Origin: Thalassia testudinum
Taxonomy: Eukaryota; Streptophyta; Magnoliopsida; Alismatales; Hydrocharitaceae
Assembly (NCBI GenBank): GCA_037157565.1
Contig: JAZHRO010000026.1
Location: forward strand, 36,764,501-36,828,500
Direction: 5' to 3'
Length of the DNA stretch: 64,000 nt
This document shows, one piece after another, positions 1-64,000 of this stretch (position 1 is the stretch's first letter; each line of letters begins with the position of its first letter). The translations under genes were made by a program, and so were the position numbers. Under the pieces are notes generated by a model that made no database searches, was not told the origin of the DNA, and worked only from the letters and a program-made list of their open reading frames with translations.

Positions 1-888
1 GAATAGTCCCACCTCGGAAGTTTGGAGAAACTGTTGCTGCATAAGAGGAAAAAGTGATAGAGGCTTATCGCCTCGAATCACTTGGGGGGTGAGGTCCCCC
101 ACACCCTCACTCGACCTCGTCTGTGACACTGACTCCGCGGACTTGGTGCAGATCCGATTACCGCCTAAGCCTTACACTCCTCGGTTGCAACCCACACCCC
201 CAGCCCTGGACCCAGGTACGCTCTAGGTCCAAAAACCCGAAAACCCAGTACTGTTGGAGGCTCTGGAAGAGCAGGACCCAAAGAGAGAAAGAAAGGAGAG
301 TTTGTACGGGGTAGGGGAGGGTTTTGCTCTTTGGGAAGTTGGCTAACACTTAGCCAAAATCTGAAGACCATTCCCCATCTGTGAGAAGAAGAAGAGAAAG
401 AAGAGCAAAGAAAGAAAGAGAAGGAAGAGAGTGCAACAAAAGGTGAGAAAGAGAAGAAGAGCCGTAGCAAAGAAAGAGGGAGAAGAAAGAAGGAAAGCAA
501 GAAGAAGAAGAAAAGAAGAAATCAGAGAAAAAGCATTGTTCATCAAATGTTTAAGACGTCTGATTGAATAATTAGACGGTTGACTTGAGTTTATAACTAT
601 TGAGCTTCATTTGATATTATTGTAGGGAGTAATTAGTGATTCAAATCACCATTTTACCCCATTCTTTTTGCAGTCTGACAATTGATCTTATTGCCACATT
701 ATTTTGAATCAATTTCTGATTAAAATTTCTTATCTCTATTGTTTAAATTGCAATATTGAGAATTGAATTCCTACTTGCTCCTAGTGAACAACCTTGGACT
801 TTTTCGAGTATAAATTTCATCTGTTTTTCTCGAGAATTCAACTATACTACAATGCAACGATTTAAAACTTGATTTCGAGCGAACAACA
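1..888 (+). mobile_element. Athila-like LTR, 3' part (cut by window start)
   Basis: This is the downstream third of an LTR related to those at 28777-31659, 35866-38624 and 43163-45912. The shared order is the AGTCCCACCTCG box, a TATA-like box, a hairpin, a GGGTG...CACCC hairpin, a purine-rich GAAGAA tract (about 370-540), the AGACGTC hairpin near 557, and a CTATACTACAA block near the 3' end. It is clearly older than the other copies. The right boundary (ACAACA at 888) is my estimate; no target duplication could be checked because the left end lies outside the window. Open frames in the purine tract are low-complexity and not genes. Confidence 0.65.
5..83 (+). promoter_or_regulatory. USE-like box, TATA-like box and hairpin in LTR
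   Basis: AGTCCCACCTCG at 5-16 differs at one base from the plant snRNA upstream sequence element RTCCCACATCG. CATAAGA at 40-46 sits 23 bp downstream where the sister copies have TATAAAG or TATAAGA. A hairpin follows at 52-83: AAGTGAT, bulge, GAGGC, loop, GCCTC, bulge, ATCACTT. The outer stem differs from the other copies by a compensatory pair change. The promoter function is inferred from arrangement only. Confidence 0.45.
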
Positions 889-1279
889 ATCACTAATTAG
901 ACACTAAAGTCTATATAAACCCTAATAATGCATGTATCATTCTATTCATAACCTAAATGCAAGTTTTAACTTAGACACCAATCCAAAATAAAGCATATTA
1001 GGGTTATAATTAAAATAGACTATTATCATCCCCCATAGATGATTTCCACATAACCCAAAGCCATTAGGATTTAAATTAAGGCTTTAGGCAAAGCTTAGGC
1101 CATTAAGGTAGAATTTAGGTGTTGCGGCCAAATTAAGGTGGTATCCTCCAACTTCTTGATTACAACCCCTATTTTTACAATCCACTACTTGCAGAAAAAT
1201 GTGAACCATGTGGCACATGGCTCCACTCTCTATTTGCAATATTTATTCCTATAAAAATAAATGCACATAATTATTTATA
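889..1279. other. AT-rich flank, nothing recognised
   Basis: No coding, RNA or repeat feature could be supported here. The last nine bases (1271-1279, TTATTTATA) are the left target-site copy of the Mutator-like element that follows. Confidence 0.5.
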
Positions 1280-1368
1280 GGGATTTTACATAGATGCCAC
1301 TGTAAACTTTCAAAATTAATTTTATGCCACTAGGTTGCAACTATTGCTATTAATGCCACTGAAAAGTA
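1280..1368 (+). repeat. Left terminal inverted repeat of MULE
   Basis: Imperfect inverted match to 2727-2811, with the outermost bases GGGATTTT against GAGATTTT. Small indels separate the matching blocks. Confidence 0.7.
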
Positions 1369-1540
1369 TGATCCTATTACGAAAATATCCCTTTGGTGAA
1401 GGTCCATATGATTTGAGTTACCAAACGTTTATTTCTACCGTTAACCTTTTTCCCACCACAATCAAGCATCGTAGGAGCTCATTCCTGAATCACTAACACT
1501 GTATCATCTTCATCTCAATGAAATCCATCCATGAGCTCCA

Positions 1541-1735
1541 TCAATAATAATGGCAACAACAACAACAACAAAAATAGCAACAACAACAATAACAAAATCT
1601 GCAGTAGTAACAAGCAACAACATGAACAACACCAACAACAACAACAACAAGCAACAACAGCAACAACATCAGCACTTGCAACAAGCAACAACAATGATAA
1701 TAGAAAACAACAAAAACAACAACAACAGCAATCAT
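1541..1735 (+). repeat. (CAA/AAC)n low-complexity tract
   Basis: An interrupted CAA/AAC trinucleotide tract. It sits exactly where the tubulin similarity stops, so it replaces the 3' end of the captured gene. The poly-Asn/Gln frames that it opens on the plus strand are not genes. Confidence 0.85.
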
Positions 1736-2521
1736 CCGATCGAACTTGTGATCGATCCTCGAGAAGACCTCGACGATGCTCGTCAAGTTAGAGATCATGC
1801 ACACCACCCTCTACATCTAAGCTAGGTCCCCCCTAGGCACCACCGTGGGGGGATGGTAGTTTATCCCGCACTTGAACCCCATAGGGTACTAATCAACGAA
1901 CTGCATCGTTCTCTTGGTCTTTATGGTCACCACCACCGCATTCACGTCCTTGGGCACCACATCCCCTCTGTACATCAAGAAACATGCTATGTACTTGTCA
2001 TGCCTTGGGTCGCACATGGCCATCATCAACGACGACTAGAACACACTATTAGTGATCTCTCGGAGAGCTGCTTGTGGTCGGCCTTCTCGGCAGAGATGAC
2101 GAGGGCGTAGGTGGAAAGCATGAAGTGGATCCTTAGGTAGGGGATGAGGTTGGCCTGAAACTCTGTGACGTCCACGTTGAGGTTGCCATCGAAGTGGAGG
2201 GAGGCGGTGAGGGACGAGAGGACTTGGGAGATGAGGCAGTTGAGGTTGGTGTAGGTGGGGCACTCGATGTCGAGAGAGATATGGTAGATATCCATGATCT
2301 TGCGAATTAGGACGTGGATTAGGTCAAGCGGCAAAGATGACAATAGATGCAAGCTTGTAGATTAGGTTAAGGCAGAGGTCCATGATCTCCCTCTCGATGG
2401 TGTAGTGGCCGCAAGCGAAGTTGTTAGCAGCATCCTCCTTCCTGGAGATGAGCTGCTCTGGATGAAAGAGTTGTTGGTACGTGCTTGTGCAGACCTCGTC
2501 GATTACGATCGGCTCCAGGTC
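1735..2521 (-). pseudogene. alpha-tubulin fragment, intronless and broken
   Basis: Read on the minus strand, the DNA encodes pieces unmistakably of alpha-tubulin. 2521-2330 gives [19 protein letters not shown] and [20 protein letters not shown], roughly residues 69-127 of the family. 2310-2040 gives [38 protein letters not shown] and then EITNS after a frameshift. 2035-1850 gives [20 protein letters not shown] in pieces. 1805-1735 gives MISNLTSIVEVFSRIDHKFD. About 80-90 residues are missing between the first two blocks, the N-terminus is absent, and the C-terminus is replaced by the AAC tract. No intron is evident. It cannot make functional tubulin. It lies within the inverted repeats of the Mutator-like element, so capture by that element is the likely origin; integration of a processed copy first is also possible. 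Confidence 0.88.
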
Positions 2522-2726
2522 ATTGAGAGGAAGGAGGAAGAGGAAGAAGGATGAGACTCTCATCTCTATTAAATTAGATTTGTCCGATCCATCTTCAAAG
2601 ATGGATTGAATCACCAAGGTCTATTTTCCTCTGAGATTAGCACTTTTAACTTAACTCAAGTCAACTTTTCCCTAACCCTAGTTAGTGGATTAACGGAGAG
2701 ATAACGGGATGGCATTTACGTTAACA

Positions 2727-2811
2727 ACATAAGTTTTACAATGGCATTATTATCAATAGTTGCAACCCAAAGACAAAATTAATTTCACAAGGGCATCTAC
2801 ATAAAAATCTC
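2727..2811 (-). repeat. Right terminal inverted repeat of MULE
   Basis: Inverted counterpart of 1280-1368, followed by the target-site copy TTACGTATA at 2812-2820. Confidence 0.7.
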
Positions 2812-2820
2812 TTACGTATA

Positions 2821-3245
2821 TAACATAACATATTATGAAATGCAATAAAATATATGTAGATGTACATCTTAATGCATGCATTTATTTTACAAGCAAACAC
2901 AAATACTAACATACCTAAAATGCAGAGACTAACCAATTTAAGCTTAATATATAGTTCACAAAACTAGACTCATCACTAAGTAATGGTGCACTGCCTTGTA
3001 CTACTAGGCGAAGATCACTTAAAATGTGCCCACATTTTCATGTAGATATGATATGGTGCCTGCTATAACTACTTGCCATATGGGGAAAGTCGGAGGGCAT
3101 GAGAAGATTGCAAAGGAAGACAGGCCTTGAAATGATGGACTCCCAACCAATCTTAATATGTCCATGGTCAACCTTGTCCATCCAATTTGAATAATAGCTT
3201 AGCTTGTCGTTCTTTTCTAATGTACCCATAAGGCTCTATATGTAA
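2821..3245. other. Intergenic, nothing recognised
   Basis: AT-rich DNA between the Mutator-like element and the solo LTR. A 63-codon minus-strand frame at 3038-3229 has ordinary amino-acid composition, but I recognise no family and see no supporting context. Confidence 0.4.
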
Positions 3246-3268
3246 TGTTACGAACGCGTGCCCCAGAC

Positions 3269-3372
3269 GTCTTTTAAGACGTCTTGGAGGTGGCCCAGAC
3301 GTCGGATAAGACGTCTTGGATCACATCCAGACGTCTTACCAGACGTCTGGGATCGTTTCCAGACTTCTGGAA
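3269..3372 (+). repeat. AGACGTC palindrome array 1 in LTR
   Basis: Seven or so copies of AGACGTC or its complement, several as the full palindrome CCAGACGTCTGG, separated by short spacers (GGATCACAT, GGATCGTTT). The corresponding arrays are 55786-55890 and 62817-62891. Confidence 0.85.
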
Positions 3373-3837
3373 AACAGTTATTTTTCGCACGAGAGATTCG
3401 TCTGCGCGCCTGTGCGTGCAGACCCGCGATTCCTCTCTCTCTCTCTCTCTTTCCCTCTCTCTCTGCGGCTGCAGACCTGCTGCGCACTCTCTCCCTCCTC
3501 CTCGCGCGGCCTTAAAAGGCCACGCCTCCCCTCCTGTCGTCTCCACCGTCCCCTTCCTCTTCTCCTTCCTGTGCGCGAGAGCGAGCGAGCGCGAGGGCGG
3601 CAGCGGCTGCCGCAGTGAGTGCGGAGGAGGTGCGGCATGCGAGGGCGGAGCTCTGCCGTGAGGGCGAGCTCGCCGGAGCGGCTTGGCCGGCCGGCGGAGG
3701 GCGGAGGGCGCAGGGGGCGCGGAACGACACGGAGAGGGACCTGCTGCGGTCTGAGCAGCAGACGCGCGAGGTGCGACGCGGGCGGCGTCGCGAGCGGAAG
3801 CCGGGTGGTGCCCTGTTCTGGAAAAATTTCCAGAATC

Positions 3838-4182
3838 AGACGTCTGGGTTGATAGCCAGACGGCGAGGGAGACGTCTGGAAGATCATACAGACGTCTGAA
3901 AGGTGAGTATTCCGCTTTCTTCTTCCTTCCTGTCGACTGACCGTACTGAGGGAGGGAGTTGGCTGTGCGCAGGCTCGGTGATTCGCCATCCAACGCGAAT
4001 CAGACGTCTGGCTGTTGTACCAGACGGCGGAAGCGACCTCCAGACGTCCGGGGTGACCATAGGACGTCTTGGAGCTAGGCCAGACGTCCCCGCAGACTTC
4101 TGGACGTCTGGGAAACCACGCTGAGCAGGTAATTCTCTAATCCACTTTTTAAGATGTCTGGAAGAAGTTCCAGACGTCTGAT
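3838..4182 (+). repeat. AGACGTC palindrome array 2 in LTR
   Basis: A looser array of AGACGTC, GACGTCTGG and decayed AGACTTC or AAGATGTC words. The matching arrays in the plus-strand element are 56335-56690 and 63320-63670. Confidence 0.8.
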
Positions 4183-5964
4183 TTTGCACAGTATCATCTT
4201 TTTCGACCTGTTTAGGGCCCGTTCGGGCTCCGTTTTCCGCGATTCGAGTTGCGTTCTTTTCAAAATTAATTCCTCTACCCGTCTACAGTAGCTATGCACT
4301 GTTTTGAGACTTTCCTTGTGTTTGATCCTTGTGATAGGACCTGGTTCAGTTGCAGTCTTGGGAGTCACAGAGGCACGCGGGATTCCCGATCACGCCCCCA
4401 TTACTCCCATTGTACCTGGTAGAGTGGCTTTAAGTTATTAATAAAATCTGTTAAATTATGAAACCATAAATAGAACCTAGGACATTGCATGAATCCTAGG
4501 AATGAGAAATAGATGGAATGATAGCTCCTAGGTGTTGCATGAATCCGAGGACTGAAAAATTAGATTGTATGATAGATCCTAGGATATGGCATGAATCCTA
4601 GGATGGGAAAACTAGTGGAATGTATAATACTGCAGTCTTGGAAAATGGAAAGAGATATAAAGCTGCCTGTAATTTGAATTAATAGCTGCCTGTTGTGAAT
4701 AGATAACGTGGTTGAGAACATGGATTGTAAGAATGTGAAACTGGAAAGTGAAACCTGGATGTTTGAGTAAAAAGGATGGAACCCTACGGGGAAGTAGGAG
4801 TAGAACTCCTGGAAAGTGAATGGAATAGTTTTGGGGAAGTGAGCTGGCCCTTGAGTACGGAGTACCAAGGAGAGCGACTGTCCCCCCTGTTTAGTGCAGA
4901 GCGGAGCCAGCCACCCCAGGGACCCAGGGTTAGGACTGGCCACTCTGTACCGACTTGCTGGCCCTCGCGTACGTAGTACCGAGGAGAGTTACTAGTGTAG
5001 GGAGGTACTAGCTACCCCACGGGCCCCGGGGTTCTGCTAGCCTCCCACACCGACTTGTTAGGCCCGCTGGGACAAACCAGGGTAGTCAGGCGAGGGTGCG
5101 CGGACTGTGGAGGGGCAAGGCCCCGGTTTGGTTACTGTGGAGGGGTTGGACCCCTGTTACTGAGAGGGCTCTGCCCTGTACTGGTTCCGTGCTGTGCTTT
5201 GGGCGCACCCGTTAACGGAAACAACTGACCGCGTGCCAGTACGGGTTAGCTACCTGTGCGTTTATCGCGCGTGCCGTAGTCACCGTTACGTCTGTCAGTG
5301 ACCTTGGGGTGGTTGACTGAGGGTAGGATCACCACGGGGGACTCTCCCGGCCAGGAGAGCACCACGTGCTACTTCTACTTTTTGGAAAAGACTGTAATCA
5401 AGATCGTTCCCACGAGGAACATTCGAGATCAAGTAAAAGATCTGAGAAATAAATGAAATAGTGAGACAATTGAAAGATGTAAATAAAGAAAGTAATAGAA
5501 CATAACAGCTACTGTACACTCTACTATTGTCTTTAGTTTTAGTTGCCACTCTACTCAGCGTTTTGCTGACGTGTTACACTCGTTACCTTTTTCAGGACCA
5601 GGTGTTGAGCAGCCAGGGTCAGCGGCTGCAGAGGACGCTGGGCCGAGTAGGGTCCAGTAGAGTTTACCACAGTCTTTTGTACCTCTTTTGTTTCTGTAAT
5701 AGTGAGTAGTTCTTGTTTCCGCTGTACTTTCTTTACCTGCAGTTCATGTTATATGATAAATGTTTTTCTACTGTTGTGGTGGTATCTACTGTAGTAGTTT
5801 CTTCCCTTACTGCTGTACTTTCTTACTGTTAGTTATATTCATGCTGAATGTTGTTTATTTTACTGCTCTTTTGGTTACTTCCTCGTTGGACGACTAGGTC
5901 TTGGGATTAGTCGAGTCGATCCGGTTCTCGTGTCTCGTAGGGACTCGGGAACCGGGTCGTTACA

Positions 5965-8738
5965 ACTAACAAAGAAGCCTTTAGGGGACACACGTATATA
6001 TGCATGCATATATGTATGAGAAGAGGTAGCCACTCTTACATGCATGCATAATGCATAAAGAGACTAGAGTAAGGACATGCCTATATTTGTATCCTTCAGC
6101 ATATAGTGAATGACAGAGCAATCTTCCCCATGATGTAGACAATTCTTAAGGATGAACTTGGCTAAGATCCTTGTGTTCTACTCTCTCCTCTTTTTTATTC
6201 TTTCTAAAATCAATTAATGGATTAGGCATCTGTTGATTTACTGGCTGTATTAGGATGATAAGCACACATTTCAACTCTGATGCCTAGGGTTTGTGCAAGA
6301 AACTGTTGAAATGAGGCATGAAATATGCTCTTAAGGGCAATGATCGATTTAGGTGTGTGGGGAACATGTCACATCTATGCATGTGCAAGCTTGTCTCAAG
6401 CATGCCATTGTGTTCATTTGTATTTTTCAAAATTTTTTGAAATGCATTAAGGTGTATTTATTAAGGGACTTAAATTACTAGTTTTGTCCTGAAAAACTGG
6501 TATAAGGCCCCTATGAGAATAATTTTCTCAAGTGAATCGCGAGTGAGAGACTTCTAAGGGATTTTTAGAGTTCTAAAGATTGATTTAGGCATGATGTCAC
6601 ATCTAATGCTTATTTTCTCTCCTTGCATTGATTCATGAACGCATTAATTGGTTAATGGACTAATTTTGTCCTCAATTAGGTCTAGCCTATCTAAATCAAC
6701 TCTCTCAGAGACTTATTATTCACCATACGAGCTAAGTTGATTTTGAACTATATCATTTAAGTCTACTTGACTTGGTTGAATGAATTAAACTTGATTCCCA
6801 AAGTTGACTTCATTCTCACTTGTTCTTGATGCTTCTCTTGGTTGATTTGAGTCTTCAATTATGATCTTCCTATGTCTTCACCTTGTCAAAATGCATGCAT
6901 CAAATCATTTGTTATTATAAACCAAGTGTCGTTTCCCTTTTATCGAGTTGTCTCTTTAGATTTTCTACTTGAGAGGTTCGAATTAAACTCTTATAAACCT
7001 AAGAAAAATCACAATTTATGGTGAAGTGTAATTCTAAGATATTTTTGGATTTTAGTTCATGATTTATCTGGCTAGAAACTTATTGTATGTTTTAAAAATC
7101 GACTGGGTCAATTGGTTCAACCAATTCAATTAGAAACTAATATCTTACCCGTCTGATTAATCGATTAAGGCAATAAAAGTCAAAATCAATGTGAACCAGT
7201 CAAAATTATGTTAGATCGACCAGTTGGCCTAGTTTGTTTAAAATAGCCATCCGATTTGACTTTTCTCTTAAGACCTAAAAAAAAATAAAAAGAAAAAAAA
7301 AATACATGTGACTTCACACACTACACTTATACCCCCATGATCCATGTGTTCTTCAAAGTTAGACTATTAATTTTGATTATACTTTTTATTTTTGTTTAGC
7401 ATTTGCTGAAAGTAATGTCACTTTTAGTGTAATTAGAGTGATGAAATAACTTTTCCAACTATATTTTTTTATTAAATATCTATTCAACTCGATTGGACAT
7501 ACCTAATTAAATCAATGTAAATTAAATCAAAGATCTCACCATTCGATTTATTTATTTATTTTATTTTTTCACATCCTGACATCATCACCAGTTCAATAAT
7601 ATAAATCGCTAGTTAAACGATTAAATTAAAAAGTACTGTTATAAATACTTGAGACAAAGATAGCTTTCCCATCGTATGTAACCAAGATAGCTTCCCCATT
7701 GTTACAAATCAACGCTGGACTGATTCAATGACCAACCCAATTTTTAAAATATTATTTTAAATCAAATGTGACTTCCTTTAGTCAAGTTGTCTTTTTCGAT
7801 TTTCCACTTGAGAAGTTCGTCAATTGATCTCTTATCACAATTTATGCTTAACTGTAATTCTGGGCTATTTTTGGGTTCCAGTTGTGATTTATCAGGCCGC
7901 TCCCACTTCCCCATAGTATGTAACAAAATCCCTTTTCCAATTGACCCTTTTGGTGTTCCCTTCGCTAAAGCTAAGTGCGGTCTGACGGTAAGGTACACTT
8001 CCCGCTTGTATACATGTTACTCCTTGTGATTTAGAGCTACCTTAAACTCTTGTAGGGACAAAGATAGCTTTCGTGAATGCTGAAAGGCCTCCTCAAGCTT
8101 TGATGTTAGGACCATTTTCTCTGCGCTAAAGTTAACTCCTCTTGCATATGGTTCCAATGTGAGTGGTTTTCTTCTTTATTGTATGACAACGACTCTCATA
8201 TACACATAGCTTATTAATTAGACATGTCTCTTTCTGCTTTTATGGTTGTAAGTAATGAGTCATTGTCCAGAAACAAGACCTTCTACTTGTATCAAGCAAC
8301 CTTTAGTTTATAGCTTTTTGTTTTGATTTTACCCTCTTGTGAAGAGAAGGACGAATAAAATTCTTTTGATCATGTTTGAAGAAAGATTCCATATAAGATC
8401 AATTATACCTTACTGACGGAGAAAAATAAATGTATCTCACGAAAGATGGATTTTCAACATCTAATTAAAGAAACAATTATTTTAATTTTAAGATCCAATC
8501 AGTCTTGGTTTTATTTTGGCCAGAGTAGAGAAACGTGCATCATAATGCACGTTGCAATGTGCAAGTCCCCACTCACATTGGTGATTTTAGTTGATGGTTC
8601 TAACCAATAGTTTTACGTGGTGTATTTGATTTTTCAATGGTGAAAATTAATTTTTATAGGTAAAAAATTAATTTCCATACATAAGTGAAGTAGAAAGTTA
8701 TTTTCATCGATAGAAAAGTAAAATATACTATGATAGGA
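5965..8738. other. AT-rich intergenic DNA with a diverged duplication
   Basis: No supported gene. Around 6905-7065 and 7750-7900 there are two related stretches in the same orientation. Both contain a TTTAG/TCGAGTTGTCTTT word, then ATTTTCTACTTGAGAGGTTCG or a close variant, CACAATTTATG and GTAATTCT. A short stretch at 8055-8160 followed by GTGAGTGG looks exon-like, but its reading frame is interrupted and I cannot name it. Confidence 0.45.
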
Positions 8739-10611
8739 TGATTTTCGCGCAAGATTTGATTTTGAGTATAATATACATCATTGTCGTTATTTGTATTATA
8801 GTCACGTAAAATCTTGAAAAAAAAATATTTGTATTTTTTTTACGAAACTCGCATAGATTTTATCTTTTAATTTGTAAGTACCGATTGTCTTTGGGAGACA
8901 TGAATGCAAGAGTAATTAGATTTTGATTCAAATGGGTAACTTAGACTACTTAACTTTTTTGTCTTTTACTCCTTTGTTATTTTTTTAAGATTTTGATCTT
9001 TGGAAAGAGAAAGTGAACACACCAAACCTAGATTTAACTACACTATCAATTTTGATTTTTGTTAGTGGATATTTGTATAACATTAAAAGTGAGAGTGGAG
9101 AGTGTAGTGGGTATTTTTAATAGTAAAAGTAAGTGAGAATGATTAGAAATTATTATATAGGAGTTTGTATTAAAATGATGGGAAAAACTTGAAAAAAAAC
9201 TTGTGATAACCCTTAACCTTGGTTAACCCCGTTGTCAAACGGGACCTAAAAGACTACATGCATCCAAGTGAGGACATGGTGGTTGTGTATAGTGTGTGAA
9301 CCTAAGGGTGGATGGCTTAATTGATGCTAAGGGAGAGGCATGTATTCACAATGATAAAATGAAGCAATCAAAACAGTGAATCATAAACATAGAAATTAGA
9401 TCTAACATTCACAAATCTAAATGAACATGAAGGAAAACATAGAGACTATAAAAAATATATCAAATCGAATCTCTACACTACTTGAAATAAAGGATGAACA
9501 AGAAAGAAAGGAACCCCTCATGCCGGAATGTGCCTTGAGAGGTCATTGGCTTTGTATGAGGGTGGTGGCTAGACCATGGTCATGAAGACCATTTACATGC
9601 TATCCAAGAAGAGAGGACGACCAACCAAGGTAGGGAAGACCTTGTGGTCGTCCAAGAAGAAAGAAGAGAGGGGGTGTCCTCTCTATGGAGAAGAAAGCAT
9701 GCCCAAGAGAAGAAGAGAGGGTGGAGAGCCCTTCTTCCTAGCCATCCTTGAAGAAGCCTAGGAGGAGCTTCTTCTCCTTGCTAGCTAGTCATCCTTGGAG
9801 GAGGAGGAGCCCTAAAAGGGAAGACCTTGTGAAGGGAAGGGAAAGAAAGAATGCTTGGACTTTCAAGTTTTGGAAGTGAGAAGAATATCTTGTGTGTCCA
9901 TTGAGTTGTGACTTTTATGGGATCCATCTTTGGTTGTCGCCACTTTTGGTGGAAACCACAAGTGGAAATCGCAAGTTGAGATCCACAATTTGGGCACCAC
10001 TTATTTAGGATCTAAATTGGCGACCAACTAATGAGGACTAGAATAGGAAAGTGTTGGGTGTGTGTTTAATTTTAGTAGACTAAAGTTTTGTAAGTTTAGG
10101 TGGGATAGGCTAGGCTAACCTAGGTTGGATTAGGTCCTAGTCTAATTAGGTGGTAGTGGGTCAATTGGACCTAATTAGATTCTACATGAACCTATCTACT
10201 TAGGAATAACTGAGTTCGAATGTGAACCTAATTGGGTCTAACGGAGCCTAATAGAGTCTAGGTGCACCTAATCAGGTAGTGATGAACATAATTAGGTCTA
10301 GGGTGGTCCAATTAGGTGTAAGCACACCTAATCAGTTGTGGGTTAGCCAAATTAGGTCTAGGGGGACCTAATTGCAGTGTGGTCAATCCAATTGTCTCCA
10401 CATTAGTCCAATTGAGTAATAGTGAGCCTACTTGGGAACCTAAGGGGAAATTGGGGAAGGAAAAGTGAAATTGGGATAGTGGATGGTAAGGATAGGGTCA
10501 TGGATAGCAGGATAACACTATAACACTATGGATAGTGTTATCTAGCTTTTGTGAGTATAGGTTTAGGTTATCCTAGATGGAGGTTAGGGATAGGGATAGT
10601 GTGGATAGTGT
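8739..10611. mobile_element. Degraded LTR-like DNA related to 20153-22231 and 25733-28050
   Basis: The start (TGATTTTCGCGCAAG near 8739, then TATAGTCACG and GATTGTCTTTGGGAG) resembles the start of the 25733 element. From about 9300 the text also runs parallel to 26160-27300, ending in a CCTAATT/AATTAGG word array (about 10080-10440). A block near 9200-9250 (AACCCCGTTGTCAAACGGG) looks like the end of another small element nested inside. Boundaries are uncertain and no duplication was found. The 61-codon frame at 9576-9761 lies in this LTR and is not a credible gene. Confidence 0.45.
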
Positions 10612-11125
10612 TGGTGCAAGGACACCATGATTTTTTATTCTAATGATAACAAAATACTTATTATTTGACATTTACATTTGAGTTTAAAATTTTAGGATGA
10701 AATAAAAATGAAAGCAAGTGAGAGGAGTTCAAGCTCGTGTCCATGGTGGATTAGAGGAGCTTGATGGAGGAGACGGAGCATTGCTTAGGGCTAAAGCTTG
10801 AAGAAGGAGGAGAATGAAGAATAGGATAGATGTTCATTGTATTTGTATTTATTCTTCTTTTTGCTCTTTATTTCCTTGGAAGCATCGTAAAGAGCCCAAA
10901 ATATATTAACCTAAGTCCTAGAAATACTTACACATCCTTAAGACACTTAGGCAAACTTTAGAATAAGCCAAAATAGGATTCAGACTATATTATTAGACAT
11001 CCAACAATGATATCAGACGTCTAATAAATACTTTTAAGTCGTCTAATATTTAGATCAGACGCCCAATATCCCTGTAGCCTGCCTTTTACAATAAACACTT
11101 AGGCTCCAGTTGACAAAACTTCAGT
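10612..11125 (+). repeat. 5' LTR remnant of SIRE-type element
   Basis: Aligns with about 12501-13025 of the 3' LTR, including TCAAGCTCGTGTCCATGGTG and the AGACGTC words near 10990-11060. The remaining kilobase of this LTR is deleted, joining directly to interior sequence. Confidence 0.75.
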
Positions 11126-11353
11126 CTAGACGTGCGCCACCGCCTACGAGATATGGAGAAAGTTGAACGCTACTCATGAGAACTCAACTTGGAGAAGGAA
11201 GAAGAAAATGAGACAAACTCTATTTCAATAGAAGAACTTTAAGATGCTATTGAATCTTTATTTTCTGAATATGCGATTGTTAAAAGTGAATGTAAGAAAC
11301 TTAAATCTGAAAATAGAAAAGTTTGAAAACTAAACTATGAAAATAAAATCCAT

Positions 11354-11680
11354 TTGGAGACAATTAAGGAGGTTGAAGAAAATGAACCCTTGGTGAATTT
11401 TGAAAATCATGTTTTAAAAGAAGTCATTAAAGGATTCAAAGATAATATTCAAAATTTGGAACTTGAAATAGCCAATCTCAATGAGAAGTCAAAACAACTC
11501 CTTGATGATGTAGCCAAATTTACTAAAGGGAAGGCAAATTTCGATAAATTGATTGCCCATCAAAAACCAACCTCTAACAAATTTGGGCTTGGCGATTATG
11601 AGGCTAGCACAAGCCAAAAGGTTGAGATAAAATCTCCATTAAGGAGACCCACTAATAAATCTAGATCCAAATTAACTTAG
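11354..11680 (+). pseudogene. gag C-terminal coiled-coil fragment (SIRE-type)
   Basis: This 108-residue open frame is Lys/Glu/Asn-rich with heptad-like leucine spacing, and ends with FGLGDYEAST. That resembles the coiled-coil and GLGY-like segment near the gag C-terminus of SIRE-type elements. Related frames start upstream near 11160 but contain stops (for example after GCAAGAACTTT-like text at 11240 and at 11324). No nucleocapsid CCHC box is visible. The assignment rests on context between two SIRE-like LTRs and on the motif; it is a broken remnant, not an active gene. Confidence 0.5.
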
Positions 11681-12483
11681 ATATCGAAAAAATAACTTGA
11701 ACTTTGTTTTGTAGGATTCCAAGGAGATTAAAATGTGAAGAATTAAATTTACAAATCAAAAGACAGACAACTCAAATTAACAAGACCAAAGAACAGATCT
11801 AAGAAGCCTCAACGAACATGAAGAAACCCAAGATGGATGGTAAGGAGGCCAATGGAATACAACTGGAATCAAGCACCATTTCTCATATTTGAAAGCTATG
11901 GATGGAGAGGTGATTGCATGTGGCAACCTCCATGGGCCATATTATTGGCCTTGGTAACTTAGGTAAAACTCTTCTTTGATTTTGATGATCTATTTCTAAT
12001 TAGCATCAAGATAGAGGGAGAAGGTTAAACTTGTTGTAGACTATAATTCCATTAAAAAGGGGAGATCAGCCTTAACCATAGTTGATTTAAAACTTACACA
12101 GAAATGCATGTATGTAGGGGGAGATTTTTGGCTAAACCAAGCTATGTTTCAATTAGAAAGGGGGAAAAATCATCTTAGTTATTTCAAATTGATGTAGAAA
12201 TGCATATATTTAAGGGGGAAAGCACTTGTAACCCTTATAATTGTTGCATTTGTCGATAGAAGTGCATGCCATTAGGAAAAATGAGCTTATCATGTCAAAA
12301 AAAGGGGAGATAATAGAAGAACACATCTGTTGTATAATTATGTCAAAAAGGGAGAGTTAACCCAATGCCAGAAGAGCATATTTTTAGGGGGAATAGGATA
12401 AAATGATTAAAATTAAACATTTTTGATAATGTCAAAAAGGGGGAGAAATTTTTTGGAATGTTATTTGTGATTTTGTCATCATC
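11681..12483 (+). other. Residual SIRE interior with AAAAGGGG tracts
   Basis: Non-coding residue of the element interior. Purine tracts of the form AAAAAGGGGAGA recur at about 12055, 12115, 12170, 12215, 12300, 12345, 12390 and 12440. They are spaced roughly every 50-60 bp and all face the 3' LTR. Confidence 0.5.
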
Positions 12484-12500
12484 AAAAAGGGAGAAATTAT

Positions 12501-14042
12501 TGGTGCAAAGGCACCACAATCATTGATTTTGATGATAACAAAGCACTTGTTATTTGACATTTGCATTTGAGTTTAAGATTTCAAGAGAAAATGCAAATGG
12601 AAGCAAGTGCAAGGAGTTCAAGCTCGCGTCCATGGTGGATTGGAGGAGCTTGATAAAGGAGACGAAGCGTTCCTTAAGGCTAAAGCTTGAAGAAGAAGGA
12701 AAATGAAGAATATGATAGATGCTCATTGTATTTGTATTTATTCCTCTTGTTGCTCTTTATTTCCTTAGAAGCATTGTAAAGAGCCCAAAATATATTAACC
12801 TAAGTCCTAGGAACACTTACACATCCTTAAGATAAGCAAATCTAAGAATAGAATTAGAAAGCCAAAATAGGATTCAGACTATATTATCAAACGTCCAACA
12901 ATGATATCATACGTCTGATAAATACTTTTAAGTCATCTGATATTTAAATCAGATGTCCAATATCCCTATAGCCTGCCTTTTACAATAAATACTTAGGCTC
13001 CAGTCGACAAAACTTTAGTCCAAACGTCCACAGGTCCTATCAAACATCTTGTAACACATTTAGTCGTCTAAAGATACTACTGTTAGGACTAATTATCTCC
13101 AAATATCCTTTGTCAGAATAAAATCCAACCATTAAGATTATACCCTTCCTTCAAACGTTCGTAGAGCCTTTCAGACGTCTAATAAAGAAATGTTGACCTT
13201 GTCAGACCAAATCCAACTGTTAGGTCCTTGGGAATCAATTCCGCAGAGCACCTTTATCTCTACACATCGAATAGCCTTTACAAATGTCCATATCTTTGCA
13301 CTAGAACCTTATTTAGATATGGTCCAAAACAGAAACAAACTCGCATAAAATTAGACATCCAATTTTTAACCCAAACGTCTTAAAATGATATACCAGACGT
13401 CCAATCTAAAACCCTATTTCTGTCCAATGAAATCTGGAACTCTAACCCTTGCATCTGACGACCAAAACATTGATCAGACATCTAACTAGACGTTTGACCC
13501 TAAAATTAGACGTTTGATTTTGCTGTCAGAGTCATTATGACCCTGATTTCGGCCTAATTTGTCTTGGAATCTATCCTAAGGGTACAAGGCCTCTCCTAAG
13601 TCTTCTTGAACCTTTTTAAGGCCTCTATAAATAGAGAACCTCTCCTTTGTGAAGTTATACCTTAAAGATAATTATTTCCACCATTATACACATTTTGTGA
13701 GAGATCAAAAAGAAGAAAATTGTGATCTTGCTCTCCAAGCTCTATACTTCACATCTAAGAGCACTAAATTGCTACATAATCACGCCTATTCATTTCCATC
13801 TTAGGGAAGTCACTTTGCCTTAGCATAGTTTAAATTCACTTGGAACATGAATACCCATGTAGTCAATCAAACCCTACATAATTGCCTGCTTAATCAAACT
13901 TCCTCATGAAAGGGACAACCCTACAAATACATATATATAGGCACTTTTGCGTGTGTATGTAATCGCTTAGTCACAACCTGTTTGGATTGTGCCGAGATGT
14001 ATTTAATTCCGTTAGTAGATGCAACTATTTGCCTTTGACATG
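12501..14042 (+). repeat. 3' LTR of SIRE-type element
   Basis: Begins TGGTGCAAAGGCACC after the polypurine tract and contains numerous AGACGTC-like words between about 12880 and 13515, many decayed to AGACATC, AAACGTC or ACGTTT. A TATA-like CTATAAATAGAG lies at about 13625. No polyprotein frame is present. Confidence 0.65.
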
Positions 14043-15407
14043 AGATTACTAGCAAACACATAGAGTTGATCATGAACCCTAGGGAAAACTTAGACGGTTG
14101 TGTGTTGATGCAATAATGAACTTGAAATGCTTGAAAAATGTAGAATCAAATAAGGTTTCTATGTGAACCCTAAGGACGATTCTGGATGCTCTTGTAAAAA
14201 TTGAAATGTGGTATTTTGTAACTCTTGACTTGGTTAGCAACCAAGTAGGGTTTACTTGAACCCTAAAGCGAACTAGAGATGGCACTTGAGCTAAAACTCG
14301 AAAATGAGGTAGCGCGTAAGAGGAATTACAAATGTGGGGCCACGACCAACCATGATGGTTCTAAGGTGGGGATGAGCTGGCCCTCGAGTACATGCGTATC
14401 AAGGAGAGCTGACTGCCCTGTTATGTAGGGAGAGAGCTAACCTCCTCGAGTAGGGACTCGAGGTAGAAATAACCTTCCTGCACCGACTCCTATTGGCCCC
14501 ACGTAGGGCCAACTGGGATAGTCAAGCGAGGGTACGCAAAGTGGTTGAAGGGTGCAACTCCTATTCTGTTCTATTTTGTACTGTTTAGTGCGTACCTGTT
14601 AGCAGAAATGACTGACTACGTGCCAATGTGGGGTAGCTCCCCGTACGTTTATCACGTGCGCCGTTGTCACCATTACGTCATGATAAGGACCCCAGGGTGA
14701 TAGGCCAGGTATAGGAAGTGCGCGGGGTGCCCTCTCGGCCAAGACAGCGCCACATGTACGCCTTGCATCCTAGGTCTACCGCGACAAGATCATTCTGATA
14801 TGGGATATATGATCAACAAGGAAAGGTGACCCTATCTTAGCATGACTCATGGAGGGAAACCATTTTAGCTAATGGAATTTAATGAACTAATAAGAATGGG
14901 AATGATAATGTAATGATAGGTAAAGTTATTAAATGCCTGTTTACATAGTCCTTTACTGCTTACTTTTCCACACTTGTTTTTTGTATCGTCACTGTACTCA
15001 GCTTTTTACTGACGCATACTTTACTGTACCTAGGTACGGGGAGTAAGCAGCTAGTTTCACCAGCTGCAGAGAGAGCTGGGCAGCGACGCCCAGCTGTAGT
15101 TGATTTGATTTTCTTCCTTTCTGATTTTGTATGTCCCTTATCTTTAGAATTGTGCTAATCTCTTTACCTATCATACTATGGTTGGTCTTGTGTAATAGCT
15201 ATTTGTGAAATGTTTTTCATATCTTTTCTCTGTGTTATGAATAGTGGTTGACATCATGTTTCTCCTGTTATAATGTTTTCTTTTATTGTGATTGTATGTA
15301 TGGATGTTATGACATGTCTTGGTTTATTATTTGATGGATGACTGGATCTTGGGATGAATGTCACAGTCTGACCCGGTTCTCGTAGGGGATCAGGTCGAGT
15401 CATAACA
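14043..15407 (+). mobile_element. Diverged Tekay-like LTR, 3' part
   Basis: From about 14360 the order of blocks matches the 3' half of the solo LTR at 3246-5964: GAGCTGGCCCTCGAGTAC, AAGGAGAGCTGACTG, GTGCGTACCTGTTAGCAG, GGGTAGCTCCCCGTACG, then TGACCCGGTTCTCGTAGGG and the terminal CATAACA at 15407. It represents a different, older subfamily. No primer site or coding region follows. Confidence 0.6.
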
Positions 15408-16500
15408 TTGCCAACCTATAACTTCACCCAAAACATCTGATGTAAAGTAAAAATATACCAATGTATTTTACATTAAGTGAAAACACACCAATATATTTTA
15501 CATTAAATGGGGGCGTGTATTGCATAATGCGTTGCAACATATTTTTTTACTTTTATTTTATGGAAAAATCACGGCTGGCTATATTTAGATTTAGAAATCT
15601 AAAGATTCACTACAATAACCTACACCTACGTAACCAACAGTAGATCCTATGTTTCTAATAGTGGTTATTGGAATCTACATTTGGCAAGATGGCAAGCAAA
15701 GCTCTATGTATGCTTGTAATTTCATTGTTCCATGATTTTTCATCCTTTATCTTGAATGGCCCTTCATGTATGTTAATATCTTTCTTTTGTGGGTGCTTAA
15801 TCATTTGTTTAGGTTTTTTTTTTTATTTTTCATTGGTTGTAAATTTCTTGGTCATTTCTGGACAAATCATTTTACTATTTCTCGCAAAAGTGGCTATACG
15901 GGTAGTATATGTTCTTTTCATTTCCGCAGTTAGCTCAGTTTTTATGAGGAATATCTTCGAGAAAAAATACCTTTGTAGACATTTACTTTACAAAACGTTC
16001 AATCCGGATATTTAATCAAAATAAGTATTAAGTAAGTTCTACTGTGACATACCTTTCTAAGAGATTTGGTTTGAACCTATTGTGATATCGTATCTTTTCA
16101 AGACATTTAGAATAAGTGTCTCAGAAAAAATATGTTAAGAGTAGATCTCGCTTGACGTTAATTTTAGTTAAACAACTAGATAACTATTATCTGGCTGTCT
16201 ACTATGATACCCATCGTGACAACTCGAATGGTTGGGGGGTGGGGGAAATGAGAGGCAACTAACTTGCTTATCACCTTACAACTTCTGTTGGAAAAGGACG
16301 GATGGTCATAATGCATGAAAGCGAGCTCTTCCTCTGCAGTCCATCCGAAAATCGATGATTATCTGCTATTACTCTGTTCATCAATTAGATGGCTTATCTT
16401 GTGAGAAGTGATGAATGAATCTGAAAACGGCCGGACGAAATTTTCTTTTAGATCAAATTGGATTCATCGTCAATTTGAACAAACTCATCCACTGTACTGG
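15408..16500. other. AT-rich DNA, nothing recognised
   Basis: The longest open frame (15668-16015, 115 codons) is hydrophobic and Phe/Ile/Leu-rich, as T-rich DNA usually gives. I see no family resemblance or gene signals. Confidence 0.4.
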
Positions 16501-16770
16501 AAAACTCTCTTGCTGCAGTAATATGGAGTGTATGGAGAAAACGTAATCAAAGGAAGGATGGTGAGGATTCTTCCCCGCCGTTTGTTTTGGCAGCCTATAT
16601 TTTCAGATCTTGCGCCCTGTAAATTTTGAGTATCTTATATGATACTCTGGTTGTATTGTTTGCAAATCTCTTGAAGAGTGACTCTTTAATTGTTCGTAAT
16701 TGGGCCAATGACTTTTCTTTTAGTAATAGATTATCACTTTCTCAAAAAAAGAAAAAAGAAAAAAATTTGT
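16500..16770 (+). mobile_element. Probable LINE 3'-end remnant
   Basis: 16509-16623 reads LAAVIWSVWRKRNQRKDG... and ends SCAL-stop. The WSVW-x-x-RN pattern is typical of the zinc-binding C-terminal segment after the reverse transcriptase of plant LINEs. The frame is followed about 120 bp later by an A-rich tail (about 16744-16770). The rest of the element is missing and I found no target duplication. The motif is short, so this remains a tentative call. Confidence 0.45.
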
Positions 16771-19480
16771 TACATTTTGGTGAAAAAAATAATATTGGAG
16801 CAAATTAAGATGAACAGCTGCATGCACAGATGATTCAAACACGAGACATTGCAGGGATTAACAAATGTTTTCGGTGGAAGTGCCGGACACAGAGAACGAA
16901 GACTTGATTATCTTTAATACCTTTGATGACACAAATATTACTCGTTAGATACGAAATACTAAGTTTATATGCGCATCTATATATTCAATAAACAATGATG
17001 TACATGCAGTAATATAAAGGAGTTGATCGTTGCAATTTGAATCCAGTTAGCTGGATACGGACCGAGGATGGGGCCTAATACTGATAGGTTTGCTGTACTG
17101 GAATAAATTGTCATAAATATGCTAACACAAACCTGCCAACCACTGGTGGAACGTGTAACTGTTTGGAATTGAATAAAATTTAAGGCTCCAATGGTACAGC
17201 ACGTTTGTCGACGACCATATTCTACGTGCTAACTCATGGGAATTGACAAGGACTACGCAGCCAACATGATAATAAATTAGATGTCAAGCGCCCTCCGGGA
17301 GGACCAGATGGCATTACCCCCAACAATTGTCCTTTATCACGTCAAGGCGATTGGGAACGTAACCGACAAGGCACTCGGAAGGGTGCTTCTGCAATTTGTC
17401 CAGTAGAATTAGGAAGCTCAACTCTACGGGTAAAGCGCTACACACATCCATATCCACGGATGAGAGACATCACAGCACGTACGCCACCAAAATATCATAA
17501 ATCTCCAAGAAAATGTAACATGCAAAACTTGAGGAGGAAAATCCTAGATTCCAAATTTAGATTTAGATTATAATAAAAACAAAGAATTTATATTAATGCT
17601 CTTGTAATCATATCAAATTAAGTGCATATTCTTAAATAGTTCAAAATTGGATACATATGAAATTTGCATAAGGAAAACCCAATTAAGTGATTTGGTAGCT
17701 GAGCATGTAGGCTCTCACCCAAAAGATCAAGATTCATATCTTACTTTACTAAAAAAACATGCACAAGGGAGTGGCGAATTATGATCAAATATTTAATGCC
17801 AATTAAAATAATCAAATAAAAATTAAGAACAATATTTATAGAAGGAACTCTTCTAAAGGAAAAGTCTCTAGTTAAACCTCTCAATCTAAGGTTTTACCCA
17901 AGCTACTTTGGAATCACCAAAAATACGCTACAAAAAAAATGAAGGTTAACATTCCTTTGTACACAATCCATCATATATGGCCATCAAGAGGGATTTTATC
18001 CAGCTTTTAAAAAAAAAAGGAAAATCTGTAACATGGGTTACTAAATACAAACTAAAAGCTTAAATAAGTAAAAATACAAATCTGATAGAGAGTCAATCAA
18101 TCACGAATACACCTAAGTTAGGATTAAGAAAACTCCCTTGTATTTCCTCCAAACCAGGCCTTGTAATTAGAGATGATTGCAAGTGAGAGAGTAGAAGAAT
18201 CTTTTAAGTGTAGCAGAGAAAGTAATGGTTCCTCATGTACTTAGAAGGTAGCCAAATTGAACATGCAAAAGTGTTTTTATGAAAGAGAGTTGTATCTCCT
18301 ACAAGATGCTTCAATGGTATCTATGAAAGTGTTTCAAACCTCAATTTTTTTTACTTTTAGAACGATTAAAATTCAAATTTAAAAGATGCAACTCTTTAAC
18401 GTTTGAATATATTTGAATAAAGAGATTAAATGAAAATTAGTCAATTAGAACATAAGATGAGATGATTAATTTTTACAACATAAGTCAGTTAGGACAAGCT
18501 ATTAGTTGATAACTAGGAATTTGGAACTCGACTTGCCTTCAACTTGTTCTATTCAGGTGCTCATGGTTTGTACCAAGACAGTGTTGCCAATGAAATATAT
18601 CTTGTGATGAATTGTTAGCAAGTTATTTCTTTCAACTTTTACATTTATGCATGTATTTATATAGTCAATGATACAACCAAGATTAGAAAGGACCATATAT
18701 GGTGATTAGGAAACTTCATTTTTGTGGCTCATGTAATAGGATGGGATAGAAGACGACATCAAAGCAACGATCATGTTGTATCTACTGAAATAGTAGGTGA
18801 ATGTATAAAGTGATAGCTAGACAAAAGATGAATCAAGTTGGAGTGTGGACCTATTTCATGCAATAAACTATGGATTGGACTTGTAGCATTCTAGTAAAGA
18901 ACTTAAGAAAGCAGTCATAGTTAAGGAAGAGGCAAGTAAGGCAATACAAGAAAGTCATGATGGAAAACTATGGAATTAAAAGCTTCAATCAAGGCTTTGC
19001 TTTGTTATACCAGGAACACAAGATAAGGGTAGTCTTGATATAGATGCCATGGATATTTGCATAAAATTAATTAGATATTTTGTCATGGAGGGATGAAACA
19101 GAAGAAGTATATAAGTAAAACGAGGAGACGGGGTTCCTTGTGAAGTGTGAAAAGCCATGAGATATGGGAGCCTTAAGAGCCTGTGCCCTTAGCAAGCTAT
19201 TCAAATGATGTAATAAGTCACCTTATGATTGTGTCTTTTATATAAAAGTATTATTTTTGCTTTGGTGCACAGATGGGTCCTTTAGTACGAATAGAGTGAT
19301 CAATGAATACAGGAATAATTGGCTATTTAATGCTTAGGTTAGTTAGGTAACAATAATTGCATAATTGTATTAGAATTAAGGCATGTTGGGCATTAGTGCA
19401 TTTTAGGGCTAATAATGCATATTGGGGCCTAACTATTAATAAATGTGTATTTTCTTTTATGTATAGGAGTGCTTGAGGGA
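16771..19480. other. AT-rich DNA, nothing recognised
   Basis: No supported gene, RNA or repeat boundary. Short GC-richer pieces (for example 17280-17480) could be diverged exon or element remains, but no open frame of useful length crosses them. Confidence 0.4.
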
Positions 19481-19499
19481 GCTAGGGTAAGGGAGGAGA

Positions 19500-20152
19500 C
19501 AAGAGCCAAAAGCCTCCTACAACTAACAAGCATGGCCACCTCATCACAAAATCCCACACCACTTATTCCAAAACCCTAACCTTAGCCCCCTATCCACCAA
19601 ATAATCCCACCTAATCTAAACCCTAGCCCTTAAGTGGTGCCACCTAACCCTAGCCCACACCTAACCTTAATTCCACCAAACCCTAACCTCAATTCCCATG
19701 CAACCCTAGCCCCTAACCCAAATTTCCACGCCACAACCACCAACAAACCCTAATTCTATCCTTAAACCTACACACTACCTCAATCCACACCACCATAACC
19801 TAAGATCCTAGTCCTACATCATTAGTCCACACCACCCCTTCCTTCATCACCAACATCCACGCTAACATTGATCTATGACATAACCCTCTCATCCAATCAC
19901 CTCACGCCAACCCCCTTCCTCTAATAATATCACGCCACCTCATCAATCCAATAATATCATGCCATGTCACCCTCACCACATCATTTCCCCTCCCCACCTC
20001 TCCTATATAATCCCCTCCACTCCACACCAAAAAGACATCCTTTTCTTCTCTCCATCTCGCCATCCCTCTCCCTCACTATCTCTCCATAATCTTTACCTCT
20101 CAAGGTCATCCCCTCTCCCTCTCTCTTCCACTCCATAGAAACCCTAGGTGCA
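19500..20152. repeat. C-rich degenerate CCCTAACC-type tract and pyrimidine-rich tail
   Basis: 19540-19760 is packed with ACCCTAACC, AACCCTAG and CACCACC words. 20000-20140 is pyrimidine-rich after a TATATAA near 20002. The text resumes in similar pyrimidine-rich style at 22232, after the inserted LTR. It resembles the promoter/leader part of an unclassified LTR interrupted by the 20153-22231 insertion. Confidence 0.4.
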
Positions 20153-22231
20153 TGATGCGAAGTTTGGCGTGATTTGTAAAAGCGGATTTTTAAGTCGTTG
20201 TAACAAGCCAAATCGCATACGCTTTTAAATTTATATTCCTAGATAGTGGCGTATCTAGGGTCGTCCAAGGAGGTCAAATGTTTGCAAAATTAAATCCCTT
20301 GCTTGGAAATCGAGCTCAACTTTCTTTTTGGTGTTTTATATATATGATTTCTATAGGTTTTGAAATAACAGCAATACGAATTTTGTTGATAGCGGGAAAA
20401 CAACTACTACCTATTTCAATAAAGCTAACCCTAAGGTGACAAGTAGAGCCTCCCCCTAAGCTCACCCTAGGCACGTGGAGGCCAAGAATAATTAGGGAGA
20501 GGAAGTGAAACAAATGCTAGGCAAAAATTGTAAAAAGCTATGCAACAAAAATTAAAAGAAGGCAACTTGAATTAAAAATGAACTTGTTCTACACAAAACA
20601 TATATAGGAAAGCTTCTAATCTACTTGAAATGCAAGAAGATAAAAACACAAATCCTCTAAATGAAATGGTGAAGAAGATGATGGCTTCTTGCTCTAAGCC
20701 TAGTAGCTCTCGGGCTTGAAAAGAGTCCTCCAACTCCTTCTCCTTCTTGAGATGCTCCTCCAAATGATGTCCTCCAAGGTGGTAGCTACCACCTTCAATT
20801 CTTCTCCTCAAGGGTGGACATCCACCCTAGGTCTTTCTCCCTTGCCTGGCTGTCCTCCTTGAATTGGAATAGCCCTCCTCCTTGGCGTGCCCCAAGTTGA
20901 AGAGAGTGGGGAGAAGAAGGCACCAAAAGGGCTGGTGATGTGCCCCCTTAATGTTCTTCTCTACTCTTTCTTCTTGGCCGTAGGTGTAGTTGAGTATAGG
21001 TAGAAGTAAACACTAATGGAGGATGGCAATTATGTGGTGGTAGGGTAGGGTATTTATAGGATGGGAAGGGGGGTGGTTATGGTATTTTTTTGGAGGGAAA
21101 TGAAGGGGTGCTTGGATATTTTTGGAGGGAAAAATGGGAGGGAAAAGAAGAGGTGCCTTGGTTTTCCCTCCAAAAATACCTTCTAGAAGGCATTGATTTT
21201 GGAGGGAAAAAATGGAGGGTGGAGATGGGTTTTGATGGTGGATGTAGGGTGGTGATGGAAGGGATAGTTGGCACCAAAATAAAGTAGGAGTAGGTGATCT
21301 TTTTGCTAGAGCTTAGGTAGTAGGGTAGTAGGTTTTGGTGCCATGGAGGTGGACTAGCTAAGTTAAGTAGCTTAGCTAGCTTAGCTAGAGGGAGTAGAAT
21401 TGGAGGCATTTGGAGCCAGGGTTTTCAGGGAGAAGAGCTGGAGGTAGTCATCTTGAGCTTCATTAGAGCTGGTGGCTGCTGAAGAGAGCTGCAAGGAGCT
21501 ACCTTAGCTGTTTAGCTTGCTAGTTCTTTGCTAGCTATTAAGCCAAGCTAAAGCAAGGTAGCTTCTGCTGAAAGGAGCTGAGGTGAGCTGGGTCTAATGC
21601 TCCCGGGGAGGATCAAGCTGGGTGAGGCAGCTTAGCTCAACTGAGTTGAGCTAAGCTGAGTCCCCGAGAGCTGGACTTGAGCTTCCTAAGCTGGAATGAA
21701 GTCATCTTCAGCTGGCCGGAGTTGAGTGGAGTTGGATGTAGCTGGACCTGAGCTGGGGTGAACTCCAGTCAACTCAACTGAGCTAGCTAGAGCTCCCTGT
21801 GGACTAATGGGAGCTGAGATGAGCTAGACTTAGCTAAGTTGAGCTGGATCTGAGCTGACCTAAGCTAGGGTGAGCTAAGATGAGCTCTCTTGAGCTACCA
21901 TTCAGCTGAGATGAGCTGAATGGAGCTAAGATGAGCTAACCCTAGTTCAAGTGAGCTGGAATCTAGCTATGGTATGCTGGATCAAGCTGAGTTCCAGTTA
22001 GTCTGAGCTTCTTCTTCACCAGTTGCCTTCCTGAGTGCTAGGGTTTTGGAGTTCTGACAATCTGTATATCCCTAACACTCACAAAAACACATTAAAAAGA
22101 TAATAAAAAGTGCAATGCATGCCTAACCTAATTGATGTCTGAATGCAGCCCAAAAACCCATTTGTGGAGCAAAATCCTAAGAGCTAGGTTTGTTTTAATG
22201 CATAAAAATGATGATAAACTGGCATTTATCA
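20153..22231. mobile_element. Probable solo LTR with GAGCT word array
   Basis: Ends TGATGCGAAG...ATTTATCA. Flanks GTGCA (20148-20152) and GTGTA (22232-22236) agree at four of five bases, consistent with a 5-bp duplication that has mutated once. Its plan matches the element at 25733-28050: a left segment of CGAAG/GATTT words, a middle with short out-of-phase open frames, and then a degenerate array of palindromic words, here GAGCT/AGCT (about 21340-22015). A TATAAATACC on the minus strand near 21050 suggests minus orientation. No coding region. Confidence 0.55.
21340..22015. repeat. Degenerate GAGCT/AGCTT/AGCTGAG word array
   Basis: Dozens of AGCT-centred words (GAGCTGAG, TAGCTAGC, GAGCTAAG) follow one another without a fixed unit length. 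Equivalent positions in two related elements carry AATT-centred words instead. Confidence 0.75.
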
Positions 22232-22464
22232 GTGTACCTCTTCCTCTCTTACTCCTTCCCTTCTCCACCAAAGGTCGTCCCTCTACCTCTTCCTACACGC
22301 CATCTTCAACGAGGCATCTCTAGCATCCTCTTCATCACTTGGATGTCCTTAGCATCTCTGGCTTCCTCCTCCTCTCATTAGAGCAAGCAACTCCTAGTGG
22401 TCACTAGCAGCACTCTCCACCTCGGTTGTGAGTCCTCCATTCTTAATTGCCATGAAATTTTGCA

Positions 22465-23245
22465 TGTGACGACCCGAGTCCCGCCAAGCGACGAAACCTG
22501 GGTCACCGTGTGCTAACAGCTAACACAAATCACCCACAAGATCACAGTTACCCAACACATAATCATAAAATATAAACCTAGGCAAACAAAAATTCATAAT
22601 GCAGTAAAAGAGATGGACATGAATTTAGTACTGAGTAGAGGATTTACCGAAGAATCATAAGTATATTAAGCCAAAGAGATTCACAATGGAAATCACCTTG
22701 TGAACTACTAAATACACCTAAGTACGGAACCCAACAAGCACATCAGTAAAAATTGACTAGAATAGAAACAACAACATAGCACAACAGTAATAAAGAGCAA
22801 GAGAAAATGGGTGCTATAGCTTTAATTAATCCATTCATTAGACACCTCGTTAAGTAGTTTTGTTGTATATTGGAAGCCTAAGTTATTACAGTTCACAATC
22901 TGTCAATCGACGTCTCAGGGCACAAGACCATCTCGTGTAACATTCTACAATGCTAGACCGGTATAAGCCACCCTCTTGGTCGACAAGACAGCTTTATACC
23001 TATCAAGTCACCACTCTCCATCATCTTGGGGTTATTGCGGAAAGGGGTGGTGGCTCTATCGTATAACATGAACACGTACAAGCGCTGTGTACATTGAACC
23101 ACAGACAGCCAATGATCCACCCACTAGCCAAGAAAGAAACCACTCAAAATCTCAAGCCACGCATCCTGCTATCCCAGCTGGCCGCTAAGCCTAACCAAAG
23201 AGTCATAAAAAGGCTAGCAACTCTCTACACCAGCCCCTAAAATTG
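22465..23245 (-). mobile_element. Partial minus-strand LTR, Tekay-like
   Basis: Begins TGTGACGACCCGAGTCCC, the inverted counterpart of the GGGACTCGG...GGTCGTTACA LTR end, and contains the CTCTTGGTCGACAAGACAG and CCACTAGCC blocks of diverged family members. It is cut at 23245-23250 by insertion of the large minus-strand Tekay element, whose target duplication is ATCTG. Confidence 0.5.
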
Positions 23246-25732
23246 ATCTGTGTTACGACCCGGTTCTCAGATCCCTACTGCACCCGAGACCGGCCCGCCT
23301 CAACTAATCCGAAGACCTAGTCATCCAACAAGAAATAACCAAAAGCAGGAAAATAAACCACATTCATACATGCAATATAACTAAGCAGAAGAAAAGAGAG
23401 AAGCAGAAAAGAAAGTAGAACAACTATCTTAAAACATAGTACATGCCATCACAACAACAACAGAAAACGTAAAGGAAACAGAAAGTAACAGGAACAGTAA
23501 ACTATGTGTCCATTACTCACTACAACAGTAGGAAAGTGAAAGAGCTGAAAAATGACTACGGCTGGGCTCGACTAGGCCCATCATCCTCTGTAGCCGGAAA
23601 CTCAGGCTGCTCAACTCTTGGTCCTGAATAGGGTTACGAAAAGACAGAGTCAGTGAACACTAAGTAGAGTGGTGTTTACATTATTTAAGTGCAAGTATAG
23701 TAAAAACAACAACAGGTTTATTTCTCATTTCTATTTATCTCATTTATGTGTTTCAAGTTCATGTATTTCTCAAAGTATCCAGGCATTTCTTGATCTTGCA
23801 TGTTCCTCATGCGAACGATCTTGATTGCAGTCTTTTCCGTGGAGTAGAAGGCACACGTGGTACTCTCCTGACCGGGAGAGTCCCTTGTGGTAGTCCTACA
23901 CCCAGTCAACCACCCCGAGGTCACTGTCGAGATGTAGCGAGACTACAGCATGCGTGATAAGCGTATGGGTAGCTACCTCACACTAACATGCGGTCAGTCG
24001 TTTCCGCTAGCGAGTATGCCCAAAGTACAGCACGGAACAGTATAGGGCCTTGCCCTCTCAGAATAGGGGTCTCACCCCTCAAAACCAAACAGGGGTCTCG
24101 CCCCTCCACAGTCCACGTACCCTCATCTGACTACTCTAGTTTGCCCAAAGGGCCTAACAAAGTCGGTGTAAGGTGGCTAGCTGAACCTCGGGTCCCGTGG
24201 GGTGGCTATCTCCCTCTCTACACTAGTAACATGCCTCGGTACCACGTATGCGAGGGCCAACAGGAGTGAATGTAAAGTAGCCAATCCTAACCTCAGGTCT
24301 CAACCCAAGGCTCTACACTAAAAAGGGACAGTTGCTCTCCTTGGTACCGCGTACATAAGGGTCAGCACACTTCCCATCTACATTCCAGATTTCCTTTCAT
24401 CCACAGGAGTTCTACCCCTAATTTCCCGTAGGGTTCATGCTCATATTCATCTCATTTATCTAGGTCCAGATCTCATGTTTCATAACTCGTTCCTCATCCA
24501 TATACAGGCAGCTCGTGTTTTCATAATTCAGTTCTCAATAACATGCAACTTGTGGTTTCATAGTCAATTTCTCAATTACATACAGGCAGCTCGTATTTTA
24601 ACATGCATCTCGTAATTATAATAAAGGCATTTGCTAACAATTTATCTTAACCATGCATTCAAATAAACAGTATAGTTCAAACAGGCTCATTCCACATCCT
24701 AGAGTTCCATCCGACTATTACAACCAAGTACATTCCTATTTAAATATTAACAACTGAGTTAAACCACTCTATAGGGTATCGCAGGAGGAATGTGGGCCTG
24801 TGCCGTAGGCCCCGAACACGCCATCGAAGAGTAACTTGTACCAGCGACCAATGTACATTAGATGAGCTCAAAACACTAGGTACTCAACACGAACACGTAG
24901 AGGAACTCGAGTAGAAAACAATGGTACTTCGTTTGCGGAAATCCGATTCCATTTGGGCCTTAAACGAGCCAAAAATGTAGTTACTGATTAAAATCAGATG
25001 TCTGGGACTAGTCCCAGACGTCTTAAAAGATGTCAGAACTTACCTTACCTTTCCTGCGGCTGATTTAGACATCCATACTCGTTCTGTGACCATCTGGGGG
25101 CAGTTCTAGATGTCAAACAAGATCTCCGATCGTCTAGAAACACCTCCGGACGTCTGGCGACGTGATCAGATGTCTAAAAGTACTTGGGAAAGCGCACTGT
25201 GTGCCTTCCCAAAGCCTGCACCTCCATACGAGCACCAGCAAATGCAATGGTCAGCCGTCATCCCCTGCGCTATGATTTGCATGGTGCAAGAAGATACGTA
25301 CCTCACGATATGGCGCTTTCAGATGTCCGACCTCAGCTTCTGACATCCTAGTGCCTCGCCAGTCGTCTGGATTTCACTCCAGATGTCTAATACTAGAAAA
25401 ATTCCAGTACCAGAACCTCCTCGCAGCTCGTCCCTCTCGCACCTCCGCCCGTAATGGCAGCTCCAGTAGCTACAGAAGCTTGAGCAACTCCTCACTAGCA
25501 TCCTCCTCTCTCCCACGAGCTTCCTCCTTGAGCTCCACTGAGCTCCCGCAGTTGTCTTCCTCCTCCCCTGCTCTCACTCCCTCTCACTCTCTCGCTCTCG
25601 CTCCTCACCGGTGGCTCTCCTTCCTCGCCGCGACTGCAGCAGAGACAGAGGGGAACGTGGTTATAGCAGGAGAAGGTGGAGGTGGCGGTGGCTGGAGTGG
25701 TGTGAGGTGGAGAGGAGAGGAGAAGGGAGGGG

Positions 25733-28050
25733 TGACGAAAGTCATTTTTGCATATTTGAAAGTCGTCGGAATCGTAGTATAGTCACGCAAAAGCATTCGT
25801 CAAAAAAAGGTTTGTAAAAATAATGAGACTTTGAGTCTCGGTCGTTTGTCTTTGGGAGGCGTTTGTTTAATTCTGAAATCGATCTTTTATCACTCTACCT
25901 TATTTAAAATCGCACGCCGATTTCCAATCTTCGAATTAAAACTTCGCCACTTCTATTATGAATTCTGATTACGTGCACGTGTGTCCAATAGATAACGAAA
26001 GTGAAAGTGTGGGTTTCAGCGTGCACAATTCTAATTACGTGGTAGCTATTTACAGAAAATGCATCTATAGTTAGGTTTTCTATATTTTTCAGAACCGACA
26101 TGCTTGTTACAAAATATATATATATAAGTAAAAATAGGCAACTTGAATTACGCAGAAAAGATGGCAACCAATAAGCTCATGGTGATTTCAAACATAGAGA
26201 ATATATAAAAATGTATCTTTTATTCATTCATTTAGAGAAGTGTTTACAACATGGAATGTAGAGGAAAGCTTGTATAGGAATGGTTGAAAATGTAAATCTA
26301 ACTACCAGAAAACGATCACATACAGGAATCTATGGGGGGATTTTGCATGCATCATTGGGAGAGAATAAAGAGCTAAACTACTAAGCAGTAAATATAAGCA
26401 GTAAACCTAAGATGAGCTAAGTTACTAATCTAGTAGAAGGAAGGGCATTCGGAGGTGGTCTTCGATGGCCTTTGAGTGGCTGAGAGAAGAAGGAGGGGCG
26501 GCCAATGGAGCTTAGGTCGGCCCTTGGAGAGAGGTTGGAGAAGTGATCCAGCATCCTGGCATGGAGATGGTGACCTTCATGGTGGTGCTCAACTCGTGGA
26601 GGTGGAGAGGGGATGGAAGTGGCTAGCCTAAGTGGAATGAATGCCAAGGAAATGGATGGGTGCAAATGGCCACCCCTTAGGTCATTTTATAAACCTAAGG
26701 GAGTCTCTCTAGAGAAGTGTGGAACTCTCTAGAGAGAGCTCCAATGAGTGGCCGGCCAAGAGTGGATGAAGTGGTTCGTAGATCCACAAAAAGTGGATCT
26801 AAGAATTGAATGCCTCTTGGTTGCTAAATTTAGCAACCAAGAGTTAGTGCCACTTTGAAGAGAGTTCTAGAGAACTCTAGAGGAGTGTGTGTGCGTGAAT
26901 GGGTGTGTGTGTGTGTGGTTGTGCCCTAGGTGGCTAAGAGGCCTAGGTTAGGTCCTAAAGGGTTTGGGTAGGTGTATGCCTTGAATTAGGGTTGCAAACC
27001 CTAATGGTTAAGGGGAAATTGCAATTAAACTTAACCTAAGTTAATTGAATGAGTGTGAACCTAATTGAGAGTGAAATAACTCAATTAGGTTGGGTTTAGG
27101 TCAATTGGACTCTCACTAAATCCAATTGGACTTGTGTGGATTGAGATCTGAGCTCAATTGGACTCAATGAGTCCAATTGGCTTAGGTGATGGTAATTGAC
27201 TTTGATCTAAGTCAATTGGGTTCAGTGATGACCTAATTATGTCCTTAGAGAGGTGATGTACTAGGGTTAGGGCACCTTAATTTAGGTTCCTATGGGGTTG
27301 GGATTAGGTCTAGGGAGCTAGAGATCCAAGATCAAGGCTTGAATCTCAAAGCAGGAACTGGAGACCAGTTCCAGACATCCAAAAATAGAGTCAGACGACT
27401 TATACTAAAAAATCAGAAGTCCAGACTTTAGTTTTGGATGTCCAATCTGAGTCAAGGGGAATTCTAGGTTCTGTTTTAGGTATTCTGTAGAAATTGGATG
27501 TCTGACAAAGTGTCTGGACATCCAATAATACTGCAGAAGTAGGTTTGAGGTGTGCGGGAGTTGGCTAAGGGCTCTAGACGTCCTATAATTCATCTGGACA
27601 TCCAGATAAAGGTTGGAACTAGGGTTTTAAGGTTTCCTAGGGTGCGGTGACCTAATCTAAGGGTGGCTAAGGCTTGGGGAAGTCTCTAGGCTATCCTAGG
27701 GCTAGGATGGACCTAAGCTCTTCACATTTTACTGCTTTATTCCTACTTAATAAAGTAGCATACCTTAACTCCCTTACATTATTATTCACTACATTTAATC
27801 TAGGTCTTCTGCTCCAACCCAGCTGCAACACCCATTATTCTTGATCCAGCTTCAGATCTAGCTTTCGATCAGCTTATTGCCCGCAATTGACATAATGAAC
27901 TTAATGAGCACATTATAACATTATTTTATGCATAGCTAAAGTAAAGCAATAAAGATGCAGATAATGCTCATGCATGCATGAATTACCCTAACTAATGCTA
28001 AGTCCTAACCTAATTTAGGTCAATTAAGACCTATGATTGCTGCGCAATCA
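25733..28050. mobile_element. Probable solo LTR inserted in Tekay LTR
   Basis: Ends TGACGAAAGTC...GCGCAATCA. It is flanked by AGGGG at 25728-25732 and 28051-28055, a perfect 5-bp duplication. The uninterrupted target is visible in the other LTR near 50860-50875. No primer site or coding region. It contains a GT-rich run (26885-26920), an AATT-centred word array (about 26980-27300) and an AGACGTC-like array (27368-27605). It is related to 20153-22231 and to part of 8739-10611. Orientation is not certain; a TTTATAAAATG on the minus strand near 26680 hints at minus. Confidence 0.75.
26980..27300. repeat. Degenerate CCAATT/AATTGG/CTAATT word array
   Basis: Many AATT-centred words in both orientations, such as TCAATTGGACT, CCAATTGG and CTCAATTAGG, with no fixed period. 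It occupies the same position as the GAGCT array of 20153-22231 and the CCTAATTAGG array at 10080-10440. Confidence 0.7.
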
Positions 28051-28262
28051 AGGGGGTTTATATAGAGGGGTGTTAGGGTTTGGGTGAAGGGTGAAGGAGA
28101 TAGAGAGCGGCCTCTGCATGCCACCCGCTTGCAAAGCGCAAAGCGCAGTACGAAAATTTCCCTTTCAAAAGTCCAGGCACGTGTCTAGACATCTGATTGA
28201 AACTCCAAACGTCTTAACCGACTAAAAATGTAAAGGTCATTACATCATAAGAATCTTAAAGG

Positions 28263-28282
28263 AAGTTTCATCCCCGAAACTT
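28263..28282 (-). repeat. Inverted repeat before the Tekay 3' LTR
   Basis: AAGTTTC and GAAACTT arms around a six-base centre, just upstream (on the minus strand) of the 3' LTR. The same structure stands at 62762-62781 in the plus-strand element. Confidence 0.7.
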
Positions 28283-28329
28283 GAGCTAACTAGGGTGCGG
28301 AAAAAGAAACGTAAAAGTGCATAACAAAC

Positions 28330-28771
28330 TTAAAGAGGGCTAAAGTAGGTCCGAAAAGACGTACCCTTAAAAAGCTTCAGGTACCGCTCTCGCATCGCCA
28401 CCTCAGGCTCCCAGGTCACCTCCTTGTACCGTTGGCTTCTCCACATAACCTTCACCAGTTGTACCTACTTCCGTCTCAGTCTGTGGATGGTTCTGTCTAG
28501 TATTTGTACTGGTCTCTCGGGGTAGGTCAGGTCGTCACCCACCTTGATACTCTCGTGGCTCAGAACGTGACTGGGATCGGCGACGTACTTCCTGAGGTTG
28601 GACACATGGAACACGTCGTGTACTTTAGAAAGCTGGGGAGGAAGGGCAAGCTGGTAAGCAACGGGTCCTACCTGCTCCAAGACCTGAAGGGGCCCCACAA
28701 ACCTCGATGCAAGCTTTCCTTTCACCCCAAAATGCTGCATTCCCTTCATGGGCGAAACACAGAGAAAGACG
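28330..28771 (-). pseudogene. integrase C-terminus and chromodomain (Tekay, segment 4)
   Basis: The last coding piece of the minus-strand polyprotein. It contains [40 protein letters not shown] and [10 protein letters not shown], the GPY/F-type integrase C-terminal module, then VQILDRTIHRLRRK. A TAG stop follows, after which the chromodomain-type text VQLVKVMWRSQRYKEVTWEP continues in frame to a terminal TAA at 28330. Chromodomains in this place mark chromoviruses and are thought to steer insertion to histone-marked chromatin. The upstream edge is cut by the insertion at 28777; the target copy TGATC lies at 28772-28776. Compared with the plus-strand copy at 62280-62714 it differs by scattered substitutions. 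Confidence 0.88.
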
Positions 28772-30613
28772 TGATCTGATGAGAACCTCATCATGAGCCA
28801 TAACTAGCTCATTTTGACCTAATACAAAGGATAAAAGCTCCTACATATCTCAAGGAAAGGCTTAACTCAGAGAATTCTGAGTTTAAGAAGAAAACAAGTC
28901 ATAAGGGGTAAAAATGCAATTTTACCAGTATAATCTGCATACAGGGTAATTCAGGGCCCAAACATAGGTCAAAGCAGCTTAATAAGAATAAAAGTGGGAT
29001 GAAATGATCTAGCGAGGGCTACAGCAATTCCAAGAAACTAAATGATAATCTGTAACCCTAAAACAACCCACTTCAATTCACAAGGTTCGAGGCAAAGTAA
29101 AAATAGAATAAACCCTCTAAAATTCATAGAAAAATAATCTATAGGGTTTAGAACCTTCAATTTGGCCTTCAGAACCCATTTTGACCTACATTGAGAACCA
29201 TGCCCAATTAATAACTTAATTTGGGTTTTTACGTAAATTGACCGGTCAAACAAGGTTTAATATAGAAATGAAATTCACCATCAGATTCCTTAGGTCCTAA
29301 TTAGTCATGTATAAAAACTTGAGCCTAAGAAGAAACCTCCTTGACCGACTTTACACTTTGGTCCTCATATATTTACTCTTTGGCCCTCAACTTTTGAACC
29401 CTCGCATTTTGGCCCCTAACTCTCCTTCGTTCTTTGCGATCAGGTCCCCCCTGCAAAACCTGCCAGCACCATGCTCCGGCGACCTTGCGCGGAGCATGGC
29501 GCCGTGCAGGGTGAGGTGGGGGACCTGGCAAGTAAACCGGGGGTGCCCTGCGTCGTCAGCCGTCGCAGGGACACCCCCCTGGTCGTTATAACCCACCATA
29601 CCGGCCGTGCGAACGCACGGACGGTATGGGTTCTTGTTTCCGGCCATCCTCCGGCGAGGGAGACACGTCGTCTCCCTCCGCCTTCCTCCCTGTTTGATCC
29701 CTATAAATACCCCCCGTTGCTCCATCGACCGGGGCAGCTTGGATCTGACGGAGAAAATCCCCAACTTTCCTCTCTTCTCTCTCCGGCAGACGCTCACCAG
29801 CTCCGGCGGTTCCTCCCCCTTCTCCTCTTCGCTCTGCCGCAATACCAGCAGCAGAGACTTCCTCCCCTGCTCTTCCCGCGCCACGCCGCACCCAGCTGGT
29901 GCCTCTCCGGCTCTCTGCTCGCCGCCGCCCCTTTCCCTGAGCATCGTCTTCTCCGGCGACAGTCGATACGACTGTCGCCCTGTTCCTCCCCCTTCGTCCC
30001 TGCAAGTAAGCTAGAGCTACTCCCCTTCTTCTCCTCTTTCTTTCCCCGCTTTCAATTTATTCAATTAAGCCCTCGACCGACCCTGACCATCGTCACCCCC
30101 TTCGTCTCCGGCCACCCCCCGGCGAGCCGCTCCCATCACCTCAGCAACCCACACGGCTCGCCGACCCTCACCGCACCTCCGCCTCATCACACTGAGCACC
30201 CTCCACCCCTTCACTGCCACTCCACACCTCCGTAACGCTTCCCCCAACAAACCCATCCTCCGACCCACAGTCCAACCTAGGGCAGCCCTTGCACGCCGCC
30301 CCGCGCCTCGCCACCACCCACACGAGCTTCGCCGCACCCTGGCGAAGCTCCTGGCACTTTCTGATTAGGCCGAGAGGCCGTTTTCTTGTGAACAGGCCAC
30401 CCGACCTCCGCCGCCATTGCCGTGCAGGAGGAACTGCTTCCGCCTGCAGCTACAGGCGCGCCACGCTCAGCGCCACGCCCAGATTCAACTCCCAGGCCTT
30501 GCGAGGCGTTCCGACAAAACACCAGGCTCGCAGCTAAGGCAGAAGGCTTCGCGTGACGCCGCGATCTCCCGCTGATTTCCCCGCTGCGGGCGCGCAATTG
30601 AGGTGGGACATTT

Positions 30614-30689
30614 AGTCCCACCTCGGAAAAGCCTAAAGAGGCGCAGCGATATAAGATGCAAAAGTGCTGGAGGCTTACTGCCTCAGCAC
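30614..30689 (+). promoter_or_regulatory. USE-like box, TATA-like box and hairpin in LTR
   Basis: AGTCCCACCTCG at 30614-30625, then 24 bp, then TATAAGA from 30650. The hairpin GTGCT, bulge G, GAGGC, loop TTACT, GCCTC, AGCAC lies at 30664-30689. GTGGGAC...GTCCCAC forms an inverted repeat around the box (30604-30622). Confidence 0.5.
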
Positions 30690-31025
30690 ACGGGGTGAGG
30701 TCCCCTTCACCCACCCGGTTACCCGGTCTCGTCCGCGCTCACGCCCCGCGGACCTGACCCGACCCGACCCGACTTAAGACTGACCTGCACTCCTCGCCCA
30801 CCACGCACGCCGGTGGGCCTGGACCCGGGCCTGACCCGAACCCGGTTACCTGGCAGCTCTGGGAGAGCTTTCCCAAGAGTGGTTTCAGAGAGAGAGAGAG
30901 ACGCGGGGGGGGGGAGGGTAGAGTAGGTTTTGCCTCTGACGAAAAACTCTGAAGTGTGCAGGCACAGGCGAAGAAGAAGACCCGCGGAAGAAGAAGGAAG
31001 CTGACTGTAGCAACAGGTAGTTTAA

Positions 31026-31051
31026 GTCGTCTGATTTGGAAATCAGACGAC
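31026..31051 (+). repeat. Perfect 12-bp hairpin containing AGACGAC
   Basis: GTCGTCTGATTT, loop GG, AAATCAGACGAC. Orthologous hairpins lie at 557-578, 38115-38140 and 45405-45430. Confidence 0.8.
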
Positions 31052-31300
31052 GGCCTGAAGGGAAAAGAAGAAAGAAGGAGGGGTGACGTCCCTGGCTGAA
31101 AAAGAAAAGAAGAAGCTGACACTTAGCCGCAGGGAGGAGAAACAAGAAGAAACTCTAAAGAAGAGGCTGAGCAAGGCAGAAGAAGAGGAAAGGCTGCAGA
31201 GAAGAAGTACAGCAGAGCCAAGGAAGAAGAAACCTTCACAGAAGAGACTGCAGAAAAAGAAGAAGAGAGGCCAAGACAGAAACCAAGGAAGAAGAAGAAG

Positions 31301-31435
31301 GAGATTTGAAGAAAGAAAGAGGAGCATCACCTCTGCAGAACAAAGAAGAAGAAGGAGATCTGAAGAAAGAAAGAGGAGCATCACCTCTGCAGAACAAAGA
31401 AGAAGAAGGAGATCTGAAGAAAGAAAGAAAGAAGA
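31301..31435 (+). repeat. 54-bp tandem repeat, about 2.5 copies
   Basis: Units start at 31301, 31355 and 31409, each beginning GAGATCTGAAGAAAG (first copy GAGATTTGAAG). The two complete units are nearly identical, so the expansion is recent. The complete Athila-like element has a single copy here. Confidence 0.85.
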
Positions 31436-31664
31436 ACATCACGAGGAGAAAACAAAGAGAACAACAAATTCTTTCCCTCTCTCTTTCTTTATTTTGTAAA
31501 AGAAACATGTATATCTCTAGAATACAACTTGCTCCCTGAGTTCGACCTCGGGAACTCTTTTATTTTCCGAGTAAAAAAATTTTTATATTTGAAATGTTGG
31601 TAATAACTGGCTATACTACAACGTTATAACAATAAAACCCGGTTGAACCAAGCACTTCATGATC

Positions 31665-31865
31665 CCCAACCTCGAACTGCACCTCTCTACGCTTCCGGTC
31701 AGCGTAGCTCTTCTGCCTGACAATGCGGAGTCATCTGTGAATCTACTCTATCATCTCCTGACTTTGCCGGATCAACCTGGGACCAACCTCCCACTTGGTC
31801 CCCACCTCGACCCAACTAAGGGTGCAGTACACCTCCGTATGTACAGTGCCTCGTAAGGTGCCATG
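31665..31865 (-). pseudogene. integrase fragment (Tekay, segment 3)
   Basis: This short piece of the minus-strand polyprotein lies between two insertions. It encodes text corresponding to [19 protein letters not shown], the region after the catalytic core in the plus-strand copy (about 62070-62270). The left neighbour is the solo LTR ending 31659 (duplication TGATC) and the right neighbour the insertion at 31866 (duplication CCATG). It joins segment 4 on one side and segment 2 on the other once the insertions are ignored. Confidence 0.85.
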
Positions 31866-32689
31866 TGGTAGAACTTGAATAGGTTGTGTTAATATGGTGA
31901 AATTATCGTTGAAGTTATTATAGTGGGTTAACCTAAATCGAGTCTATCCATCTTTCACACAATTTTTTTTAACTTGGCCTACTTAATTTTATCTTGGTCA
32001 CTTTTAGGTCCAGGGTCGATCTCAGGGAGGCGGGAATTAAAGGTCAAGGAGTTTCTACGCCTTAACTAAAACGTATATCTTCCTTGCGTTTATTATGTTT
32101 TTTGGTTTTTCTATTTAAGATTTTTTTGTTGATAATATTGTCCTTGAGGCACACCTCAAAATCAAGTTCTTGGCTTTGAGCCAAATGATTCTTGGCTTGT
32201 AGCCAACTTAGGGTTTCCAAAAACTGGTCATGTTATTCGTAAGACCGAGTACTTGCAAGACAAAAATTATCTTTTCTCTTTTACTCTCTTTTTTTTATCT
32301 TTTTAATAGCAGTAAACAAACGATAAACAAGGTAAGTTGCTGGCAAAGAAAGGAATACTTAGCTTAATATATGTATAGATATATAATAGATACAGTATAT
32401 ATATATATATATTATATATAGGGATGGAGGTGGAAGTGGAAATAGAGTGTAGCACAGTGTCAAGTTGGTCTACGTCTATTAAGACACAACCAACAAGACA
32501 GAGTGCCATGTGGAGTGTAGGGCGGATGTGTGGGAGTGTGTGTGGAGGCACTTGCTTTATGCGGATATCGGGGAATATCAGCAACTAGTGCAGATATTCC
32601 CGCGATATGATGCGCGGTGGAGTGACTAGTGCATGGGAGTATGAGTGGTGAAGTGTATATACGGATGTGGGTAGGTGGATGTGTAGGAA

Positions 32690-32720
<31 letters not shown>

Positions 32721-33997
32721 TGTATATATATATATATATGTATAGATATGTAAATATGTATATGTATATATGTATGTATGTATATATTTATAAATATATA
32801 TATATATTTAGGTATATAAGTGAGTGGATATATATATATATATATGAAGGTGTGAGTGTGTACAAGTGTGTGTGTGTGTGAGTACGAGTATGTGTGTGTA
32901 TGCTGGAGGAGTGTGAGGGAGTGGGAGAAGTTAAGCCGTCTGGCGGGTTAGAGTGCTGTCTGGAGTGCAGGACGTGCGCAGGCGCAGATGAGTGCGGGCA
33001 AGTGCGACGCGGGCAGCGCAACGCACTGCGTAGCGCTGTGCACAGCGCTGCAGGCAAGAGCAGGCGCGGGCGGGCGAGCGCAGGTGAGTGCGGGCACGGG
33101 CGACCGGCTGGCGCAAGTAGTGGGCGAGGAGAGAGAGTGCGCTGCCACCAGCTAAGTGAGAAGCGAGCCGGTGGCTACAGTGTCACGCAGACCGCGCGCT
33201 ATAGTGCGCTACAGTGCGCACGCGGTCTGCCGACCGATAGCGGCCGATTTCGCGTGCCTTGTGCACTGGGAAGCGCCTGCGCACGCGGGAAGAGCTTGCA
33301 CAGGTCATGTAGGAGCGTTCGCAGTGGCTGGTGGTGCTGCGGGTCGGTGTTGCTACTGCTGGAGCTTCTGAGCTTGAAGCTCTGGCAATGACGGTGAGGG
33401 CGATTAGCGATGAAAAACAAAAGGTGAAACCACCACGCCCACCTGCTCACCAAAGAGCTAGGCGGTGGTGGAACTCACAGTGGAGGTTGTGAGACCACTG
33501 TGAGTTTTCTCCTGCCCACAGTGTGTCTCTTCAGTGAGAAGAGATATTGTGTATAGAGAGGGAGAGGGGAGGAGGTTGGCCTGACGGTGGTGGAAAAAGT
33601 GCCTGTATGTCTGTGTGCAAAGGCCTCCGCTCAAGGGAGAGGTCAAGGCCTTTTAAAGAAGAGGAAGCATGCCACAACCATGCTGCTGGCATCGCATGTC
33701 CAGCCATGCTGCTGGCAAAGGAGTGGCGCGAAGAGGCACCCGTGCCCCATACCCTGCAGCCTCGGGAGAGAAGAATTTCAAAGCAAATAAAGAAAATGAA
33801 AATGGTGAAATTGCAATGCAACACTTGATGAAGATGTTAATTAATAGATGGCCAATTATTCACATTCTCCTCCCCTCTCAATAAATGCATGCAGTCGTCT
33901 ATTTACAAATGCAATTATAGCTACATAAGATGCAATGGCTGTGTTAGGGAATAACACAAGATGGCATTTTTACTGGTGTATTTTTGGCATGCAAACA
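31866..33997 (-). mobile_element. Probable solo LTR, unclassified, minus strand
   Basis: Ends TG...CA on both strands and is flanked by CCATG at 31861-31865 and 33998-34002 (perfect). On the minus strand it contains CTCCCTGAGATCGACCCTGG, resembling the TGCTCCCTGAGTTCGACCTC block near the end of the Athila-like LTRs, so it is probably an LTR of a related but different family read on the minus strand. The interior holds (TA)n and (GT)n microsatellites and a GC-rich block at 32930-33330. No credible protein is encoded; the frames in the GC-rich block overlap on both strands. Confidence 0.7.
32394..32905. repeat. TA/ATGT/GT microsatellite cluster
   Basis: TA runs at about 32394-32420, 32690-32715 and 32722-32850 with TATG interruptions, passing into GT runs at 32850-32905. 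Confidence 0.9.
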
Positions 33998-34002
33998 CCA
34001 TG

Positions 34003-35865
34003 CCGATGCTCGAATGGTAACTGTTATTGTATGCAAACTCTGCCAGGGGTAAATGCTCCTCCTAGGACCCTTTTCAGTCTAGTATACAGGCACGCAAAAG
34101 GTCCTCAACTGTCTGTATGGTGCGCTCTGACTGTCTGTCCGTATGAGGGTGGTAAGCGGTACTGAACCTCAAACGCATCCCCAAGGCATGTTGAAACTCA
34201 GCCCAGAACTGGAAAGTAAAACGAGTATCCCTGTTGGATACAATCCCACGTGGAACTCCGTGCAGGCACACCACATCTCGGATGTATTTCTCTGCTAACT
34301 ATGCTGGTCCAAAGGTGACTCGGATCGGCAGGAAATGCGTCGTCTTCGTCAACTTGTCTACTATCATCCAGACTACGTCGTGTCCCCACTGGGTAACTAG
34401 TAGACCTACCACCAAGTCCATGGTGATGCTCTCCTACTTCCATTCTGGCACAGAAAGTGGCTGCAATGGCCCTGCAGGCCTCTGGTGCTCGGCCTTCACC
34501 TGCTTGCATACCAAACACTGCTGCACAAACTCACCAACATCCTTCTTCATCCCTCTCCACCAAAAGTCCCATCGTAAATCATGGTACATCTTTGTGTTCC
34601 CGAGATGTATGGTGAACCTGAACCCGTGCGCCTCAGCCAGGAGCTCTCTCAACAACCCCTCATCCCTAGGAATGCATAAGTGTCCCTTCATGCGTCGTAT
34701 CTCGTCTGAGAAGGAAAAGTCTCCTGGGTCCCCTGTCAACACCTTGTCTCGCAGCGTTTGTAAGTACGGATCAACCATCTACCCTACGATGATGCGATCT
34801 ATCAGCTCAGGTCGTGTCTACCATGACACTGTCACTGTCCCACAATACCCCTGTGACTCCCGGGGTCGCCAACTGCCCAACTCCTCCATGAGTCTCCAAC
34901 TCTGTGCCTGTAAGCTGGCCAAGTGGGCGGGTGCCTTCCGGCTCAATGTGTCAGCCACCACATTAGCCTTCCCTGGGTGGCAGGAGATGTTGCAGTCGTA
35001 GTCCTTCAGGAGCTCTAACCAACGTCTCTGTCTCATGTTAAGCTCCTTCTAGTCAAACAAGTACCTAAGGCTCTTATGATCTATGAAGATCTCGAAAGTC
35101 TCACTATAAAGGTAGTGCCTCCATGTCTTCAGCGCGAAGACAACTGCTGCCAGCTCTAAATCATGGGTAGAGTAGCTATGCTCATGGGGCTTCAGTTGCA
35201 GCAAAGCGTAAGCAACAACGTGACCTCCCTGCATGAGCACACCCCCTGACCCCTGCAACGAGGCATCGGTGTAAACCACGAAACCGCCACTGCTGTCTAG
35301 AATGGTAAGCATAGGAGCTGAAGTTAGTCTCTCCTTCAACTCCTAAAAACACGCCTCACACTCATCTGTCCAGGCAAGGGGCACATCCTTCCGTGTCAGC
35401 TGGATCATAGGATGCACAATCTGAGGGAATCCTCTGATAAACCATCGGTAGTAACCTGCCAATCCCAAAAAGCTGCGTATCTCTATCACTGAGAGTGGCC
35501 TCTCCCACCTGAGTACAACCTCTACCTTGGCTGGACCCACAGCCAATCCATCTCCTGAAATCACGTGGCCCAAGAAAGTCACCTATTTCAACCAAAACTC
35601 ACACTTACTATACTTGGCATACAACCTGCATCGCCTCAAGGTATCCAGGATCATGCGCAAATGCTGTTCATGTTGCGCCTGATCCCGCGAGTAAATGAGT
35701 ACGTCGTTGATGAACACCACCACAAACTGGTCTAAATACGGCCTGAAAATACGGTTCATCAAGTCCATGAAGGCAGCGGGGGCATTGGTCATAGTGCCCG
35801 TACTGGGTACGGAAAGCTGTCTTGGAGACGTCAGTCTCCCTGATCCTCAACTGGTGGTAGCCCAA
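34003..35865 (-). pseudogene. reverse transcriptase / RNase H / integrase (Tekay, segment 2)
   Basis: The largest polyprotein piece of the minus-strand element. Going along the minus strand: reverse transcriptase from the Q/LRI block, with FIND in place of the usual FIDD (Asn codon at 35706-35708); the thumb and connection with [12 protein letters not shown]; RNase H with [10 protein letters not shown] and the [15 protein letters not shown] end; integrase HHCC zinc finger (HLGNTKMYH, QQCLVC); and the catalytic core with SNRDTRF where SDRDTRF is expected (Asn codon at 34233-34235), followed by QSERT. Two active-site acidic residues are therefore lost, besides in-frame stops (for example near 35345 and 35040) and frameshifts. 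It is bounded by the CCATG and CCCAA insertion sites. Confidence 0.92.
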
Positions 35866-36787
35866 TGATGAGAACCTCATCATGAGCCATAACTAGCTCA
35901 TTTTGACCCAATACAAAGGATAAAAGCTCCTACATAACTCAAGGAAAGCCTTAACTCAGAGAATTCTGAGTTTAAGGAGAAAACAAGTCATAAGGGGTAA
36001 AAATGCAATTTTACCAGTATAATCTGCATACAGGTAATTCAGGGTCCAAACACAGGTCAAACAAACCGAATAAGAAGGAAAGTGGGATGATCTGATAAGG
36101 GCTACAGCAATTCCAAGGAACTAAATGATAATCTGTAACCCTAAAGAAAACCCACTTCAATTCACGAGGTTCGAGGCAAAGTAAAAATAGAATAAACCCT
36201 CTAAAATTCATAGAAAAATAATCTCTAGGGTTTAGAACCTTCAATTTGGCCTTCAGAACCCATTTTGACCTACATTGAGAACCATACCCAATTAATAACT
36301 TAATTTGGGTTTTTGCGTAAATTGACCAGTCAAACAAGGTTTAATCTAGAAATAAAATTCACCATCAGATTCCTTAGGTCCTAATTAGTCATGTATAAAA
36401 ACTTGAGCCTAAGAAGAAACCTTCTTGACCAACTTTACACTTTGGTCCTCATATATTTACTTTTTGGCCCTCAACTTTTGAACCCTTGCATTTCTGCCCC
36501 TAACTCTCCTTCGTTCTTTGCATACAGGTCCCTCCTGCCAAAACCTGACCAGTACCATGCTCCGGCGACCTTGCGCGGAGCATGGCGCCGCGCAGGGTAA
36601 GGGGGGGGTCTGGCAAGACAACCGGGGGCGCCCTGCGTCGTCAGCCGTCGCAGGAACAACCCCCTTGGTCGCTACAACCCACCATACCGGCCGTGCGAAT
36701 GCACGGACGGTATGGGTTTCCATCTCCGGCATCCTCCGGCAAGGGAGACACGTCGTCTCCCTCCGCCTTCCTCTCTGATTCGGCCTC

Positions 36788-36795
36788 TATAAATA
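36788..36795 (+). promoter_or_regulatory. TATA box of LTR promoter
   Basis: CTCTATAAATACCCCC, the canonical plant pol II TATA context, is conserved at 44086-44093 and 29702-29709. It probably starts the genomic RNA about 30 bp downstream. Confidence 0.7.
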
Positions 36796-37693
36796 CCCCC
36801 GTCGCTCCGCCGTTCTGAGCAGCTCGGTCCTGACGGAGAAAGACCCCCACTTCCTCTCTTCCCACTCCGACAGGAAGCCCTCCAGCTCCGGCGGCCTCCC
36901 CTCTTCCTCCTCGTCGCTCTGCCGCACTACCAGCTGCAGGGTTGCCCTCCCTCGCTCTTCCCGCGCCACGCCGCACCCAGCTGGCACCTCTCCGGCCCTC
37001 TCCTCGCCGCCGCCCCTTCCCCCGGGCATCTTCTTCTCCGGCGACAGTCGATACGACTGTCGCCCGCTCCGGCCCCTCCTCGTCCTGCTAAGTAGGTAGA
37101 ACTCCTCCTCTTTCTCCCCTCTTCCTTTTCCTCATTTTAAATCTTTACTGTTACCCCGATCCGACCAATCGCCCTCACCTTCTCCATCTCCGACCCCTAC
37201 TCCGGCGACCCGCTCCCATCACTCCAGCAACCCACACGGCTCGCCGACCACCGCAGAACCTCCGCCTCCTCACCCTGATCAACCTCCTCCCTTCCACTTC
37301 CCCCAAATCACCATCTGCAACTCCACCGAACAAACCCATCTCCCGACCCACAGTCCGACCTAGGGCAGCTCTTAGGCTCCGCCCCGCCGCCTGCACACCC
37401 CCCGACCACCTTCGCCGTGCCACGGCGAAGGTCCTCCGCGTTTCTGATTGGGCCGAGAGGCCGTTTCTCTGTGGGTAGGTACCTGCGCTCGTCGCCACCA
37501 TTGTTGAAGCGAAGCAGCTTCGACCTGCTGTCCCAGGTGCGCCGCGCCCAGGTCACGCTCCCAGGCTGTGCGGGGGCATTTCGGCAAAGCGTTAGGCTGC
37601 AGTTGAGGCGAATCCCTCGCGCGAAGGCCTCGCGTAAAGCTGCGATTACCAGCTGCTTCCTCCGCGCAGGTGCGAAATTGGGGTGGGACATTT

Positions 37694-37769
37694 AGTCCCA
37701 CCTCGGAAGGCTCTGAAGGAGCGCAGCGGTATAAAGCGAAAAAGTGCTGGAGGCTTATTGCCTCAGCAC
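37694..37769 (+). promoter_or_regulatory. USE-like box, TATA-like box and hairpin in LTR
   Basis: AGTCCCACCTCG at 37694-37705, then 24 bp, then TATAAAG at 37730-37736, then the hairpin GTGCT/GAGGC...GCCTC/AGCAC at 37744-37769. It lies about 940 bp downstream of the LTR TATA box. The 3' LTR repeats it at 44992-45067. Confidence 0.5.
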
Positions 37770-38114
37770 ACGGGGTGAGGTCCCCTTCACCCGCCCGGTT
37801 ACCCGGTCTCGTCCGCGCTCACGCCCAGCGGACCTGGCCCGACCCGACTTAGACTGACCTGCACTCCTCGCCCACCACGCACGCCGGTGGGCCTGGACCC
37901 GGGCGCGACCCGTACCCGGCAACCCGGCAGCTCTGGGAGAGCTTTCCTAAGAGTGGCTTCTATGAGAGAGAGACGCGGGGGAGGGTAGAGTTAGGTTTTG
38001 CCCCTCTGATCAAGCTGTGTAAGTGTGCAGGCACAGGTGAAGAAGAACCGTGGAAGAAGACGAAGGCTGAAGGAAGGAGGAGCACCGAGCGGCACTGTAG
38101 CAGCGGCGGTTTAA

Positions 38115-38140
38115 GTCGTCTGATTGGAAAATCAGACGAC
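38115..38140 (+). repeat. 11-bp hairpin containing AGACGAC
   Basis: GTCGTCTGATT, loop GGAA, AATCAGACGAC. Family-conserved. Confidence 0.8.
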
Positions 38141-38629
38141 GTCCTGAAGGCAAAGAAGGAGAAGGAAGGCGAGGCAGAGGAGGAACACAGAGAGGCCAAG
38201 TGAAGACTCTGCAGAAGAAGAAGAGCACGAGAAGAAGATCTGAAGAAAGGAAAAGAAGAAAGAAAGAAGAAGAAGAAGAACAGGACCGCTCTGCAGAAGA
38301 AAAAGGAAGAGACGAGCAGAAACAGCTGAAAGAAGAAGAAGAACATCACCACTGCAGATAAAGAAGAAGAACAAAGGAAGAGAGCAGAAGATCTGAGAAG
38401 GAAGAAGAGGAGAAGCAAAGAGAAAAGAAGAAAAGCCAACAAATTCTCTCTCTCTCTTTCTTTATTTTTGTAAAAGAAACTTGTACCCCTAGAATACAAC
38501 TTGCTCCCTGTGTTCGACCTCGGGAACTCTTTATTTCCGAGTAACAAATTGTATTAAACTGGTAATCACCTCTCTATACTATACTACGACGAAATAATAA
38601 AACTATAGAGGAAGGTCGCCACCAGTTTT

Positions 38630-38646
38630 TGGCGCCGTTGCCGGGG
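38630..38646 (+). other. Primer binding site, Athila/Tat type
   Basis: TGGCGCCGTTGCCGGGG begins six bases after the 5' LTR end. This sequence is the usual primer site of Athila and Tat lineage elements and of many non-autonomous derivatives. Confidence 0.85.
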
Positions 38647-39743
38647 AGCAACGGCTATTCTAGAGGTAAACATTCCTGTTTCTTTTTAGTTTCTGATAAT
38701 CTCCTCTCTTTTGTGCAGCTACAGGAAATCAAGAAGACAAGCAACCGCACGACAACCACTCCGAGGACAGGTAATTTTTTTTTTTTTCCTCTCGCTATTA
38801 ACCCCTAAACTCTAAAGAGGAAGAAAAGAAAAAAATAAGCAATATAGGGCTAACCTGTCTTCCATACTTAGTAACCATAAAAAGTTGCATGTTTTCAACC
38901 CATTATTCCTGCACACTATTAAGGGTATTTAAGGGCTAACACATTCTTGCTTGAGCCCTAATTACCCAACAAAGAACTAACTGGACCAAGTAGAGCCAAC
39001 CTAAGATTCAACATTAGGGTTTTAGAGACACACTACTTAAATCAAGAATGGAGAAAATCCAAAAGAAGTGTGCCTAAACCATTGATTGAACATACTTATT
39101 CAGAGAAACCCTAAACAATTGGCTCTCTAAACACTTGAACCCAAAAAGAAAGGACCCAAAAGCTCTCAAAGGAACAAGAGGTAAAGTTGACTCCTTGGGT
39201 CAACCAACCTTAAAATTAGGTCACTTTCTCACTCAAAATACCTAAGAGATCAAGTGTAACTTTAAGCACCCTGATCTTAAGCTAAAATTGGTAGACTTAA
39301 GAGGTCAAGATCCCCATCCTGGTCTACCTGGAATCTCAGTGACAAGAGAGGTCGGGTGGGGGAAACCCTGTAACCCGTGGGGACGCTCTACCGTGTAGGG
39401 GTCTTCGCGGGACTCTCCCTCTCTGGCTGCCCAGGTAATTCTCAGGTGGACGATCTTTCTGATCAAGGGGTCCATCTGCCCCGAACCTCTATAGTCACCC
39501 AACATTTTTTGGGTGTCTTGATTGGGTCCAGCACCTGCTTATCTCATCCAGTCCTTCAGTATTTTGCAGGAGGTCCTTGAAACCTCCTATAGAAATTCAC
39601 TCTCTCCGAGGCTAAGCCTCGGCTCCCTTGTTTTTGCAGAAATCATTCACATAGCCCCTCTTTCCTCTGATTCTGAACAAAGTCCCCTTCTTCCATTAAT
39701 TCAAACTTCTGATTCTATCTTGATTCCACCACCTGATTCGAAG
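38647..39743 (+). other. Leader with probable intron (38771-39639)
   Basis: After the primer site comes a short leader ending GAGGACAG/GTAATTTTTT at 38771, a good splice donor. A strong acceptor CTTGTTTTTGCAG/A ends at 39639, preceded by the hairpin CCGAGGC TAA GCCTCGG (39606-39622). No ATG occurs between the acceptor and 39744, so the spliced RNA would present the long ORF as its first downstream start. Athila elements express a downstream ORF from a spliced RNA, which fits. Splicing is predicted only from sequence. Confidence 0.5.
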
Positions 39744-41615
39744 ATGCAGCCTAATTACCTAGCAAGACTACCATATAAAAAATCTGAATATCTGAGATCC
39801 ATGAAAGATAAGATGATTGAGGATGCCCTTGAATTCTATGAAATCAAATATAAACCCTCAACACCAATAGAAAACATTCAGGTTGATGTCCCAACAACCA
39901 CAGCTTTCATCATAAACTGTGCCCAGATTCTATTGACAGAAGTTACAAAAGGATCAACCCGAGATATGCTCATGACAGGATACATTGAGATGGAAAAATT
40001 ACACCAATCTGAATACCTTCAATGCTTGACAAATCCTGTACTTTGGGAACAATACCAAGATGCCCTTATGAAACAGATAGAAATGATGAAATCAGTAGAA
40101 CAAATTATCAACCAGAAATACCCGTATATACCAGAAATAGAGGATGAACCATCTTGGAACAATATTAAGGAACAATCCAGTTCCCCAGATCTCGGGACTG
40201 GGGCACAAAGTGGTTGTGAAATCCCAACCCAGATAGAAGACAATGTTGAATTAGGTTGGGATATTGCAGGAGAACACAATGATGAGCCAAACTTAGACCA
40301 TGAATTGCCAAGCCTAGAATTTCAAAACTCCTGCAATAATGAGATCAGAACTGAACCTTCTGAGGGTATAAATTCCGCCCCTTATTTTGATAAGGTGGCC
40401 CTCGAAGGTTATTCGGACTTAGGTTCTAATAATTCTACCCACATCCTAAGCCTAGAACCTAGATCTGAAACTTATTGGGAAGATTATGAGGCCCCTTATG
40501 AGAAAGATCAAATTTTTACAGAATATGATTCCGGGCCTCTATTTGATGAATATCCCTCTCCAACATCTTCAGAAAATCTGATCGATTTTCCAGAGAACAT
40601 GCCAATTTATGATACAGAGACTGAGGAGTTGGACGAGTTGGATTTTAATTGGGTCTATCCTACCAGCTTGGAGCTTGAGCCTAGACAGAATACCTTTTCG
40701 AGCCCAGAATTGACATATAGGCTAGACCCCAATCAGGCTGCTGATTCCACATCTGATGATTTTTGCTGTGGTGGAATTCATGATCATGAATCTCATTTTC
40801 GCCAACTCTCCGACAATTTCAAATCTGACTATAATTGCGGAGAGATTCCCCTTCCTGAACACGCCAGGCCTATCTACGACCTCAGTTCTCATGACTCTAA
40901 CTCCAACTCTGAGGTCCTGATTCCCGAGATCACTGATAACACAGAATCATTCCTTTTCGATCCTCAGGAACCAAAAACAGAAAATGCCAAGAGTGATTGC
41001 AACCAAGAATCCAAATTTTTTCTCGAATCCGATTCCTTTCATCCTACAAACACTCTTCCGGCATTTGATAGTTACCCAGAGGACTCTCTACAGAAAATCA
41101 CCTATCATCTGTTTCTAGAAGAGCCCTCGTACACAATGGCCGCCTCATCCGCACACACAGAACGGATCAAAACCTCTTCCAAACCCCGACCCGCAACTGG
41201 ACTCAATTTCTATTCAGATTCACCTCTCACCGAGCCGATTGCATTTCCAACTCAGGTTCTGAACACTGATCAGACTACATACCACGCCCCATCATTCTCT
41301 GATCACCCCTATAGGGTTTCCGCGTCATTCATTGATTATTCTACGGATCCCTACTCTGACCAGGCTGATTCGACTCAGCCAAACCCTGCGTTTACACTTC
41401 CACATCCATCTGAGCTTCATAGTTTATGGTGGGCTCCACACCTTTTTATCCACATCTATCAACCCACCAGATTGATTGGGTTTGGGCTGCATCATCAGCC
41501 TGTTGATCTGAACAAGCACCTGGTTGGACCAACCAGGCTCTTAATCAAGGTGCTTGTCTTACAAAACTCTGTTGATTTGACCATCCCCTCTCCATCGCAT
41601 TTCCCGCTTGGCTGA
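39744..41615 (+). CDS. Uncharacterised ORF of Athila-like element (623 aa)
   Basis: I do not recognise the family. The frame is open from 39522, but I place the start at 39744, the first ATG after the predicted splice acceptor, giving MQPNYLARLPYKKSEYL. Residues 1-150 are mixed-charge and probably helical (KDKMIEDALEFYEIKYK, then LWEQYQDALMKQIEMMKSVE). Residues 150-540 are acidic, rich in Ser, Pro, Asp, Glu and Asn, and probably disordered. The C-terminal 60 are more hydrophobic (SLWWAPHLFIHIYQPTRLIG). No CCHC box, DSG protease site, FIDD, DDE or clear transmembrane or signal segment is visible. It is the only large frame in the interior and is intact in a young element. It could be a diverged gag-like protein or the extra ORF known from Tat/Athila relatives; neither can be shown here. 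A captured host gene is also possible. Confidence 0.7.
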   Translation: MQPNYLARLPYKKSEYLRSMKDKMIEDALEFYEIKYKPSTPIENIQVDVPTTTAFIINCAQILLTEVTKGSTRDMLMTGYIEMEKLHQSEYLQCLTNPVLWEQYQDALMKQIEMMKSVEQIINQKYPYIPEIEDEPSWNNIKEQSSSPDLGTGAQSGCEIPTQIEDNVELGWDIAGEHNDEPNLDHELPSLEFQNSCNNEIRTEPSEGINSAPYFDKVALEGYSDLGSNNSTHILSLEPRSETYWEDYEAPYEKDQIFTEYDSGPLFDEYPSPTSSENLIDFPENMPIYDTETEELDELDFNWVYPTSLELEPRQNTFSSPELTYRLDPNQAADSTSDDFCCGGIHDHESHFRQLSDNFKSDYNCGEIPLPEHARPIYDLSSHDSNSNSEVLIPEITDNTESFLFDPQEPKTENAKSDCNQESKFFLESDSFHPTNTLPAFDSYPEDSLQKITYHLFLEEPSYTMAASSAHTERIKTSSKPRPATGLNFYSDSPLTEPIAFPTQVLNTDQTTYHAPSFSDHPYRVSASFIDYSTDPYSDQADSTQPNPAFTLPHPSELHSLWWAPHLFIHIYQPTRLIGFGLHHQPVDLNKHLVGPTRLLIKVLVLQNSVDLTIPSPSHFPLG

Positions 41616-41868
41616 AGGCATCAAATTTAGCGCTCAACGGGAGGCAGCCCGTCATTCTCTTTGAAAACCTGAAACTTGTTCTGACACCTTTTTGCACTTG
41701 AAGTTCACACTTTAGGACAGCCGACTCCACCTCAGGTGCTTGCATCTGAGATTAGAAATCGTCCGCAACAGTCACCCCGACCCATTCACTCATCAAAACA
41801 TCTGTCCTAATGTATGAACTAAGTTGAATAAAAACCCCTAGGTTACAATGAGGACATTGCAAATCTTA

Positions 41869-41885
41869 GGCATGAGGGGGTATGA
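41869..41885 (+). other. Internal polypurine-like tract
   Basis: GGCATGAGGGGGTATGA closely matches GGCATGGGGGTATGATG before the 3' LTR, 1.28 kb downstream. It might act as a second plus-strand primer site or be a duplicated end. Confidence 0.4.
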
Positions 41886-42571
41886 AAGTGCAAAACTTGT
41901 ACGAAAAGGTTTCAAACAAAAAATTCACATATGCCAAAAACACCATAAAAATTAAAAAAATTTTTGAAAAAGAATAAGAGGAAAAGAGGAGAAGGAAATT
42001 TTGTGAAGGAGAAGGAGAAAAGAAACAAAATGAAAAAGGAGCGCAAAATTATGAGAAAAAAGTGATAGTCATTAGTAAGAAACTAAGGAATTAACCTAAG
42101 TTCTAGACCTCATTCAAGAAAATAACTGAAAAGTGCATAATGAGATTAGTAAGAACGCAAACCTTAGGCATTCTTGAATAGACTCTTAGTACCCAGTAAG
42201 ATCTAGACATTCCTCAAGAGGTTGAGGAAAATGAAAAGCTGAAGTATTAGGTCTAAGGCTTAGGGAGTATTTGGCCTCATTAACTAATTTTTGGTTTACG
42301 GGACTCAGTAACCTAAGCACCCTAACCTCACACACAGCCTGGTTCAGTAAGCGTAAAAATCAAAATCACGCAGAAGCGTCGCAAAATTCTGAAAAGAACA
42401 CCTAGAATAGGAGCGGCCGATCAACACAAGTTGATTTAGACGAGTTCCCAGCGCGGAGAGGCGGGAAATCCCCTCGAAGATGCGTAACAAAATATCATCT
42501 CCTCGGTGCTTGTCTCTTAGGATATTCACATATCCTACTGGAGGCATGTAAGCACTCTGCTGGTTCAGATT

Positions 42572-42725
42572 CCATGGATGGCATTATCTCGAAGTGTCAA
42601 TTGCCAGGGTCTGGATTCGGCCACGGAACACCATGGATGGGATTATCTCGAAATCTCAATAGCCAGGGTTCCGGGGGTTGCCATGGGCGGTGCTATCTCG
42701 AAGCATCGATCGCCAGGAACCCTTG
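42572..42725 (+). repeat. Three tandem CCATGG units
   Basis: Units start at 42572, 42631 and 42681 (spacing 59 and 50 bp). Each contains CCATGG, then an ATTATCTCGAA or CTATCTCGAA block, then a GCCAGG block. Confidence 0.85.
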
Positions 42726-43150
42726 AGGATTGATGATGGGAGCAAGGAATCTGATACAGACCGTGTTGAAAAGCCAATCCTAGGCTAGAACTAAAAAGAA
42801 AAAGAGAGAGAAAACTCTCCAAACAGAAAAACTTTCTATCTCTCTCTTATAAAACGCACTGCGAACTAAGCCAGGGCTAAAATCATTTCAAGCACGGGTG
42901 CTTTAACCACAAAGTCCAATAAACCTTAGGTTAGTTCTTGTGGGCCTTAAAAACCTTTGCTAAAGACTGAGGCTAAGGCTAGACAGATTTGGATCTTGAT
43001 TGGTACTAGAGTACCTTTTAGGCCTATGGTCAGCATTCTAACCTAATCTAAGCTCAAATGAAAAAGCACTTATCTGAAGCTATTAAGAACTTCATGGTCT
43101 AGAACAAGGGTTGAAACCTTAAGTTTTTGCTAAGGGACTAGCAAAAGCTA

Positions 43151-43162
43151 GGCATGGGGGTA
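43151..43162 (+). other. Polypurine tract of Athila-like element
   Basis: GGCATGGGGGTA directly abuts the 3' LTR start TGATGAG at 43163. Confidence 0.75.
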
Positions 43163-45912
43163 TGATGAGAACCTCATCATGAGCCATAACTAGCTCATTT
43201 TGACCCAATACAAAGGATAAAAGCTCCTACATAACTCAAGGAAAGGCTTAACTCAGAGAATTCTGAGTTTAAGGAGAAAACAAGTCATAAGGGGTAAAAA
43301 TGCAATTTTACCAGTATAATCTGCATACAGGGTAATTCAGGGTCCAAACACAGGTCAAACAAATCGAATAAGAAGGAAAGTGGGATGATCTGATAAGGGC
43401 TACAGTAATTCCAAGGAACTAAATGATAATCTGTAACCCTAAAGCAAACCCACTTCAATTCACGAGGTTCGAGGCAAAGTAAAAATAGAATAAACCCTCT
43501 AAAATTCATAGAAAAATAATCTCTAGGGTTTAGAACCTTCAATTTGGCCTTCAGAACCCATTTTGACCGACATTGAGAACCATACCCAATTAATAACTTA
43601 ATTTGGGTTTTTGCGTAAATTGACTAGTCAAACAAGGTTTAATCTAGAAATAAAATTCACCATCAGATTCCTTAGGTCCTAATTAGTCATGTATAAAAAC
43701 TTGAGCCTAAGAAGAAACCTTCTTGACCAACTTTACACTTTGGTCCTCATATATTTACTTTTTGGCCCTCAACTTTTGAACCCTCGCATTTCTGCCCCTA
43801 ACTCTCCTTCGTTCTTTGCATACAGGTCCCTCCTGCCAAAACCTGACCAGCACCAAGCTCCGGCGACCTTGCGCGGAGCATGGCGCCGCGCAGGGTAAGG
43901 GGGAGGGTCTGGCAAGACAACCGGGGGCGCCCTGCGTCGTCAGCCGTCGCAGGAACACCCCCCTGGTCGCTGCAACCCACCATACTGGCCGTGCGAACGC
44001 ACGGACGGTATGGGTTTCCATCTCCGGCGTCCTCCGGCGAGGGAGACACGTCATCTCCCTCCGCCTTCCTCTCTGATTCGGCCTCTATAAATACCCCCGT
44101 CGCTCCGCCGTTCTGAGCAGCTCGGTCCTGACGGAGAAAGACCCCCACTTCCTCTCTTCCCACTCCGACAGGAAGCCCTCCAGCTCCGGCGGCCTCCCCT
44201 CTTCCTCCTCGTCGCTCTGCCGCACTACCAGCTGCAGGGTTGCCCTCCCTCGCTCTTCCCGCGCCACGCCGCACCCAGCTGGCGCCTCTCCGGCCCTCTC
44301 CTCGCCGCCGCCCCTTCCCCCGGGCATCTTCTTCTCCGGCGACAGTCGATACGACTGTCGCCCGCTCCGGCCCCTCCTCGTCCTGCTAAGTAGGTAGAAC
44401 TCCTCCTCTTTCTCCCCTCTTCCTTTTCCTCATTTTACATCTTTACTGTTACCCCGATCCGACCAATCGCCCTCACCTTCTCCATCTCCGGCCCCTACTC
44501 CGGCGACCCGCTCCCATCACTCCAGCAACCCACACGGCTCGCCGACCACCGCAGAACCTCCGCCTCCTCACCCTGATCAACCTCCGCCCTTCCACTTCCC
44601 CCAAATCACCCTCTGCAACTCCACCGAACAAACCCATCTCCCGACCCACAGTCCGACCTAGGGTAGCTCTTAGGCTCCGCCCCGCCGCCTGCACACCCCC
44701 CGACCACCTTCGCCGTGCCACGGCGAAGGTCCTCCGCGTTTCTGATTGGGCCGAGAGGCCGTTTCTCTGTGGGCAGGTACCTGCGCTCGTTGCCGCCATT
44801 GTTGAAGCGAAGCAGCTTCGACCTGCTGTCCCAGGTGCGCCGCGCCCAGGTCACGCTCCCAGGCTGTGCGGGGGCATTTCGGCAAAGCGTTAGGCTGCAG
44901 TTGAGGCGAATCCCTCGCGCGAAGGCCTCGCGTAAAGCTACGATTACCAGCTGCTTCCTCCGCGCAGGCGCGAAATTGGGGTGGGACATTTAGTCCCACC
45001 TCGGAAGGCTCTGAAGGAGCGCAGCGGTATAAAGAGAAAAAGTGCTGGAGGCTTATTGCCTCAGCACTCAGGGTGAGGTCCCCTTCACCCGCCTGGTTGC
45101 CCGGTCTCGTCCGCGCTCACGCCCAGCGGACCTGGCCCGACCCGACTTAGACTGACCTGCACTCCTTGCCCAACACGCACGCCGGTGGGCCTGGACCCGG
45201 GCGCGACCCGTACCCGGCAGCTCTGGGAGAGCTTTCCTAAGAGTGGCTTCTGTGAGAGAGAGACGCGGGGGAGGGTAGAGTTAGGTTTTGCCCCTCTGAT
45301 CAAGCTGTGTAAGTGTGCAGGCACAGGTGAAGAAGAACCGTGGAAGAAGACGAAGGCTGAAGGAAGGAGGAGCACCGAGCGGCACTGTAGCAGCGGCGGT
45401 TTAAGTCGTCTGATTGGAAAATCAGACGACGTCCTGAAGGCAAAGAAGGAGAAGGAAGGCGAGGCAGAGGAGGAACACAGAGGCCAAGTGAAGACTCTGC
45501 AGAAGAAGAAGAGCATGAGAAGAAGATCTGAAGAAAGGAAAAGAAGAAAGAAAGAAGAAGAAGAAGAACAGGACCGCTCTGCAGAAGAAAAAGGAAGAGA
45601 CGAGCAGAAACAGCTGAAAGAAGAAGAAGAACATCACCACTGCAGATAAAGAAGAAGAACAAAGGAAGAGAGCAGAAGATCTGAGAAGGAAGAAGAGGAG
45701 AAGCAAAGAGAAAAGAAGAAAAGCCAACAAATTCTCTCTCTCTCTTTCTTTATTTTTGTAAAAGAAACTTGTACCCCTAGAATACAACTTGCTCCCTGAG
45801 TTCGACATCGGGAACTCTTTATTTCCGAGTAACAAATTGTATTAAACTGGTAATCACCTCTCTATACTATACTACGACGAAATAATAAAACTATAGAGGA
45901 AGGTCGCCTCCA
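43163..45912 (+). repeat. 3' LTR of Athila-like element
   Basis: Differs from the 5' LTR by scattered point changes and a few short indels (for example the CTCGTCCGCGCT region and a GAGGCCAAG stretch near 45480). Contains TATAAATA at 44086-44093, the USE-like module at 44992-45067 and the AGACGAC hairpin at 45405-45430. Ends TCGCCTCCA before CCCAA. Confidence 0.92.
44992..45067 (+). promoter_or_regulatory. USE-like box, TATA-like box and hairpin in LTR
   Basis: AGTCCCACCTCG at 44992-45003, then 24 bp, then TATAAAG at 45028-45034, and the hairpin at 45042-45067. Here the stem can extend by one more pair (AGTGCT/AGCACT). Confidence 0.5.
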
Positions 45913-45917
45913 CCCAA

Positions 45918-46850
45918 CCTTAGATCTATCTTGGAGAACACTGTGGGGTCTAGCAACTGGTCGAAGAGGTTGTCAATCCTCGGTAGCGGATACTTGTTCT
46001 TGATGGTGACTCTATTCAGCTGTCGGAAGTCAGCACAAAGTCGCAGGGTACCGTCCTTATTTTTCACAAACAGTAAGGGCTCCTCAAGGGGGAGCACTAG
46101 GCCTCACAAAGCCCTTCTCCAACAGGCCCTGTAGCTGTGACTTGTGCTCTCGTAACTCAAGCAGTGCCATATGGCATGGCACAGTAGAAATGGGGCAGGT
46201 CCCCTGTACCAATGAGATCTCAAACTTGATCTCACACTCAGGCGGTAGTCCTAGCAGCTCCTCTGGAAAAACATCGGGGTACTCGCAAACCATCGGGATA
46301 CTCTGAAAGTCAACCATGAGGCTAGGTTCTGCCACTACGCAGGCCAAAAAATCCCTCACACCCCTGGCTCAAAAGCTTCGCTGGCCGAAGCACAGAGATG
46401 CACCTGAAACCTTCATCCACCGGCTGTCCGTGAAACTCAAAGGGAGGCAACTCCGGTAAGGAGAAGATGATCTTCCTCCCGAAACAGTCCACCAGGGCGT
46501 GATAGGCGGACAGCCAGTCCATCCCTAGGATCATGCCAAAGTCCTCCATCTGAAGCCCTATTAGGTTAGCGGGGAGGCTGTGTCCCCTTATACTGACCTC
46601 GCAGTTCATGTAGACCTCCTCGGCTACAAACAACTAGCCACCTGGGCCTCTAATCACAAACGGATCCTCTAACAGTACACTGCCCTGCCTCAAACTGACG
46701 GCAAAACTCGTAGCGATGAAGAAGTGTGTGGCGCCAGAATAAAAAAGTGCGTACACTAAGCTGCCAGAAATAGTAACCATACCTGCCACCACTGAACCCA
46801 AAGCCCTAGCGTCTCTATGTGTCAGGGTATTGATACGCCCCTCAACCCTC
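45918..46850 (-). pseudogene. protease and reverse transcriptase N-terminus (Tekay, segment 1b)
   Basis: On the minus strand this carries the C-terminal half of the aspartic protease (FVAEEVYMNCEVS, GMILGMDWLSAYHALVDCFG), the linker EYPDVFPEELLGLPPE, and the reverse transcriptase start ([48 protein letters not shown]). These blocks appear in different frames, so frameshifts and stops separate them. The protease active-site region upstream (46650-46760) is degraded. The piece ends at the CCCAA duplication and continues in segment 2 beyond the inserted Athila-like element. Confidence 0.88.
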
Positions 46851-46859
46851 GGTGCAGAC

Positions 46860-48139
46860 GAAGCAGCTACACTCTGGGTCGGGCGAGTAGTAGTTGACCA
46901 GTACCCTCCTCGTGACTACTGCCCTCCCCCACGCTCCTGGAGACCACAACCACCAGCTCGGCTTCCAGCGCTCAGTGCGGGGAGCATCTGCTGTGCTCCA
47001 ACCCAAGATGGGCAATTCCTCCTGATGTGGCCTGGTTGGCCACACTGGTAGCAGAAGGGTACTTGACCTCCTCCCTTCGTAGGTCCCTACTGACAGCTGG
47101 GCGAGGGTCCGGTGCTGGCAACTGGCCCCTGTCTGGGGCCTCAAAGGCTAATGATGGCCCCGCAAAACGAGATGGCTCTCCTGCAGGCATCGTGTGCCTC
47201 CTCTTCTGACATCCCTGAGAGTACTCTGGCTGGTAGGGCCTCTTCCGTCCGCTGTCAGTATCTCGCGCGACCGGGTTGGTCTCCTCATAAGTCATGGCTG
47301 CCTCAACCACATGAGAGAAAGTGGGCAGCTTCAAGAGTTTGAAATACCCCCGAATAGCAGGTTAGAGCCCCTCAGTAAACCTCCACAGGCACTCTTCCTC
47401 AATAGACACAGCTGTCAGGGCAAAACATGACAGCTCCAGAAAACGTGTGGTATGTGCTAACCGTCACTGTCCCCTGGCGGAGAGTGTGGAACTCCCGCCT
47501 CCTCTGGTCCTACCAGGTCTGCGGAAAGTACTGCTCGCAGAAGAGAGTCACGAACTGGTCCCATGTCAGCTCTCTCCCCTCTTGGCCTCTGACTGCCCTC
47601 CACCACCTGTGTGCTGCGCTCTCTAGCTGGTACGTTGCAAAGGCCACGCGGCACTCTGCGGGAGGGAGAAGGGTGTCGAACACCTTCTCTATCTGCTTCA
47701 GGCAGTCCTCTGCCTCAGACGGGTCGTCATCCCCCTTGAATGATGGGGGCTTCAACTTTCGAAACTGTCCAAAAAGCTTACGGTGTAGCTGCAATGGGGG
47801 AACAGGCACGCCTCTAGGCAAGGAGGGCTCGAGCTCGGAAGTGTCAAAGTGTGGTGGGGGTGATGGAGGACCACCCCCTCCCCTTCCTGCTCGTCCAGCG
47901 CCACGACAGTCTCTCTATCCCACTGAGGACTCCCCCTCCATGTCCTCATGGAGAGGTGCCTATAAAGGTTGGAGGAGCTCCTCTCGCACGATATCTCTGA
48001 TCAGCTGGGCGAGATCCTATGCCTGAACGCCCAAGAGGAGAGGTGGGTCAACTGGTACCTCAGGTCCGACACGTCCGCCACTCCGACCTCGTCCACAGCC
48101 ATGACCACGGCCTACCTCGGGAACTCCTCGACGAGGCAT
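46860..48139 (-). pseudogene. gag (Tekay, segment 1a)
   Basis: The start ATG at 48139 follows TCTCCTTGAAGGAG, the same context as in the plus-strand element, and gives MPRRGVPEVGRGHGCGRGR before an early TAG. A retrotransposon gag core is readable at 47821-47510 (KLKPPSFKGDDDPSEAEDCL, FATYQLESAAHRWWRAVRGQ, QFVTLFCEQYFPQTW). The CCHC zinc knuckle CYQCGQPGHIRRNC lies at about 47014-47054. Several frame changes and stops intervene, including CAG to TAG close to the knuckle. The core is complete here, unlike the plus-strand copy, where it is deleted. Confidence 0.85.
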
Positions 48140-48309
48140 CTCCTTCAAGGAGACGCAAGAGATAGTACAAGAGTGTCAACGATATCGAATTACATTGAAA
48201 AAAAGACTTGGAAACGATTATCAAAGCGATATGTTGTGGTGGCTACCCTAGTTATATGCATGTGAGTGGTTATTCTCAAGCCAATTAGTTTATTTCTCAG
48301 GACGACCTT

Positions 48310-48321
48310 GCTCTGATACCA
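48310..48321 (-). other. Primer binding site (initiator tRNA-Met type)
   Basis: Minus-strand TGGTATCAGAGC, followed by AAGGTCGTC, seven bases inside the 5' LTR. It is identical to the plus-strand element's site. Confidence 0.85.
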
Positions 48322-48327
48322 TCTTGT

Positions 48328-51044
48328 TGTGACCCAATTCCCGGATCTCTACAGGACTTGAGACCGGCTCGCCTCGACTAATCCCAAGACCTAGTCATCT
48401 AATAAGAAATAACCAAAAGCAAGAAAATAAACCACATTCACACATGCAATATAACTAAGCAGAAGAAAAGAGCGAAGCAGTAAAGAAAGTATAACAATTG
48501 TCTCAAAATATAGTACATGCCACCACAACAACAACAGAAAACATAAAGGAAACAGAAAGTCATAGGAACAGTAAATTATGTGTCCATTACTCACTACAAT
48601 AGTAGGAAAGAGAAAGAGCTGAAAAATGACTATGGCTGAGCTCGACTGGGCCCAACACCCTCTACAGCCGGAAACTCGGGTTGCTCAACTCCTGGTCCTA
48701 AACAGGGTTACGAAAAGACAGAGTCAGCGAACACTGAGTAGAATGGTGTTTACATTATTTAAGTGCAAGTACAGTAAAAACAACAACAGGTTTATTTCTC
48801 ATTTATATTTATCTCATTTATGTGTTTCTGGTTCATCTATTTCTCAAAGTATCCAAGCATTTCTTGATCTTGCATGTTCCTCGTGGGAACGATCTTGATT
48901 GCAATCTTTTCCGTGGAGTAGAAGGTACACATGGTGCTCTCCTGGCCGAGAGAGTCCCCCGTGGTAGTCCTACACCCAGTCAACCACCCCGAGGTCACTG
49001 TCAAGACGTAGCGGGATTACGGCACGCATGATAAGCACATGGGTAACTACCCCGCACTGACACGTAGTCAGTCATTTCCGCTAGCGGGTACGCCCAAAGT
49101 ATATCACGAAACAGTATAAGGCCTTGCCCTATTAGAATAGGGGTCTCGCCCCTCAGAACCAAACAGGGGTCTCGCCCCTCCACAATCCGCATACCCTCGT
49201 CTGACTACCCCGATTTGCCCAAAGGGCTTAACAAAGACGATGTAGGGTGGCTAGCTGAACCTCGGGTCCCGTGGGGTGGCTAGCTCCCTCCCTACACTAG
49301 TAGCACGCCTCGGTACCACGTACACAAGGGTCAATAGGAGTTAATATAGAGTGGCCAATCCTAACCCCGGGTCTCAACCCAAGAGAGGCTAGCTCCGCTC
49401 TACACTAAAACGGGATAGTTGCTCTCTTTGGTACCGCATACACAAGGGCCAGCACACTTCCTGTCTACATTCCAGATTTCCTTTCATCCATAGGAGTTCT
49501 ACTCCTAATTTCCCGTAGGGTTCATGCTCATATTCATCACACTTATCCAGGTCCAGATCTCATGTTTCATAACCCGTTCCTCATCCATATATAGGCATCT
49601 TGTGTTTTCATAATTCAGTTCTCAATAACATACAACTTGTGGTTTCACAGTCAATTTCTCAATTACATACAGGCAGCTCGTATTTTAACATGCATCTCGT
49701 AATTATATTAAAGGCATTTACTAGCAGTTTATCTTAACCATGCATTCAAGTAAATAGTACAATTCAAACAGGCTCATTCATTTCTACTCTATGGTTCATT
49801 CCACATCCTAAAGTTCCATCCGACTATTCCAACCAAGTATATTCTTTTTTAAATATTAACAACTGAGTTAAACCACTCTATTGGGTATTACGGGAGGAAT
49901 AGGGGCCTGTGCCGCAGATCTCATCATCTCCGCAGGCCCCGAACATGCCACCGGTTGGTAACCTGTACCAGCGACCAATATACATTAGACGAGCTCAAAA
50001 CAGTAGGTACACAACATGAACACGTAGAGGAACTCGAGTGGAAAACAACGGTACTTCATTTGAAGAAATCTGATTTTGTTTGGGCCTTAAAGAAGCCAAA
50101 AAGGTTGTTACTGATCAAAATCAAACATCTGGGACTAATTCCATACGTCTTAAAAGACGTCAAAACTCACCTTACCCTTCTTGCGGCTGATTCAGATGTT
50201 CAGACTCCCTTTGCGACCATCTGGGGGCAGTTCCAAACATCGGACAAGGTCTCCGATCGTTTAAAAGCACCTCCGGACGTCTAGCGACGTGATCAAATGT
50301 CCAAAAGTACTTGGGAAAGCGCACTGCGCACCTTCCCAAAGCCTACACCTCTGTACGAGCACCCGCAAACGCAATGGTCAGCCGACATCCCCTACGCTAT
50401 GATTTGCATGGCATAGGAAGATACATTCCTCGCGATATGGCGCTTTCAGATGTCCGGCCTCAGCTCCGGACGTCTTGGTGCCTCGCCAGTCGTTTGGACT
50501 TCACTTCAGACATTTGATACTAGAAAAATTCTAGTACTAGAACCTCCTCGCAACTCGCCCCTCTCGCACCTTCGCCCACAGCGGTAGCTCAAGCAGCTGT
50601 AGGAGCTTGAGCAACTCCTCACCAGCATCCTCCTCTCTCCCACGAGCTCCTCCTTGAGCTCCACCAAGCTCCCGCGATCGTCTTCCTCCTCCCCCGCTCT
50701 CACTCCCTCGCACTCTCTCACTCTCGCTCCTCCCTGCTCTCCCCTCGGCGGTGGCTCTCCTTCTTTGCTGCAGCTGCAGCAGAGATGGAGGGGAATGTGG
50801 TTGTAGCAGGAGAAAGTGGAGGTGGCGGTGGCTGTAGTGGTGTGAGGAGGAGAGGAGAGAAGGGAGGGGGTTTATATAGAGGGGTTTTAGGGTTCGGGTG
50901 AGAGGGGAAGGAGAGAGAGAGCGGCCGCTGCGCGCCACCCGCGTGTAAAGCGTAAAACACAGTACGAAAATTTCACTTTCAGACGTCCGGACACGTGTCC
51001 AGAAGTCTTACTGAAACTCTAGATGTCTTAACCGGCTAAATACA
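48328..51044 (-). repeat. 5' LTR of minus-strand Tekay element
   Basis: Plus-strand text begins TGTGACCCAATTCCCGG and ends GGCTAAATACA, then the target copy ATCTG. AGACGTC-like arrays lie at 50115-50530 and 50975-51030, many decayed at CpG. Confidence 0.9.
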
Positions 51045-51049
51045 ATCTG

Positions 51050-54000
51050 AAATATCAAAGCTACAGCCAAAATCCAACGAGTGGCAGGACTAAAACCAAT
51101 TATCCAAGTAATTTTTTTATTCCTAGATTTATTTTTTATATACAACTTTTAGCACGAAACTTGGATTTTCATGAAATAGACGTCATTGAAAAACTTGCGA
51201 CGAGGAAAATTTAATGATGATAATTTCTCCATATTTCAGACACATTTTTTGAGGATAGCCCTATTTTACAAAATTGTAATTTTTTCAATTTTCAAAATAC
51301 ACAAATCCGATTCACGCTCGAAAAATGCCAATAGATTCGTCTCAATGTGCTAACCTTAGAAATTAGGTTTGGGTCTTTAATTTTATTTCTTTCTTTGTAG
51401 TAGTGGATAGTAAATTCGTGCACTCTTGTTATTAGTGAAAAAAATTAGTTTCTTTGGTGCAATCTATTTATATGTTTCTTTGCATGTAGTAATTGCTAGT
51501 GTGATTTTTATTACCACTTTTATATTAAAATGATAAAAGATATGAAAAAGCATAAAAAGACCTAGTTAAAATTTCTATTTGTTTCAAGAGTTTAAAAATT
51601 TTGTAAATAGTCATGTTTTCTTGTATAATGGCATATTTGAAAGAGACCCATTAAAAATCCACAATATCATTAGTTTCCTCGACGTGAAGCATTAATAAAT
51701 TAGTCATGGTCATGACAATTTATGACCATTTGCAAAGACAAGGGATCCACAGTGGCAGGGTTATGTTTGTAAGAATACTTTCCTTCAAGAAGGGATTAGT
51801 GTGACCTGCACATAGAATAGGTCACTTTGTTTCTCAAAAAAGATGCTTGTACATTCATTGCCTTGAAAATTGTTCCTAATCTCTCGATTAGGTACATTTG
51901 AAGGAACAATAGGTATGTATCTACGTGCATGCTTAGTAGTAGTTGGTATGCATATAGTGTACATAAAAGGTCAAATCATGCAAAATGCAAGTTGAACTTG
52001 CAAGTCGAAAGGAGACCCCACTTCTCTCATCATATTTATGTGTGGAGGCCTTTATAAATATACAGTTTCAATGGAGGAAAGAGTCAAATCTTATTTGAGG
52101 CATTAGGATTGACAAGCTTCTTAATTTGAATGGTAAAGAGAATACGATTAAAATTGGACTTAACAAAAGTAACATTTAAAAAGTCACTTTTAACAAGAGA
52201 ACGTGTTTGACAATGAAAAAAGATCAGAAAGGGGAGGGCAAGTCCAAAAAAGAACTAAGATCCCAACTAGAGCTCTTTCAAATCTTCCAAACATAAACAA
52301 TGGAAGGACCCAACTAGCTAGAGTTCTTTCCAATCTTTCAAAGGTAAGCAACAAGAAGCCTATAAAATTCATAAATCAAAACATCTTTTCCAAAGATGAT
52401 GGATGTTTCCCGTAAGCCTTTTCTTTCCATTATACTTCACAACTATCATTTAAATCATAACACATTTGACCACTAAAAGATCAAGTTGCCAATAAACCCT
52501 TATATTGGCTAAGGATCAACCCACTAAAGATCAAATTGCCAGTAAACCCCTACATTGGCAAAGACAAAATATATATAGGGATAGCTATTTTCTAATCACT
52601 ATGCTTATTTAATGTCAAACGAGCGATAAATGAGATTCAATGAATTAAAGTTAGAAATTTTCTTTTTTTGGAAATAAGATGGAGGCTGTTTTTTTAAAAG
52701 AATTTACTATATCATACACACATCTAAATCATCAATTAATCCACTTTACAAAATAGATGGGATGGAACATCTCACCTTATTTGAGCATTCCATAATAGGT
52801 TTCACGTAACTTTAAAAACATTCTAGGGACAAACTATTTCTCACTTGTTAATTTCATCATAATTTTACAGAAATTTGTGCATAATTATTGTCATTTTCAA
52901 GTATATTGTAAATATGTTAATTTAAATATTTGTTTACGATTTATGCACAATAACGTTCTTTGTTATTTTTCCATTGCATAGGTGTGATGAAAAGTGAGAT
53001 TACAAGGCAAAGAAACCTAGATGATGGCCTTAAGGTAGAAGAGGAAATTATCCGAGGGCCTCCGTGCAAAAAGAAAGGAGAAAGATGAGAGAAATGAGAA
53101 GGAGAAAAATAGAATAAAAGAAAATAAAAACAAAAAAAAATACAAATTTGCATAACCACGTGGGGCTTCGACTCGAAAAGGGTGAGGAGTAGTGGGTCAT
53201 CAGGCGCAAGTCAACTCCCCTGGGGTAGTCAACCCATGTGAGATGGGGTGCAAGTGGGGCTTTCCCACGCATGAGCTCAACTGAACCTGCTCTCTGTGTA
53301 GGCGCTTTTTGGGTTGAGCAGTGAGGAAGGCTTCTAGATGCGCATAGGAGGATTGTAAGTGTGCCCACGTGGCCCTGGTCATGGGTTGAGGCTATTTGGG
53401 CTCTAGATGGGCTGTATTCGAAAAACAAAAATGTAAAAGCCCATATGGGCAGTTATAGTGGGCTATGCAAGAAAAAATAACTAAGCCCACTTAAAGCTCA
53501 TTTAGTCTCTTTTGGTAGCGTGGAGGTATTTTAAATCAATTTTTTTATCAAAAAATGCTATTCCTAATGGGATTCTAAGGAATTTGAAAGCCATTAGGAT
53601 TCCTATTTGCTTGGTAACTAAATTGCACTTATCCCAAATGAATTGGAAGACTTCTAGGCTTCTCAAGGGTCTATGAAAAGCCCTCATGACCCAAGGGGAT
53701 GCCACATTCTACCTAGTAATCCATCCCTCTACATTGTCTCTGGGCTTCCTCCAGCGGGGCAACCTCGAGCAAATGCCAATGCATGTTCTCTGTCTCCATC
53801 TTCTCCACCTGTCTTCTCCGTCACTTCGTTCCTCCACCCTCTCTTTCCCTTGGCTACTTAGTTTTTGTTCTAGTATTTTGTTTCTTAATTTTAATAATTT
53901 GGTTAGTTGTGACTCTTCATTTTAGTTCATCGATAAAGATCTTCTATTCAATTGTTCTTTTATTTTTTAGTTCTTTGCATGTTTATTCCGTAATTGGTAT

Positions 54001-54650
54001 TTAATTTGTCTATTTGCATTTTTGTTTTCATTTAGTCATTACATTTTCTTTTCAAAATTTATTTTGTTATTTATGTTTATTAAAAAATCCACAAAAAAAA
54101 TCTTACATGTTAGTTTTAATCTCTATCCAAAATTTGCTTGCAAATTATTTATAGAAAAAAATTTATTAGCACTCGAGTCCTTAGGTTGTTACATATTAGT
54201 CCTTCCAATTTATTTTAGAATTTATTGCATGACTTCGACAATTTGTTTTTTCATGAAAATTAGTAGGATGTTTATTTAAATAGTTCCTTACTTCCAATAA
54301 TTTTTTTTGAATTCTTAGATTTATTCACAATTATTTCTTCTTAAATTGCATTTCGATCCCTATTCTACTCACTGGTCCTTATCTTTAGGTTTCATTATCT
54401 TCTCTTATTTTAAAAATATCAAAAAAATCTAAAAATTTAAAGATACCAAAAACAATTTTGGTTTACTTTAGCAATTAATGATTTGGACGATTTGTCTCCC
54501 AATGGTTGGACTTGAATTCACATTATACTCAATTCTATTTACTTTTAATTCAAAAATTATAAAGGATTGTAATTTCTTGTTACGAAGATGACTTCATTCT
54601 TTGTGAATTGCCGCGATCACTCGTACTATGATCTGAAACTCAAAAAGGAG
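51050..54650. other. AT-rich DNA, nothing recognised
   Basis: Predominantly AT-rich with T- and A-tracts. The longest frames (for example 53048-53428 minus) have no recognisable domain and overlap low-complexity DNA. No target duplications or terminal repeats were spotted. Confidence 0.4.
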
Positions 54651-54654
54651 AAAA

Positions 54655-55210
54655 ATACAATTATTTTCATTATACACAACAAGTTACATGTATAGAGTAC
54701 ATTTGCCACTTATAGTATACAAATATAACACTTGTAATAGACATGTGTATCGCATGTAATATTTAAGCATCACACTTATAATAAGTTCACAATATAATAA
54801 CTTCTAATGCATCACATGTAGTTGTAATATAAATGAACTACACATCTAATGAGAACACAATCACTTATAATGAGAACACATATAACTTGTGATAATTGAA
54901 TAACACCTGTAACAACACATATAATTTGCGATAAGTGAATATGATACTTGTAACAACCACATACAATTTGTAATAAAAATGTATTATGACATAGCTAGGT
55001 ACTTTCTGCTTGTAGCAACTTGAGTCATCACTTCTAATTGTGATGTTGACACTTAAAAGATAAGATAGCCCTTGTAATAAGTATGAGTAACTGTCAAGAA
55101 CACGTAACAAAGTCTTTTTTGTTCTTGTACCTAACAAGTAGCAATTCTGATACGTGCAAGGATTACTTGTACGAACTACTTCACTTGTAACCAATGTAGA
55201 GATCACATAT
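54655..55210. repeat. Degenerate ACTTGTAAT/ATAACA word array
   Basis: Words such as ACTTGTAAT, CACTTATAAT, ACATATAATTTG and TTGTAACAAC recur about every 15-30 bp without a fixed unit. Confidence 0.6.
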
Positions 55211-55278
55211 AAGCATATGAATTAAATAAAAATGATCATGCAAGGATGGGCATTCCAATTGGATAGAAGGTTATTTTC

Positions 55279-55763
55279 TGTTACAGCCCCCAAATTGAAT
55301 TCATGTGGAATCCAGGTCGGATCGTTTCAACTATCCCAAGATCCAATCGCCTAAAGAGTAATAAATCAAACATATCCATTTCCGCACATGTAGTATAACC
55401 AAAAGAAAGAATAAAATGCTGAAAACTGTAAGATAACAATAACTGAAAAGCAGTTCCACAAGAGTAGCATGGTTACAACATAGCCATCACAACTTACTAA
55501 AAAATAGAAATTGAACTACTAGTTCCAAGTTAGATGCTCACGATAACGAGAGGAGAGTCACTACGACAGAAAATAAAAGAGACAACTAAGACTGGACTCT
55601 ACTAGGCCCAGCTCCCTCTGCAGCCGATGGAGTTGGTTGCTCACCTCCCTGTCCTGGATACAAGTAATAGACATCAGCAAAAGTTGAGTAAAGTGGTAAG
55701 TGTACATTCAACTAATACAATTAAATAAAAAGGAGAGTAGTAAACATTTCAGGCAACAGTAAA
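55279..55763 (-). mobile_element. Minus-strand LTR end, Tekay-like
   Basis: Begins TGTTACAGCCCCC and continues with blocks parallel to the 48328 LTR (AATAAATCAAAC, CACATGTAGTATAACC, TACTAGGCCCAGCTCCCTCTGCAGCCG). It is interrupted at 55763 by the plus-strand element, so its other part should lie beyond the window. Confidence 0.55.
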
Positions 55764-58446
55764 CGTTACGAACGCGTGCCCCATACGTCTTTTAAGACGT
55801 CTGGGAGGTGGCCCAGACGTCAGACCAGACGTCTGGGATCACATCCAGACGTCTGACCAGATGTCTGGGATCGTTTCCAGACGTCTGGAAATCAGTTATT
55901 TTCGACACGCGCGGGTCGTCTGCGTGCCTGAGCGCGCAGACCCGCATATTCGTTATTCCCTCTATGGCTGCAGACGCCCTGCCGCGATTCTCTCTCCTCC
56001 TCGCGCGGCCTAAAAAGGCCACGCGCTCCCTCCCATCGCCTCCACCCCTTTCCTCTTCTCCCTCCAGTGCGCGAGAGCGAGCGCGAGAGCGGGCACGGGG
56101 TTGCTGCGACGGCGACGGCTGTAGTGGGCGTGGAGGGGGTGCTGCGTGCGAGAGCGGCGCTCAGCCGTGAGGGCGAGCTCGCCGGGGCTTCTAGGGCCGG
56201 CCGGTGGGAAGCGCAGCGGGCGCGGAACGACGTGGGAGGCCTGCTGCGGCTCGAGCAGCAGGCGCACGAGGTGCGACGAGGCGCGGCGTCGCGAGCGGAG
56301 GACGAGTCGCACCCTGGTTCTGGAAAAATTTCCAGAATCAGACGTCTGTGCTGATAGCCAGACGGCGGGGTCGACGTCTGGAAGACTGTCCAGACATCTG
56401 AAAGGTGAGTTTTCTGTCTTCTTCTTCCTTCCTGTCGACTGACCGTACTAAGGGAGAGAGATGGGTGTGCGCAGGCTCGGTGATTTGCCATCCAACGCGG
56501 ATCAGACGTCTGGCTGTAGTACCAGACGGCGGGAGCGACCTCCAGACATCCAGGGTGACCATCGAACGTCTGGGAGCTAGGCCAGACATCCCCGCAGACT
56601 TCTGGACGTCTGAGAAACCATGCTGAACAAGGTAATTCTCTGATCAACTTTTTAAGACGTCTAGAAGAAGTTCCAGACGTCTGATTTTACACAGTTTCGT
56701 CGTTTTCAACCCGTTTAGGGCCCGTTCGGGTTCCGTTTTCCGCGATTCGAGTTGCGTTCTTTTCGGAATTAATTCCTCTACCCGTCTACAGTAGCTATAC
56801 ACTGTTTTGAGATACTCCTTGTGTTTGATCCTTGTGATAGGACCTCGTTCCGTTGCAGTCTCAGGGGTCGCGGAGGCACGCGGGATTCCCGACCACGCCC
56901 CCATTACTCCCGTTGTACCTGGTAGAGTGGCTTTAAGTTATTAATAAAATCTGTTAAATTATGGAACCATAAATAGAACCTAGGACATTGCATGAATCCT
57001 AGGAATGAGAAATAGATGGAATGATAACTCCTAGGTGTTGCATGAATCCTAGGGCTGGAAAACTAGATTGTATGATAGATCCTAGGATATGGCATGAATC
57101 CTAGGATGGGAAAACTAGTGGAATGTATAATGCTGCAGTCTTGGAAAATGGAAAGAGATATAAAGCTGCCTGTTGTGAATAAATAACGTGGTTGAGGACA
57201 TGGATTGTAAGAATGTGAAACTGGAAAGTGAAACCTGGATGTTTGAGTAAAAAGGATGGAACCCTACGGGGGAATTAGGAGTGGAACTCCTGGAAAGAGA
57301 AAGGAATGGAACTGAGACGTAGTTGTGTACCGTCTCTTGGGTACGTAGTACCAAGGGAAGTACCTGTACCTATTTAGTGCAGAGTGGGGCCAGCCACCCC
57401 AGGGACCCGGGGTTAGGACCGGTCGCTCTGTACCGACTTGCTGGCCCTCGTGTACGTAGTACCGAGGAGAGCTACTAGTGTTAGGAGGGCACTAGCTACC
57501 CCACGGGCCCCGGGGTTCTGCTAGCCTCCTACACCGACTTGTTTAGGCCCACTGGGGCAAACCAGGGTAGTCAGGCGAGGGTGCGCGGACTGTGGAGGGG
57601 CAAGGCCCCGGTTTGGTTACTGTGGAGGGGTTGGACCCCTGTTACTGAGAGGGCTCTGCCCTGGACTGGTTCCGTGCTGTGCTTTGGGCGCACCCGTTAA
57701 CGGAAACGACTGATCGCGTGCCAGTACGGGTTAGCTACCTGTGCGTTTATCGCACGTGCCGTAGTCACCGTTACGTCTGTCAGTGACCTTGGGGTGGTTG
57801 ACTGAGGGTAGGATCACCACGGGGGACTCTCCCGGCCAAGAGAGCACCACGTGCTACTTCTACTTTTTGGAAAAGACTGCAATCAAGATCGTTCCCACGA
57901 GGAACATTCGAGATCAAGAAAAAGATCTGAGGAATAAATGAAATAGTGAGACAATTGAAAGATGTGAATAAAGAAAGTAATCGAACATAACAGCTACTGT
58001 ACACTCTACTATTGTCTTTAGTTTAGTTGCCACTCTACTCAGGGTTTTGCTGACGTGTTACACTCGTTACCTTTTTCAGGACCAGGTGTTGAGCAGCCAG
58101 GGTCAGCGGTTGCAGAGGACGCTGGGCCGAATAGGGTCCAGTAGAGTTACCACTGTCTCTTGTACCTTTTTTGTTACGTTGTAGTGAGTAGTTCTTGTTT
58201 CCGCTGTACTTTCTTTACCTGCAGTTCAAATTATATTATGAATGTTGTTCTACTGTTGTGGTGGTACATACTGTGGTAGTTTCTTTCCTTACTGCTGTAC
58301 TTTCTTACTGTTAGTTATATTTATGCTGAATGTGGTTTATTTTACTGCTCTTTTGGTTACTTCCTCGTTGGACGACTAGGTCTTGGGATTAGTTGAGTCG
58401 GTCCGGTTCTCGTGTCTCGTAGGGACTCGGGAACCGGGTCGTTACA
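55764..58446 (+). repeat. 5' LTR of plus-strand Tekay element
   Basis: Ends GGGTCGTTACA. Contains AGACGTC array 1 (55786-55890), array 2 (56335-56690) and a CG-rich block between them. Array 1 has one more 32-bp unit than the 3' LTR. Confidence 0.92.
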
Positions 58447-58449
58447 AGA

Positions 58450-58461
58450 TGGTATCAGAGC
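58450..58461 (+). other. Primer binding site (initiator tRNA-Met type)
   Basis: TGGTATCAGAGC, three bases after the LTR end. Confidence 0.88.
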
Positions 58462-58626
58462 AAGGTCGTCCCGAGAAGTGAATCAACTGACTGGAAAATA
58501 ACCAATTCACATGTCTATAACTAGAGTAGCCACCACAACATATCTCTTGACATGAGCTCTTAGACGTTTTCGTTAGGTACTGTTCCGTACTGACGTATTT
58601 CGTTGTTTCGCGTCTCCTTGAAGGAG

Positions 58627-59190
58627 ATGCCTCGTCGTGGAACTAGGAGGGTGGGCCGTGGGCGCGGCCGAGGTCGGGGCCCTAGGGACAGATGTGTCGG
58701 GCTTGGAGTACATACTACCCCTCCTCTTCTCCTGAGCATACCGTCTCCGGACCTCGTCCAACTAATTCGAGAGGTGGTTCGTGAAGAATTTCAGCTTCCA
58801 TCCACATCGCCACCCCCTCCTCCCCCTTCCGAGCGTACGACAGGGGAGTTGGTGGTGGAACGAGATTTCCGCCGTCACACTAGGCGTGTTAGGAGAACTC
58901 AAAGGAGACACGTGGCGTCCGCAGGAGAGTCGTCATGTTTTGCAGGGCCATCAGTGGCCTTTGGGGGCCCTCGACAGGGGCCAATTGCCAGCACCGGACC
59001 CCCGTCTAGCCGATAGCAGGGACCCACTGAGGGCGGGAGTCGGGTTCCCCTCTGCTACCAGTGTGGCCAGCCGGGCGACATCAGGAGGGACTGCCCATCT
59101 AGGGCAGGAGGTCAGCAGATACTCCCCGCGCAGAGCACTGGAGGGCGTGCAGGAGGCCGCGGTTCCCAGGCGCGAGGAGGAGGACAGTAG
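58627..59190 (+). pseudogene. gag remnant, core deleted
   Basis: Starts at ATG 58627 after CTTGAAGGAG and gives MPRRGTRRVGRGRGRGRGPR, an Arg/Gly-rich N-terminus, then LVQLIREVVREEFQLP and a Pro-rich run. The family's gag core (present in the minus-strand element at 47821-47510) is missing; the text jumps from ELVVERDF to the region before the zinc knuckle. The knuckle at 59053-59094 reads CYQCGQPGDIRRDC, with Asp where the zinc-binding His belongs. In-frame TAG codons stand at 59014 and 59188. The same frame continues into protease, as expected for a single gag-pol frame in this clade. Confidence 0.88.
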
Positions 59191-59727
59191 TCGCGAGGAG
59201 GGTACCGACCAGCACCTACTCGTCCGACGCAGAGTGTGGCTGCTTCATCTGCACCTAGAGCTGAGGGGCGTATCAACGCCATAACACACAGGGACGCCAG
59301 AGCTTCGGGATCGGTGGTAGCAGGTATGGTTTCAGTTTCTGGCAGACTCGTTTACACGCTTTTCGATTCTGGCACTATGCACTCGTTTGTCGCAGCTAGT
59401 TTCACAGTTAGTTTGGACCAGGATTATACACTGTTAGAGAATCCGTTCGTAATCAGAGGTCCGAGTGGTCAGCTGTTTGTAGCTGAGGAGGTGTACACGG
59501 ATTGCGAGGTCAGCGTCGGGGGACATAGCCTGCCAGCTAACCTGATTATGATACAGATGGAGGACTTTGGAGTGATTCTAGGGATGGATTGGTTGTCCGC
59601 TTACCACGCCTTGGTGGACTGTTTTGAGTGGAAGATCGTCTTCTCCATTCCGGAGTTGCCTTCTTTCGAGTTTCATGGACAGCCAATGGACGGAGGTTCA
59701 GGTGCATTTCGGCACTTCGGGTGGTGA
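59191..59727 (+). pseudogene. aspartic protease (Tekay pol)
   Basis: The retropepsin domain that would cleave the polyprotein. The active-site triplet is intact in YTLFDSGTMHSF (Asp codon 59365-59367; the usual motif is DSGATHSF), followed by FVIRGPSGQLFVAEEVYTDC, HSLPANLIMIQMEDFGV and LGMDWLSAYHALVDCF. A frameshift near 59690 moves the following text to another frame, and the original frame ends in TGA at 59725-59727. It lies in frame with the gag remnant upstream. Confidence 0.9.
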
Positions 59728-61140
59728 GACTTTTTAGCCAGGGGTGTGAGGGCTTCCTAGCTTGTGTGGTGGCAGAGCCCAGCCCTGTGCCAGACTTCCA
59801 GAGCATCCCGGTGGTCAGAGAGTACCCTGACGTGTTTCCAGACGAGTTACCAAGACTACCGCCCGAGCGTGAGATCGAGTTTGAGATCTCACTAGTACTA
59901 GGGACCAGCCCCATCTCCACCGCGCCATACAGGATGGCACCGCTTGAGCTGCAAGAGCTCAAGTCTCAATTGCAGGACCTTCTGGAGAAGGGTTTCATGA
60001 GGCCCAGTGCGTCTCCCTGGGGAGCCCCGGTACTGTTTGTGAAGAAGAAGGATGGGACCTTACGTCTTTGTGTGGACTACCGACAGCTGAATAGGGTCAC
60101 CATCAAGAACAGGTATCCGCTGCCGAGGATCGACGATTTGTTCGACTAGTTGCGGGGTGCCACGGTGTTTTCCAAGATAGACTTGAGGTCTGGATACCAC
60201 CAGTTGAGGATCAGGGTGACCGACGTCTCCAAGACAGCTTTCCGCACTCGGTACGGACACTACGAGTTTTTGGTCATGCCGTTTGGGCTGACCAATGCCC
60301 CCGCTGCTTTCATGGACCTGATGAACTGGGTGTTTAGACCGTACTTGGACCAGTTCGTGGTGGTTTTCATAGATGATGTACTCATCTATTCTAGAGATCG
60401 GACGTAGCACGGACAGCACTTGCGGATGGTTCTGGACACTCTGAGACGGCGCCGGCTGTACGCCAAATACAGCAAGTGCGAGTTCTGGTTGAGGGAGGTG
60501 ACCTTCCTAGGTCATGTGATCTCTGGAGACGGCTTGGCGGTGGACCCAGCCAAGGTCGAGGCAGTGCTCAGGTGGCAGAGACCGTGTTCAGTCACTGAGA
60601 TTTGCAGTTTCCTGGGACTGGCAGGCTACTACAGACTATTCATCAGAGGATTTTCGCAGATTGCGTGTCCTATGACACAGTTGACCTGGAAGGACGTGCC
60701 TTTCGCTTGGACAGACGCCTGTGAGGCATGTTTTCTGGAGCTGAAGGAGAGGTTGACCTCGGCTCCCATGCTCACCATCCCTGATAGTAGTGGCGGGTTC
60801 GTTGTGTACATGGATGCCTCCTTGCAGGGGTTAGGATGTGTGCTCATGCAGAGGGGTCACGTTGTCGCTGAAGCCCCATGAGCATACCTACCCTACCCAC
60901 GACCTAGAGTTGGCAGCTGTTGTCTTCGCGCTGAAGACCTGGAGGCACTACTTGTACGGTGAGACCTTCGAGATTTTCACAGATCACAAGAGCCTTAAAT
61001 ACCTATTTAATCAGAAGGAGCTCAACATGAGACAGAGACGTTGGTTGGAGGTCCTGAAGGACTACGACTGTAGCATTTCCTACCACCCGAGAAAGGCCAA
61101 CGTGGTGGCTGACGCCTTGAGCCGTAAGGCGCCCGCACGC
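59690..61140 (+). pseudogene. reverse transcriptase and RNase H (Tekay pol)
   Basis: Copies the RNA genome into DNA in family members. Visible blocks: [16 protein letters not shown], then [49 protein letters not shown] (first Asp at 60180), [10 protein letters not shown] and FIDD (60366-60377), all intact active-site text. The thumb [13 protein letters not shown], then RNase H with [35 protein letters not shown] and [12 protein letters not shown]. Two TAG stops (60147-60149, 60405-60407) and a 17-bp deletion near 60868, relative to the minus-strand copy, break the frame. Coding text on either side is otherwise well preserved. Confidence 0.92.
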
Positions 61141-62714
61141 TTGGCCAGTCTACAGTTACAGAGTTGGAGCCTTTTGGAGGAGGTGGGCAGTTGGCGACCT
61201 CTAGAGTTACGAGGGTACAGTGAGGCAGTGACGGTGACACGGCAGACTAGGCCAGAGCTGATAGACTGCATCATCACAGGACAGATGGCCGATCCGTACT
61301 TGCAGTCTTTGCCCGACAGAGTACTGTCAGGAGACCCAGGGGATTTCTCTTTCACAGACCAGGTGCTACGCTTGAGGGGACGGTTGTGCGTTCCCAGAGA
61401 CGAGGAGCTGTTGAGAGAGCTCCTGACTGAGGCACACGGTTCCAGATTCACCATACATCCCGGAAACACGAAAATGTACCACGACTTGAGACGCGAGTTT
61501 TCGTGGAGATGGATGAAGCGAGATGTGGGTGAGTTCGTGCAGCAGTGCTTAGCGTGCCAGCTGGTGAAAGCCGAGCATCAGAGGCCTGCAGGGCCGCTTC
61601 AGCTGCTTCCAGTGCCAGAGTGGAAGTGGGAGAGCATCACCATGGACTTGGTGGTGGGCTTACCTGTTACCCAGCGGGGACACGACGCAGTCTGGGTAAT
61701 AGTGGATAGACTGACGAAGACGGCGCGATTCTTGCCGATCCGAGTCACTTTGGGACCAGCACAGTTGCAGAGAGGTATATCCGGGATGTGGTACGACTAC
61801 ACGGAGTTCCGCGGGAGATCGTATCCGACCGGGATACCCGCTTTACGTCCCAGTTTTGGGCTGAGTTTCAGCAGGCCTTGGGGACGCGGTTGAGGTTTAG
61901 TACGGCTTACCACCCCCAGACGGACGAACAGTCTGAGCGCACGATACAGACACTTGAAGACCTTTTGCGTGCCTGTGTACTGGACTGGAGGGGCTCTTGG
62001 GAGGAGCACCTGCCCCTGGCGGAGTTTGCATACAACAATAGTTATCACTCGAGCATCGGCATGGCTCCCTACGAGGCTCTATACGGACGGAGGTGTACGG
62101 CACCCTTGAGTTGGGTTGAGGTGGGGACCAAGTGGTATGTTGGCCCCAGGTTGATCCGGCAGAGTCAGGAGGTAGTTGAGCAGATCCACAGACGACTCCG
62201 CACTGTCAGGAGCAGACAGAAGAGCTACGCGGATCGGAGACGCAAAGAGGTGCAGTTTGAGGTTGGGGACCACGTCTTCCTTCGTGTTTCGCCCATGAAG
62301 GGCCTACAGCGGTTTGGGGTGAGAGGGAAGCTCGCGCCGAGTTTCGTAGGGCCCTTTGAGGTCCTGGAGCGGGTTGGACCTGTTGCTTACAGACTTGCCC
62401 TTCCCCCGCAGCTTTCTGGTGTGCACGATGTGTTCCACGTGTCCAACCTCAGGAAGTACGTAGCCGATTCCAGTCACGTACTGAGTCACAAGAGCGTCGA
62501 GGTGAGCGACGACCTGACCTACCTCGAGCGGCCAGTGCAGATTCTAGACCGAGCCGTCCGCAGTTTGAGACGAAAGCAAGTACCCCTGGTAAAGGTTTTG
62601 TGGAGGAGCCAGCGGTACGAGGAGGCTACCTGGGAGCCTGAGGCAGCAATGCGGGAGCGGTACCCGGAGCTTCTCGCGGGTACGTCTTTTCGGACCAGCT
62701 TCAGTCCTCTTTGA
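61141..62714 (+). pseudogene. integrase with chromodomain (Tekay pol)
   Basis: Inserts the cDNA in intact relatives. The HHCC finger is [14 protein letters not shown]...[10 protein letters not shown] (about 61446-61570). The catalytic core has [23 protein letters not shown] (Asp at 61827) and QSERTIQTL (Glu at 61935), so the D, D35, E set is present. Then come the GPY/F-type segment [20 protein letters not shown] and a C-terminal chromodomain (about 62535-62690, [18 protein letters not shown]). A frameshift near 61770 separates the zinc finger and first Asp from the rest. The final stop is TGA at 62712-62714. The chromodomain places the element in the chromoviruses; overall order and LTR features suggest Tekay/Del. 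Confidence 0.92.
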
Positions 62715-62761
62715 GTTTGTTATGGTTAATTGGACATCTTTTCCCGCACCCTAGTTGGCAC

Positions 62762-62781
62762 AAGTTTCGGGGACGAAACTT
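62762..62781 (+). repeat. Perfect inverted repeat before 3' LTR
   Basis: AAGTTTCG, GGGA, CGAAACTT. Characteristic of Tekay/Del-type elements just upstream of the polypurine/LTR junction; also at 28263-28282. Confidence 0.8.
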
Positions 62782-62799
62782 CCTTTGAGTTTATTATAT

Positions 62800-64000
62800 T
62801 GTTATGAACGCGTGCCCCAGACGTCTTTTAAGACGTCCGGGAGGTGGCCCAGACGTCGGACCAGACGTCTGGGATCACATCCAGACGTCTGGAAATCAGT
62901 TATTTTCGACACGCGCGGGTCGTCTGCGCGCCTGAGCTCGCAGACCTGCATATTCGTTATTCCCTCTGCGGCTGCAGACACCCTGCTGCGATTCTCTCTC
63001 CTCCACGCGCGGCCTTAAAAGGCACGCGCTCCCTTCCGTCGCCTCCACCCCTTTCCTCTTCTCCTTCTAGTGCGCGAGAGCGAGCGCGGGGTTGCTGCGG
63101 CGGCGACGGCCGCAGTGGGCGCGGAGGGGGTGCTGCATGCGGCGCTCAGCCATGAGGGCGAGCTCGCCGGGGCTGCCAGGGCCGGCCGGTGGGAAGCGCA
63201 GCGAGCGCGGAACGACGTGGGAGGCCTGCTGCGGCTCGAGCAGCAGGCGCACGAGGTGTGACGAGGCTCGGCGTCGCGAGAGGAGGGCGAGTCGTGCCCT
63301 GGTTCTGGAAAAATTTCCAGAATCAGACATCTGTGCTGATAGCCAGACGGCGGGGTCGACGTCTGGAAGACTGTCCAGACGTCTGAAAGGTGAGTTTTCC
63401 GTCTTCTTCTTCCTTCCTGTCGACTGATCGTACTAAGGGAGAGAGATGAGTGTGCGCAGGCTCGGTGATTTGCCATCCAACGCGGATCAGACGTCTGGCT
63501 GTAGTACCAGACGGCGGGAGCGACCTCCAGACATCCAGGGTGACCATCGAACGTCTGGGAGCTAGGCCAGACATCCCCGCAGACTTCTGGACGTCTGGGA
63601 AACCACGCTGAACAAGGTAATTCTCTGATCAACTTTTTAAGACGTCTAGAAGAAGTTCCAGACGTCTGATTTTACACAGTTTCGTCGTTTTCGACCCGTT
63701 TAGGGCCCGTTCGGGTTCCGTTTTCCGCGATTCGAGTTGCGTTCTTTTCGAAATTAATTCCTCTACCCGTCTACAGTAGCTATACACTGTTTTGAGATAC
63801 TCCTTGTGTTTGATCCTTGTGATAGGACCCCGTTCCGTTGCAGTCTCAGGGGTCGCGGAGGCACGCGGGATTCCCGACCACGCCCCCATTACTCCCGTTG
63901 TACCTGGTAGAGTGGCTTTAAGTTATTAATAAAATCTGTTAAATTATGGAACCATAAATAGAACCTAGGACATTGCATGAATCCTAGGAATGAGAAATAG
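62800..64000 (+). repeat. 3' LTR of plus-strand Tekay element (cut by window end)
   Basis: Starts TGTTATGAACGCG. Colinear with the 5' LTR to the window edge, but lacks 32 bp of array 1 and several short pieces of the CG-rich block (near 63075 and 63135). Confidence 0.92.

What the first reader, a model, noticed from the sequence alone, without database searches (positions are those of the whole stretch)
3269..63680. The same palindrome AGACGTCT is arrayed in LTRs of unrelated retrotransposon families
Seen: clusters of AGACGTC, usually as CCAGACGTCTGG, occur in Tekay LTRs (3269-3372, 3838-4182, 24985-25390, 50115-50530, 55786-55890, 56335-56690, 62817-62891, 63320-63670), in the SIRE-type copia LTRs (10985-11060, 12880-13515), in the 25733-28050 element (27368-27605), and as a conserved hairpin in the Athila-like LTRs. 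These families are not homologous elsewhere in their LTRs. Known: GACGTC is the ACGT-containing C-box bound by plant bZIP factors. Inference: several retrotransposons in this genome have converged on, or exchanged, the same host-factor or silencing-related element. I know of no description of this sharing.
Basis: partly seen in the sequence, partly recalled or inferred. Interest (0 to 1): 0.75.

Follow-up and report, generated by a model that had tools for sequence, protein, structure and literature searches.

The report
Paired palindromes shared by unrelated retrotransposons
In this plant genome several unrelated families of jumping genes carry, in their long terminal repeats, the same short DNA palindrome in pairs exactly 20 letters apart, which suggests that they depend on the same, still unidentified, DNA-binding protein.

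Summary
The core observation is real and bigger than claimed, with some details overstated. AGACGTCT occurs 29 times in the window (0.68 expected), but 25 of 29 lie in one LTR group (TekA); only genome copies make the cross-family case. In the 4.26 Gb genome AGACGTCT occurs 988,779 times, against 29,952 for the same-composition palindrome AGTCGACT. The new fact is spacing: GACGTC pairs exactly 20 bp apart occur 478,420 times, against 7,728 for all spacings of 13-19 bp together. Arrays with such pairs occur in chromodomain Gypsy LTRs, a Copia SIRE-type U3 (up to 8 pairs upstream of the TATA box) and a 2.3-kb LTR-like repeat; single pairs occur in two Athila-like loci. Cross-family module similarity is no greater than site preference predicts, which favours convergence over exchange. 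The bZIP C-box idea is weakened: TGACGTCA is not enriched. Best reading: phased arrays for one dimeric host DNA-binding protein serving several families. The protein, and whether it activates or silences, are unknown. My searches of an open-licence paper library listed no earlier description.

The parts
3244..5965 (+). Solo TekA LTR; site arrays at 3265-3348 and 3838-4179
   Evidence: 88.9% match to 55762-58447; 10 AGACGTCT, 7 pairs 20 bp apart
55765..58446 (+). 5' LTR of a TekA chromodomain Gypsy element; arrays 55795-55886 and 56340-56682
   Evidence: Met-type PBS string at 58450; 8 AGACGTCT, 6 pairs; protease, RNase H, integrase and Chromo domains downstream
62797..64000 (+). 3' LTR of the same element, cut by the window end; arrays 62819-62890 and 63325-63667
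   Evidence: 92.6% match to 55765-57015; 7 AGACGTCT, 5 pairs
48321..51046 (-). TekB LTR (5'; outer end approximate), sites at 50275-50475 and 50981-51028; TATA-like box near 50880
   Evidence: Met-type PBS string at 48310 on the - strand; 5 sites, 1 pair; TATA read from sequence
23246..25732 (-). TekB LTR (3'), interrupted by the 25733-28050 insertion and continuing at 28051-28236; array 24996-25388
   Evidence: 86% match to 48321-50869; 8 sites, 3 pairs over both pieces
25733..28050 (.). E3: 2.3-kb LTR-like insertion (TG...CA, 5-bp target duplication AGGGG read from sequence); array 27373-27603
   Evidence: 6 aligned sites in 21 copies, pairs 20 bp apart; 2 pairs in the window copy
10600..11133 (+). 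Truncated SIRE-type Copia LTR with a 20-bp site pair at 10995/11015
   Evidence: 86% match of 10611-11133 to 12500-13027; pair
12500..13760 (+). SIRE-type Copia LTR (3' end approximate); five strict-pattern sites 12951-13483 and more decayed ones in U3, upstream of a TATA-like box at about 13622; no 20-bp pair left
   Evidence: related LTRs in L059 flank a copia-type gag
38115..38140 (+). Hairpin GTCGTCTGAT/ATCAGACGAC in an Athila-like LTR (35865-38624); no intact GACGTC pair
   Evidence: Asp-type PBS string at 38630
45405..45430 (+). Same hairpin in the second Athila-like LTR (43162-45912)
31026..31051 (+). Diverged copy of the hairpin in the solo Athila-like LTR 28777-31638 (left end approximate)

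Best explanation
The sites are phased protein-binding arrays. The unit is a pair of YYRGACGTCYRR palindromes whose centres are exactly 20 bp apart, about two helical turns; pairs are often joined by 12- or 22-bp steps. I infer that one dimeric, sequence-specific host DNA-binding protein occupies neighbouring sites cooperatively on one face of the helix and acts as a transcriptional activator of the LTR promoter. Different retrotransposon lineages would have acquired and multiplied the same site independently, partly by tandem duplication, because copies with the array were expressed and spread. Shown: the sites, spacing, placement, sharing across families and CpG decay. Inferred: the protein, cooperativity, activation and selection.
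For: Genome-wide 478,420 pairs at 20 bp, 85,986 at 12 bp, but 7,728 for the seven spacings of 13-19 bp together. Of 244,155 matches with 21-35 bp spacing, 96 of the 100 listed places, counted by eye and partly repeats of one another, are 22 or 32 bp. A period scan over 110 non-independent distances from 12 arrays peaks at 10.0 bp, R 0.70. SIRE-type U3: 72 GACGTC in 21 copies against a shuffle mean of 1.3; the second LTR of L059 has 16 sites in 8 pairs, all upstream of its TATA-like box. 246 of 271 held sites have R..Y flanks. TekA and TekB align over 1.2 kb of the 3' half of the LTR but little in the array half, yet both keep arrays. In 11 same-strand comparisons between families, 3 gave a BLAST match, of 24-36 bp; two of the three lie across a pair.
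Against: No binding, expression or chromatin data, and no plant factor known to me with this exact site. In the copies sampled the sites are no more conserved than the rest (p 0.36 SIRE, 0.21 E3), so selection is only inferred from subfamilies. Tekay has a second array downstream of its TATA-like box, and the Athila-like pair lies near the 3' end of the LTR, not in an evident promoter. The window's Athila-like LTRs have an inverted repeat without intact palindromes. Genome-wide counts do not by themselves place sites in LTRs.
Confidence: 0.5

Rival explanations
1. A silencing or chromatin factor of the host recognises the pairs, as REM-GDE1 does at Arabidopsis siren loci; the elements carry them despite, or in balance with, silencing.
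For: Precedent: REM-GDE1 recruits Pol IV to spaced repeats of a short motif (PMC12270911, passages). The CpG decay of the sites suggests that they were methylated.
Against: The siren motif TTTTGCTTAT has other letters. Keeping and multiplying a site that only silences is hard to explain in several expanding families.
Confidence: 0.15
2. An element-encoded anti-silencing or activating protein binds the arrays, VANC-like, and other families exploit it.
For: Arrays of a short motif multiplied by tandem duplication resemble VANC targets (PMC5735166, passages); 32-bp tandem arrays and a duplication shifted by 52 bp are seen.
Against: The VANC21 motif is rare in other elements while this one is shared by Gypsy and Copia. 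No candidate protein: 29 ORF pieces searched in Pfam gave retroelement domains in 5 and otherwise only sub-threshold hits, one of them HALZ (E 0.004) in L070. These are a part of the ORFs present.
Confidence: 0.12
3. The pairs act as hairpins in RNA or single-stranded DNA (packaging, dimerisation, siRNA source), not as protein sites in duplex DNA.
For: Six of six chosen modules fold better than the shuffle mean, z -3.8 to -9.0. The window's Athila-like LTRs keep a perfect 10-bp inverted repeat without intact palindromes.
Against: Any two palindromes pair, so folding is automatic. Over 35 distinct pairs, complementarity exceeds partner shuffles at inner position 3 of 7 (p 0.024) and outer position 3 of 10 (p 0.018), uncorrected. 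A hairpin would not need the same letters in every family.
Confidence: 0.12
4. The modules were exchanged between families by recombination or template switching, and the sharing reflects history rather than selection for a factor.
For: The best TekA-SIRE match is 36 bp at 81% across a pair.
Against: Best cross-family similarity is no greater than that of column-shuffled sites in six of six comparisons, p 0.18-0.77. The test has limited power for short modules and few Athila and E3 pairs.
Confidence: 0.1

Closest known systems
ONSEN heat-response element (HSFA2 site in an LTR)
   Same: A retrotransposon LTR carries a host transcription-factor site that drives it (PMC3907296, passages)
   Different: One family, heat element nTTCnnGAAn; here one site is shared by Gypsy and Copia lineages, in spaced pairs, and the factor is unknown
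VANDAL/VANC anti-silencing motif arrays
   Same: Short motif arrayed in non-coding parts of elements and multiplied by tandem repeats (PMC5735166, passages)
   Different: VANC21 motif is YAGTATTAY, in one orientation, rare in other elements; here a palindrome with fixed 20-bp spacing across families
CLSY3/CLSY4 motif 1 bound by REM-GDE1
   Same: Repeats of a short motif with strict spacing bound by a multi-protein complex (PMC12270911, passages)
   Different: Other letters (TTTTGCTTAT, 1-bp spacer); the CLSY3 peak motif occurs 223 times in Arabidopsis (PMC8752594, passage) against close to a million AGACGTCT here
bZIP C-box and as-1-like tandem TGA sites
   Same: GACGTC core; the spacing of tandem sites matters for TGA proteins (PMC9360754, passages)
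   Different: The TGA palindrome is TGACGTCA, not enriched here; flanks here are mostly A/G..T/C, and 20 bp is the main step

Membership tests
bZIP C-box (TGA type, TGACGTCA) | Core GACGTC | tested here: met
bZIP C-box (TGA type, TGACGTCA) | T..A flanks giving TGACG half-sites | tested here: not met
   0 of 271 held sites; TGACGTCA 19,018 genome-wide, AGACGTCT 988,779
bZIP C-box (TGA type, TGACGTCA) | Binding by a bZIP protein | not testable with these tools
   No binding data
VANC-type target array | Motif YAGTATTAY in one orientation | tested here: not met
   By comparing letters: this motif is the palindrome YYRGACGTCYRR; no scan for YAGTATTAY was run
VANC-type target array | Growth by tandem duplication | tested here: met
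   32-bp arrays in TekA; 62-bp duplicate shifted by 52 bp, 96.8% identical, in L001
VANC-type target array | Confined to one element family | tested here: not met
REM-GDE1 / CLSY3 CLSY4 motif 1 | TTTTGCTTAT repeats with 1-bp spacer | tested here: not met
   By comparing letters with the motif; no scan was run
Host-factor site captured by an LTR (ONSEN-like) | Site in the promoter part of the LTR | tested here: inconclusive
   Yes for SIRE-type LTRs (upstream of TATA in L059 and window); one of two arrays in TekA and TekB; not settled for E3; Athila-like pair near the LTR 3' end
Host-factor site captured by an LTR (ONSEN-like) | Bound by a host factor that activates transcription | not testable with these tools
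   No expression or binding data

The most novel reading that the evidence does not exclude
A parasite-wide regulon: one trans-acting protein reads a 20-bp-spaced palindrome code at up to a million LTR sites and co-regulates unrelated Gypsy and Copia lineages, which converged on the code independently. The elements may also act as a sink for that protein.
Probability: 0.45. Interest if true: 0.87.

Novelty: new variant of a known kind. Interest (0 to 1): 0.76.

Why it matters
LTR capture of host transcription-factor sites is known family by family. Here one site with one strict spacing recurs in at least three otherwise unlike LTR families of one genome as arrays, and in a fourth as single pairs. 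If one factor drives or silences them all, it would help explain how unrelated families expanded together in a large plant genome and give a direct handle on it: identify the protein and many elements can be tested at once. The strict spacing makes the idea cheap to test.

Tried and rejected
Chance or base composition: rejected by per-element dinucleotide shuffles and the same-composition CpG palindrome AGTCGACT.

A single-family effect from nested or chimeric LTRs: rejected by the element map, by SIRE-type and E3 copies from elsewhere in the genome, and by 5 of 13 arbitrarily placed loci with 20-bp pairs (7 of the 20 stretches asked for did not exist).

Site constraint within copies: not found. 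General hairpin covariation: not found. Exchange of modules: no support.

Athila: I first took the L006 pair and the window hairpin to be at the same place. The BLAST blocks do not show this: the hairpin lies before, and the L006 pair after, a GAAGAAG-rich stretch. That they are one module is inference.

E3 lineage: not resolved. No sequence follows its end in the same register in five copies, though parts of the flanks are alike; its start was not found in the 5 upstream stretches; a Met-type PBS after one end gave 0 matches. SIRE reverse transcriptase: not found in 8 of the 31 ORFs of L070; 1 of 2 ORFs tested of L059 is a copia-type gag; 10 window ORFs gave no Pfam match. The organism could not be named (2 papers, neither helpful). 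One IMG/VR contig holds an AGACGTCT pair at 20 bp, taken as chance. Paper searches for the motif letters: 249 papers, 20 listed, none on plant retrotransposons by title; the listings showed nothing describing this sharing. One search assigned 100 listed pairs by spacer: 64 Tekay, 30 SIRE, 1 Athila, 5 unassigned, two of these because I mistyped Tekay spacers.
Full report
What is in the window. AGACGTCT occurs 29 times against 0.68 expected from shuffles. The window is a nest of LTR elements. TekA LTRs lie at 3244-5965 (solo), 55765-58446 and 62797-64000; TekB LTRs, on the minus strand, at 48321-51046 and 23246-25732 plus 28051-28236. Athila-like LTRs (35865-38624, 43162-45912, solo 28777-31638) are so called because an Asp-type primer string follows at 38630; no Pfam domain supports the name, and primer and lineage names are recalled. 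SIRE-type LTRs lie at 10600-11133 and 12500-13760. An LTR-like 2.3-kb insertion (E3, 25733-28050) interrupts one TekB LTR.

Where the sites are. Of the 29 exact sites 25 are in TekA, 1 in TekB, 2 in SIRE-type LTRs, 1 alone at 554. Counting CpG-decayed forms, RGA(CG/CA/TG)TCY is 15, 13 and 12 in the TekA LTRs, 5 and 8 in TekB, 2 and 5 in the SIRE-type LTRs and 6 in E3, each against a shuffle mean of at most 0.63; 0 in each of the three Athila-like LTRs; and near background elsewhere. Pairs 20 bp apart: 7, 6 and 5 in TekA, 1 and 3 in TekB, 1 and 0 in the SIRE-type LTRs, 2 in E3. So in the window alone the cross-family case is thin, and it had to be tested on the genome.

Genome counts. The window belongs to an unnamed 4.26 Gb genome, a plant by its elements (inference). 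AGACGTCT: 988,779; reversed control TCTGCAGA 93,763. The same-composition CpG palindrome AGTCGACT: 29,952, its reversed control 72,259. CCAGACGTCTGG: 64,059 against 424 for the reversed control. TGACGTCA: 19,018, reversed control 59,525. In 130 kb of 13 arbitrarily placed loci AGACGTCT occurred 11 times against 1.0 expected, fewer than the roughly 30 that the genome mean would give; all 11 lie in the clusters of L005, L006, L007 and L013. Whole-genome counts do not place sites in LTRs; only the sampled loci do.

Spacing. In the window and in the first hundred places on contig 1 the commonest distance between sites is 20 bp, with 12, 32, 40, 42 and 52 among the next. GACGTC-N14-GACGTC (20 bp) occurs 478,420 times (reversed control 3,075). 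Spacings of 13-19 bp together give 7,728 (control 13,078); 12 bp gives 85,986 (control 5,715); 21-35 bp gives 244,155 (control 53,356), and of its 100 listed places 96 by eye are 22 or 32 bp, some being repeats of one another. A period scan over 110 distances from 12 arrays peaks at 10.0 bp (R 0.70); the distances are not independent, and single steps such as 69 bp are less well in phase.

Families. Twenty SIRE-type U3 copies plus the window copy hold 72 GACGTC against a shuffle mean of 1.3, at 16 or 19 aligned positions depending on the cut-off, many 20 bp apart. L059 has two LTRs (93.4% alike), a Met-type primer string at 2630 and a copia-type gag (PF14223, E 1.6e-9) between them. Its second LTR has 16 sites in 8 pairs, its first 14 sites in 6 pairs, all upstream of TATA-like boxes. 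The window SIRE-type LTR aligns with it over its first 458 bp at 71% and over shorter pieces. Pieces of another copy, L070, gave no copia domain (8 ORFs). Twenty E3 copies plus the window share 6 sites. Two Athila-like loci each hold one pair: in L006 about 240 bp from an Asp-type primer string; L005 is 73% like L006 over 1.5 kb, and its own such string is 4 kb away. The window's Athila-like hairpin looks like a changed form of this pair, but BLAST blocks do not put the two at the same place. Of the 13 arbitrarily placed loci 5 hold a 20-bp pair: two Athila-like, two Tekay-like, one E3. Of 100 listed pairs on the first 0.46 Mb of contig 1, 64 were assigned to Tekay, 30 to SIRE, 1 to Athila and 5 to none, two of these by my typing error.

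Convergence or exchange. In 11 same-strand BLAST comparisons between families, 3 gave a match, of 24-36 bp; the TekA-SIRE and SIRE-Athila ones lie across a pair. The best cross-family similarity outside the hexamers is no greater than that of column-shuffled sites in six of six comparisons. TekA and TekB align over 1.2 kb of the 3' half of the LTR; in the array part one search shows a 39-bp match across one pair and an off-diagonal one of 36 bp, and a 153-bp match at 71% between other copies over the last pair. Both have arrays. Turnover of sequence with retention of site type and spacing is what selection for binding arrays predicts. Within copies the sites are not more conserved than their neighbours; losses are mostly CpG transitions (CG 123, CA 82, TG 81 of 315 SIRE cells), as expected of methylated dead copies (inference).

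Hairpin reading. Six of six chosen modules fold better as RNA than their shuffle means (z -3.8 to -9.0; for the window Athila hairpin 2 of 200 shuffles did as well), but palindromes always pair. Over 35 distinct pairs complementarity exceeds partner shuffles at inner position 3 of 7 (p 0.024) and outer position 3 of 10 (p 0.018), uncorrected. The Athila hairpin and the nested fold in L059 are the best hints that the dyad of the pair itself matters.

Mechanism. I favour arrays for a dimeric host DNA-binding protein acting on the promoter. The SIRE-type arrays stand upstream of the TATA-like box; Tekay has one array upstream and one downstream. 246 of 271 held GACGTC sites have R..Y flanks. Nothing here tells activation from silencing, and I name no protein.

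Known systems. ONSEN shows an LTR using a host heat factor (PMC3907296, passages). VANC targets are arrayed motifs spread by tandem repeats (PMC5735166, passages). REM-GDE1 reads a spaced motif and recruits silencing (PMC12270911, passages). TGA bZIP proteins bind TGACGTCA and tandem sites (PMC9360754, passages). None of these, in the passages seen, has this site, spacing and cross-family sharing. My searches (open-licence library, listings only) showed no description of it; that is not proof of absence.

Noticed in passing
window 35863-45916: Athila-like element with 98% identical 2.75-kb LTRs and an internal region of only 4.5 kb; its 697-aa ORF has no Pfam match, so it may be non-autonomous.
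   Followed up: no
window 25733-28050: E3: LTR-like repeat; the first look gave 3,414 candidates genome-wide, the best about 94% alike; nothing follows its end in the same register in five copies checked.
   Followed up: partly
L059 5025-5105: Four sites at 20-22-20 bp fold as one nested stem in which the spacers are also partly complementary (z -9.0).
   Followed up: partly
L010 1416-1606, L011 6375-6469, L013 2348-2537: Decayed sites about 86 and 95 bp apart with no window match; possibly one further family.
   Followed up: no
L071 6926-6953: A single AGACGTCT pair at 20 bp in an IMG/VR contig, taken as chance.
   Followed up: partly
window 3897-4000: TekA array flanked by intron-like GTGAGT...GCGCAG signals downstream of the TATA-like box, read by eye.
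   Followed up: no
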